Below, one piece after another: positions 1 to 64,000 of a stretch of 64,000 bases of DNA. The notes under the pieces are model-generated. The model saw only the letters and a list, made by a program, of their open reading frames with translations. It made no database searches and had not been told where the DNA came from. This DNA comes from Aphrocallistes beatrix (Eukaryota > Porifera > Hexactinellida > Sceptrulophora > Aphrocallistidae), in the NCBI GenBank assembly GCA_963281255.1, contig OY725490.1, positions 1,612,001-1,676,000 on the forward strand, read 5' to 3'. The number at the start of each line of letters is the position of its first letter. The first letter of the stretch is position 1. The translations under genes and the position numbers were made by a program.

Positions 1-748
1 GGAATTTGCTACTAATTTCTGTATGTTTTGTTTTTAGATTTTCTGTTTATAAATTTTCGAGAATTTCAAGCTGTATAGTTTTTGATGAATGAGACTGGTG
101 ATTTTAAAAATTTGCACCAACATACAGTAAGTACTTAGGTACAAGTGGTGTAATTTCAGTGTCGTAACTACTCTAATACTTTTCAATTAAGTAGTATCAG
201 TTTACCATTGAACCAATTCTTTAATATGTGCAACAATAGTTTCTGGTAATGCAATATATCTGTATATTATCCACACACGATATTCATACCACCAAGTATT
301 TTCTAATGATTATGCCAGTTGTGACCTTCTTTTTCCAGTCTCTTTCGGTTATTATTTGTCTTCACTTAACTTAGATAAGTTTAAGATGGAGTATCAATAC
401 TGATTGTAGGATAATGTTGAGTCTAACTCCACTCTTCTACAAAATTTATCTTTATGCTGTGTGTAGATTAGATGTCAACGGTTGACCTAGGGTTCCCCTG
501 CTACATTGTAAGACTAGATGCAAAAGTTAATTTAGATGTTATTTTCTAATTGCAATATACGTATTTCATACAATTTTAATGAAAATATGACAATAACGTA
601 AGATAATACTTGAGCACAATTTAAGCCGGTATCAAATTTGGCTTGTTTTATTTTTACCATTTATTGGTTGTTTGATCATTTAAATTAAGGTCTTTTGACA
701 GGTAATTATCTGTTTTGGGAATCCTATACAGTTATATCTGGTGTCAAG
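1..748. other. upstream flank of receptor R1, no gene seen
   Basis: AT-rich DNA with no convincing exon, repeat or RNA gene. It should hold the promoter and 5' UTR of R1, but no element can be named with confidence. Confidence 0.4.
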
Positions 749-3700
749 ATGTTGCTATTCTTTTTTGACATCAGCATGTTAATTATTATCTTCACAAGCC
801 AAGCACAATCTCAAGGTGAGTCCAATACTTCATTCAATCGAATAATACCGAAGAGTAATGAGCATTACAAATCACAGAATCCATCTTCTATTTGTACTTG
901 TATATACTGTCAAACCTCTATAGTGAACGCCCTCGGGACCAGATCTTTTATTCATTAAGCAGAGGTTCTATTGAAATAGTAGAGCAGTGAAATTTTATTA
1001 TACCATATTAAATATAAATATGATGGTTTATGTATGCAATTTTAATTCAAAGAAGATAAGTACATTAAGTCCTCTCTAATTGTCCACCATTGGGTAATGG
1101 GATCCTAAGTGGACAAATTGAGAATTCGAAGTGTGTGCATAGGCGTAACGTTTTAAGATAACAGAGAAAAATCTGGGGTGGCGAGATTCGCTTTTCATCT
1201 CGAGTTTTACAAACACTATCACTATACATGTATTAAGAGTCTAAGACCCACACATATTAGTAGAAAATTGGTGTAAGTTACCAAAACTGAATTTTAGCAA
1301 CCCAGTCTCCTATACCTTGCAGGATGGTCAAATATGTTAACCCTTTGAGTCGTGCTGTCGTTGAACTCGTTGATAATAGGGAACATATCCAGCATCCTCG
1401 CCACATTCCTATGTGCTGCCAGTACAGAGAAGTGGTTCAACCTATGTTGTATCTGCGAGTTTCGGAGGTATGTGTGTATTCTCACACACAACATATGGAA
1501 ATTGGGAAGCAGAAATTTCAGTGACTCTTCTTCAGCAAATGTTTTTCTAAGAGTCGAAATGTTTGTCTCTTTACACATATCCTTGCATCGAGTGAACCAG
1601 TTATTTCTCTCTAACAAGAGTTGACCGAGATCGATATCCCATTATAATATTCTGCAATTAAGAGGTAATTACATACCATTGGCTGAAAGGTGTTTCTAAA
1701 CACTCAATCATGAAAGGAAAGGTGAGTTAGATGGCATCATGAATTAATAGCAGTTACAACATTGAATTTTGAGGCAAGAATACTGACCGTATCAGATGAC
1801 TGATGTGTGATAACTTGGAGGAGTTTACTTTTAATTTGAATGAATTACTATTCTATTCGAAGCGGTTTCAACTAAAATTCTAACAAACCGGGGTGGCGCC
1901 CTATAGGCCGCCACCCCAGGATATATATCAAGGGTGGCGAGCCACCCCTGCCACCCCTAACGTTACGCCTATGAGTGTGTGTGCACATAGTACTCCTATT
2001 CTGACAAGTGGAGAAATAGAGAACAATTACAGACAATTACAGAAGTGGACAATTAAAGAGGACTGACTGTAATTATACTCAAATTATTTTGAATATTTTT
2101 TTCGAATACTTTACGTTTTAATATGAACAAGCGCGCTTCGCTTGCTTGCGCTGTGCGGATGGCGGACACTGTGTCCGCAGGAGGCGCCCACATTGATTAA
2201 TTAAAAGGGGGATAACATTTCTAAATACATCTGTCATACTGTTATAATCGGTATCACTCGAAAAATCACCGAATTTGTCAATTTTAAAGTTTTTGTGTTA
2301 ATGATGGCGTCATAACAGAGTGATGAGTAATCATTTTTGGTGATAGTTGCATCACATGTGAGGAATATTAATATACACATTCTATTAAATTTCAGCCATC
2401 TATTACCTAAAATGATTGTGTTATAGTCCAAAAACTGAAATTTCTAATAATAAAAATGGTGACAATGACGTCATAATTCCATGATGAGTCGACATATTCG
2501 TCTGAAGTCAGAACTTAGTGGGGCCATAGCCAAAAGACTCCCACATGCCAAAAATCAGTTTTCTGTGCATAGCAGTTTCTTCAATCAATTCGTTACATAT
2601 ACGTATACACGTACGTATACATTCACAAACATTAATCGAGTTATACGTAATAGTAAGGATGATTATATGAAATAGTATTTGTATATAAATGTTCAAAGAA
2701 TATTATTGATCCTATATAATGTACCTATTGTAGTATGATATTCTACTGTGTTATTGCCATTTCTAGGCAGCAGTATTTCATTCTCTCCTGACACACTCCT
2801 GTGTAACGGAGATGTCGTAGAGATGGTTTGCTTCGTAGAATCTTCTGAACAATTCGCATCTACCATTGCTCGCGTATCATTCAACTCATCAACGAATACT
2901 TTTTCAATTGTTGATCTCAACATGAACACAGAAATTAATGGAGTGGACTTCTCTCGCTACACTTCTAACATTGATGGACTAACTCTTGCTCTTAACAGAG
3001 CAGGGATTCGAGTCGTCATCAATAGCTATCAACCTTCTGACTCTGACACTGTATTAGGATGTCATGGAGTGTTTAATAACGGTTCAGTTAGCTCTGCTCT
3101 TGTGTCCGGACAACCAAATACGACAGCTGGTATGTTCATGTGTACCGATTATTCGATACCATATTTTGTTCATAAATTGTTTATTTAGAAATTTTCTTTT
3201 AATTTTATAAAGTCATATGTAGTTATTTTTTGATAAAAAAGTGTCTTGTTTGCAACTTTGCACACTCTTTTCTTGTCAAATGTTATTATTTATAAAAATA
3301 TTATCTTAATAAATCGAAGACTGTCAGTTATTTTTGAGACGAATACGTTCAAGATTTAAGTTTTTAATTAAGTACATAAAATTTCACAATGATTTAGCTT
3401 CACTGATTTGAAATGGTCATCTATTTCAATATTCTTCTGTTCAACAAGTATCAATTAGTTTCATAGACTGTTAGTAATAGTCATACTGAGTAATTGAAAT
3501 TGTGCAAGTAAGTTGCAAGTTAATGGCCATTAAATGCATTTATTCTTTAAACCTCAAAGCACAATTTATTATTCTTAAATAGGAACCTACACTAGATAAA
3601 CTTTGAATACTTCAGCTATTTTGAATTTGTTTAAAAAAACAATGAAATTTTCCTCTTTTATTTCTCTAGTCCCTCCTTCCATCAGTTCTGCCATTGCAAC

Positions 3701-6700
3701 CTTTCAGAACTTCAACCCTTCTACTTGTGAAGGAACTCTCAGATTCAATCTAGCTGCTACGTCTGGCAGAGACATAACTAGTTACTCCATCTTATTCAAT
3801 GGTAGCAGTATAGCATCTAATCTAGCGTCTTCTGACACAGAGTTCACACACAACACTCAATTCCTACTCAGCACTAACTATCCAACTTCTATCATAGCTA
3901 CCAGCTGTGCTGGTAACTCTAATGATGGAGATGCTAATGTAAGAGTTAATGGTGAGTTTAAACTGATGAAACGTCAGTTCAGTCGATAATACACTTCATA
4001 AAAGTTACTAGAGGTGTGATAGGTCAATTTGTGCGAATATAGAGTTTTTTTTCAGAGTCGCATGGGTGAATAAAAATATGTTGCATAATATATATCCTCT
4101 ATAGAGTATCTTTCAAAAACGCTGAGAATATGAGATTAGCAGATATAGTTGTAGTCTTGTTCTGCTGGTTTGGATGGTATATATATTCGCTCTATTTAGG
4201 ATACATGCAGTCAGATGTATCGTGTACTAGATACAATAATGTGACTGGTGCACTAACAATTGATTGGGTAAGTTTAGTTTATACAGTATTCTCAAGTTTC
4301 TGTTTATTTATTTTTTCGAAAACAATTTCCACAGACCCTGTAGGAATTAATGTGTTTCTCTTATCATTAGCAGAGAACTCAACTCCATACTTGAATTCCG
4401 TGAAAATAATCATGATTATATTTATGTAGTGAATAATACAGTATTCTATTTATAGGATATACACACAAATGACTTAAAATGACCCAAAATGACTTAAGTG
4501 GAAATGAGCTAGCAAAATCTCTAGTCCGATTCAGGTTTTAAAAAACAGATGCGTTATATTTTCCTTCAAATTCGTTTTTAAGGCACTACTACTAATTAGC
4601 AGCTTTCAATGTAATCATAATTAAATTTCCTACTATACATGCATTTTGTAAAACTATCATCCATCCATAACTTATTAACAATATACATAATATAATATAA
4701 ATATACATAATATAATATAAATATACATAACATAATATAAATATACATAATATAATATAAATATACATAATATAATATAAATATACATAATATAATATAA
4801 ATATACATAATATAATATAAATATACATAACATAATATAAATATACATAATATAATATAAATATACATAATATAATATAAACAAGCGCGCTTCGCTTGCT
4901 TGCGCTGCGCGGCTTGCAGACACTGCGTGTCCGCAGATTTACCCAGTGGGAGCTTGGGGATATTAGAGAAACAATACGTCGCTTTCTTGTTTTATACTAA
5001 GTACGCTGGTCATTGTCATTTGTCTACGGTTACATTTAATAAATCAGAACTGTAGCAGAAATTTTGTTTCGTGATAAATAAAATTTACTTCGTATTAAGT
5101 CAACTAATCCTGAATGTAAGCTCAATTTGAATACACAAAGTTCACATTGCTAAAGATTATTATACTTAAATAATCAATTCCAGTCCATGTCGTTAAAAGT
5201 TATTTTATGATCGAATTGATTGATCGTAGCATATAGCACACTTTAATTGTTGTTAACAATCAAATTATAGACTCAAAATAGCAGTATTCAATCATTTATA
5301 TGAAATAGAATCGTGTGAATGGCATTATAAAAGGCTGATAATTGATTGGTTCACATAAACCAATGAATTTCAATCAAAAATAGTTCTTTTGATTGTATGC
5401 ATAAGTCACTACTATTTTATTCCAATGTATTTGCATTATAAAATAATCGAATTTGATTGGTCAGCACATTTTGTCACCTATCTCGGCGAGGTGTGAACAT
5501 TTCGCTTAGATCTTCGAACTTAATCCTAGATTCATCATTTGACACCTACATGCCAATTTTCGTATCTCTACGACTTCCCAATTCTTCAATCAATTCGGAC
5601 AAACAAAAAACAAAAGAAACAAAAACAAAAACAAAAAATCCTAGCATTTTAATATATAAGATATACATAATATAATATAAATATACATAGATAATATAAA
5701 TATACATAATATGATATAAATATACATAATATAATATAAATATACATAATATAATATAAATATACATAATCTTATATATTAAAATGCTAGGATTTTTTTG
5801 TTTTTGTTTTTGTTTTTTTGTTTGTCCGAATTGATTGAAGAATTGGCAAGTCGTAGAGATACGAAAATTGGCATGTAGGTGTCAAATGGTGAATCTAGGA
5901 TTAAGTTCGAAGATCTAAGCGAAATGTTCACACCTCGCCGAGATAGGTGACAAAATATGCTGACCAATCAAATTCGATTATTTTATAATGCAAATACATT
6001 GGAATAAAATAGTAGTGACTTATGCATACAATCAAAAGAACTATTTGTGATTGAAATTCATTGGTTTATGTGAGAACCAATCAATTATCAGCCTTTTATA
6101 ATGCCATTCGCACGATTCTATTTCATATAAACAAGCGCGCTTCGCTTGCTTGCGCTGCGCGGCTTGCGGACACTGCGTGTCCGCAGATTTACCCAGTGGG
6201 TGCTTGGGAATATACGTCACTTTCTTGTTTTATACTAAGTACGCTGAATTGTCATTTGTCTACGGTTACATTAATGAAATCAGAACTGTAGCAGAAATTT
6301 TGTTTCGTGATAAATATAATTTACTTCGTATTAAGTCAACTAATCCTGAATGTAAGCTCAATTTGAATGCACAAAGTTCACATTGCTAAAGATTATTATA
6401 CTTAAATAATCAATTCCAGTCCATGTCGTTAAAAGTTATTTCATGATCGAATTGATTAATCGTAGCATATAACACACTTTAATTGTTGTTAACAACCAAA
6501 TTATAGACTCGAAATAGCAGTATTCAATCATTTATGTGAAATAGAATCGTGTGAATGGCATTATAAAAGGCTGATAATTGATTGGTTCACATAAACCAAT
6601 GAATTTCAATCACAAATAGTTATTTGATTGTATGCATAAGTCAATACTATTTTATTCCAATGTATTTACATTATAAAATAATCGAATTTGATTGGTCAGC

Positions 6701-9700
6701 ACATTTTGTCACCTATCTCGGCGAGGTGTGAACATTTCGCTTAGATCTTCGAACTTAATCCTAGATTCATCATTTGACACCTACATGCCAATTTTCGTAT
6801 CTCTACGACTTGCCAATTCTTCAATCAATTCGGACAAACAAACAAAAAAAAAAAAATAATAATCCTAGAGTTTTAATATATAAGATGATTGAATACTGCT
6901 ATTTTGAGTCTATAATTTGATTGTTAACAACAATTAAAGTGTGCTATATGCTACGATCAATCAATTCGATCATAAAATAACTTTTAACGACATAGACTTG
7001 AATTGATTATTTAAGTATAATAATCTTTAGCAATGTGAACTTTGTGTATTCAAATTGATCCTACATTCAGGATTAGTTGACTAAATACGATGTAAATTAT
7101 ATTTATCACGAAACAAAATTTTTGCTACAGTTCTGATTTCATTAATATAACCGTAGACAAATGACAATCCAGCGTACTTAGTATAAAACAAGAAAGCGAC
7201 GTATTATTTCTCTAATATCCGCAAGCGCCCACTGGGTAAATCTGCAGACACGCAGTGTCTGCAAGCCGCGCAGCGCAAGCAAGCGAAGCGCGCTTGTATA
7301 ATATAAATATACATCTTATATATTAAAATGCCAGGATTTTTTTTGTGTTTTTTTTTGTTTGTCCGAATTGATTGAAGAATTGGCAAGTTGTAGAGATACG
7401 AAAATTGGCATGTACGTGTCAAATGATGAATCTAGGATTAAGTTCGAAGATCTAAGCGAAATGTTCACACCTCGCCGAGATAGGTGACAAAATGTGCTGA
7501 CCAATCAAATTCGATTATTTTACAATACAAATACATTGGAATAAAATAGTATTGACTTATGCATACAATCAAAATAACTATTTTGAATTGAAATTCATTG
7601 GTTTATGTGAACCAATCAATTATCAGCCTTTTATAATGCCATTCACACGATTCTATTTCATATAAATGATTGAATACTTTGTTAACGACAATTAAAGTGT
7701 GTTATATGCTACGATCAATCAATTCGATCATAAAATAACTTTTAACGACATGGACTGGAATTGATTATTCAACTATAATAATCTTTAGCAATGTGAACTT
7801 TGTGTATTCAAATTGATCTTACATTCAGGATTAGTTGACTTAATACGAAGTAAATTATATTTATCACGAAACAAAATTTAGTTCTGATTTCATTAATGTA
7901 ACCGTAGACAAATGACAATCCAGCGTACTTTAGATAAAACAAGAAAGCGACATATTGTTTCTCTAATATCCGCAAGTGCCCACTGGGAAAATCTGCAGAC
8001 ACGCAGTGTCTGCAAGCCACGCAGCGCAAGCAAGCGAAGCGCGCTTGTTATATTGAATCATAGAGCCAATATAATTGCAAGTCAGGACGTAGCCAGATGT
8101 GTCTATTGCAGAGGGCCTTAACCTCCAAGGAGGTGAATTTCACCATTTCGGTGGAAAATTGGTATGACTCATTGGTTAATGCGAGCGTAGCCAACGATTA
8201 AAGGAGGTCCTAGGTTCCTGCCGGCACCTCAGAAAGAAAATTGATCCTTACACACTTATGGACTGTTGATATTATATTTTTGGTTTGCATACACATTCTA
8301 CTATAAATATTGCTGTAGGTGTAATGCATGAAAAATAATACTGTAATACATAATTCTCGGAGAGAATCAAAGACAGCGAGGACACACAGTTGCAAATGGA
8401 CCTATATGAAATAATATTAAAGATATTATTAGAGAATATAAAAACTGAAATGAGGAAATGTTAAAAATCAATGGTTGAGCAAAATTACTATAACCACGTA
8501 TGTATGTCCCATTACTGGTGTTTTTCTAATCTTAGACTCTAAACACTCCTTCACAACCAACTGGAGTTTCAGGAATTAACATTACTTATTCAGTTCGTGT
8601 AACATATTCTCATAGTAACGGAATAGTCACATACTTATTCACTGACACTTCTAACTTCAATCTTATTTCTACTGTAACGACATATGATGTACCTTTAACT
8701 CCTCACAACATAATCAATACTCAGGGAGTAGAGACTAACATAATTACTAATCTACGAATACTACAGCAGTGTGGACAGGATTTGGTTGGAACAGAACTTA
8801 GCTGTAGCCTTAGATCAGGTATTATATTCCAATTGATATTCTTCCATTACGCTACCGTCATTCAGATTAATACTAAGTCGAAGGTATTATATTTCAGCCA
8901 AAAAGACCAAGACCATAATATCCGTAAATCCGTGTGCTAATACGATTTTTTTACAGAAAGTTATAATTTAGGGCGTCCAGAATCAGGCAAGTGACCCTTC
9001 GGCAATTTTCCACTAATAAAACTGAATTTCCGTTGAGAATCGCCGGTATTAGAAATTAAGTTTTCCAAATATGATTTATTCAAAATAAAATTTTTATGCT
9101 ATTGACCTGACGAAAAAAGTAGAGACTAATGATGGGAACCAGGAAGAGAAGGAATCAAATTTGTTTTGTATTTGTGTTATACCAATACGGAATAAATCAT
9201 CATTTTTAAGACTTAATTTAAGAATCTCTTCTAGTTACTTCTCCTCCTAATATTCCTACTCCTCTTACTGTCCCATCAAGTTCTACTCCCCCTTCTTCTA
9301 GTTCAAGTAATATTTACTTTTTAATAGTATTTGAGGCTTCTTCTGTAAATAGTAAGCTAATCAATTTTTCGCTTGAGGATTTATTTTATTATTGATGTAA
9401 ACAAACATTTAGTCGATAATATAGACTAATAATTTAAGCTGTAATATGTGTTATTAATGAAGAAGAGTTGTATTACATTGTGAAAGATCGGATGATTATA
9501 AATTTTATCACAGCCTTTTTTGTGATCGTATGTCTTAATAGTTAACTCTTTACGTTTATTTTCTCATTTAGTATCAATTTCCATCTCTCCAACTCCTTTA
9601 ATTCCTGCAAGTAATCCTACTACTAATCCTCCTAATGCTCCAGCTGCAGGACTTAATCCAGGTTGATTTGACATTTTATTACAAAACAAATTGATCATTT

Positions 9701-10594
9701 ATTAATTGAAAATAAACCCTGCTTCACTTGCTTGCGCTGTGCAGCTAAATATATGGAATCTACTCATATTAAATCCCAGATCAACCATTGAGACTAGTCT
9801 GTAGCAGATTTTTAAAAATTTGTTAAAAGGTGTGAAAACATATACGTACATAATATTTTTTATTGCTTTGATAGGAATGGGTTGAGAATTCGGATGTTGG
9901 CAGGAGATGGATTAGTCGTTCTAATAATTCCTAGCACAAGCACTTATTGCTTACTCCTCTAGCTATCATCGGAGGTGCAATTGGAGGAATAATAGTGCTC
10001 TTAATCCTGATTATTCTGTTGCTAAGCTTACTCGGGTGTATTTATTTGTTAAAAAACAAAAACAAAGGTCAGTTCTATAGAAATATTATTTTATTATTAT
10101 GTATAGATTTAATTTATATTTCCTCTGTATTTCGAAAGTTCGAAAAATCCCAAACCATCTGACAAAATTAATCTCGGAGAGTAAGTTCAGTAGATCTAGG
10201 CTGCACTGATTCTAGCTAAATAGTTTTTATCCTTATTTTTCATTGAAATAATCAAAACTCCAAAATTTAACATTTTCTGTTTTCAAACTGATTCGTTATA
10301 CCACGAGTTCTCTCCAACAGATCAGAACACAGATATGAGTACATAGACATGAATGAAGTATCACAGATCAATCCTACTCCTTCAACACAAGAGCACTACT
10401 ACAGTGAGATGTCTTCTCTCCCTGAGAAACAACTCTCTGACTCAGTTCCTTCCAAGCAAGAAACTCCTTACTACACACCCATGTCTGCTCTAGCAGGTGA
10501 GCAGCTAACTGAACCTTCAACCAATCAGAACGCGTCCTCTACTCACATGTCTGCTCTGACTAATCAATCTCCTCTCTATGCCAACCTCAAATGA
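749..10594 (+). CDS. receptor R1: Ig-like/FN3 type I membrane protein, YxxM tail class
   Basis: Ten-exon gene model: A 749-815 (signal peptide starting MLLFFFDISM), B 2767-3129 (Ig-like, cysteines in LLCNG, MVCF and LGCHG), C 3670-3951 (FN3-like), D 4200-4267 and E 8536-8818 (second FN3-like domain, cysteines in QQCGQ and LSC), F 9235-9306 and G 9572-9661 (Pro/Ser/Thr stalk), H 9963-10067 (transmembrane, GGAIGG start), I 10135-10180, J 10321-10594 (tail, stop TGA). All junctions have GT donors and AG acceptors except exon I, whose acceptor reads CG. With exon I counted the total is 1650 nt, 549 residues. The D-E intron is 4.3 kb because of a satellite and nested Helitron-like elements. The domain calls rest on cysteine spacing and strand patterns and resemble Ig/FN3 cell-surface receptors; ligand and function are unknown. 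Without exon I the tail is out of frame, so this copy may be defective or differently spliced. Confidence 0.75.
1064..2067. mobile_element. inverted-repeat element split by a later hAT-like insertion
   Basis: The left end (AAGTCCTCTCTAATTGTCCAC, about 1067) and the right end (GTGGACAATTAAAGAGGACT, about 2043-2062) are inverted repeats. The interior is occupied by the separate element at 1138-1973. Lies in the R1 leader intron. Confidence 0.5.
1138..1973. mobile_element. hAT-like non-autonomous element with 8-bp target duplication
   Basis: Ends are CATAGGCGTAACGTT and AACGTTACGCCTATG. Direct 8-bp duplications AGTGTGTG flank it at 1130-1137 and 1974-1981, the length made by hAT transposases. 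The short open frames inside (for example 1294-1617) match no transposase and are probably not genes. Confidence 0.65.
2128..2598 (-). mobile_element. Helitron-like element, family II
   Basis: It begins with the GC-rich end CAAGCGCGCTTCGCTTGC and the hairpin GCGGACAC...GTGTCCGC, contains TGACGTCATAATTCCATGATG, and ends at TCAATCAATTCGTTACA. Further copies lie near 39724, 44028, 46563 and 53456. Family assignment is by shared end with the better-defined family I. Confidence 0.45.
4681..4881. repeat. 20-bp AT satellite, about 10 units (left part)
   Basis: Unit ATACATAATATAATATAAAT repeated ten times with two units carrying one change. The array resumes at 5662-5769 and 7297-7313 after transposon insertions. 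Open frames reading YIYIILCIF are artefacts of the repeat. Confidence 0.9.
4882..5661 (-). mobile_element. Helitron-like element E1, family I
   Basis: Read on the minus strand it starts TCTTATATATTAAAATGCTAGG and ends GCGAAGCGCGCTTG. It is flanked by A and T with no duplication; removing it rejoins the 20-bp satellite in perfect register. The interior holds no long coding frame. Confidence 0.65.
5662..5769. repeat. 20-bp AT satellite, middle part
   Basis: Continuation of the array at 4681, separated by E1 and followed by E2. Confidence 0.85.
5770..7296 (+). mobile_element. Helitron-like element E2, itself interrupted by E3
   Basis: Starts TCTTATATATTAAAATGCTAGG after A at 5769 and ends GCGCGCTTG before T at 7297. 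Removing it rejoins the satellite exactly. Its own sequence (5770-6131 plus 6886-7296) totals about 773 bp. It lies inverted to E1, giving a large palindrome centred near 5715. Confidence 0.65.
6132..6885 (-). mobile_element. Helitron-like element E3 nested inside E2
   Basis: Boundaries A|CAAGCGCGC...TATAAGA|T. Deleting it restores CATATAAATGATTGAATACTGC, the sequence found uninterrupted (in reverse) in E1 near 5281-5305. There is no target duplication. Confidence 0.65.
7314..8047 (+). mobile_element. Helitron-like element E4, family I
   Basis: Starts TCTTATATATTAAAATGCC and ends GCGCGCTTG, with A before and T after. Same family as E1-E3; slightly diverged. Confidence 0.6.
8155..8225 (+). 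repeat. possible tRNA-derived SINE head
   Basis: TGACTCATTGGTTAATGCG resembles a tRNA A box and D arm, and AGGTTCCTGCCGGCACC resembles a degenerate B box about 35 bases on. No full cloverleaf is evident, so a SINE relic is more likely than a working tRNA. Confidence 0.3.
10135..10180 (+). pseudogene. R1 juxtamembrane exon I with destroyed splice acceptor
   Basis: This aligns with intact exon I of R2 (15954-15999) and of the orphan cassette (27027-27072), both preceded by TTAG. Here the two acceptor bases at 10133-10134 read CG. The nearest AG (ending 10139) would give 42 nt instead of a phase 1 to phase 2 exon and throw exon J out of frame. The exon sequence itself is still open and the GTAAGT donor at 10181 is intact, which suggests a recent lesion, allele or sequencing error. 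Confidence 0.6.
10321..10594 (+). CDS. R1 cytoplasmic tail exon J (three YxxM, one YxN motif)
   Basis: The exon follows acceptor CCAACAG, enters in phase 2 and encodes about 90 residues to TGA. Visible tyrosine motifs are YIDM, YSEM, YTPM (the YxxM consensus bound by PI3-kinase p85 SH2 domains) and terminal YANLK (YxN, the Grb2-type SH2 consensus). The rest is Ser/Thr/Gln/Pro-rich and likely disordered. Near-identical exons occur at 27341-27614 and 36224-36476. The motif meaning is established for vertebrate receptors; its use here is inferred. Confidence 0.85.
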
Positions 10595-12729
10595 TCCTCT
10601 CTCCTCTCTCTCTGTATGGGGAATGGAATGTATATATTTGTTTTTAAATTTATTGCTTTTTACTATCTGTAAATTAGTTCAGGGTATGAATTATGAATGT
10701 GAATATACTAATAGGAGTGTATACTGTATTATTATCATTTTGAACTTTTAGTAATATCTTTAAAGGTAAAATACAGTATCATATACAGTTCGAATGGGCA
10801 CTACAACACTAATACACTACGATTATAGTCATTTTCTATGTTTGAATGCTACTTATGTATGTCGCATTTGCATTCATCGCATGGAAAAGGCGAGGTATCT
10901 GTAAGAACAGAATGTCAGCGAGGAATTATCGGTGTGGAATTTGTAATTGGCGAGTGAGGTCATTAATCTTTGTTTCGTTCGAGAATCTACGTAGTTTTAA
11001 GCAGAAAGATGTGCATCTAAATGCTTCGAGGCATTTTAGCTACAAGATTATTTAGAGTCCAACATGTCAAGGAGAGGCATCAAGGAACAGAGATAAGCAC
11101 TGACATATGTATTAAGATCTATGCTATGAGTAAATGAATGAATTTACACTTTTTATGAGCTTAATTCATGCGATGAATTTTATAAGCGATGAGTTTTCCG
11201 CCATTCCCGAGCTCTGTATTTAGTGTGACTTCAGCTAGAATTAGGTTTCTAGTCTGGACTCTTTCTTGTATCATGGCCAACTTCCGAAATTAGTGTATAT
11301 TATTATCAATTATACTGTATCTACTGTATATTACTTTGCGCTGATAGTTCTATTTAGCCTGACAGATACAATAGAATAGACTGACAGATACAATAGAATA
11401 GAGAATACTAACAAGCCAATGGTGAATACTATGCATATATAGCACACTTACAGGAAACGTTAGAAAATATTTGATTGAATAAAATCATTGTAGGCAAATA
11501 CGTAGTATGATTTGATTTATTGAATTTATCCATAATTTTACTGTTGTTAACTCAGCTCGTAGAATAAATTACTCCTCAGAATCCAAAAGGATATTAAGTG
11601 TATTTATTTATAGTTTACAGAATGGTAACTATTCTTAGGTCTGATTGCATGTGTTGTAGGAGGATTTACTTTTTATCTTGGTATAATACTACTTATTCTA
11701 CTCGAAGTATGTCTCTTTACTGTTTGATGTGCGGAGACAGGAGTTCGTTACAATTTAATGAAGTATTTATGGCTCTGTGTAACGTAAATAATATGTAACT
11801 GCATAATTCTTTAGTAAACAAAAATCAGGTGAAGTGGATTTAGGTGAGTAAGTGCTTACACTGTATCATTATCAACGGCCCAAGTTAAACTGAATCTATT
11901 CTTCGTTTTATTGACTCAGTTTACAGACAGATCCATCTCGATTGTAAGTAAATTTATACTAGATACTATTTTGATTCTGCTATTTTCCGCCTTAATTCTA
12001 TCCAGTCTTCTATTATAATTCTAGATATGCTAATACATACACTAATGTGTAATACTACATTCATTAATTCTGTAGAACCAATCATGTGTTTGAATGTAAT
12101 AACATACTTACGTAGCTACCCGTAGGAGTATTGGTATGCTGACAATATGCACAATGCTAGTTAAGCAAGGAAAGCATATCAATATCCAAGTATTGAAGCA
12201 AATGGGATGTTAAACTGTTGGCTAACAGATCTAAGATATAATTGTATTGTAAATCTGATTGAGTTGATGATATTGACAAAATATATAGAGTAAGTGGGGT
12301 CGGGAACCTCTACATATGTGGAGAAATTTAGTCGTTTTTATTCGTTTCCAACAAATGAGCCTCTATAAATGGGAAAATGGGGAATTGGGGAGTTAAAAAT
12401 TCAGAAATTATTTTCCCATTCAAATGAACCTCTTTAATTAGGATCATCGGTGGACAGATTTCCCCACTAATGCAGGTTCTACTGTAGGTGACATGTTAAT
12501 ATACTGTTTATATTCTATTGACAGAATCAAGTATAGCTTTTGGAAAACTAGTTTATTCTTTTATATAACTTCTTCTTAGATATTCCTTCTCTTCACACCT
12601 ATTAATTAATTGACTAGATCCAGGAGGTTTATTATTGGCATTTATACAATAATTCTCTGTTAGCTTCATCCCCTATCATCTCCTATTTTGAGTATTCTAT
12701 ATTTCCGAGATAATTGCTATTATATTAGA
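10595..12729. other. intergenic, R1 to R2; duplicated flanks
   Basis: Contains the R1 3' UTR and blocks shared with other intergenic regions: about 10850-10930 resembles 28316-28400, and about 11160-11270 resembles 51080-51210. A degraded transmembrane exon is at 11639-11740. Near 12294-12490 are remains of a TA-flanked element. Confidence 0.5.
11639..11740 (+). pseudogene. relic receptor transmembrane exon (R3-type H)
   Basis: GTCTGATTGCATGTGTTGTA and following bases align with R3 exon H (35326-35433), including a TTCTTAG acceptor. A 2-base gain near 11707-11720 brings a stop into frame, and no donor follows. Remnant of a lost R3-like gene between R1 and R2. Confidence 0.6.
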
Positions 12730-15700
12730 ATGCTCGTATATATTTATGGGATGCTCTTATACAGTTTGTTCATTCAATCTCAAAGTGAGTTCTCATTCAT
12801 TCTTTTGAAACATCATAACTACCAAATTTCAACCTCATTCCCGTCCAAAAGTGGAATTTCATAACAATTTTTCATTTTGACCTCTACACCGTGATTTACC
12901 ACAAATACTATTAATAGTATCAGTGGAAATTCAAAATATTCCTGTATGCACATTTAGTCTAATGAATAATTCCACTACATGAAATAGGAGGAGACCTCGA
13001 CTCTATAAATCTGAATAATTATAGAACTGACGCATAATTCTGTTTCTTGTACCAGGTAGTTCCATACTGCAGACTCCCACTGGCGCCTGTTTTGGAGACG
13101 AGATCGTTGTTCAGTGTAACCTGACTGTTCCAGATTCTATCAACAACAATTTCGTTTCGATTATAACCAACTTCATTGTCGGTAGTAGTGATGCTAGCAT
13201 CTCAGACACTGACATAAACTCTCTAACCTCCGTCCATGGAGGTATCAGCCTGACTCGATTGACTGCTTCAGCTGATGGTGGTACCATGAAGGTTGTGAGA
13301 GGAACCGTCACTCTTCTCTCGTACACTAACTCTGATGCAGGTCTCCGTCTAGGATGTACACATCAGTATTTCCTTACTGGTACATCTGGTCCTCGAGATA
13401 CTGAGACCATTACGACCCAGATACGACCTGCTGGTATGATATCTTTTGATTAATTTTATAACAATTTTGTCACTTTAATTAATTGATTAATTAGTAATGT
13501 CATGGCCTACTCAAATTAGGCCTCACAGTCGAATACAATTTAGACCAGGTTCCAAATTTCTAGGTCTCCCTTCCATCAGTTCTCCCAATGCAACCATTCA
13601 GAACTTGAACCCTTCTACTTGTGAAGGAACTCTCAGATTCAATCTAGCTGCTACGTCTGACAGAGACATAACCAGTTACTCCATCTTATTCAATGGTAGC
13701 AGTATAGCATCTAATCTACCGTCTTCTGACACAGAGTTTACACACAACACTCAATTCCTACTCAACACTAACTATCCAACTTCTATCATAGCTACTAACT
13801 GTGCTGGTAACTCTAATGATGGAGATGCTAGTGTACGAGTTAATGGTGAGACATTATTAAACTGAAACGAAATGTCAGTGCTCAGCGATTAATATATATT
13901 CCCTCTATTTAGGATACATACAGTCAGATATATCGTGTGCTCAATACGATCATGTGACTGGTGCACTTAAAATCGAGTGGGTAAGTTTGCTGGCTACTTG
14001 CTTCACTCTATGTGTAGTTATTTTTAGAACAACTAGCTCATAGTATAGGAGATGTCCTTAGGTCATGATTAGTGTATTCATACTTCTTCCCATCCTTTAA
14101 GACACTGAATGGAGATTAACTATCTGTCTGTCGACATTTTTATTTTCTTGCTTAAAATTTTCATATTAAATTTATTTAATCAAAGTATACGGTTAAAAAA
14201 CTGTTTTTCTCTATATTTGTTCATACACAAATAAGACCATTTATTGCTAGCTCTCTATTCTCAGACTCTAAACACTCCTTCACAACCAACTGGAGTTTCA
14301 GGAATTAACATTACTTATTCAGTTCGTGTAACATATTCTCATAGTAACGGAACAGTCACATACTTATTCACTGACACTTCTAACTTCAATCTTATTTATA
14401 CTGTAACGACATATGATGTACCTTTGACTCCTCACAACTTCACTAATCCTCAGGGAGTGGAGACTAACATAACAGCTCATGTACGAATACTACAGCAGTG
14501 TGGACAGGATTTGGTTGGAACAGAACTTAGCTGTAGTCTTAGATCAGGTATTATATAATCAAAGTGATATTTTTTACTACGTTACCAGTATTCAGATTAC
14601 TACTGAGTATACGGTATTATATATTTATAGTCAAATAGACCATAATATGTAAATCCATGCACTAATACGATTTTTACTGGAAGCGATAAGTTAGGGTATG
14701 TATGTCCAGAATTAGGCAGTGACACTCCGGCACCCTTGAACAATTTTAAATATCTACTAAAACCTGGATTTCTGCAAAAGCAAAAAATAAAGTTTTTTTC
14801 AGATAAGATGCGGTCAAATTATTTTTATGTAATTTCCTGACCAAAAGAAATTCAATGTTTCGGTAATTCTTAAGATAAGAATCTCTTCTAGTTTCTTCTC
14901 CTCCTGATATTCCCACTCCTTCTACTGTCCCATCAAGTTCTATTCCTCCATCTTCTAGTTCAAGTAATATTTACTTTTTTGAATTTGAGAAATTTTTCTG
15001 CAACTTGAATAGTAAACAATTCAATTTTTCGCTTTATAATTTTTTTTATTTTTGATGTTAAACTAAACATTTAGTCGAAAATATAAAGATTAGAAAACAA
15101 AATTAAAGCTAGAATCTGTGTTTATGAAAAAAGGTTGTATTACATTGTGAAAGCTCGGACGATTATTAATGCCATCACAGCTGATAATTTGTGATTGTAT
15201 GCCTGCTGGTCTTTATATTTAACTCTTTACGTTTATTATTTCATTTAGTATCAATTCCAATATCTCCAACTTCAGTTGCTACGAATAATCCTACTAATAT
15301 AAGTCCTCCTATCAGTTCTACTACTAGTCCTCCTAATCCTCCTGCTGCAGGACTTAATCCAGGTTGATTTGACATTTTATTAAAAACAAATGGATCATTT
15401 GTTAATTAGTAAACAAGTTTGCTTCGCTTGCTTGCGCTGTGCAGCTAAATATTCGGAATCTACTTCTATAAAACTCCAGGTCAACCATTGAGATTGAGAG
15501 CTAGTCTGTAGCAGATTTTTCAAATCTGTTAAAAGGCGTGAAAATATACACATACGTAATATTTGTATTGCTTAACTGTAGAATGTCCAGTATTTATATG
15601 GCTTCAGTGCCTTAGAAAATGACTGGGAGACATCCGCAAAATCGGGGACACTGTGTCCCCTGTGGGCATTCTACGGTTAAATAGTAATGGGTTGAGAATT

Positions 15701-18397
15701 CCGGATGTTGGCAGGAGATAGATTAGTCGTTCTAATAATTCCTAGCACAAGCATTCATTGTTTGCTCTTCTAGCTATCATTGGAGGTGCAGTAGGAGGAA
15801 TAATAACAATACTCTTAATCCTGTTTATTCTGTTGCTAAGCTTATTCGGGTGCATTTATTTGTCAAAAAAAACAAACAAAGGTCAGTTCTATAGAAATAT
15901 TATTTTATTCATTTATTATGTATAAATTGAATTTATATTTCCTCTGTATTTAGATACTTCACAAAATCACAAACCATCTGACAAAATGAATCTTGGAGAG
16001 TAAGTTCAGTAGATAGAGTCTGCACTGATTCTAGTTAAATATTTTTGATCCTTATTTTTCATTGAAATAAACAAAACAGAATTTAACATTTTCAGTTTTC
16101 AAATTGATTATTTAACTGTAGAATGCCCAGCATTTATATGGTTTCGCACTTTTATGGCTTCAGTGCCATAGAAAATGGCTGGGAGACATCCGCGATATCG
16201 GGGACACTGTGTCCCCTCTGGGCATTCTACGGTTAAACCACGAATATACAGATATATTCTCAGAATTTCACAATAATTTCGCACAAAAGTGGTTTGAATC
16301 CTTAAATACGATTCTATTTATAGCATTTATTCGTATTTTTATATCTTCCCATTAAAATGACTCAACTGAAATGAGTCAGCAAAATCCATTGTCCATCGAT
16401 GGGATTTATAGAAGACAAGCACGCTTCGCTTGCTTGCGCTGCGCGGCTTGCGGACACTACGTGTCCGCAGAGTCGCCCTACGGGCCCCTGGAGTCTCTAA
16501 TTCAAACATATTTTGGAATTTTTTTCCATTAAATAAATATTGTTAACAAAGGTCGACGAATAATTTCTCACATGGGTCCGAAAATATAATATTCAAAATC
16601 TACAGCACTAAAACCCCCATGTCAACCGTTGGAAGCTAGTTTCTCGCTTATTTTTGTCATTTGTATACTTTATGTATCTATTGTAAACAAAAGTAAACAA
16701 ATAATTTATCATATACATCTGAAAATATGATATTCGAAATCTACACCCCTGAAAACCCCATGTCACCCATTGGAAGCTAGTCTCTAGCATTATTTTCAAA
16801 ATTCATCAAATGGTGTGAAAATATGTATATAAAGGTGTGAAAATATGCAGATAATATTTTTTATAGCCATACACTATAATACATTTAAGATATCAAACAT
16901 AAGTTGTGGCTTTGAAGTATTAATAACAATGACGATCTATTTATTGTAGTGTCGTACTTGTACAATGATTTCTATTGTGATTGTGTAGTCATTTATTTTG
17001 TATAGAAAAGGTGCGAAAAATTGTTTTCCATTTTTTTTGCTGATGTGTGAAAATTTCGCTTAGATCTTAGAACTTAATCGTAGTAATACCATTTGACACC
17101 TACATGCAAATTTTCATATCTCTACGACTTTCCAATTCTTCAATCAATTCGGACAAACGAACAAACAAAACAAAAAAGATCCTAGCATTTTAATATATAA
17201 GATTTGTATTTTACGTTTTACTTGGGTCGTCTTCTTATTTGATATAACTTAATTTGTCAGTTAGAATCCTCGTAGAAAGAATAGACAATTAGTCACACTT
17301 GCCCCGAATGTTATTTGAGGATATCAGTATGTTCGAATATTCAGAAACTTAGTTTATTGCTATTCTTCCAGAATGATTGAAAACTTCATTTTCTAGGTTC
17401 GGAAGAAGATACGAAGGAAGAGTAAGCTAAGTTGACTAATTCATGAAAAATGGCAAAGAATTATGAATTATTCGAATAATTCATAATTCAAGCATGAATT
17501 AGTCAATCATAAGCGAACCAGCTGCTGTCAGCATTGACTGCCGCAGGATCGGAGGAATCTGCACAATAGTTCTACGCAGCTGCTGACACGACTCGCGCGA
17601 TGGGAGACGGAAGTCTCGGTCTGAAGTTGACTAATTCATGATTAATGAATAATTCGAATAATTTATAATTCAGGAATTATAAATTATTCGAATAATTCAG
17701 AATCCTGTAAAATGAATTATTCGAAAATCTATTCATATAATTTATCATATTTCCTTGTAAAAAACTTTCAATTTTGAATAATCCTTCTCAGGCTTGATGA
17801 ATTATGAATTATTCGAATTATTCATGAATTCGTGAATTAGTCAACTTAGAGAGTAAGTAATAATACTATATACGTATCTTACTAAGTATTTTGATGGAGA
17901 GTTTAAGACATAGTTTTTCCACTATATTTGCTCTTCTCTTTGACTGAATTTATGAGTTCTCTCTTTTGTCTAGACTGAAGTTGGACCAGGTAACAAATAT
18001 AAATAGAAAATGTTCTGGAACAATTACCCTATTGTCCCAATCAAAATTGGATAAAAATAGAATTTCACATCTGTGAATAATTTTTTTCCAATAACTGATG
18101 CGAAATTAGTTAAATGTTGATTGTTTCCCTCTCAAATCTGACTTTAAATATTCATACATGCTGTACACACATGTTACCTAGAATATCTATATATAATAAT
18201 CTCCAGATACAAATTTATAGAATACTATTGTGATATATTCTGTCAACTTCATTTCGGAAATTTTGACGCAATCTTTCGAGAATTCTATGATTAATTATTA
18301 ATTATTCTTTCCTTAGCCTAAGTCGCAAACATTGTATGCAGAGGTTTTTGTCTGTTTGGTCTGTGTTAAGGATGTTTTATCTCGTATAGTATTGTGA
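12730..18397 (+). CDS. receptor R2: Ig-like/FN3 type I membrane protein, truncated switch-motif tail
   Basis: Exons: A 12730-12784 (leader MLVYIYGMLLYSLF), B 13056-13433 (Ig-like, 126 residues, cysteines in ACFGD, VQCNL and LGCTH), C 13564-13845, D 13913-13980, E 14265-14547, F 14892-14963, G 15249-15362 (stalk), H 15774-15881 (TM), K 17397-17421, L 17974-17989, M 18317-18397 (stop TGA). The total is 1482 nt, 493 residues, with phases matching at every join. The tail keeps TLYAEV, a TxYxxV motif, then runs into unrelated residues because about 85 bp of the M exon present in R4 is missing. An unused-looking exon I lies at 15954-15999, with no exon J nearby. An AATAAA follows about 50 bases after the stop. 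Exon I could instead splice to exon J at 27341, giving 559 residues. Confidence 0.75.
15576..15676. mobile_element. TTAA-flanked MITE, 101 bp
   Basis: Inverted ends CTGTAGAATG...CATTCTACGG between TTAA duplications (15572-15575, 15677-15680), the signature of piggyBac-type insertion. Lies in the R2 intron before the TM exon. Confidence 0.65.
15954..15999 (+). CDS. R2 alternative juxtamembrane exon I
   Basis: Intact 46-nt exon, phase 1 in and phase 2 out, with TTAG acceptor and GTAAGT donor; encodes about 15 residues beginning DTSQNHKPSDK. It cannot be combined with exon K in frame, so it would need a J exon, the nearest being 27341. Confidence 0.55.
16116..16232. mobile_element. TTAA-flanked MITE, second copy, 117 bp
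   Basis: Ends CTGTAGAATGCCCAG and CTGGGCATTCTACGG, TTAA on both sides (16112-16115, 16233-16236). It sits in sequence matching the R1 I-J intron, where R2 alignment to the J exon stops. Confidence 0.65.
16416..17202 (-). mobile_element. Helitron-like element, family I
   Basis: On the minus strand TCTTATATATTAAAATGCTAGG...CGTGCTTG, flanked by A and T without duplication. Lies in the R2 intron between I and K. Confidence 0.6.
17427..17849. mobile_element. hAT-like inverted-repeat element duplicating a splice donor
   Basis: Ends CTAAGTTGAC and GTCAACTTAG, internal repeats of TGAATTATTCGAATAATTCA, and 8-bp duplications AGAGTAAG at 17419-17426 and 17850-17857. The duplicated bases include the GTAAG donor of R2 exon K. 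Confidence 0.65.
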
Positions 18398-20680
18398 TGA
18401 GTTGTGAATTTGATAACAAACGTTCTTATTTTAACAGTTTTATTGATATAATAAACTTTGGTAATATATTTATCAATTTTATAATGAAAGTCTTCATAGA
18501 CAGTTCCATTGTGAAGTAGCATGCAGTATTTAACTAGAGGGCTTATAGGAAATGTTAAGAATGCTTATTTGGTACTTTGACCATGCTTATTTGGTACGTA
18601 AGCATGCTCAACACTTGAATTTAAAGTGAAATATGTTTTGAGATAATTCTTCTCAAGTTTGCTGATTTATGAATTATTCGAAATATTCGAATACAGTACA
18701 CCCTCGCCAATCCGAACCTTCGCTAATCCGAACACTTCATTCTTAAGTTCCTTAATTGGAGGTTTACTGTGGTTAACTTAGAATACTGATTCAATTGATT
18801 ACTAAGAAGGTAATTACACTCATTGCGTTCGTTGTGAGAACATTTCAACTGCTTATAGGTATGTTTCTTTGCTAATAGATTTATTCATGTATGCCTTGAA
18901 GGCGATATCAGTGTGAGTTCTATTATCATGTACAAAAGAGTAATTAATAATTTGCATTATAGTAATATTGATCACATAAAAAGCCATCAGTGGACAACTA
19001 AATTGACTCAAAATACCTGAATTCTGCTTTAAAATCAAGGAATTATCTAGGGATCCGATTTGAATAATAAGTATGTGATTACTACCTTATATTTAGTTTG
19101 AACCAAGGTTGAAACCGCTTCAACCAAATACCAATTTAACCAAATAATATTCAGGCCAAATAATTTGGTTAACCGAATAATGGTCAGACCAAATAATGGT
19201 CAGACCAAATAATTTGGTTAACCGAATAATGGTCAGACCAAATAATGGTCAGACCAAATAATTTGGTTAACCGAATAATGGTCAAACCGAATAATATGGT
19301 TAATCAAATAATACTTGATTACATTTTTGCATAAATGTTTATATTTTATATAAATATTTATACAAAAATATATTCAAGTATAAGTACGCCTATTAGATTT
19401 ATTTGTGTTCGGACCATCTCATGTAAGAACATGCGATTGTGTTGGGAAAGCATGCAAATTATTTGTTTGACCAAATATTCGGTTGACCAAATTATTTGGT
19501 TGACCAAATATTCGGTTGACCAAATATTCGGTTGACCAAATATTCGGTTGACCAAATTATTCGGTTGACCAAATTATTTGGTTCTCAACCGAATACCAAA
19601 TAATGATATTTGGTTACAAACCAAATATCAATTATTTGCAAATAATATTTGGTTAAACCGAATAATCAACTATTCGGTTTCAACCTTGGTTTGAACTCAC
19701 ATTAAGACTTCCTCATTAGTTCTGAATAGCTGCTATTGAGAAGTGAAATTACGATCGGAATACCATTGAACTAGAACTGTCATTTGAAACACGATTACAG
19801 TTTTTTTAAATCGATTTTCAGTCCTGATTTAAATTACAATGTTAATTTCATTTAAACTTAATTATTTTTGAAACAATGATTAATTATGAATCAGACTATT
19901 AATATCTTAGTAAATTGAGTAGTAATTTGATCTTGTTATGTTGCTTTAGGTTATAGGTTAAATGGACCAATAATTCCTTTGCATTTGTAGCCTATTTAGA
20001 CATTGCTGGATCAGTTTATGAATAGTCGTTTCCACATATAGAAATATACACAATATAATGATCTATGATATTAACTGCACTAAAAACCAAATGTAAGAAA
20101 AATCCGGTGGCAGAAAAAATCGCTTTCAACAGTCGATTAGTAGAGCACAGCACCACTTTAAGGTGGTTATCCAGAAAAATCCCCAAATTTAATAGAAATT
20201 GTATCTTGACACTTGGATTAATTATAAAGCTGCAGAAATTGTATCGGTGAAGCTTATAATACTACATTGAGTATTGCTAACAATTTAACATGCATATACT
20301 AATACGTATTTCTAATGAATATCAGTCAACTCGTACTACAAACCAACTCGTAATAGTAAATATGCATCGCTAATACCTCATTCAACACGATTAGATGACA
20401 GCAAATACAAAAGTTACTCATAAAAATCCGTTATAGATGAAGATATTGGGAGCAGTGCTTTCAGAAGTTTGTCACTACACTAAACGATACTCAAAAAGCT
20501 TCATATCGAATTTACATACGTACATAAGTATATAGCATATTACAGTATACTTTTATCACACGCTAATCTCTTGCGTAAAAGAGTGTAATAATATAAAGCA
20601 AGCTAACCTATTTAGCTACCTATTTAGCTTATTTCAAAACACAATTAGTCTGTAAACAAATAAGAGTAGCTAAGGTTATT
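18398..20680. other. 3' flank of R2 and intergenic DNA
   Basis: R2 3' UTR, then AT-rich sequence with a partial TA-element end near 18693 and the large element at 19099-19694. No gene is seen. Confidence 0.45.
19099..19694. mobile_element. inverted-repeat element with internal TTGACCAAATA satellite
   Basis: Termini GAACCAAGGTTGAAACCG and CGGTTTCAACCTTGGTTTG are inverted. Both arms hold short arrays: CAGACCAAATAATGGT on the left and CGGTTGACCAAATATT on the right. Confidence 0.6.
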
Positions 20681-21747
20681 CTAATTTAAGGACCAGTTTT
20701 GGAAGAAATGAGAATACTTCCTGATAGGGTGTTTAGGGGGGTGAGTGAAGCAGTAAGTGCGGGATATATCTTCGCAGTAAGAGAGAGGGTTATCGAAAAA
20801 TTCTTGAATCATTTGTTCATTAGTAAACTTGTTAGGAATGTCTTGAACAACTTCTGTAATTATGCTTTTCCACACCTCCACTACTTCTTTCCCTAATCTG
20901 GGATAATCTCTATGCACAGAGTTAAGTAGATCTACTGGAGTGAACATCACTGCATGCCCACGGAACATCAATTCAACTTTAACAATCTGGTGTCTCTGAC
21001 TAATTGTCCAATCTAGCGAATCGTAAAATGTTGTATAAGGAAGTAGAGCTGGTGCAGCGTCTCGATGGTATGCATTAAGCATCGCATCGAAATGGACAAC
21101 TGTGAGGTACAAGGGCATTGTATTCCCAATGACTGTGCGATTGGGAGTAGAGATTCACTCGAATTGATATGTGGAGAACATATCCTTTGATATGATTGGA
21201 TGGAATCATCAGAGTTGTGGTGATCTCTGTAATTTAGCACTCCAACTGCTGGCTCATGGTTAATGAGGAAATGTTCGAAAGAACGCAATGGTGGAATCGA
21301 TTTCATTTCAGGAGGTGCATACTTCTCATTATAAGATATTTGAACATCATCATCCAAGAGGATATAATAAAGATAGTTAATATTTCTTGATCGTGCTACT
21401 TTGTACAGAGTGTTCCTACCTTCGTTCAGACTGGTGTTTGTCTTTGAATAGATGTGTTCCACATGACTCGGAGCTGAATCCAAACACTTTTCTTTGTAAC
21501 TAAGAACTATCACATCACACATGCATTCATCAGGATTGCCGAATAATTCATTTCTCTTTAATTCTTCTGGAATGCATTGTTCGGTCTGCACCAGATAAAC
21601 AAATAACTTTTTAGATGCCAAGGCTTTAGAATCAAAAGTTATTGTGACTCGTTTGTCATCATATCGAAATACCCACGCAAGCAATAATACAAGAGACGTT
21701 ATTGCCAAAGCGATGAGGACTTTCCTGATTTCCTGTAAGTATTTCAT
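20681..21747 (-). pseudogene. type II membrane protein, glycosyltransferase-like, frameshifted
   Basis: Intronless frame on the minus strand, about 355 residues in two overlapping frames. The first frame starts at 21747 with a short cytoplasmic end (MKYLQEIRKV), a membrane segment at residues 11-28, then a lumenal region with cysteines and a DDD motif (YYILLDDDVQ, Asp 132-134). The second frame ends at 20681 and includes FDAMLNAYHRDAAP and SVHRDYPR. The switch must lie near 21130-21160, where frame one reads NSSE and frame two reads STPNRT. A membrane anchor plus DDD is typical of Golgi glycosyltransferases, but no named family is recognised. It could be a pseudogene, a sequencing error or an undetected variant. 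It lies between R2 and the orphan tail cassette on the opposite strand. Confidence 0.55.
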
Positions 21748-22040
21748 TTTGTATTAATTCTATTAAACGAATAAATTTCTCAGCACTACGACTCCGGCCA
21801 TAGCACCCTTTATATAAACTCTGTAGCTGAGATTTCAACTTCCGTACGACTATAAGTTTGAATAGAATTAGAAATACGATGTAGCGCATATACAGTTGAA
21901 CTTACAGTCTGTTCCGTAGAAAACTGGAATTCTATTAAGAATGTAATACAATGAATTTATAATTGATATTATAAGCCTTAATGAATTTGCTCAATCTTAA
22001 TTCTATCTATATAAATACTGTAGCATGATGCCTGAAGAAA

Positions 22041-22586
22041 TTGGAGTATACGAAACCATGCCTCATCACTGTGCCATTGTTATCAGAAACGAATCGCCTC
22101 AAACGAATCCATTGGGCTCAGGAACACATCGACAAAGATTGGCAACATGCAATGTTTACCGATGAAGCCTCGATCTGGGTATCGCGGGGTAGAATTAGGA
22201 CCAAAGGGGATTCAGTCAGACACACTACAACGGTCAAGCACACCCAGAAAATCAATATTTGGGCAGTGTTTTCTTCTATAAGAACGTTCCCACTGTGTAT
22301 TTTCGATGAGAATTTAACTGCTGTATTGTTTGTCAAGGTCCTAGAGGAGCATTTGTTAGAGCAGGCCAAGGTTTTTCACCAGGATGAATGGTTTATTGTG
22401 CAAGACAACGATCCGAAACACACTGCGAAGCATTTTAAGCCCTGTATGGCACAATTTATGGACAAAAATAGGATTGACTGGCCTAGTCCAACTCCAGACT
22501 TGAACCTTATTGAGAACTTATTCGCCTGGATCAAGTTAGAGCTAATCAAACGCAAACCAAAAACTAAAAAAGAGCAAATACAGTAG
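22041..22586 (+). mobile_element. Tc1/mariner transposase fragment
   Basis: About 180 residues of the DDE catalytic domain: FTDEAS (first Asp), VQDNDPKHTA (second Asp) and SPTPDLNLIEN (Glu). There are 35 residues between second Asp and Glu, one more than the usual Tc1 spacing, and NLIE replaces the usual NPIE. The N-terminal DNA-binding domain is absent and the C-terminus ends early at TAG, with related sequence beyond it. An inactive relic. Confidence 0.85.
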
Positions 22587-24291
22587 TTGAATTGACCAAT
22601 GTCTGGGCCGGGATAGATGGATTTTCTTACATTCCTATTGGAACTCAATGCCCAAAAGGTGTAATCTAGTGTTAGAAAACAGTGGTTATAAAATAAAATA
22701 TTGATAATGAATGGTTTTACTACACTTGTTTCGTAACCAACTTTCTTAATAATAACTAACCTTTGAATGCCATATACTTTATTGATTCCAGTTTTTCATG
22801 AGACTGTATGCACTAGTACCCAAACAAAAGTATTTGTAAACTATTATTTGCATTTAATACTGAAATGGGTCTATCCATGAAGATCGAGACACCGAAACGG
22901 TAAGTGATACAACTAATGGGATTTTAAGTTCTTTTCAATCTTGACTCTGACATATGCATCACTGTATTTGAAATGATTGTGGATATAGCCAATAGAGTAT
23001 GTACTTCTTTGAGTAAACGTGGCACTGTGAAATTAAAACCCTGCAATTTCATTGGCCAGTAGAGCGATGCTTTGCAAACATTTTCATTTGAGTCAATCAA
23101 ATTTTCAAGTTTAGAGAGTGATTCTAATTTGTTTATGTGGATTCAGTCAGGTATAATCCTATTAATCAATAAATTGCTTAGTATTCGGTTGAACTTTTAA
23201 TTACTACGAAAATTACTTAATCAATTCAAAGCTAAACTGAAATGCCAGAATTTTCGCTATCAACCTGTTATTTCTTGTAAAATGAATGCGAGATCATGGC
23301 TTAGAGCTCCGTATGTAGGTCATTGGAATGCTGAATGCTTTAGAGTTTTGGCGTAAAGGGGAATCAATCCTATCAAGAATATATACTCCATTTTGAAAGA
23401 TAGTGTCAGTCGAATGGGGAATGTTTGTAAAATCAGACCTCTGATTTTTCAAGTAAAAAGCCTGGGCCATGGCCTACTTAACTCAGGCCTCACAGTAGAA
23501 TGTGAAATTTGGACCAGGGATGCGATCGAAGCCGAACAATGGAATACCAAATTTTCAATATTTCGTGGTAATTTTAGTACATAATGATTTGAGTGATAGC
23601 CTTGAGCGTTCACATTTGATCTAACCCTCATTAATTTCTATTTTAAATGTCTCCATCATACTATACTATATTGAGTATTGAAGTGATATCATATATTTCA
23701 TTTAAATAATTGAAATAAGACAATACTACTACAATCACAATTAATAATGTATTAAAACAGTTTTACAATACATAAACTTTCTTTCGATCATTTTAGCGCT
23801 GTTGTTGTCTCCGATTAACAAATTGAGGGTTGAGTTACTGGCATGTGAGAAAGGTTGGCCGCGCTTACAGCTGAACTAAATAAAGAAAAATAAAGTTAAA
23901 CACATACTATATTAAAATATAAGGATATTAAGAGTTAAATTTTTTCAATTTACGTTTTTCAATTCCTCTACATACTACCATGGAATTATAATTTTTTACT
24001 TTATTAGCTATCATACAATTTCCTGAAACAAATAACAACCGACGTAGAATAGAGGAATATTGCAGGAAGGACATGTATTTTCCCAGACATCACAATCATT
24101 GCTATCTACTATTAAGTTTAAAGCAAGCTCGACTAGAATTTTCCTCGCTGGCCCTTCATGGTAACAGACGAACAATGCAGGACCATTTTTTCTGAAGGTT
24201 AGAGACCATGATAGCAAATACAGTTTTCGTAGGAATATCTGGACATATATTGGATCCTATAATTTTGCCTCCCTTGTATGATATACAGTAG
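22587..24291. other. intergenic, no gene seen
   Basis: AT-rich. A block at about 23466-23520 (ATGGCCTACTTAACTCAGGC) matches the R2 B-C intron near 13500-13550. Nothing else can be supported. Confidence 0.4.
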
Positions 24292-24379
24292 AACTCGATT
24301 AGTACGTGCCCCTCCGCGGAAAAAAGCACGTACAATCCGTAAGTATGTACGTACTAACCGAGTTGATATTACATAGGAA

Positions 24380-25026
24380 TCTTATCTTATATATTAAAAT
24401 GCTAGGATTTTTTTAATTTGTTTGTTTGTTTGTCCGAATTGATTGAAGAATTGGCAAGTCGTAGAGATGTGAAAATTGGCATGTAGGTGTCAAATGATGA
24501 ATCTACGATTAAGTTCTAAGATCTAAGCCAAATTTTCACACCTCTGCAAAAAAAATGGAAAACAATTTTTCACACCTTTTCTATACAATACCATGTACGG
24601 CTTCACTCTCACAATAGAAATCATTATACGACAATACTGTAGGCTGTAATTGTAATTAATACTTCAAAGCAATAAGTTTTATGAATGTCTCATTTATATA
24701 TTATAGTGTATGGCAGTTAAAAAGGTTATTTCTATATTTTCACACCTTTATATACATATTTTCACACGATTTGATAAATTTTGAAAATTATGCTAGAAAC
24801 TAGCTTCCAACGGGTGACATGGGGTTTTTAGGGGGTAGATTTCGAATATCATATTTTCGGATCCATATGAAAAATTATTCGTTGACCTTTGTTTACAATA
24901 TATATACTATATAAAGGAAAAAGATCCAAAGATAGTTTAGATTGAGTAACTCCAGGCGCCCGCAGGGCGACTCGCGGACACGCAGTGTCCACAAGCCGCG
25001 CAGCGCAAGCAAGCGAAGCGCGCTTG
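24380..25026 (+). mobile_element. Helitron-like element, family I
   Basis: TCTTATATATTAAAATGCTAGG after A, ending GCGCGCTTG before T. Contains the repeated ACTAGCTTCCAACGGGTGAC block and the GC-rich terminal hairpins. Confidence 0.6.
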
Positions 25027-25902
25027 TATATATTAAAATGCTAGGATAGGAAGTCATAGAGATATGAAAATTGGCATGTAGATGTCAAATGATATGACTA
25101 CGATTAAGTTCTAAGATCTAAGCGAAATTTTCACACCTCTGCAAAAAAAAATGGAAAACAATTTTTCACACCTTTTCTATACAAAATAATTGACTACAAC
25201 CTGAGTAAGTTTCGGCACACAATCCGCGTCCCATAAAGCTACTCTCTTATCCGCAGGGTTGAATACCGACTCATGGGAGCAGGGTAGGAACTGGACAGAG
25301 ATAGCTTCCAAGTGTTTCCTCAAGTTAGACTGTCACTCTCACACCTCGATGTATAAAAAAACAGATTATCATAATAGAAATCATTGTACTACGACACTAC
25401 AAAAGATCGTCATTTATTAATACTTCAAAGCCACAACTTATGTTTGATATCTTAAATGTATCATAAAGTATAGCAATAAAAAAGATTATGTGCATATTTT
25501 CACACCTTTATATACATATTTTCACACCATTTGACGAAATTTGAAAAATATGCTAGAGACTAGCTTCCAACGGGTGACATGGAGTTTTTAGGGGTGTAGA
25601 TTTCGAATATCATATTTTCAGATCGATATGATAAATTATTTGTTTACAATAGATACATAAAGTAAACAAATTACAAAAATAGGCTAGAGACTAGCTTCCA
25701 ACGGTTGACATGGGGGGTTTAGTGCGGTAGATTTCGAATATTATATTTTCGGATCCATTTGAGAAATTATTTGTTAACCTTTGTTTACAATACATATTTA
25801 TATAAAGGAATACACATTCTCAAAATAGGTTAGATTGGGTAATTCCAGGCGCCCGCAGGGCGATTCTGCGGACACGCAGCGCAAGCAAGCGAAGCGAGCT
25901 TG
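25027..25902 (+). mobile_element. second Helitron-like element in tandem
   Basis: Begins TATATATTAAAATGCTAGG directly after the previous element and ends GCGAGCTTG before T. It has two copies of the ACTAGCTTCCAACGG block. Confidence 0.55.
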
Positions 25903-26704
25903 TCTATATAATAAATGAATTCTGGTTCAGAGAAATGAGTACGTACTAAGCCGAAGTACGTTGTATCCCAGATTAGATTTCAATTAGAACAAGATTAGAT
26001 TTCAATTAGAACATCTCTATAATGGTAACCTGTAAATATCTTAGATTGCAGCGGTTGCTAGGGAAACTACTGGAAATTTAGGTAATTTTATTCTGGTCGT
26101 ATGATGTAATGTTGATATACGTATTAAATGTATTTCAATACAATTCAACAAGTTAATTAGAACAAACTGAGTGAGTGTAAGGAACACAGTGAATATTAGG
26201 GAATAATTTTAATGTTAATAAACTGAGATAATCCAAGTAAACTGTAACGATTATCTCAAAATACTGAAACAGACTAAAAATAACTCAATTTATATTTTCG
26301 GATAAATAAAACATTTTTAAAACAAACACTTCTATGTTATTGAACTAAGCGACTACCCCAGATGAAATATAGCCTTATAGGGCATTTGGGGTTTTTGATA
26401 GATACCTAAAATTTTTAGTTCCTTCTTGTTTGATTTGTTTTTCCCCAGTTTTATTTTCCAAAAATTCCAAATTTAAGATTCTGAGGTATTTGATGATAAT
26501 TATTAATCGTAATTTAACTAATAGACACATATGTATTCTGATATACAGTTTTGACTAATCGTTTATAAACAATAATTTTGAAAAATTAACACTTCTGAAT
26601 ATGAATATTACACACAATGGAGCATTGGCAATGTTAAAATATTAAGTTTAGAATTCAAAGAAATTAAACTAAACAGCACAAGCATTCATTGCTTACTCTT
26701 CTAG

Positions 26705-27614
26705 CTATCATTGGAGGTGCAATAGGAGGAATAATAACAGTACTCTTAATCCTGTTTATTCTGTTGCTAAGCTTACTCGGATGTATTTATTTATTCAAAA
26801 ACAAAAACAAAGGTCAGTTCTCTAGAAGTATCCTATTATTTTATTATATGCATACATTTAATTTATACAGTAGAACTCGGTTAGTACATACCCCTCCGGG
26901 AAGCGGAAAAAATTACGTACTAACGAGTCGATATTATATAAGAACCTATGTATATAATAGATAAATTCCGGTTCAGAGAAATGAGTACGTACTAACCGAG
27001 TTCTACTGTATTTCCTCTGTAATTAGATACTTCACAGACTCACAAACCATCTAACAAAATGAATCGTAGAGAGTAAGTCCAGTAGTAGAGTCGCACGATT
27101 GTAGCTAAATATTGTTTCTACAAACTTGCATTTCTACTAATTCTACTGTTAAATATAAGAATATTATTGTCTACAATCGCGTTTTGTTGTTTGCGCTGCG
27201 TGGCTAGCGAACACCTTTTTATCCTAATTCTTCATTGAAATGATAAAAATTCCATTTTCAGTTTTGAAACTGATTAGTTATACAACGTCTAATTTACTAC
27301 TACGTTTGGTTTTAAATAATCCTAATATTCCCTCCAACAGATCAGAACACAGATACGAGTACATAGACATGAATGAAGTATCACAGAGCAATCCTACTCC
27401 TTCAACACAAGAGCACTACTACAGTGAGATGTCTTCTCTCCCTGACAAACAACTCTCTGACTCAGTTCCTTCCAAGCAAGAAACTCCTTACTACACACCC
27501 ATGTCTGCTCTAGCAGGTGAGCAGCTAACTGAACCTTCAACCAATCAGAACGCGTCCTCTACTCACATGTCTGCTCTGACTGATCAATCTCCTTTCTATG
27601 CCAACCTCAAATGA
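26705..27614 (+). CDS. orphan transmembrane-tail cassette (exons H, I, J), YxxM class
   Basis: Three intact exons with correct phases: H 26705-26812 (TM, IIGGAIGGIITVLLILFILL), I 27027-27072 (DTSQTHKPSNK), J 27341-27614 (YIDM, YSEM, YTPM, YANLK, stop TGA). No leader, Ig, FN3 or stalk exon lies in the 8 kb upstream. It may be the 3' remnant of a receptor whose ectodomain was deleted, or an alternative 3' end for R2, whose exon G (phase 1) or exon I (phase 2) could join it. Intactness of all splice sites and of the frame argues against a long-dead relic. Confidence 0.75.
26868..27008. mobile_element. TA-flanked pogo/Tigger-like MITE, 141 bp
   Basis: Ends CAGTAGAACTCGGTTAGTAC and GTACTAACCGAGTTCTACTG, TA on both sides. 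Lies in the H-I intron of the orphan cassette. Confidence 0.7.
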
Positions 27615-29766
27615 TCCTCTCTCCTCTCTCTCTCTCTCTCTGTATAGGGAATGAAATGTATATATGTATTTGTTTTTAAATTTTTTGCTTTTTACTATCT
27701 GTAAATTCGTTTGGACTATAATGCCATATACGTAGTACGTGCATCGTGTATAATTATTATTTTGAACTTTTAATTACAGTGGGGTTTGCTTAATAGTAAG
27801 TAGCATTTTGCTCGGAATTGCTTGCTAGCAGGGCAACGGAATTAACAGTATAAGCATCCAGTGTATGTCTTTAAAGGTATTTCTAAGCAGAGGCATAGCC
27901 AGGGTGCGGCACATGGGCCTAGGCTACAACCTCAAAGGCTGTGCCCACTAAAATTTTCAAATGATCACTGGTGCCGCAAACGTCTCACGGAATAGCCTGG
28001 AATTGCCGCACCCTAAAATTGTGCTGGCTACGCCTTTGTTTCTAAGTACAATACACAGTTCCAATGGGCATTACAACTAGTGCTGCTAACTGAAACTGAA
28101 ATTCAACTGAAATAATTTTTATCCTTTTTTCGAACTGAAACTGAAATGTATTATTATTGTCGAGTCAATGTCGACTGAAACTGAAATTGTGTAACTCATA
28201 AAATATGAGTACTAGCTTGGTCCTAGTAATTGCCATGTTAAATATGCTATTACGACTACTACATCAAAAATAACAAATCCTTCTCAGGGCACCGACTGTT
28301 CATAAAAATTGGCGCCAAATGTCGCATTCGCATTCATCGCATTGAAAAGGCGAGCTATCTGTAAGAACAAGATGTCAGCGGGGAATTCTCGATGTGGAAT
28401 ATGTAAGTGGTGGATGAAGGCATTATTTGTTTCTTTCGAGAATCTATGTTTTTAGGCAGAAAGATATACTTTTAAATACTCCGATTTCGGAGATTTTAGA
28501 TACAAGATTTATAAATAATCCAACCTGTCAAGGAAGACAAGGTTTTATAAGCACCATACACTGACATTGCATTGACAGAACTTTGATTATATCAGTAAAA
28601 GAATGAATTTACACTCAAATTATTTATAATGTGCTTATTCATGCGATGAAGTTTCTAAACGACGTGTCTTCCGACGACGAATTTTCCGGCATACGGTTTA
28701 AATACTATTTCAAGTATTAGGCTAGATCTGTGAGATTCTTGCCATCAAAATACTTCATGATGAAAAATATTCAGGGAAGAGTGCACAATAAGCAAAATAT
28801 CTTACAAAATGATTTTCGCGATTAATCGAAATCACGAACAGCTAGTGCTCTTATATGCACAATATCAGCTCTAGCAAGGTAAGTAAGCACACTACTGTTG
28901 CTATTATATTGCATTGTAATTGTATTTGATTACTTCTTGATATTTATCAGAATACAACCCCAGATAGAGAACACTTCTGTTCACAGAGTCGCCCCACGGG
29001 TGCCTGGGGTTGACAAAATACAACCAAGATTTTGAGCTATGGATATGTGCGAATTACCCTGGATAGCACCTCACCAATGTGTCGAATTTAAAATCATAAC
29101 CTAGCTACACATCTACATGTTCCATTACACATTCCTGAAAATTTGAAGTTCTTAACTATTATACTATTTGCAGGAGAAAGGATAGACACAACATCACAAT
29201 CATTTAGAAGTTAGCTTACGATTGTCTATATACTCCAACTAAGATATTATATTGATGAAGGTACGTACTACGTAATACTATACACAGGAGAGTATATCTA
29301 CACCATTACATTACTATCAAAACCAATGTCTATAGTACGTATGTGTTGAATGTAAAAATATCCTTATGAATGTAGGTGTATTGGGTTACGATATACTCTT
29401 AGAATATGCACATTTATTGTTAACTTTAAAAAGGTAACCATACTAATAGATGATCTCTGTTTTATCCAATGTATAGGATATCTTTCAGATATTTTTCTCT
29501 TCATACCATTTAATTGTTTGAAAATAAATTAGTGAGGATTGAAATATTTGTTTCTTCATAATGGCCCTGTGGAGATGTGGTTAACACATTTTAGCCCAAA
29601 ATTGTCTCCCAAATACTGTTTTACACATAAACATTGATTGATATATTTCATAGAACCAAATAGAAATTTCTTGAATACTTAACTATTCCAATTGTTTTCT
29701 GAAAAGTCTTAGCAGCTCTAACATTATAATTGGATTTATCTTTGTTTCTCTAATTATAGTATTACA
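27615..29766. other. intergenic, cassette to R3
   Basis: Holds the cassette 3' UTR, a hAT-like MITE (27888-28038), a block matching the R1 3' flank (about 28316-28400) and a block at about 29240-29420 resembling 51400-51560. No gene is seen. Confidence 0.45.
27888..28038. mobile_element. hAT-like MITE, 151 bp
   Basis: Ends CAGAGGCATAGCCAGG and CTGGCTACGCCTTTG with 8-bp duplications TTTCTAAG at 27880-27887 and 28039-28046. Confidence 0.75.
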
Positions 29767-32700
29767 ATGTTCCTATTCAGCTGTGGATTAATCTTATTCA
29801 GCTTGTTCAGTCGAGTATAATCTCCAGGTGAGTTTGTTGCTATCTTCAGTCTTGTCCAAGTGTTTGGTAGTTTGGGTTTTATCAATTCAAATAGTAGATT
29901 ATCTTTATTTATTGTAACTTATGTGCCAGAGTCAGCAATTGGGTTATCAGTAAATAAACCTTGTAAATGAAATGTCGGTCGACAGATCGATAGTGCAGCT
30001 CCAGGAAGTCACTTAAAGGAACTTTAAATGTGAATATTGGAATACATCGGCAATTACTCATTTTATAGCATTCTACGTGTGAAATTTGGAATCTACATAT
30101 TAAAATACCCAATATTAGCCATTGAAAACTCGTATTTAGCTCAAAATAAGAATTTTCAAAAGATGTGAAAATATGCATATATACTTGTACATATGCTAAT
30201 AACTCATAAAATATTCATATTGTTACTTTTAAATCATGTTGATCTCTTTTCATTCTAGGCAACAGTATCTCATTCTCTCCCAGCTCTAGCCTCTGCCTGG
30301 GAGATAAGATAGAGATTGTGTGCTTTGTAGAGACTTTTGAAGCGTTTGCACTAATGACTGCTTTCGTATCAATCAACTTATCTCGTCCTTTCTCACTTGC
30401 TGAATTGATGGGGAATACAGTAGAGGATGGTATAGACTTGTCTCCGTACAATGCTAGCACTGATGGACTGATGATTACTACTAACAGACCAGGAATTAGA
30501 CTGATCATCAGTAGCTACCAAACTTCTGACTCTGCTACTCTGTTTGGATGTCATGGATTCTTCTCTAACACCACTCTTAGCTCTGCTCTTATATCCGGAC
30601 AAGCACCGTCAGATATAGCTGGTATGTTATTATAGCTTTATACATAGTTTTCTGTAAACAATATACTCGTATTCTACAGTAGTTTAGTTCGATTATGTTT
30701 ACATATAATAATCCAATATTAGTTATATATTTATCTAATTTTAATTGGAGATCCTAATTTTTGGATTGTGCATTGTAGGGTTCTATTTGGGGGGGTCCCC
30801 AAATTGACAAATTTTTAAGAATATTTGGGGTCATCCCCATTTTTTGGGGAGACTCCCTCTTTTATGCAAATATGTATGTTCCTCGTATTTGAGGGATTCC
30901 AAATTAATTCAGAGGAATACCTGGATTAAATTGGGTATAACCCCTTCAATTGAAATCTTTGTTTGAATTAGTCAAGAGAGATTCATGTCTCTTTTCTTTG
31001 GTATATTAGTGCAAAAATATTTATGTAGAATAGACCAGGGTTTTTTCAAGGTTGAGACCTTGGTGTAACTCAGCTTAATCACGGTGTAAAAAATATTAAC
31101 CAAATATTGCCCACGCTGCAGCGGCCGACCCAAATCGTGGTATAACTCCCAAAATTCGTGGTGTAATTTTTACACCACGATCGCCTTTAAAAAATCCTGG
31201 AATAGACCTAACCGAAACATAAGCAAAATATGGCATTTGAACTGATAACAAGGACTTTAATTAAGAATGCCAATTTTGAATTAACACTGAATACAGCCGT
31301 TTGTGTGATTCTGTCAGGCCAAAATTGGTCCGGGGGACCAGTTTTTGCAGCCAAAATTGGTCCCCCTGGCTAAATTTGGTCCCCCCGACCAGTTTTAGCT
31401 GCCAAATTTGGTCCGAGGGATCAGTTTTGTTATCAAACCTCAAATAAGTGGCGATTGTAAATTGATCCGAAATTTTGTTCAGAAGAGGTTGACAGAGTAT
31501 TCACTTTAGGTAGGTACTATTAACTTTAAATATCTTATTATATCTATTTTTATACAAACATAATAAGATTCATTTATTAATTAGCAAGGCAGTTTTCTCG
31601 ATTTTCTTAATAATACAGTACACCCTAGGGCTTACAATCGGGATTTGGAGATTGACTTTATTTTCTAATTCAGGGATTCCGGATTTCGGTATTAATCAAT
31701 TAACACCCAAGTATCACGAATAGACGGGGTTTCCGTTTATTTATTTTAAAATGCTGAATACTGAATTAATGTTATAAAGTATACGTATATCAGGCGCTGA
31801 TTTGAGATGCACGTGATCCTTTTGTAGAACCACCATCACACTTTAATATTTTGTTACATGATTTGCATTGAGCCTGCTTACTACATACATATCTCGTTGA
31901 CAAACTTCAAACAGCATATTGCGGAGAACTAGTAAAATGAAACATAAACTTTTACGTGAAATTAAAGAAGATGATAAAGATCGTTTTGCTGAACTTAGAC
32001 AGAGCAAGGACAGTATATCAAACAGTTTAAAATTTCGCAGTGAATTACTCTTTGAAATATTAGATTATTTATTTGGTTTGTTTGAATACCTTTTCAATTC
32101 ACCAATGTAGAGGGCTTCCATTAAAAATGGTGCTGCCTCCCCCCAAATGTTCTTATTAATTCATAAATTTGGGGGGTGACCCCCCAAATATTCCAAAGAA
32201 TTTGTCAATTTGGGGGAACCCCCCGCCCCCCAAATGGAACCCTACATGCATGAATTGTTTTTATCGTAAATATTAATTGTAGGAAGTCTATAAACACTTT
32301 CTAATTTCTACTGTTCTTAATAATGATTCCTTTAGCTCCTCCATCTTCTCCCTCACTGAGCACATCTCTCTCTACTCTGAGTGCATCTGAGTGTGAGGGA
32401 GTGAAGCTATCCTGGCTAGCTCCTGCTACTGACAGAACTCTAACTCAGTTCTATCTGTACCGTAACAGCTCTCTCATCTCTACACTCAGTAACACCACCA
32501 CTCAGTACACAGACACAGATCCACTCATCCTCAATGCTGCATACCTATACTCCCTAGCTGCTGCTAGCTGTGCTGGAAACTCTACTATGGAATCTGCTAC
32601 TGCTGTTGTTACAGGTAGGAAGAGTGATGATTTAGTGTTCTACATTTCTTAATTAAACCTCCTATACACATAGTGCTGTGTGGTCTGACATTGAGTTTAC

Positions 32701-35700
32701 AAACTTTCATCATCTCTTATTCAATGTTTTGTTATCAAATATTATTGTATTTGTTTATATCTACTTCCTTCTTAGGTTATGATTTGATAATGTCTGCAAA
32801 CTGTCTCAATTATAACAATATCTCGAATATGATCACTTTAAATTGGGTTCGTTAAACAATTTAAATATTTTCTAATCATTTCAGCCACGTCTATCAATAT
32901 TTTATTGGCCTAGATAGCTCTTAATATATAAGTATTTGTGTAACTATCCGAATTTCAAGGGACGATGCAAAGTTTATCAGATAATCGAGAGTTCGGATAT
33001 CAGGGTTGCACTGTACTAGACATTTACTTGGCATAAGTTGTGGTTTTAAATCCATGTGTAAGCCAATATGATATGCATTTATATTCCAGGACTTCTCTGC
33101 TCCTACTCCGACTACCACACTCCTGGTTGAGTACTCTCTCTCACTGAACTACTCACATACTCAGGGAAATGTTGCCAGAACATTCAGTGACAACATTCCA
33201 TTCTCTCTCCTCTCTTCTGATGCACGCACTTCCACTCAGTCTCTGACTCCTCACAACTTCGTTGGTAGTGCAGAGGTAGAGACTGACATCACAGCTGTTC
33301 TGAGAATAACTCAGCAGTGTGGACAGTCCTACTCTGGCACTCCAATATCTTGCTCCATCAGTTCAAGTATGAGATTGTTATGTGGTTGCTTATTTGTTTA
33401 GTTATACTATGTCTGAACTCTTCACGGTATTAACATGTTGTAATATCTGCATCTTAGAGGTACGTATCTGATAAGAGCCGCGAAGGAGAAACCTACAAAC
33501 ATTTTTTGGTGTGATCCTCCAAACTCCTGTTCTTTTCTCTCGTTACGCTCGCTTGAGATTCCAACCTAGATCTGATCCTGATTTTAACCTAAATCTTATT
33601 AGTTTATCTTTCTCAACCTGACAACTCTGTACAGACTTTTACTCTAATCCAATCAAGTTCTGAACCTTCTGCTAGTTCAAGTAAGATTTGTTCAATATTG
33701 ATCAGAAACTTGAGCAAAGTTATCTCATTATAAGAGTGAATAGGGGGAAATTGGTTTTAATTATATTTAGAAATACGTCTAATTCATTTTAAATAAATAA
33801 ATTTTAGAAAGTTTTAACAATACTATATATATATTTTATATAGCACCCATATTGCCAACTCCTGTTCCTACTCCTACTCCTCCTCTGACTCCTACCATGA
33901 TTGATCCTCTTCCAGCTTCCTTGGACACTGGTAAAATTCATTAATCGAACCGATACATTATAACCTGAAAATATATTAAATTTTATCGAAAAAAGTTAAT
34001 TTACTGAAACAACCATTCACAATAAACATTACATTGCATTCAAGACCAACAGATGATTTCATTTCTGAAAATTTATTATTGTGTGGGTGGAAAAATTTAT
34101 TTTAGTTCCAGGTCTGTGTCAGCAGCTCAAATTTCCCAGGTCAGCTTTTGACATTCAAAAAGTGAAACTAGTTTCAAATACTTTTTATCTAACAAAAGTG
34201 ACTTCAAAATTAGTTCAAAATACAAAATCTTGTTTTCCGTTTTGTGATATCATAGATTGATTCAATCATAGGAATTTATGATACAGAGGTAATACAAGTA
34301 TCAGAGGTCATATTCACTATAGTATTTAGTGCTTGGGCATATCTGAATTATTTCCAATCTATCTTGATTGTATAATTTATAGCAATCCCGAATATTAGTC
34401 AAAATAACTATTCATCGACTCGCACAGCCTTGTAGCTCAAAATAATTTCATGTTTTTAGTGGAGCTTCTAGTATATGAGATGCCATTTGTCATAATCGGT
34501 ATGCGACGTCCGTTCATGCATATCTACAAATGTCCGTCCGTCTACTCACTCCTGGAATTCTATTGGACCAAATTGCACAAAATTTGGACTATATATTTCT
34601 TATTTACAGATTTGAGGCCTGGGTCCAAATTATGAAATATTTTTCCACAAAAGGTGTCAAAATGTATTAGCCAATCAGAATCCAAGGATTTAACATTACA
34701 ATTAGCTTTCATTTTATTGATTAATAAGGATTATACGTAATTCAATGAGCATATACACTGCCTGGCCATAAGTATTCGAACACCACATTGATTTACACCG
34801 TAAATAGTACTAAAATTGGTCTACTCATAGAGGCCAATTCATTCAAACCACGACAACCACTGAAAATCTGATATCAAATTTAATATCTACAAACTAGAAT
34901 TACTCTGTTCAGAAGTTTTCTATTAATCAATTATGCCTCGAAGTGAATTTATATCGTTTGTGCCATTTTGATCCACTTGCTCTTATTTTATATAATGATA
35001 ATGGCAAGTGGAAAGTAGTACAGGGTGACACCGTTGGTAGGAATTTTGCTTTAGAAAGGATTAATATATGGAAAGCTTCTAAACCGAGTAATTCGAGTGT
35101 GCAGATTTCGAATTTGATGTTAGATCTTCAGTAAATGTCGTGGTTTGAATGAATTGACCATTTATGATGCAAAGCAATATGGTGTTCTAATACTTATGGC
35201 CAGGCAGTGTACAGTTATAATCACTCTCTAGCCTAATGTAAGGATTATTCATATTTTCACACCTTGCCTCAAAATGTTGTGGTGACTAATAAAATTGCAG
35301 GGAATAGTTATATCTCTTCCTACAGGTCTGATTGCAGGTGTTGTAGGAGGATTAGTTGGATTCTTAATCATTCTGGTTGTAATACTTGTTCTACTCGGAG
35401 TATGTGTTTATTGTTTGAAGAACAGAGACAGAAGTTAGTTGTATTCTGATGAAGATATTAGTTATGAAGTTTTGTAAATATTGGCATCTTTACTCACTAG
35501 AACCTAAACAGTCAGATAAAGTGAATATCGGAAAGTAAGTATTATTGATTATTAATCGATGCAAATTTCCATTTTCACTGACTAACTATGAGAAAAATGT
35601 AAAGAGAAATTTCTTCGTAATAGAGATTTATAATTGATATTTGTATGTCATGATAAATTCCATTGAATTCCAGACAATATTTGTTTCTAAAGCACATATG

Positions 35701-36476
35701 CTTATTTTGCTAATACGAAAATACAAATACAAATAAATATTGATATGTATCAAATAATTTAGCGTTTGCTTCACAATTACTAGTTATTTTAACCAACAAC
35801 GACTCGATGAGATTTAGTATTGTCAAAACATATGTCTTTGCAAATCATTTATGTGCTTCTCGTGATTATGAATTTATTAAAATACAGTCATGGTCGCTTA
35901 TTATGAACTAACCTCCAGGTCCCTATTTCATTGTTTAGATAGGATTTGTATTGAATCAAGTTCGTTTATAATGAAGTACTATCTCTATTATGAACAGATT
36001 TTTTTGTCCACTGGTAGTTCACAATAAGCGATCCTGACTATTTAGACATTTAAATCAAACACAAATACCAATACATGTTGTGCAAACGTAGTTAAATAAC
36101 TATTTTTAGATGATCAAATATTCATATTTGAACCCAACCTTGCTAGTTTAATAATTAGATAGTTATACATTATTCAAAACGATTGCATATAGTCTCCTTA
36201 ACTTGTCCCACTCCCTCCAACAGATCAGAACACAGATACGAGTACATAGATATTAATACAATGCCACAGAGCAATCCTACTCCTTCAACACAAGACCACT
36301 ACTACAGTGAGATGTCTTCTCTCCCTGACAAACAACTCTCTGAAACTCCTTACTACACACCCATGTCTGCTCTAGCAGGTGAGCAGCTAACTGAACCTTC
36401 AACCAATCAGAACGCGTCCTCTACACACATGTCTGCTCAGACTAAACAATCTCCTTTCTATGCCAACCTCAAATGA
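29767..36476 (+). CDS. receptor R3: Ig-like/FN3 type I membrane protein, YxxM tail class
   Basis: Exons: A 29767-29827 (leader MFLFSCGLILFSLF), B 30259-30621 (Ig-like, 121 residues, R1-type), C 32336-32614 (clear FN3, VKLSWLAPATDRTLTQFYLY), D 32776-32846, E 33090-33366, F 33603-33680, G 33844-33930 (Pro/Thr stalk), H 35326-35433 (TM, GLIAGVVGGLVGFLIILVVI), I 35501-35534, J 36224-36476. The sum is 1611 nt with all phases matching. Problem: codon 18 of the leader is TAA (29818-29820); by alignment with R2 a 6-nt gain near the end of the leader produced it. Either translation starts elsewhere or this copy is silent. All other exons are open. The D donor is GTTCGT, weaker than the GTAAGT of the paralogues. 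Confidence 0.75.
30774..32246. mobile_element. inverted-repeat element in R3 B-C intron
   Basis: Ends TGTAGGGTTCTATTTGGGGG and CCCCCAAATGGAACCCTACA, flanked by TGCAT on both sides. A 63-residue open frame at 31919-32110 inside has no recognisable domain. Confidence 0.5.
33931..35325 (+). other. R3 intron before the TM exon
   Basis: 1.4 kb intron. Its only recognisable content is the TA-flanked element at 34756-35209. Confidence 0.6.
34756..35209. mobile_element. Tc1-type non-autonomous element, 454 bp
   Basis: Ends CACTGCCTGGCCATAAGTAT and ATACTTATGGCCAGGCAGTG with TA on both sides, typical Tc1 termini. The 63-residue frame inside is not a transposase that can be recognised. Confidence 0.7.
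36224..36476 (+). CDS. R3 cytoplasmic tail exon J
   Basis: Same exon as in R1 and the cassette, but YIDM is YIDI here and seven residues are missing before the YTPM motif. YSEM, YTPM and terminal YANLK are kept. Acceptor CCAACAG, stop TGA. Confidence 0.85.
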
Positions 36477-36931
36477 TCCTCTCTCCTTTCTCTGTATAGG
36501 GAATGGAATGTATATACATATTTGTATTTAAATTTATTGCTTTTTACTATACGTCTCTGTAAATCTGTTTGGACTATGGTGCCGAGTGAGATGTAAATAT
36601 CTTAATTTATTGCTGATAGAATTAACTAACTGACAGAGCATTAAGCGTTTCTCAAAATTAGGAGCGAGCTCCAGCTCTTGCTCCGTTTCTTATAGTGAGG
36701 AAATATAGAGAAAACATTCTTGAACATTTAAACTCAGCATTTACTCATCTAAATCAGCTCTATCTCATCTTTATGAGTACATAGATCTTCTCTAATAAAA
36801 TAAAAGTTTGATCATCTTCTATATTGAAATTGTGTGATTTATTGGTTGTTAAATCTACTTTAATGCGTATTGACATTGATACTAAATTCTTTGTAGAATT
36901 GAGTAGCATCTAAGTTCAACAGCTTATCCAA
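36477..36931. other. R3 3' flank and R4 5' flank
   Basis: The last 100 bases (ATTCTTTGTAGAATTGAGTAG and onward) match the region just before the R5 leader at about 52000-52092, which marks R4 and R5 as duplicates including upstream DNA. A possible AG acceptor of a 5' UTR exon lies in that block. Confidence 0.45.
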
Positions 36932-39900
36932 ATGAATTTACCCAACTATTTCCAGGGACTTCTTCTCTTCACTCAGCTTAGTAGATATCTCTATGGTAAG
37001 TACGATATAATTAAAACTACTACATAAGATAGATTGATAATTGGGGAAAATTGTGCTAAATACTATTGACTCCTCAGTCTCGGATTCTGAATAACATTTT
37101 TCCCATAGTACACTGGAGAGTTCTACTAATAAACGCATTTCTTTTCACCATTATTATTAATACTCTATCTTTTGTTTAATTTCTTCATAGGGCATGTCTA
37201 GAAATTATCAATCTATTCACATAGGCTCATGTACTGAAATCAAAGATACAATGGTGACACAGAGTCCACCTCAAGCGTGTAAAAATGAGACTATCACTGT
37301 CAGCTGTGTACTGACTCTACCTAATGCTGAAGATACTTTCGAACCCTATGCTGGTGATTTCAAACCTAGATTCATTATTGGACTAATAAATGAAACGATA
37401 TTAGAAAGTACTATTAATAAAAACGATGCTGAAAATTTCGATCTTTCTCGATTCACGGCTGCTTCCAATGCTGGAAATAGCACAGAGGTGTCAGGATCAA
37501 TCACTCTCCACCGTTACATCAAAGACACTGATAAAGGTCTACGCATGGGATGTGGTAATGGTTATAAAGTTGGTGGAAAAGGTGATCTTATCCAATTCAA
37601 TAAAACACTCAACCTGACACAAGCTGGTATGTTTGCTTATTACACGAATACTGTTTGTGTTTTTTACTTGAAAGAGGTGATCATTCTTTGTCGATCGGTG
37701 CCGGAAGAATGAGACAATTGTGAGAACTAGCAAAGTTAGGATAGTTGGAAGGTTAGATTGTTACGATTTTCCAAAAGTGATTTAAGTGATTCAGAATAGA
37801 TATATTTAACATTTAGCATCTGAGCGAGGCATTAATTTTCATGTTAGAGATAGCTAACTGAATGCAAATACAGTCGAGCCTGCTATAACGACCACTCTAT
37901 ATAACGGTCGCCTGTCTATAGCGGTCACCAATGAACAGTCCCGTCCGAAATTCCATAATATTGATCCTGTGTATAGCGGTCACTGCTCAACGCGGCCAGC
38001 GGCCACCCTTTTGTAGTTCCTTACTGACCCTAAAACTGTGTATAACGGCCATCATCTGTCTATAACGACCACTACCTATCTACAACGGCCATCACCTTTT
38101 TCACTTATTTATGTGTTTATTACAGGACCTGTTACGAACGATAAACAAGTTTCATGTAATTACTTCAAGTAATGGATTTCTAAAAACTATTGCACTACAT
38201 TGATACCTTTTGGGAATTAAGACAATCACTTGTATATAACGGTTACCTATGTACAATGGCCAATTTTATCCAGTCTCTTGGGTGGCCGTTATATACAGAG
38301 GTTTCATTTTAGTGCAGCTCCTATAGGAAGATGCCCTTATGGCATGGACATAATATCTCGTCCGTCCGTATATATTATGTACAAGCGCGCTTCGTTTGCT
38401 TGCGCTGCGCGGCTTGCAGACACTGCGTATCCGCAGAGTCGCCCTGCGGGCGCCTGGAATTACTAAATCTAAACTATTTTGGGAAATCTTTTCCTATATA
38501 TATATATTGTAAACAAAAGTCAACGAACAATTTCTCATATGGATCCGAAAATGTAATATTTGAAATCTACACCCCTGAAAATCCCATATCAACCGTTGGA
38601 AGCTAGTCTCCAGCATATTTTTCAAAATTCGCCAAATGGTGTGAAATATGTATATAAAGATGTGAAAATACGCCATAATCTTTTTTATTGGTATACATTA
38701 TGATACAATTAGGATATCAAACATAAGTTGTGGCTTTGAACTATTAATAACAATGACAATGTATTGTAGTGCGTACAATGATTTCCATTGTGATAGTGTA
38801 GTCATCTATTTAGTATAGAAAAGGTGTGAAAAATTGTTATCCATTTTTTGCAGAGGTGTGAAGATTTCGCTTAGATCTTTGAACTTAATCGTAGTAATAT
38901 CATTTGACACCTACATGCCAATTTTCATATCTCTAAGACTTCCCAATTCTTCAATCAATTCGGACAAACATACACACCCACAAAAAAAATTCTAGCATTT
39001 TAATATATAAGATGTAGGTGGGGCACATGTTTTGCCCCAAGCTTGATTAGGCATAAAAATTTTTATATTCAAACAATCTTAGTTATTATGGTCTTTAGAG
39101 ATTATAATTCCAATATTCTCAATGATTTTAAAAGATTTTTCGAGTCTAAAACCTGGAACTGTGTTTTGTTTGGTGAGTTTTGTGGAGAAAATATGTGTTC
39201 TAACACGCAGCAAATCAGGAATTAGGGCCTACTGCTTTTCAAATTATCTCTCTAGAGTCTTCATTTTAGGACAAATCTGCTCTCACATTTTCCCCAAACA
39301 CTCTAAATTTGTAGAAATATAGGATTTTTTATCAGTTGATACTGAGAACCATTTGGATCAGATTTTTTGGTGATGTGAAAAAAGTGCCATTTTGGGTGAT
39401 AATTTGAAATCATGAAATTATAACTTTATCTCGTTTCTGAATATTAATTCAATGGATTTGTGAAATATTTTCATGGTGAATAAAAGGTATCTGGTGCTAA
39501 ATTGTAATGGAATATCGATTATTGAAACATGTTTTTACAGAAGCAGTGGCCCTGATTCTCGATTTTGCAGTGTCTCCACAAAACTCACCATACAAAACAC
39601 AGTTCTAGGGCTTAGACTCTAACAGTTCAATTTTACCAAATTTGGCATGTAGGATCTCTATTGTATAGATGTTCACCCTCAACATTTTTTCGCAAATTCT
39701 CATCACTTCCGTTTTTTATAAGTATAAGCGCGCTTCGCTTGCTTTCGCTGCGCGGGTGGCGGACACTTTGTGTCCGCCGGACGCGTCCTTTGGGCGCCTG
39801 TGGTCACCATTGATTAATTATAAGGGAAATAACATTTCTAAATACGTTTGTCCTACTGTTATAATCGATATTGCACGAAAAATCAAAATTTATCAATTTT

Positions 39901-42900
39901 ACAATTTTTGATGAAATGATGATGTCATAACAAAGTGATGAGCCATCATTTTTTGCATCATATGTGAGGTATGTTAGTATACAGATTTTATTAAAATTTC
40001 AGCCTTCTATCTCCTATAATGGCTGAGTTATGCTCGAATAACTGTATTGCTTAACTTTTAAAAATGTGACAATGACGTCATAATTCCATGATGAGTCGAT
40101 ATTTTGCTCTGAGCTCAGAACTTAGTGGAGCCATAGCCAAAAGACTCCCACATGCCAAAAATTAGCTCTCTGCTCCTAGCAGTTTCTTCAATCAATTCGT
40201 TACAAAAGGCGAAAAAGGTGATGGCCTTATTGACAGTTGATGACCGTTATACACAGTTTTAGGGTCAGTCAGGGACTACAAACGGGTGGCCGCTGGCCGT
40301 ATTGAGCAGGTGACCGCTATACACAGGTTCAATATTATGGAATTTCAGACGGGACTGTTCATTGGTGACCGCTATAGACAGGTGACCATTATATAAAGTG
40401 TCCGTTATAGCAGGTTCGACTGTATATATATATACACACACACATTAATCGAGTTTTAATAGTAAGGATATATTCATATTTTATTTTTCCTCATACTTCT
40501 TGGGGCTGCACTCTCTGTCTGTCGACCTACATTTTATAATAATAGGGACTATTCCTAACTTAATCGACATATACAAGTTAGAATCACTATATATCCTAAT
40601 GTAAGAATTATCAATATTTTCACCCCTTGATTCACGTGACAAATTTACTGACCAATGAAATTTTAAGATTCTAATTTAACAGCAGTAATCAATATAATTG
40701 ATCAATATGGAATAGACCTAACTCAATATCTTATACCGTATTTCCCTGAATAAGCGCCGGGGCTTGAATAAGCGCCGGTTTGAATAACGCCGGGTCTAAA
40801 GGGTGAGCGAAATAAATAAGCGCCGGGGCTTGAATAGGCTCGAATAAGTGCCGGGCTCGAATAAGCGTCTGATGCGGGGCATTTTAGTTCTCTGAACATC
40901 ATATCAAACTAGTATTCTCGGTGGTGGCATAGGTACAAGTACCTTTTGAACCATTACATTATCGTTTTTTAATAGAACTAACATTCTCAGTAGTGACAAA
41001 AATAAAAGTGCCAGCCAATGTAGTAAACAAAAAAAAAGAGTCAAAATAGCGAATGAAAAAAATAAGCGCCGGGTCTAAAGGGTGCACGAAATAAATAAGC
41101 GCCCGGGCGCTTATTCGAAGCAATACGGTATATTAAAGCTCTAGGATTTTTTTTTGTTTCTTTGTCCGAATTGATTGAAGAACTGGCAAGTCGTACGATC
41201 AATCAATTCGATCGTAAAATAACTTTTAACGACAGGGACTGTAATTGATTATTTAAGTATAATAATCTTAAGCAATGTGAACTTTGTGTATTCAAATTGA
41301 GCTTACATTCAGGATTAGTTGACTTAAGACTTAATACGCAGTAAATTATATTTATCACGAAACAAAATTTCTGCTACAATTCTGATTTCATTATTGTAAC
41401 CGTAGACAAATGACAATCCAGCGTACTTAGCATAAAACAAGAATGCGACGTATTGTTCTCTAATATCCGCAAGCGCCCACTGGGTAAATCTGCAGACACA
41501 CAGTGTCTGCAAGCCGCGCAGCGAAAGCAAGCGAAGCGCGCTTGTACATAATTAAACGTCAGAGTCACTATCTAAACTTGAAATTTGATTAACTGGAATG
41601 AGAAAATTATTTACAAACATGACTTTGAGACTCAGCTCACTAAATCATCATTCCATTCTTAACCTGAAATCTGCTGATTGGCTGGCTGGTAAATAATTAC
41701 AATGCAATTATATCAATTCTATATTTCTAAAAGAATTCACACCATAATTCTAAAAAAAACACCTTTTCACAAAAGATGTCTATTAGAAATTGTAACAGGG
41801 ACAAAACATGGGTGCAGCTTAAACCACATATTAGAATGCAGGATGGTAGGGTATGACTGAAGAAGGAGAGTACCCCTAGCAATTTGCGTGCCCGACTTCC
41901 GTACTCTGAAGGTGTTATACTGCATATTTTTCAATGGGTTAGGTCCAGCAGTCCAGGTCTCCGTTTCCAAAGGCCAGACACTTTCAGGACAATTTACGCT
42001 GATGTGGTGTTTTGCTTGAGATTGAAAATTTTTATCTTAAGCGCCGTCCGAAGACTGGTACTCGTGGTATCAAAATTTTGCGGGATAGAAGATCGAGTGA
42101 GCCTTGATTGGGATATTTTCCATTGCCTGGAAGAAATACCTATGTTTTGAGACAATTAAAAGTTGGAGTAAAAGACTAAATCCAGTTGTAGGGTGTAAAG
42201 GAGTAAAATCATTAACTTTGCATGCACAATTATTTGTAGTTTTAGTGAGGTATGATTAGTATTTATTGAATGCTCCTGTATTGTTGTGATAGAATACAAA
42301 TAAAATACCTTGATCAAAACAAATGTTTCAGCACATATCGAAAAATATATTGTATGCTATCATTTGAATTAGTATGTAGCAAATATGTCGTCGAAATCTT
42401 TTTTATTAAATTTCTAAATTATTAGATCCTCCTTCCATCAGTTCTCCCATTTCAACCATTCAGAACTTCAACCCTTCTACTTGTGAAGGAACTCTCAGAT
42501 TCAATCTAACTACTACGTCTGACAAAAAGATAGAAAGTTACTCCATCTTATTCAATGGTAGCAGTATAGCATCTAATATACCGTCTTCTGACACAGAGTT
42601 TATATACAACACTACATCCCTCCTACTCAACACTAACTATCCAACTTCTATCATAGCTACTAGCTGTGCTGGTGACTCTAATGATGGAGATGCTAGTGTT
42701 AGAGTTAATGGTGAGTTTAAACACTGATGAAATGTCAGTTTGTAGTTGCTATTAAAATCTTTACAGTCGTGTTTTGCTGACCAGCTTTTAAGGTATGTAT
42801 CCGGTCTATTTAGGATACATACAGTCAGATGTATCGTGTGCTCAATACAATACTCTGACTGGTAGACTCACAATTAGTTGGGTAAGTTCAGTTGCTGCTT

Positions 42901-44952
42901 CAGTCTATGTGAAGCTATTTTTAGAAAATTGACCAATAAATAACCCAATGTATAGCGACTCTCAATTTAAAATATATTTGAACGACGAAATAAATATTTA
43001 CAACTCAATCCAAGTACATACTTACATTATTATAGACGAATGTAATACATTTTCACATCTGGGACGTCGCCAAGGGGGATGCAAAGGGGCTAATTAAAGC
43101 CCAATCCTCCATTAAGAATCTCTCCCCCCCAAGCAATGCCCCACTTGTAAAAAATTATTTCTACTTCCTTATATATACGTACTTGTGGAGGAATAAAGAG
43201 GATTCACTCATTCAGTTTTATTTCTCAAATTATTTTGGAAAATTAACTACATATATATATACAGGGTGACCCATAAGTTCTGTTATAGCTTCATTAGGTA
43301 TAAAATTTCTTATACTCAAACGATCTTAGTTATTATGGTCTTTAAAGATTGCAATTCGAATAGCCTCAATGATTTTAAAAGATTTTTCGATTCTATGACT
43401 TAGAAATGTGTTTTGCATGGTGAGTTTTGAGAAGAAAAAATGTGTCCTGGCCCGCAGCGAAAATCGTGAATCAGGGCCCACTGCTTCTGTAAAAAATGTC
43501 TTCATAATCGATGTCCCATGACGATTTAGCACCAGGTACCTTTCTTCGCCATAAAAAGATTTCATGAATCCACTGAATTCGTTATCAGAAACGAGAAAAA
43601 GTTATTCAGTCGCAGTTCAAATTAGGTACATTTTGCAAAATTCCCCCAAATGGTCTTCAAAATGCACTGATCTGAACATCTTATATCTCTACAAATTTAG
43701 AGTTCGCGAGGGAAATGTGTGAGCTAATTTTTCCTAGAATTTGAAGACTCTGGGAAGATAACTTGAAAAGCAGTGGGCCCTGATTCACGATTTTCGCTGC
43801 GGGCCAGGACACATTTTTTCTTCTCAAAACTCACCATGCAAAACACATTTCTAAGTCATAGAATCGAAAAATCTTTTAAAATCATTGAGGATATTCGAAT
43901 TACAATCTCTAAGGACCATAATAACTAAGATCGTTTGAGTATAAGAAATTTTATACCTAATGAAGCTATAACAGAACTTATGGGTCACCCTGTATATATA
44001 TATATATTTACCACTCTATAATGACTACAAGCGCACTTCGTTTGCTTGCGCTGCGCGGCTGGCGGACACTTTGTGTCCGCCGGAGGCGCCCTTTGGGCGC
44101 CTGTGGTCACCAATTATTAATTATACGGGAAATGACATATCTAAATACGTCTGACCTACTCTTATTATCGATATCGCACGAAAAATAACCAAATTTATAA
44201 AATTTTAAAATTCTGATGAGTAATGATGACGTCATAACAGAGTGATGAGTAATCATATTTGGATGAGAGTTGTACCATATGTGAAATATGTTAGTATACA
44301 GATTCTATTAAAATTTCAGCCTTCTATCTCCTATAATAGCTGAGTTATGCTCGAATTACTGTATTGCTTAACTTTTAAAAATGTGACAATGACGTCATAA
44401 TTCCATGATGAGTCGATATTTTGCTCTGAGCTCAGAACTTACTGGAGCCATAGCCAAAAAACCCCCACATGCCAAAAATCAGCTTTCTGTGACTGGCAGT
44501 TTCTTCAATCAATTCGTTACAGATATATATATATACACACAAACATTAATCGAGTTTTAATAGTAAGGATGGTTACATAGTGATAACATAAGGTACTATT
44601 TTTCATATTTGTTCTGACACAAATAATATAATTTATTTCTAACATAAATGTATTTTAATGTTTTCTATTTTTAGACTCTAAACACTACTTCACAACCAAC
44701 TGGAGTTTCAGGAATTAACATTACTTATTCAGTTAATGTAACATATTCTCATAGTAGCTCATTCAATTACACTTCTAACTTAACTCTTGTTTCTACTGTA
44801 ACGACATATGATGTACTTTTAACTCCTCACAACTTCAATAATCTTCAGGGAGTAGAGACTAACATAACAGCTCATGTGAGAATAATACAGCAGTGTGGAC
44901 AGGATTTGGTTGGAACAGAACTTAGCTGTACTCCTAGATCAGGTACGCGTAT

Positions 44953-45021
<69 letters not shown>

Positions 45022-48000
45022 TTAGTCGCTGATATGATTGAAAATCTTCACGAATAAGAATGAATTTCCTATATTGGGTTTCTATTTTAGATCCGTTCAA
45101 ACCAGCTTTTTATGCAATTGACGAGAACAATGAAGAGAAAAACGGATAAAATTTGTCTGTACTGTTACATTGTTTACTTCGAGTGTCAGTGATAGTATAA
45201 CCGTTTCAGACATGTGCATTGATTTTCAGAACTCTTTGAATTTCTAGATGTGAATATAAATCATCTTTTTAAAAAAAAGATTTGAGATAATAATCTCTTC
45301 TAGTTACTCCTCCTCCTAATATTCCTTCTTCACCTCCTGCCACACCAAGTTCTATTCCCTCCTCTTCTAGCTCATGTAAGAGTTACATTTAATATATTTG
45401 CAATGTTAAGTAAAATGTTAAAAAGATAATATCATAGCCTACTCTACACTATTTAATATGAAAGATCAAATTAATAAAAGCAATAATTTGTGATATTATT
45501 AATGAAAAAAGGTTATATTACGTTGTCAAAGATCAGATTATTAATTTTATCGCAGCTTATAATTTTGTAATACAATACGATGTCAATAATATTTGACTCT
45601 TTACGTTTAATACGTTACTAGCATCAATTCCAATCTCCCCACTTCCTGCAGTTACTACGAATATTCCTACTATCAGTCCTACTCCTGCTACCAGTTCTAT
45701 TCCTACTACCAGTTCTATTCCTACTACCAGTTCTATTCCTACTACCAGTTCTATTCCTACTACCAGTTCTATTCCTACTACCAGTTCTATTCCTACTACC
45801 AGTCCTACTCGTACTATCAGTTCTATTCCTACTACCAGTTCTATTCCTGCTACCAGTTCTATTCCTACTACCAGTTCTATTCCTATTACCAGTTCTATTC
45901 CTGCTATCAGTTCTATTCCTACTACCAGTTCTACTCGTACTATCAGTTCTATTCCTACTACCAGTCCCAGTTTTGCTAGTACTATCAGTCCAACTCATAC
46001 TATCAATCCTACTCATACTATCAATCCTACTCATACTATCAATCCTACTCATACTATCAATCCTACTCATACTATCAATCCTACTCATACTATCAATCCT
46101 ACTCATACTATCAGTACTACTCCTACTATCGGTACTACTAATTCTCCAGATCCAGGACATAATTCAGGTTGGTTTTTATTAGAAAACAAATGAATAATTT
46201 GTTAGTTAGAAAAACTAGCCTACTTCGCGGCTAGCAAACACTTCGTGGGCGCCTGATATTATATTTTCAAATTTATTTTTTAAATATACGCTCATTATAC
46301 AAAAATGGAGGCTAAATTGTAAACTTTGCAAATAGTTAGTGATTGAAATTCCTGTTATTTATCAATATAAATTCGAAAATAGGATATTCAGAATCTGCAC
46401 CACTAGAACCGCAGGTCAACTGTTAAAAGCTGGTCTCTTGCATATTTTCCAAAATTCGTCAAAAAGATAATATTTTTTGCCATACACTGGAATAAATCCT
46501 TACTATTAAAACTCGATTCATATTTGTGTAGTATACATGTATGTATATGTATATACGGTATCTCTGTAACGAATTGATTGAAGAAACTGACAGGCACAGC
46601 ACAGAAAGCTGATTTATGGCAATAGGAGTCTTTTGGCATTGGCTCCACTAAGTTCTTACCTCAGACGAAAATGTCGACTCATCATGGAATTATGAGTCAT
46701 TGTCACCTTTTTTTTAGAATTAGAAATTTCAGTTTTTCGACTATAACTCAGCCATTTTAGGTTATAGAAGTGATGACTCATCACTCTGTTATGACGTCAT
46801 CACTACGCATCAAAAATTGACAAATTTAATGATTTTTCGAGTGATATCGATTAAAACAGTAAGACAGACGTGTTTAGTGATGTTATCTACCTTAATCAGT
46901 GTGAACCTAGGCCTCTGAAGGACGCCTCTGGCGGATACAAAGTGTCCGCCAGCCGCGTAGCGCAAAAAATCGAAGCGGCGCTTGTTAACATAGTAATGAA
47001 TTGAGAATTCCGGATGTTGGTAGGAGATGAATTAGTCGTTCTAATAATTCCTATCGCTAGCATTTATCGTTTACTCTTCTAGCTATCATCGGAGGTTCAA
47101 TAGGAGGAATAACACTGTTCTTAATTCTGTTTACCTTGTTTTGTGGCTCACTCGGGTCTATTTGTTTCTTGAAGTACACAAACAAAGGTCAGTTCTCTGT
47201 AGGAAAATTTTCATTAAAAGATAGAAATACTTGTACTACACACTTGGGCGCGAATATAAGAAATATTATATCTGTTCACAGGTACCAATTCATAATAACT
47301 ATCAAGTTTCGGGAAATTTAGCATTACAGCTAAATACTTAAGAATTGATTAATATAGCAAGATCTAAAATAGATGAAAACATATTGTTATATTTACACTC
47401 TGATCAACTGAGAATAGAAGCACCTTGGATGCCATTAAAGTGAAAAAATAAAAAAGTTGATGTTATTTGTGGATATTTGAATAATTAAAAACTTCACTTC
47501 TAGGTTTAAAGGGCAAGAAAAAAGGGTGAGTAATAATATCAAATTATCCTACTAAGTAAAATGATGAAATGATTAGATCATATCGAGGCTTTCTTACTAT
47601 ATTCGCTTTTCTCTTTGACTGAATTTATGAGTTCTCTCTTTTGTGTAGATTCGAATCGAATCAGGTAACAAATAGCAAATATTCTGGGATGATTAATTTC
47701 TTCTCTCAGACCAAATTGGAGAAAAATAGAATTTCACATCTGTAAATAATTGTTTAATCTGTTGGGAAATTAGTTAAATGTTGATTGTTCCACTATCAAG
47801 TCTTTCTGATTTTAAATTATTCTCACAGCTATACACTGGGTGCTAGTATATACACTATATCCCATAATCATCTTCGACTGATAAAATATTATGATGTAGT
47901 CTGTAGACTTTATCTAGGAAATATTAACGCAATCTTTGATGATTCTATCATTAATTACTTGTATTATTAATTATTTCTTTAGTATCCATCGAAAACATTG

Positions 48001-48147
48001 TATGCAGAGCTTAAATTTGTCGATTTACCTGGAATACAGAAACCTGCAGCAATTCCAAAGACACATTACGTTGAAATAGACCATATCAGTACAATAAACA
48101 ATATTTACTATCCTATCTCTGATGGAACTGAAGAAACTTTATTCTAG
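36932..48147 (+). CDS. receptor R4: Ig-like/FN3 with long mucin-like stalk and switch-motif tail
   Basis: Exons: A 36932-36995, B 37225-37626 (Ig-like; 37246 is an alternative start), C 42426-42710, D 42814-42881, E 44675-44942, F 45304-45375, G 45622-46167, H 47083-47187 (TM), K 47504-47525 (basic, GLKGKKK), L 47649-47664, M 47983-48147 (stop TAG). The total is 2013 nt, 670 residues, all joins in phase, no lesion seen. The stalk exon G is 182 residues, against 30 to 38 in R1 and R2. The tail has TLYAEL, THYVEI and IYYPI. Such TxYxx(V/I) motifs recruit SH2 proteins in vertebrate SLAM/PD-1 type receptors; use here is inferred. The leader is weakly hydrophobic (NYFQGLLLFTQL). Best candidate for a working receptor in the window. 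Confidence 0.78.
37871..38312. mobile_element. TA-flanked pogo/Tigger-like element
   Basis: Left end CAGTCGAGCCTGCTATAACG after TA; repeated TATAACGGCCA motifs; right end less certain near GGCCGTTATATACAGAGG. Same family as 52177-52593 and the half copy ending at 40422. Confidence 0.5.
38382..39012 (-). mobile_element. Helitron-like element, family I
   Basis: Boundaries A|CAAGCGCGC...TATATAAGA|T with no duplication, GC-rich hairpins at one end; 631 bp. Confidence 0.6.
40735..41128. mobile_element. inverted-repeat element with AATAAGCGCCGG repeats
   Basis: Termini ACCGTATTTCCCTGAATAAG and CTTATTCGAAGCAATACGGT; several AATAAGCGCCGGG units inside each arm. Confidence 0.55.
43262..43991. mobile_element. 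TA-flanked element with about 210-bp inverted repeats
   Basis: Starts CAGGGTGACCCATAAGTTCT and ends AGAACTTATGGGTCACCCTG, TA both sides, 730 bp. A second copy is at 48523-49292. Confidence 0.8.
44028..44521 (-). mobile_element. Helitron-like element, family II
   Basis: GC-rich end CAAGCGCACTTCGTTTGC, hairpin GGCGGACAC...GTGTCCGCC, then the family II body ending ATCAATTCGTTACAGA. Confidence 0.45.
44955..45017. repeat. (TA)n(GA)n microsatellite
   Basis: About 30 bases of TA followed by about 30 of GA, just after the R4 exon E donor. Confidence 0.9.
45622..46167 (+). repeat. R4 stalk exon G: coding 18-bp minisatellite
   Basis: A single 546-nt exon, open throughout in the receptor frame. It encodes two six-residue repeats: imperfect copies of PTTSSI first, then seven consecutive PTHTIN/PTHTIS units from about 46003. 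The product is a Pro/Thr/Ser mucin-like spacer. The opposite strand also has an open frame, which is a by-product of the repeat. Confidence 0.85.
46563..46984 (+). mobile_element. Helitron-like element, family II
   Basis: Starts TCTGTAACGAATTGATTGAAG and ends with the GC-rich module at GCGCTTG before T. Lies in the R4 intron before the TM exon. Confidence 0.45.
47983..48147 (+). CDS. R4 cytoplasmic tail exon M (ITSM-like motifs)
   Basis: Enters in phase 0 after TCTTTAG and encodes 54 residues to TAG. Motifs in order: TLYAEL, THYVEI (exact TxYxxI) and NIYYPI. An AATAAA follows about 65 bases later. R2 exon M aligns at its start and in the 3' UTR but lacks the middle. Confidence 0.8.
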   Translation, partial: YPSKTLYAELKFVDLPGIQKPAAIPKTHYVEIDHISTINNIYYPISDGTEETLF

Positions 48148-49898
48148 CATTGTGATGAGTTGTAACTTTTAATGACTTTAACCAAATGTATTTTTTACAG
48201 TTTTCTTGACATAATAAACCTTCGCAATACACATATTTTATCAAATTTGATGAGGAAAGTATTTGTTGAAACTTCCATTATGAAGCTGCATGCAGTAAAT
48301 AACTAGAGACAGGGGTGGACCTACGATATTTCTCAAGAGAAAATGTCTAGGATTGTGTTTGTTTGGAGCTGAAGCTAAATTTATCTTAAATGAACCATAT
48401 TCTCTCACTTTCGCTTGTTCTAGTTGGAGTGTAGCACCCAGAAAAAAAATTCACTTCTATATATACATATATATAATGTTCAGAGGTCAGATTGAATCCC
48501 AAGATATTTACTATCATATGTACAGGGTGGGGAATAAGTTCTGCCACAAGCTTCATTAGGTATAAAATTTCTTATACTCAAACGATCTTAGTTATTATGG
48601 TCCTTAGAGATTGTAATTCGAATATCCTCAATGATTTTAAAAGATTTTTCGATTCTATGACTTAGAAATGTGTTTGGCAAAAGGGTGAGTTTTGTGAAAA
48701 AAATGTGTCCTGGTCCGCAGCGAAAATCGTGAATCAGGGCCCACTGCTTTTCATGTTATCTTCCCAGAGTCAAATTCTAGGAAAAGTTAGCTCACACATT
48801 TTCATCGAACACTCTAAATTTGTAGAAATATAAGATGTTCAGATCAGTGCATTTTGAAGACCAATTGGATCAGATTTCTTTGTGATGTGAAAAAAGTCCC
48901 ATTCTGGGAATTTTGCAAAATGTACCTAATTTGAACTGCGACTGAATAACTTTTTCTCGTTTCTGATAACGAATTCAGTGGATTTATGAAATATTTCTAT
49001 GGCGAATGAGAGGTATCTGGTGCTAAATCGTCATGGGACATCGATAATGAAGACATTTTTTACAGAAGCAGTGGGCCCTGATTCACGATTTTCGCTGCGG
49101 ACCAGGACACATTTTTTTCTCAAAACTCACCATACGAAACACATTTCTAAGTCATAGAATCGAAAAATCTTATAAAATCATTGAAAATATTCGAATTAGT
49201 ACAATCTCTAAGGACCATAATAACTAAGATTGTTTGAGTATAAGAAATTTTATACCTAATAAAGCTTGTAACAGAACTTATTCTCCACCCTGTATACTAG
49301 GTAATCGAAGGCTATTATCCTATTAGCCATAACACGATTTGTCCAAATACCCTGAAAAAAAATTTACGAATCCTACCAGCGTGTCTAGCTACATTATCTG
49401 ATTCAAGTTGGTTTGATTTTTTTTTTCGAATAATACAAATTGATCATATGATAATTTTAAAAACCTACTTCACTTGCTTGTGCTGTGTAGCTAAACTTTC
49501 GGAATCTACACCCCTAAAAACCCCAGATCAACCGTTGAAAGCTAGTCTCTAGGATATTTTTCAAAATTCTTCAAAACTTGCAATTTTGTATGCATATTTT
49601 GATCCAAGTTGTTTCAATACTTTGTTTGTTCTTTTCACTATAATATATAAAGTGAACAAATGTTTAAAATGTATTAGATCAACGATTGCTTAGGTTAAGG
49701 TGTTAAATCCTGAATATTATATCTAACTATAAAAGCTAAAAATTTCAATGAATTATCAAGTTTATTTCCATTATTAATTGATCATAACTTGACTGCTACA
49801 GCATAAGTAAGTTCTCTATGTTGAGTAATAATACACTAAATAAAATAAAAAAAAATAAAAATAAAAATAAAAAAAGCTCCAATGCTATCCTCATCGCA
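48148..49898. other. intergenic, R4 to minus-strand repeat gene
   Basis: R4 3' UTR, then the TA element at 48523-49292, then AT-rich DNA whose last 200 bases match 58560-58740, part of a duplication shared with the region behind R5. Confidence 0.5.
48523..49292. mobile_element. TA-flanked element with long inverted repeats, second copy
   Basis: Ends CAGGGTGGGGAATAAGTTCT and AGAACTTATTCTCCACCCTG, TA both sides, 770 bp. Related to 43262-43991. Confidence 0.8.
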
Positions 49899-50551
49899 TT
49901 AAGAATGAGTCCGAATAAGTCCATAGTGCTTTGATCGAAACAGTTCGTTAGTTATTTCACGCAGGAGACGCTCATATTCCGCCATTCTCTGTTCCAGATC
50001 TCTAAACATCAATATAAATCGGTTCATCATCTCAACTAGTAACTTTCTGACCTCATCACGATCTGAGTCATCCTTCCCTACAGTGGGAGGAGAAGTGGGA
50101 GAAGTGGGAGAAGTGGGAGAAGTGGGAGAAGTGGGAGAAGAGGGAGAAGAGGGAGAAGTGGGAGAAGTGGGAGAAGTGGGAGAAGTGGGAGAAGTGGGAG
50201 AAGTGGGAGAAGTGGGAGAAGTGGGAGAAGTGGGAGAAGAGGGAGAAGAGGGAGAAGAGGGAGAAGAGGGAGAAGTGGGAGAAGTGGGAGAAGAGGGAGG
50301 AGAGGGAGGAGAGGGAGGAGAGGGAGGAGAAGAGGGAGAAGTGGGAGGAGAAGAGGGAGAAGTGGGAGAAGAGGGAGAATGGGGACAAGAGGGACAAGAG
50401 GGAGTGCTGTCATGGGAGGGAGTTTTCTTGCACCTGAGTCGTCTTCGGATGTGTCGTAACTACAGAAAGGAATCAGTATAATTATGTGCAAATGATCAAT
50501 ACAAAATGTTCAAATAAAATAAAAGATATATTAAACACTTACGAAATCCAT
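49899..50551 (-). CDS. Ser-Pro-Thr repeat protein with helical C-terminus, long copy
   Basis: Two-exon minus-strand gene: exon 1 50543-50551 (Met-Asp-Phe), an 83-nt intron (GTAAGT...CTGTAG), exon 2 49899-50459, total 189 residues with no frameshift. Order: basic start (LRHIRRRLRCKK), about 34 three-residue units SPT/SPS made by a 9-bp repeat, then VGKDDSDRDEVRKLLVEMMN and an amphipathic helix to LRTHS-like end (GLIRTHS) and TAA. The paralogue at 58744-59138 has only about nine units but an almost identical C-terminus, which supports selection on that part. No family is recognised. The GEVGEV and LPLLPL open frames over this region are other readings of the repeat. Confidence 0.65.
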
Positions 50552-52092
50552 TTTATGTTGTAAAATGAAAAAAAGCAAGAGAATAGAAGAGAATAGAAGA
50601 GAATAAATGAAATAGATGAAAAAATGAAATAGATAAAAAAATGAAATAGATGAAAAAATGAAAGTTTAGTTATAGGATAGACCATACAATCAAATGTATT
50701 TATACTTGCGAGATCTGAGTGAAGTTCTACGAATGCATGCTGTGATTAAATATTACTGTCGAAATGATATTGAGTACTTCCTGTACCATTCTCACAAGTC
50801 CAGAGCTAGCTGATTCATTGCACAATAACAATGATGCATCCAGAACATTCCAGTAATACTTGTATATTATTACATAACCACACAGTTTCCTTAAAGTTGT
50901 GCTTCAACTATTTAGCAAATACGTAATTAGTTTGCCGACTATACAATGTATAGTGGCCAACTTCTGAAATGGGTGCCTCTCAATATTTTTTCTCCACAAC
51001 GGGGCACTGACATATGCATTAACTTACAAGTACTTATTATTATAAGTACATAAATGAATTTCTAATGAGCTTATTTCTTGCGATGAATTTCTGAGCAAAG
51101 AGTTTCTGGTGACGAGTTTTCCGCTATTCCGGGGCTCTGTATTTGTGTGAAGATATAGCAACTACCACTAACTACATGGAGGTCTTCAGCTAGAATTAAG
51201 TATCGAGTCTGAACTCTTGTATCTTATTTAGAGTTTGTGATTGGCATTCTAGTTAGTTAAGTCACTTACGCATATTATAAATAGAGATATAATCCAATCT
51301 ACTTTATAATTAATCAATGTGAGCCTAGGCGCTCAAGGGCGCCTCATGCAGACACTAAGTGTTAGCCGTCCACGCAAGCAAGCGAAGCGTGCTTGTTATA
51401 TTGATGAAGGATGAAGGTACTAGATAGTGCTATACACAGAAGAGTCTATCTACACCTTACATCACGATCAAAACTACCAATAAATGTGTTGAATGTAATC
51501 ATATACGACCTATGTCTATGGATATTGGGTTTTTCGCTATATACTAGAATATGCACAAAGGTAACTTGAACACGGTAAGCATGCTAATTATCAATATAAA
51601 TTGATACAATAGAATGGTATACAGCTATGTTTTCCCATATATCTGGACTAAATTCAGGGGCGTAATCATGGGGGGACAGGGGGGGGGGCAGTGCCCCCCC
51701 ATTTTTTTATTATTGCCCCCTCATTTTTCTTGAACCTTATTAATTCATAGTATACATATTTGTTTTATTTTGAAATTCTATATAATTGCCCCCCCATTTA
51801 TTGTGTTTTGCCCTCCCATAATTTTCATTTTGTTACGCCACGGACTAAATTACTATTAAATTGTATAGAAATGTAAATATTTTTAAATTTATTGTCGATG
51901 AAAATAATCAATTGATAGAGCAATATCATATCATTATTAAGCTTTCTTCGAAATTACATAGACCCTTCGCTATTCTTAAGTTTGGATATCTCTTCTACAT
52001 TGAAATTGTATATTTATTGGTTGTATAATATTGACAGAGGTACTACATTCTTTGTAGAATCGAGTAGCATCTAAGATCAACAACTTATTCGA
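50552..52092. other. intergenic, repeat gene to R5
   Basis: Contains GAATAGAAGA and AATGAAATAG short repeats (50575-50665), duplicated flank blocks (51080-51210, 51400-51560), a partial GC-rich module (51320-51395) and a hAT-like MITE (51655-51843). Confidence 0.45.
51655..51843. mobile_element. hAT-like MITE, about 189 bp
   Basis: Ends CAGGGGCGTAATCATGG and TTTGTTACGCCACGG with duplications ACTAAATT on both sides; contains a GGGGGG/CCCCCC hairpin. Confidence 0.65.
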
Positions 52093-55000
52093 ATGAATTT
52101 ATCCAACTATTTCCAGAAACTTCTTCTCTTCATTCAGCTTAGATGTCTCTATGGTAAGTACGGTCTAATTAAACTACAGTGGAACCTGTATATAACGGCC
52201 ACCCAAGGGACTGGAGAAAAAAGGCCGTTATACACAGGTGACTGTTGCATACAGGTGATTGCCATAATCCCCAAAAGGTATTAACGTTGTGCAATAAATA
52301 TCAAGTTTTCAGAAATCCATTACTTGAAGTGATTACATGAAACTTGTTTATCGTTCATAACAGGTCCTGTAATTAACACATAAAAAGGTGAAAAGGTGAT
52401 GGCCGTTATAGACAGTTTTAGGGTCAGTAAGGGACTACAAACGGGTGGCCGTTGACCGCGTTGAGCAGGTGACCGCTATACACAGGTTCAATATCGCTAT
52501 ACACAGGTTCAATATTAACGGTCACCTGTCTATAGGTGATCGCTATAGACATGTGACCGTTATATAGAGTGGCCGTTATAACAGGTTCGACTGTATTTAT
52601 TATGCAAGATTTGTAATTGGGGAAAATTTATAATACAGTCGACTCTGCTTAATAGAGTCATACTAGAATGACATTGTTTACACGCAATATTACACATGTA
52701 ATCTGAGACTTGTAGGATTCACTTAGATTTCTTGAGTTTAACTTTCAGGTACAGTGACACAGAGTCCATCCTTCGCGTGTTCAGGAGAGAGCATCACTGT
52801 CAGCTGTGTACAGACTGTACCTAATGCTGGAGCTGGAGATGTTTTCGATTCCACTAGACCTAGTTTCATTATTGGACCAACTAATGCAGCAATTATAGAA
52901 GCAGTAGTCGATGGGACCGGTACTGCTAATGGTTTCGATCTTTCTCGATTCACTGCTACTTCCAATCCTGGAAATCTCACAGAAGTGTCAGGATCAATCA
53001 CTCTCCTCTCTTACATCGGTAGTACTGATAGAGGTCTGCGCATGGGATGTATTAATATGTATAGAATGAGTGGATTGGGTGATGGTAGTTTCCTCATTCA
53101 AACTCTTCCATTGCTGCAAGCTGGTATGTTCTTAGTGAATAACACCTACTCTTGTGTGAAATCTATTTATTTCATCTTTCGTATGTTTATATTAACTAAT
53201 ATACATATTGATTAATAACACAATTGGATAGCCAAACTGTTTTAAAATGAAAATTACTCCTGTTTTTCGATCGGCTGCCAAAGGTTTAAAATATTTGCTT
53301 GACATTTTTACTACTCCCGCGTGGCAGAGTTGAAAAATAATTTATTTGAATAAATTTGAATTTTTAATTAGGATATAGTCATTACTCTTATTAAAAAAAT
53401 TAATTAAAGTCTTGAATTCTGGATACAAATTTAAACTTGAACATTTGAATCTTACAAGCGCGCTTCGCTTGCTTGCGCTGCGCGGATGGCGGACACTTTG
53501 TGTCCGCCGGAGGCGCCTGTGGTCACCCTTAATTAATTAAGGGAACCGACATCTCTAAATACGTTTGACCTACTCTTACTTAGGGCATTCAAAAAGTTCT
53601 CATCTCATATCTGTATCTCAAATGATAGTGAAAATAGGATATTTCCGATTTGTCCATTGTATTCCTTAGGGGATCAGCTTCCAATTTATATATTGGTTTA
53701 TTTTAAAAGGACAATTATTGTAGTTCCTTTATTAGATTTTTTGTGCATCGGTTTAGGGTAGTGTCGAAAAGTTGGAATCTCCCCATTGAAAATGGCTTAA
53801 AACTAAATTTGGAGAATAAAAGTTGTGAAAATCGTAGAATAAGGTCATTAAAAGGTTAAATAATTAAGAACCAATGTGAAAAAGTAAACGGGAGGTGTTC
53901 AATAGTATTGCTCGTGTTGAAAAAATATCATGCTACTTTTAGTGGATTTTTTGTCAATTTTCGCCACTCAAAAAGTGGGACAAAAATGGTAGTAAACCAC
54001 TTCAAAACATAGTATTCCCTCAGCCTCAAACTATAATACTTCAGAAAATTCAATCTATATGTTAGTTGATGCGTAGAATTCGATGGAGGGATCAGTTTTA
54101 ATCTAAATTTGCTCAGAACTGAAATATATCAAAGGGAACCCGAAAAATCACGTTCAAAGGGACTACCTTAAACCGATGTACAAAAATATAATGTAGGAAC
54201 CACAACAATTGTCCTTGTAAAATAAACCAATATACAAATTGGAAGCTGATCCCCTAAGGAATACAATAGACAAATAGAAAATATCCTATTTTTTCACTAT
54301 CATTTGAGATACAGATTTGGGATGAGAACTTTTTGAATGCCCTAAGTATAATCGATATCGCACGAAAAATCACCAAATTTATCAAATTAATTTTTTAAGA
54401 TGTTTTTTTGTTGTATTAGTCCGAATTGATTGAAGAATTGACGAGTGGTAGAGAGCTTATATAGACGTCTGAATTATAATATACGTTGTGTATATCAATA
54501 AAAAGGTTTTGTGTATATTTTCACACCTTTATACACATATTTTGAAACCATTTGATGAATTGTTTATTCGTACAGAGGAATTTGCTTATTTAGCAACTCA
54601 CAAAAAAGCTACCAATAAAGATACTTTATTTAAAATATTGACTTGGGTTTGAAAATTGGTTACTCATAGAGGAGCTGCTAATAATATGCGAACTCCAGAT
54701 CTCATAAGTTTAAATAAACCTGTATCAAAAACATTTCAGCATTATCGAAAACTGTAGTATGGTATCGATATAATTATCCAATAAATATGTCACATGAGAA
54801 ATTTTCTAAATTATTAGGTCCTCCATCGATCAGTTCTGCTATTCCAACCATTCAGAACCTGAACCCTTCTACTTGTGAAGGAACTCTCAGATTCAATCTA
54901 ACTTCTACGTCTGACAGAGACAATAGTTACTCCATCTTATTCAATGATAGAAGTGTAGCATCTAATCTACCGTCTTCTGACACAGAGTTCACACACAACA

Positions 55001-55358
55001 CTCAATTCCTACTCAACACTAACTATCCAACTTCTATCATAGCTACTAGTTGTGCTGGTAACTCTAATGATGGAGATGCTAGTGTTGGAGTTAATGGTGA
55101 GTTCAATTGATTAAATGTCATTTATCCAGCTGATGATACACTTCAAAAAGTGACTATACGTAGGGTGTGATAGGTCAATTTGTATGAAAATAGAGTAATC
55201 AGAATCATATGGATGGATAAAAATTGCTCCATATCTCCTTTACAATAGAGTATTTCATATACAAGTAACAACTGAGAATACAATATCAGGGAAAAGTTGT
55301 AGGTGCCTCTAACATCTTTACAGCCATGTTTTAGTCATGTTTGCTGATCTGTTTAATG

Positions 55359-55421
<63 letters not shown>

Positions 55422-57462
55422 TATTAAACTACTGTGATCCAACCTTTCATTCTATATATATATATTTGCTCTATTTAGGATACATCCAGTCAGATGTATC
55501 GTGTGCTCAATACAATAATGTGACTGGTGTACTTACAATTGATTGGGTAAGTTCAGTTCCTCCTTCAGTATATCAGTTCCTCCTTCAGCTATTTTTAGAA
55601 CAGTTCCTCGTATAGGAGATGCCCTTAACATACCTTTTCCCATCCTTCAATATATTTAATAGTGTTTGACTCTCTGTCTGTCGACCAACATTATTATATT
55701 CCAATTTAGGATTTAATATCAAATTTATTCAAACAAAAGTGTACGGATAAAAAAATGTTTTTCAGAGTTCAACTACTAATTTCCATCCCTTTTGTGAGAA
55801 CTCAATGAAATATCTTAGATTTGCAATTTCTTATGTATATTTGTAGAGGAATGAAGAAGATTCACTATATCTAGTATTTTTCCATATTTATTCTTACATG
55901 AATAGAATAATGCATTTCTAGTTCTATTCTTAGACTCTAAACAATCCTTCACAACCAACTGGAGTTTCAGGAATTAACATTGTTTATTCAGCTCGTGTGA
56001 TATATTCTCATACTAAAGGAATATACAACCACTCATACCCCCCTGACACCTCTACCTTCAATCTTATGAATACTATAACGACATATGATTTGCCTCTAAC
56101 TCCTCACAGCTTCAAAGATCCTCAGGGAGTAGAGACTAACATAATAGCTTATGTACGAATACTACAGCAGTGTGGGCAAGATTTGGTTGGAACAGAATTT
56201 AACTGTATTTTCAGTTCAGGTATCTTAACCAACTGAGATTTTTTCTACTACGCTACTGTTATTCAGATGCTACTGTGTATAGTACTAGGGGCTCCAAAAA
56301 ATTTGAAAGTTTGAATATTTAGATGCACACTCTTCAAAGAGTTTGCTTTGATCACCAAGATTCACCATAAAAACTTCATGCAATTTGAGGATGGTCTAGT
56401 GGTCCCGCAAAGTACTAGCCTCCCCCTCGTGCTAATTTATAATGGGATATGCCCTGGTTGGGGCTAAAAGTTGTAAAAGGCGTACTTCTGATCTCTAAAT
56501 AAACTAGTAGCTTTATTTTTGTGATATTTGAGGGTAATTTTATATAAGCTAATAATACATTTTAATAACCTAAAATCTACCAGTTCCGAGATATTGGCGA
56601 AAACAGTTGGGACCAGCCTTCATACTTGAAATTATTAATGGTCTCAATTGTTTTCACCAATATCTCCGAACCGGTAGCTTTTAGGTCATTAAAATGTATT
56701 ATTAGCTGATATAAAATCACCTCCAAATATCACGAAAATAAAGTCACTAGTTTATATAAACATCAGAAATACGCCTTTGACAACTTTTGGCCCCAACCTG
56801 GACATATCCCATTATAAATTAGCATGAGGGGGAAGTAACTTTGCGTGACCACTAAACCATCCCCAAATTGCATGAAATTTTATGGTGAATACTTGGTGAT
56901 CAAAGTAAACTATTTGAAGAGTGTGCATCTAAAGATTCAAACTATCGTATTTTTGGAGCACTCTAGTGTATACTTATATCTTATATATTAAAACGCTAGA
57001 ATTTTTTTTGTTTTTGTTTGTCCCAATTGATTTGTCCCAATTGATTGAAGGGTGCTCCGCTTAATCGGACCAAAATGTTTTGAAAAATATACTAGAGACT
57101 AGCTTCCAACGGATGACATGGGTTTTTCAGGGGTGCAGATTTCGAATATCATATTTTCGAATAAATTTGATGATCAATTTGTTTACTTTTGTTTGTAATA
57201 GATATAAAAAGTATTCGTACTGTTATACCCTAAAATAAAATAGTATTGTACTAGTATATAAGTTATTGTTTTGATAAAAATGTGTTTAGAATCCAGATGT
57301 TGGCAAGTGATTAATTATTTGTTTAAATAATCCATAGCACAAGCATTTATTGTTTATTTCTATAGGTCTTATCATCGGAGCTATAATAGTAGGAATATAC
57401 TGTGTAGAGTTTACCCTGATCTCTCTTATTATTTACTTGAAGTGCTGCAGGGAAAAAAAATG
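52093..57462 (+). CDS. receptor R5: stalkless, tailless Ig-like/FN3 membrane protein
   Basis: Exons: A 52093-52153 (leader MNLSNYFQKLLLFIQLRC), B 52749-53123 (Ig-like, cysteines in FACSG, VSCVQ and MGCIN), C 54818-55096, D 55479-55546, E 55934-56219, H 57366-57462 (TM, IIGAIIVG then LISLIIYLKCCREKK). Exon E joins H directly in phase 1. No F or G stalk exon survives; a foldback element fills that place. Exon H ends in phase 2 on TG, and joining the next acceptor (57533) makes TGA, so the predicted product is 388 residues with about seven cytoplasmic residues. Closest to R4 in leader, flanks and B exon. Could act as a decoy, a non-signalling partner or be decaying. Confidence 0.65.
52177..52593. 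mobile_element. TA-flanked pogo/Tigger-like element, 417 bp
   Basis: Ends CAGTGGAACCTGTATATAAC and GTTATAACAGGTTCGACTG, TA both sides, internal GGTGACCGCTATACACAGG repeats. In the R5 leader intron. Confidence 0.7.
53456..54405 (-). mobile_element. Helitron-like family II element interrupted by a TA element
   Basis: GC-rich end at 53456-53520, body resumes at 54347 with ATCGATATCGCACGAAAAAT and is then truncated. In the R5 B-C intron. Confidence 0.45.
53579..54346. mobile_element. TA-flanked element, 768 bp, about 180-bp inverted repeats
   Basis: Ends CTTAGGGCATTCAAAAAG and CTTTTTGAATGCCCTAAG with TA at 53577-53578 and 54347-54348. Removing it restores the family II sequence seen at about 44160. 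Confidence 0.8.
55353..55430. repeat. (TA)n microsatellite
   Basis: Nearly pure TA tract in the R5 C-D intron. Confidence 0.9.
56283..56966. mobile_element. large foldback element replacing R5 stalk exons
   Basis: Near-complete palindrome of about 680 bp, ends CTAGGGGCTCCAAAAAA and TTTTTGGAGCACTCTAG. Followed at 56972 by the start of a Helitron-like fragment (ATATATTAAAACGCTAG). Confidence 0.7.
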
Positions 57463-57532
57463 GTCAGTTGTCTAGAAATATCTTGTACATATTGTAATAT
57501 ATAAAATTAATTTATATTTCTTCCGCATTTAG

Positions 57533-57623
57533 ATTCTATTCTAGATTAGAGCTAGCTTATCTTCAACCAATCAGTCTGCTCTGGCTGATCAATCAATCTC
57601 CTTTCGATACTAACCACAAATGA
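57533..57623 (+). pseudogene. R5 relic of fused I/J tail exons
   Basis: After acceptor GCATTTAG the sequence retains only the ends of the ancestral tail: CTTCAACCAATCAG, TCTGCTCTGGCTGATCAATC and CTCCTTTCGATACTAACCAC then AAATGA. The terminal tyrosine codon of YANLK is now GAT (Asp). All three YxxM motifs are gone. Confidence 0.65.
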
Positions 57624-58743
57624 TTCACATCTTCTCTCTGTATAAGGAATGGAATGTATATGTTTGTTTTTAGATTGATTGCTTTATGCTATTTGTAAAT
57701 TGACCATAAAGAGTAATGTACTATATATATATACTGTATTATTGTTATTTTTCTATTTTATTTTAGGTAATGCATTAGAAACCGCTTTTTTTCACACCGA
57801 TTTATCCTTACTTATCGGGGTTTTTTACTATTTCAGAATCTTAATTATATAAAAAATTCCAAATCTATAATAATTCCCATCGGTTTTTCTTACTGTTTGA
57901 ACCTGTAAAGAAATAGCAAGAAAAACCGGTTCGACTGTAATAAGTATAGGGTTTTTAATCTCCAGGACTAAAATTGAATTCCCAGGATTTAGGGATTGCC
58001 AAATTCTTAATCCCGGTATCCCGAGTTAGCAACTTTCAAGAATTGGTATGCTTGAATATGTATACAAGTTTAATAGAATATGACTAAATTTGAATTAATG
58101 AAATATTCGGATGTTTAGAAAGAGAATTTCATGGATTGATCTTTAATAAATGTGCAATCCTTTGGTTGATCCACCTTCGCACTTTCTAGTAATTATACTC
58201 AACTAATTTTCACTCAGGGAACACTTGAAAGATATCCAAATTGCTGCCCCTTCAAAACATTTTCTCTCCATCATATAGATATTTGTAAATTCGATATGTA
58301 AGACATACAAATCACTGTGGACTATTTTTAAATGTATTAGATCAACGATTGCTTAGGTTCAGGTGGTAGATCCTGAATATTATATCTAACTGCAATGTAT
58401 GTATCTGATAGATAATCTGTTTACTTTTGTTTCCAATTAAGACAATCGAGTTTAAAAAGAATATTGCAAATATTTTGTTTGAAATAAGCTAGCAAAAATC
58501 AGTCAAATTGAGTCTTATTTTCTTCTTATTGATCAACATTTTATAAATATGAAAATTAGAGGACGTCCTATTTATAAATCATAGATACAAATCTAAAAAA
58601 TTCAATGAATTAACAAGTTTATTTGCTTTATTAATTGATCCTAACTTGACAGCTACAGCATAAGAAAGTTCTCTATGTTGAGTAATAATACACTAAATAA
58701 ATAAAATTAAAATAAAAAAAGCTCCAATGCTGTTCTCATCGCA
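57624..58743. other. R5 3' flank
   Basis: R5 3' UTR-like sequence resembling R1 10595-10680, relics of a TA element (57770-57945), then the block duplicated from behind R4. Confidence 0.4.
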
Positions 58744-59138
58744 TTAAGAATGAGTCCGAATACGTCCATAGTGCTTTGATGGAAACAGTTCGTTAGTTAT
58801 TTCACGCATGAGACGCTCATATTCCGCCATTCTCTGTTCCAGATCTCTAAACATCAATATAAATCGGTTCATCATCTCAACTAGTAACTTTCTGACCTCA
58901 TCACGATCTGAGTCATCCTTCCCTACAGTGGGAGGAGAAGTGGGAGAAGTGGGAGAAGTGGGAGAAGTGGGAGAAGAGGGAGAAGAGGGAGAAGAGGGAG
59001 AAGAGGGAGTTTTCTTGCACCTGAGTCGTCTACGGATGCGCCGTAACTACAGAAAGGAATCAGTATAATTATGTGCAAATGATCAATACAAAATGTTCAA
59101 ATTAAATAAAAGATATATTAAACACTCACGAAATCCAT
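58744..59138 (-). CDS. Ser-Pro-Thr repeat protein with helical C-terminus, short copy
   Basis: Exon 1 59130-59138 (Met-Asp-Phe), an 83-nt intron (GTGAGT...CTGTAG), exon 2 58744-59046; 103 residues. Same plan as the copy at 49899: LRRIRRRLRCKK, about nine SPS/SPT units, VGKDDSDRDEVRKLLVEMMN, helix, GRIRTHS, TAA. Differences from the long copy in the C-terminus are few (for example Leu to Met, Arg to Pro, Leu to Arg). An alternative first exon at 59253-59363 would add a membrane segment in frame. The gene is convergent to R5. Confidence 0.65.
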
Positions 59139-59252
59139 TTTATGTTGTAAAATGAAAATAAGCAAGAGAATAGAAGATAATAAATGAAATGGATAAAAAA
59201 ATGAAAGTTTAGTTATTGGATAGACCATGTAATCAATTGTATTTATACTTAC

Positions 59253-59363
59253 AAGATACTGAGAAGTTCTACGAATGCATGTTGTGATAAATATTGCTAT
59301 CGAAATGATATTGAGTACTTCCTGTGCCATTCCCACTAGACCGGCATAAGCTAGCTCATGCAT
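59253..59363 (-). CDS. possible alternative first exon with membrane segment
   Basis: 37 codons from ATG at 59363 to a GTAAGT donor (59247-59252), phase 0, matching the phase 0 acceptor at 59046. It encodes MHELAYAGLVGMAQEV followed by LNIISIAIFITTCIRR, a likely membrane segment. In the long copy the corresponding region has a frameshift and the donor is GCAAGT, so only the short copy could use it. Confidence 0.4.
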
Positions 59364-60544
59364 TGCACACTAACAATGGATTGAACGCATAATACACCAA
59401 TTTTAACTCCTTGTGCAGTTGCAGATTTTTTCTGTGATACACCATTTTAAAATAGATTTTAAAATTAATTATTCATTTCACACTGTGATAAGAATAGATT
59501 TCTATTGTTCTGGATTTAACACCCATTACCAAAAGCTAGTGTGAGATTGAGATTGTGAGAGAGCTCAATTTTGATATTCAACTATTCTTTTTCATTGTTT
59601 CAAGTACACACAGCGGTTAAGAACAAGTTTAGACTAGATATTATTTGGGTACGTAGATCTCATTCAAATTACACAAATATACTGAGCTAGATTAATCATA
59701 TCCATACAAGGATTATATTCTATGTTTGAAACTTAAAAACTTGATAATGGAAAGTGATAGAAGATAAATTTCAACGAATAAATGTTTATCATATACCTCG
59801 ACACATTTTAGTAAATATTTTAAGCTAAAGCTGAGTTCTCTACGGCTAATATAAGATATTTCAATGTGTAGATTCCTATTTTCCCACTTTGAAATTAATA
59901 ATGTGGACATTTTTGAGTTGTATGTATATATGTATGTATACATATTTACTTGCCAACTGTCCCGTTTTTGGTGGGACGTCCCGCTTTTTTCACTCTTCTA
60001 TTGACCTAATTTTCTCGAGTGTCCCGCTTTTCTATATCCTATGTATAATACTTTTCTATTGCGTCCCGCCATGTCCAGCGAAATTTAACGCTGCATCCCG
60101 CTTTAATCATGGCTCGAGTTGGCTTGTATGCTATTGGAGATTCGACCGTAGTATCGTTTGAAATTGCAATTGTATTGATAGAAATAATACGATATACAAG
60201 TTGGATTTCATTACGATGAAAACCAATCTATTTTGTTTGAACGTAACAGGATACACAAGTATGTAGGTTTATCGAGATTTTATATGCTGGCAATATGTAC
60301 AATGCTACATGAACTCTATCTTCACCATATTGAAACAAGTATAATGTAAGGCAATTACTTCACGGTGTATCTGGGTTGAATTACTGATCCAGTATTATAA
60401 GAATAAATCTTGTTCCAATGAAGACTATGATATTCTACAGATATTCTACTCTCAGCTGTGTTGATTAAACGCAATTATCCTACTTTTTCGATGAATATAA
60501 CTAACATCTCCCTGACATCTCCCTGACATCTCCCTTCAGATATG

Positions 60545-60812
60545 ACAGTGGTTCTTAACCGGGGGGAATTTGGAGGATTTTTTTGGGAAATTTATTTATC
60601 AAATTGGGTAATAAATGCTAATACGTACTAGAATCTGCTAGAATCTGCTAGAATCTACTAGAATATAGAATATTAGATAAATACACGGTATACTCTAATA
60701 TTCAGACCATTGGATAAAGAATATTATAATACAATTTAATGTTAATAAGTCAGGGGGAGGATGTCTTGAAATTTCGCAAGGGGGTAACATGATTGTTTCG
60801 GTTAAGAACCCC
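60545..60812. mobile_element. inverted-repeat MITE
   Basis: Ends CAGTGGTTCTTAACCGGGGG and CGGTTAAGAACCCC; hAT-like termini, duplication not clear. Confidence 0.4.
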
Positions 60813-60965
60813 TCCATCTATGAGCTTAATTTGGTTGGAAATATTGTATGCGAAGAAAAGATATTCCTACAGATGTATTCTAATGGATATAAAATGTCAA
60901 ACTTTGAAATTCCTTTTTGTTGTCCCGGACATCACTTTAAATTTTTATACGAAAATAATACCTAG

Positions 60966-61255
60966 AGTCCTCACAACCAATTGGAGCTTAGGAATTAATA
61001 TTGCTTACTTCTTAACATATTCTCATAGTAACGGAACAGTCACATGCTTATTCACTGACACTTCTAACTTCAATCTTACCTCTACTGAAACGACAATTGA
61101 TGTACCTTTAATGACTACATATTTATATACATATATGATAATGCTCACAACATAATTATCTTATTCTATCAGAAGAGAGACTGCACAACATCAGTATGCA
61201 AGGAAGCAATAGGAGTGTGAACAGGAATTATTTGGCTGTGGTCTTAGATCAAATC
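60966..61255 (+). pseudogene. relic receptor FN3 exon E
   Basis: CTCACAACCAATTGGAGCTT and CATATTCTCATAGTAACGGA through CTTCAATCTTACCTCTACTG match exon E of R1/R2. Deletions, an insertion near 61115-61140 and loss of the start disrupt the frame. Confidence 0.75.
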
Positions 61256-62225
61256 CTATTTATATCACTACATGTCTATTCTAAGAATGAATCGAGGAAG
61301 TTTAACCACAAAGTTACTGTTGAAAATGCATATTCAATTAGAATAGATACGAAATTAAGTATGCTTCTCTTTACTATTACACAATACTATACTTTCCATT
61401 CATGTTTTAGAAGTTCTCTGACTTCATTCAGTCTGTAATTATAATTCAATTGAGCGTAATCCCTTGCTAAAGGCGAGAGATACCTGTAACTTACTTAAAT
61501 TAAATAACCGGAGTTATTATAAGTATGTGTCTCATCACCATCCGATTGCCTATGCGTATTTATATACGAAATATAGAATGAAACTAAGCGAGCATAAAAT
61601 CACACACATACGTGTACTTGATGTGTTAAGTTAGAGAATTAGTGTGCAATACTCGTATTTCATTCTGTATTAATTAAATAATGTAGAATCTTATTACGGA
61701 GTTGGCTAATGCAGAGAGCTCACTAAATGCCAACTCTCACGGAAAATCCTAGATTCACAGGGATTTTCCTTGAGAGATATTGTATGAGTGTGAGAGTACA
61801 CTAGAGTTGGAATCAGGTGAAACCGAACCCGAATCTAACTCTGATCAGCACCCACCACAACTATTGATAAACTTTGAAACCCAGCAACTTGAAACTTCAT
61901 TTCTAGGGAAAAGGGAAAAGTGGGAAAATATTTGTTTAGTTCTCACGGATTTTAGTAGCTAAAAGTTAGCATATCTGCAGAGCTTGATACCAGAATATTA
62001 TTTTAGTTGACTTAACTGTTTTGCTATCTGAATTCCGTTAAAATGTATTCGGGTTCACACTAGAGTGAGGTGATCCATGTAGATGAAAATGAGTTTTTAT
62101 ATTTCTATCCACTGGAATTACAGGATGAGCTTTTCACATTTTAGGATCGTTTCGGAGTCTTAACCTTACGCAATAAGATATTAAATCCATAATATCGATG
62201 ATTTACTGTTTTAGCTATTTATTTG

Positions 62226-64000
62226 ATGGACTCATCTCTCACTACTTTCTCTATTCTACTTCTGACTTTGATCTCATTGGAATCTCGTTTCTCAGTTAGA
62301 GGTAAACTTCCTTATTTTATTTCAACCTTATCTCTCATGCTTTACTTTTACCCTGATGTCAGTATATGAGATGTTCTATTTTAAGAAGAGGATAATTCTG
62401 TAAAATATTTATATTTGTACTTCAATAAAATATCACTTTCTTATCTATTCACGGTACTTTCATGTAGGTACAGTGACACAGTCTCCATCTGCTGCTTGTG
62501 TGGCAGAGAGTATCACTGTCAGCTGTGTACTGAATGTGCCTAACAGTGGAGATATGTTCATTTAAACTCTGACCGGTTTCATCCTTGGAAGTAGTAATGC
62601 TTCGATTTCAGAATCTGTAGTCGATGGAACTAGCACTGTTAACATGGTTGATCTATCTCGATTCACGGCTGATGCACCTATTAGGAGTGTCACTAACGTG
62701 ACAGGATCAATCACTCTCCTCTCTTATCAAGCTTCTGATGAGGATCTACGTGTGGGATGTCGTAATGACTTTATGCCCAGTGAAGGCAGTAGTACAACTC
62801 CTTTCTTTGAAACTCTTAGACTGAATCAAGCTCGTAAGTTCACATTATGAGTACATTACTGTATACTATCACTAGATTCTAGTGCCATAGGAAATATTCA
62901 AAATTCAATTTTAGAAATCTGTCATTAAGTGATAAATTGACAGAATTTGAATCACGTGTATGATAATCTCACCAAACTGAGTCATCTTGACATTCCAACG
63001 ATGGATTGAAACGACTTTTATAGTCATGTTCATGGCCATATGAAGCGATGCCTTAACACTTTTTATATAAAAATGAGTTAACTCTATGGACGATAAAGTG
63101 GATGAGCCGCACCACTTTCATGAGCTTGGACGGGCCTGTAATATACATTTTACATGATGATATTCTCCTCACTGTTATGTGCGAAACCATGAAATACTGA
63201 CTCATCATGGATGATGACGTCATCGTTACCTTTTGCATAATGCATGTAACCTATGTATCTATCTTTTAGACTTTGTAGGCATGAGTAGTGACTTCATGTG
63301 AATATGGCCTAGCGCAAATAGGCGTATAGTCTGAAGCTAATTTAACTTTTTATGTTTCATAGAAGCTCCGTCAACTCCTAGTATTTCTCAATCAGAATGT
63401 TTTGGAGTGAAGCTATCCTGGCTAGCTCCTGCTACTGACAGAACTCTAACTCAGTTCTATCTGTACCGTAACAGCTCTCTCATCTCTACACTCAGTAACA
63501 CCACCACTCAGTACACAGACACAGATCCACTCATCCTCAATGCTGCATACCTATACTCCATAGCTGCTGCTAGCTGTGCTGGAATCTCTACTTCTGCTAC
63601 TATTTTAGTCTCAGGTATATAAATAGAAACCTCTTCAGGATAACAATTCCATTTCATATAATCATGATTTCTATATGATGACTTCAGCAAGTCAACTTCT
63701 ATACATTTCGAATCAAAATATCTTTCAACTATTAGATTACGTAAATTATAGTATTAGTAATTACTTTAAGCAAAAGTAGTTCAGCCGAGGAAATGTCCGA
63801 ATAATTTGAGAGTGTGATATATTTATATGGCATTACTATCTACTTTGGTGTGGATATGATATTGCTGTGTTAATTAAATAGTTTTATTCCTTTACTCCTT
63901 CTCTAGTTCCAGATGACAATTTTAGAATCAGACTGAACGTATCAGAGAATTCTTCGATTGAACCAGGACTAACTCCATTCATTACATCTGTACCTTTACT
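62226..64000 (+). CDS. receptor R6 (5' part, runs off window), Ig exon with stop
   Basis: Exons: A 62226-62301 (strong signal peptide MDSSLTTFSILLLTLISL), B 62468-62833 (Ig-like, ACVAES, VSCVL and VGCRN), C 63363-63614 (FN3), then a new exon from 63907 (VPDDNFRIRLNVSENSS) that continues past the window and is unlike exon D of the other genes. Phases match throughout. In exon B codon 62563-62565 is TAA where the paralogues have open sequence, so this copy or this allele would be truncated. The middle of exon C is nearly identical to R3 exon C. Confidence 0.65.

Follow-up and report, generated by a model that had tools for sequence, protein, structure and literature searches.

Two classes of tyrosine-motif tail on related receptor ectodomains in a glass sponge gene cluster: a probable paired receptor family

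Results

The glass sponge Aphrocallistes beatrix carries related genes for cell-surface receptors in a cluster of megabase scale. Ectodomains of the same family end there in either of two short tails: J tails, with YxxM motifs and a terminal YANL, and M tails, with an ITIM-like motif followed by an ITSM-like one. The mitochondrial genetic code also indicates Hexactinellida, in which AGR is read as Ser. We consider it likely that these genes constitute a paired, opposing receptor family whose tails have been exchanged among ectodomains. The original observation, made in a sequence-only reading of one stretch of this DNA, is real and wider in extent than first noted, and is confirmed in part.

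The family genes of the window (the whole 64,000-nucleotide stretch analyzed) are listed in Table 1. They share a type I layout: a signal peptide (SP), a divergent Ig-like domain, two FN3-like domains, a Ser/Thr/Pro stalk, a transmembrane (TM) segment and a short, kinase-less tail. Multi-exon open frames run through genes A, B, D and E. In gene E, 11 exons encode 670 residues in one open frame, with every junction GT-AG and in phase; gene B likewise has GT-AG introns and a single frame of 500 residues. Gene A has GT-AG junctions and consistent phases provided that an upstream J acceptor is used (its FN3-2a exon was assigned by eye from the printout, outside the scripted splicing). The usual linker acceptor of J copy A has been lost, and we rejected the idea of a broken gene because the upstream acceptor restores the frame. 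A search for the signal-peptide exon of gene D yielded none that we accepted, the single weak candidate lying at 28855.

Table 1. Receptor-family features in the window, with exon positions and tail motifs
Feature	Position	Strand	Exons or motifs
Gene A, J tail	749..10594	+	SP 749-815; Ig-like 2767-3129; FN3-1 3670-3951; FN3-2a 4200-4267; FN3-2b 8536-8818; stalk 9235-9306, 9572-9661; TM 9963-10067; tail exon J 10308-10594 (acceptor 13 nt upstream of 10321)
Exon J, copy A	10321..10594	+	YIDM, YSEM, YTPM, YANLK-stop
Gene B	12730..18397	+	SP 12730-12784; Ig-like 13056-13433; FN3-1 13564-13845; FN3-2a 13913-13980; FN3-2b 14265-14547; stalk 14892-14963, 15249-15362; TM 15774-15881; J-type linker 15954-15999; exon 17974-17989; M exon 18317-18397
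Truncated M exon of gene B	18317..18397	+	PKSQTLYAEV...
Cassette C	26705..27614	+	second TM 26705-26812; linker 27027-27072; exon J 27341-27614 (YIDM, YSEM, YTPM, YANLK)
Gene D, J tail	30259..36476	+	Ig-like 30259-30621; FN3-1 32336-32614; FN3-2a 32776-32846; FN3-2b 33090-33366; stalk 33844-33930; TM 35326-35433; linker 35501-35534; J 36224-36476 (YIDI, YSEM, YTPM, YANLK)
Gene E, M tail	36932..48147	+	SP 36932-36995; Ig-like 37225-37626; FN3-1 42426-42710; FN3-2a 42814-42881; FN3-2b 44675-44942; stalk 45304-45375; repeat stalk 45622-46167; TM 47083-47187; mini-exons 47504-47525, 47649-47664; M 47983-48147
Exon M of gene E	47983..48147	+	TLYAEL, then THYVEI 22 residues on
Further family gene, ectodomain exons	52748..56268	+	Ig-like, FN3-1, FN3-2b

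Pfam searches of the ectodomain exons gave fn3 matches below the cut-off and no Ig match. The Ig-like domain has, by eye, three invariant cysteines and a GxxIxVxC-like pattern; a profile search against the PDB matched it weakly to JAML, PVR and TCR V-beta, the best match being a nisin immunity protein. That one ectodomain family stands above both tails, as had been proposed, is borne out by the FN3 exons of gene E, whose protein identity to those of gene B is 81% and 78%; moreover, a 186-nt stretch containing the TM exon of gene E is 83% identical in DNA to that of gene A.

The J motifs first reported (YIDM, YSEM, YTPM and YANL) are present in copy A and cassette C. The accompanying claim that three YxxM motifs are kept in three gene copies holds for two of the three in the window; the third, in gene D, reads YIDI instead of YIDM and therefore has two. 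Genome-wide, two of the four long-form J copies found have three. The argument that such a set is unlikely to be accidental stands for the 89-residue tail (P ~0.001 by composition shuffles) and for the two motifs of the D copy (P 0.033), but not for the lone YxxM of a short J tail, which is not significant by itself (P 0.15). We regard conservation among the sequences as a stronger argument against chance than these shuffle values.

J tails occur at 33 places in the 100.5-Mb genome, 32 on contig C3 and one on C6, with four of the 33 partial or degenerate. The class layout is YEYIDxDEM ... YxxM ... YANLK-stop. All 24 complete short J tails have YANLK and a YExI first tyrosine, and 21 have a YxxM with both letters; this set omits five of the 29 short places (four partial or degenerate, one with a repeat), and at least one of those omitted (1037358) has no first motif. 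One J tail contains YVPM six times. The sequence-only reading held that faster evolution at the motif tyrosines than around them would count against function, and we found the opposite: dN 0.041 and dS 0.133 at the motif codons versus 0.140 and 0.225 in the remaining tail. The slower change is significant over the 12 motif columns (P 0.003) but not for the four tyrosine columns alone (P 0.13). Over whole J tails dN/dS is 0.59 and mean dS 0.198, by which these tails are young and much of their similarity is therefore recent.

M tails are found at 15 places, all on C3, and 12 were read. By their mean dS of 0.85 they are old, and each of the first tyrosine, the threonine two residues before the second, and the second tyrosine is present in 12 of 12; the threonine is encoded by all four of its codons and the tyrosines by both of theirs. 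The pattern is mostly (L/V)xYx(E/D)(I/L) followed, 23 residues on, by TxYx(E/D/N)(I/L), the spacing between tyrosines being 23 in 11 tails and 22 in gene E. The first site fits the canonical (S/I/V/L)xYxx(I/V/L) in nine of 12, and the second fits TxYxx(V/I), the SLAM-family switch motif, also in nine. As for the motifs originally assigned to one M exon, TLYAEL and THYVEI do lie there, in gene E, whereas TLYAEV belongs to the M exon of gene B. For the orphan M tail at C3:1606932, a scan turned up no TM exon, although a similar scan missed the TM of gene E. Neither TM nor tail was located for the further family gene at 52748..56268; as it was this second scan that looked for the TM, its silence there carries no weight.

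Accidental motifs in a functionless relic of gene duplication would accord with the low dS of the J tails, with the broken state of some J copies and with an Ig exon that has an internal stop. Such a relic would hardly be expected to keep Tyr, Thr and Tyr in all the old M tails read, nor frames that stay open across several exons in A, B, D and E, and we consider this explanation very improbable.

Gene B displays tail switching at a single locus. It is an in-frame chimera of a J-type linker and an M tail: its M exon, which joins the gene in frame, retains the first motif but, compared with gene E, has a deletion that removed the second; the surrounding 528 aligned bases are 72% identical to the gene E tail region. 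We thus rejected the reading of gene B as a plain J gene. Downstream stands the separate TM-J cassette C, which is in frame with the gene B ectodomain when the M exon is skipped; having found that this ectodomain splices onto it in phase, we also rejected the reading of C as an orphan. For two of the three unread M places the match covers just query residues 1 to 29; like gene B, these may have no second motif.

Across the array, ectodomains and tails have been re-joined. The ectodomain tree requires six or more changes of tail label, at least three of them forced by strongly supported branches. Three of its four ectodomain subtypes include genes of either tail class, so that the paired layout is supported beyond the window. 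(Gene B was entered as J, before its own M exon was counted, and pairings outside C3:1542-1766 kb were assigned by position and strand only.) Tail labels cluster on the tree no more than shuffled labels do, a comparison of low power because there are only six M rows.

The genome also contains candidate effectors for both tails. A gene on C8 has the SH2-SH2-PTP order and is nearest to SHP-2, and two Grb2-like genes lie on C17. Two p85-like genes, on C12 and C2, are identified by their SH2-iSH2-SH2 order because the iSH2 matches (28.2 and 25 bits) fall below the Pfam cut-off of 31.5, as did that of a control archaeon; p85 is thus probably encoded.

Discussion

From the motifs and the effector genes we infer that the tails are phosphorylated and bind SH2 domains, with opposite sign. 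A separate kinase would phosphorylate the J tails, whose YxxM and YANL motifs would then recruit PI3K p85 and Grb2, respectively, for a costimulatory output like that of CD28 or DAP10. Phosphorylated M tails would bind the SHP-2-like phosphatase by its tandem SH2 domains, for an inhibitory output like that of Siglecs or PD-1. Duplication and intron recombination would have re-joined ectodomain and tail modules repeatedly, so that closely related binding domains could report with either sign.

Both tails could instead be positive docking platforms that differ in pathway rather than sign, with YxxM bound by PI3K, YANL by Grb2, and the M tail by SHP-2 acting as it does in growth-factor or Gab-type signalling. 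SHP-2-type phosphatases can act positively, and orthologs of SHP-2, to which the sponge gene is nearest, often promote Ras signalling; all three effectors could also serve receptor tyrosine kinases. However, the 12 tails read strictly conserve the ITIM with the ITSM, the distance between them and the threonine of the latter, which is the pattern of inhibitory receptors, and with one shared output there would be little point in separate tails on shared ectodomains. We therefore judge this explanation unlikely. A role in development instead of recognition, as for kinase-less proteins related to receptor tyrosine kinases or to adhesion receptors, seems slightly less likely still. FN3-rich ectodomains with PI3K and Grb2 docking sites would suit adhesion or growth receptors, and the genome has many protein-kinase matches, but among those listed (143 of 413 first-look candidates scored) none lies in C3 700-1800 kb; the tandem array, the exon re-joining and an FN3-2 dN/dS of 1.14 (seven copies, no significance attached) would be unusual for developmental receptors.

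For the paired, opposing family that we prefer, a role in allorecognition or immunity, in recognizing self, non-self or microbes, is suggested. Glass sponges are syncytial animals, for which recognition would be critical because they undergo fusion. We advance more tentatively, short of an even chance, the possibility that the C3 array is a sponge histocompatibility or immune-receptor complex. Its germline repertoire would acquire go (PI3K/Grb2) or stop (SHP) tails as intron recombination, and perhaps alternative splicing at loci such as B/C, swaps TM-tail cassettes, and self/non-self decisions would set ITIM/ITSM against YxxM. Such a family is unnamed in the titles and abstract openings of the matches listed in our literature search on sponge allorecognition and ITIM-bearing receptors. 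A large gene complex in which shared ectodomains are joined to both kinds of tail, PI3K/Grb2 and ITIM-ITSM, provides concrete candidates. The layout points to an origin, or a renewed origin, of paired go/stop tyrosine signalling beyond the cnidarians and chordates.

The fester co-receptors (FcoR) of the Botryllus schlosseri fuhc locus are described as clustered, related proteins with an ITIM or an activating tyrosine motif, swapped at some loci by alternative splicing (PMC12065747). By that description they resemble the sponge family in clustering and in having two motif kinds on related receptors. They differ in phylum, in their activating motif (a hemITAM or tyrosine core motif, as opposed to YxxM plus YANL) and in their Ig/Sushi rather than Ig-like/FN3-like ectodomains. 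The Hydractinia Alr allorecognition complex, a cluster of 41 Ig-superfamily genes (PMC11999971) with ITIM/ITAM-type motifs (PMC12065747), is likewise described as a gene cluster with tyrosine motifs; it is cnidarian, its ectodomains are V-set and I-set, and the passages on Alr mention no YxxM tail class.

The sponge M tails share their motif order and a similar spacing with vertebrate Siglec, CEACAM and PD-1 receptors. In these Ig-type receptors, some of which have activating twins, an ITIM precedes an ITSM by about two dozen residues. Vertebrate activating twins usually pair with DAP12 or FcR-gamma through a charged TM; in contrast, no charged residue was seen by eye in the core of any of the five window TM helices (A to E), and the putative activating motif lies in the sponge receptor's own tail. 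The SLAM family shares TxYxx(V/I) with the M tails; SLAM receptors have a V-C2 Ig ectodomain and a SAP partner, and the sponge ectodomain consists of an Ig-like domain and two FN3-like domains. J tails resemble CD28, ICOS and DAP10, in which, as at the PI3K sites of PDGFR-beta, a Grb2-type YxN lies near YxxM (DYVPM is the PDGFR-beta pY751 site), although the ectodomains are unrelated as far as known. The layout of the sponge family, in an animal lineage that ranks among the oldest, is that of the go/stop immune receptors of vertebrates.

Two tail types in one receptor family

The window (G000:C3:1612001-1676000; assembly of 100.5 Mb in 28 contigs) carries, across 10321-48147, multi-exon genes on the plus strand that all belong to a single receptor family. 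The domain order of gene E is signal peptide, Ig-like, FN3-like, a second FN3-like domain (two exons), Ser/Thr/Pro stalk with a repeat array, transmembrane (TM) segment, two mini-exons and exon M, the ITIM/ITSM-like tail; this architecture is common to genes A and D and to the ectodomain of gene B. The model of gene A requires splicing to enter exon J (the YxxM plus YANLK tail, in long and short forms) 13 nt before its usual acceptor, and a signal-peptide exon of gene D was looked for and not found. The YIDM motif that the sequence-only reading placed in exon J is present in the copies at 10321 and 27341 and absent from the third.

Features in the window and elsewhere in the assembly
Feature	Position	Strand	Description
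Gene E	window 36932-48147	+	complete, 11 exons, 670 aa; introns all GT-AG, phases all consistent
Gene E stalk repeat	window 45590-46189		18-nt unit repeated in tandem (25 overlapping register copies); lengthens stalk
Exon J copies	window 10321, 27341, 36224		copy at 36224 carries YIDI instead of YIDM
TM-linker-J cassette (C)	window 26705-27614	+	separate, 3' of B; in phase with B ectodomain too
Repeat J tail (L080)	C3:1449340-1449684	-	114 residues; repeated unit like SPTQQQSQEYVPMS; YVPM x6
Mitochondrial COX1 (L082)	C28		read with AGA=Ser, TGA=Trp

The same reading had assigned TLYAEV to exon M; it lies instead at 18329, far from that exon, in a stretch (17850-18352) with 72% identity to the gene E tail region over 528 aligned bases. 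Gene B is a chimera in which a J-type linker is joined to an M exon: its TM and linker run through a 16-nt exon (17974-17989) into the M exon (18317-18397), all in frame, giving a product of 500 aa that ends ...LGELKLDQPKSQTLYAEVFVCLVCVKDVLSRIVL-stop. Alignment shows that the second-motif segment is deleted from this M exon relative to gene E. Because the M exon and the downstream J cassette are both in phase, a single ectodomain is followed by tails of both types, one or both of which may be used.

The long last intron of B/C also holds two ORFs, judged by eye to be Tc1/mariner-type transposase-like (22029-22586, +) and glycosyltransferase-like (20681-21753, -). Further along, 49839-50138 and 58684-58983 are duplicated stretches, 95% identical; the former overlaps an ORF (49899-50459, -) with a long SPTSPTS-type low-complexity run.

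Both tails recur over a large cluster

With the FN3 exon of gene B as query, we found at least 78 matches in the genome, at least 73 of them on contig C3 within 712-1793 kb. Tail J has 33 places, 32 on C3 and one on C6: 29 short-form (31 rows minus two second pieces of other rows) and four long-form. All 33 were read, yielding 24 complete short tails, four long, one with six YVPM, and four partial or degenerate. Tail M has 15 places, all on C3 (11 rows, three additional weak matches and gene E itself, with gene B's truncated M exon not counted); 12 were read, and two of the remaining three match just the first 29 query residues. Both tails therefore recur over a cluster of ~1 Mb. A C11 match to the gene E tail was dismissed as chance (E 0.48).

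One M exon (C3:1606932-1607057, +) follows a J-tail gene at a distance of 1.6 kb, and a scan found no TM exon between them; it is possibly an alternative tail of that gene. Three FN3 matches at C3:1687-1696 kb and C4:2023-2032 kb have identical scores; either the segment was duplicated recently in the genome, or the assembly contains it twice. Tyrosine-phosphatase exon matches also occur within the cluster (C3:1014690-1016085, -), flanked by two J-tail places.

Conservation of the tail motifs

Conservation of J was scored on the 24 complete short tails, omitting five of the 29 short places, including 1037358, which is without the first motif. The first YExI Tyr is present in 24/24 and the second in 21/24; for YxxM, Tyr is kept in 22, Met in 23 and both in 21; YANLK is found in all 24, with eight minority synonymous codons. 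Over 276 pairs, dN was 0.041 and dS 0.133 at motif codons, versus 0.140 and 0.225 at the other codons. Under random column choice, the 12 motif columns gave P 0.003; with just the four Tyr columns, P was 0.13. Two values count against a reading of conservation: the overall dN/dS of 0.59, and the youth of the copies (dS 0.198).

In the M tails (dS 0.85, overall dN/dS 0.56, 57 of 66 pairs usable), both tyrosines are present in 12/12, as is Thr at -2 of the second, with ACC, ACT, ACG and ACA all used; the tyrosines are 23 apart in 11 tails and 22 in gene E. For the ectodomains, pairwise NG86 dN/dS, given without significance test, was 0.60 (8 copies) and 0.86 (5 copies) for two Ig-like exon groups, 0.65 for FN3-1 and 1.14 for FN3-2 (7 copies each).

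Tail swapping between ectodomains

A tree of FN3-1 from 29 genes (23 J and 6 M, B/C being scored J though B also has an M exon) requires six changes of tail type, at least three imposed by strongly supported branches; shuffled labels gave a mean of 5.6. Both tails are present in three of four ectodomain subtypes, the fourth (5 rows) having J only. The six M genes are 93, 84, 90, 81, 89 and 89% identical to their nearest J genes; for M_1225625 (named, as below, by tail class and C3 position), another M gene is slightly closer, at 83%. Window genes rest on full models and the rest of C3:1542-1766 kb on exon order from tblastn matches; outside it, pairing rests on position and strand, less certainly for pairs ~4-8 kb apart (J_1003012, J_1025659, J_1055175, J_C6 on contig C6, M_1225625, M_1246740, M_1456155).

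Mitochondrial code

In COX1, compared by eye with solved COX1, conserved Ser at residues 33, 100, 261, 321 and 453 is encoded by AGA (16 AGA in total), ATA fits Ile and AAA fits Lys. AGR=Ser with ATA=Ile is the mitochondrial code of glass sponges, which suggests that the source animal may be one.

Effector genes and proposed mechanism

The genome encodes candidate effectors for both tails. C8 carries SH2-SH2-PTP order, its first 123 residues matching SHP-2 (PTPN11) at 1.4e-73 versus SHP-1 (PTPN6) at 1.6e-54. C17 carries two adjacent single-exon Grb2-like genes, and the one searched gave a full-length Grb2 match at 6e-80. SH2-iSH2-SH2 order occurs at C12:2710325-2711449 and C2:796661-799625, with iSH2 matches below cut-off, a level at which one control archaeon also matched. 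Among the kinase matches listed, from scoring of 143 out of 413 candidates with E no higher than 1e-10, none lay within the receptor cluster. Dense tyrosine-phosphatase domain arrays, many as adjacent pairs in a single open frame, occur at C15:65-276 kb and C2:51-86 kb.

The most likely mechanism is that ligand would bind the ectodomain and a separate kinase would phosphorylate tail tyrosines; p85 and Grb2 would then dock at J tails and SHP-2 at M tails, with opposite outputs. Gene structure, conservation, tail swapping and the effector genes are observed in the sequence; phosphorylation, binding, the sign of each tail and the biological role are predictions.

Comparison with known systems

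The Oopsacas minuta genome paper (PMC10280926) gave two term hits for immunoglobulin and none for allorecognition. Among the papers listed by searches for sponge ITIM or allorecognition receptors, in a collection without most subscription papers and preprints, none names such a family in its title or abstract opening. The closest systems by layout are Botryllus FcoR (PMC12065747) and Hydractinia Alr (PMC12065747, PMC11999971), both described as opposing ITIM to ITAM/hemITAM. The difference lies on the presumed activating side: YxxM and YxN in cis here, in contrast to ITAM/hemITAM there.
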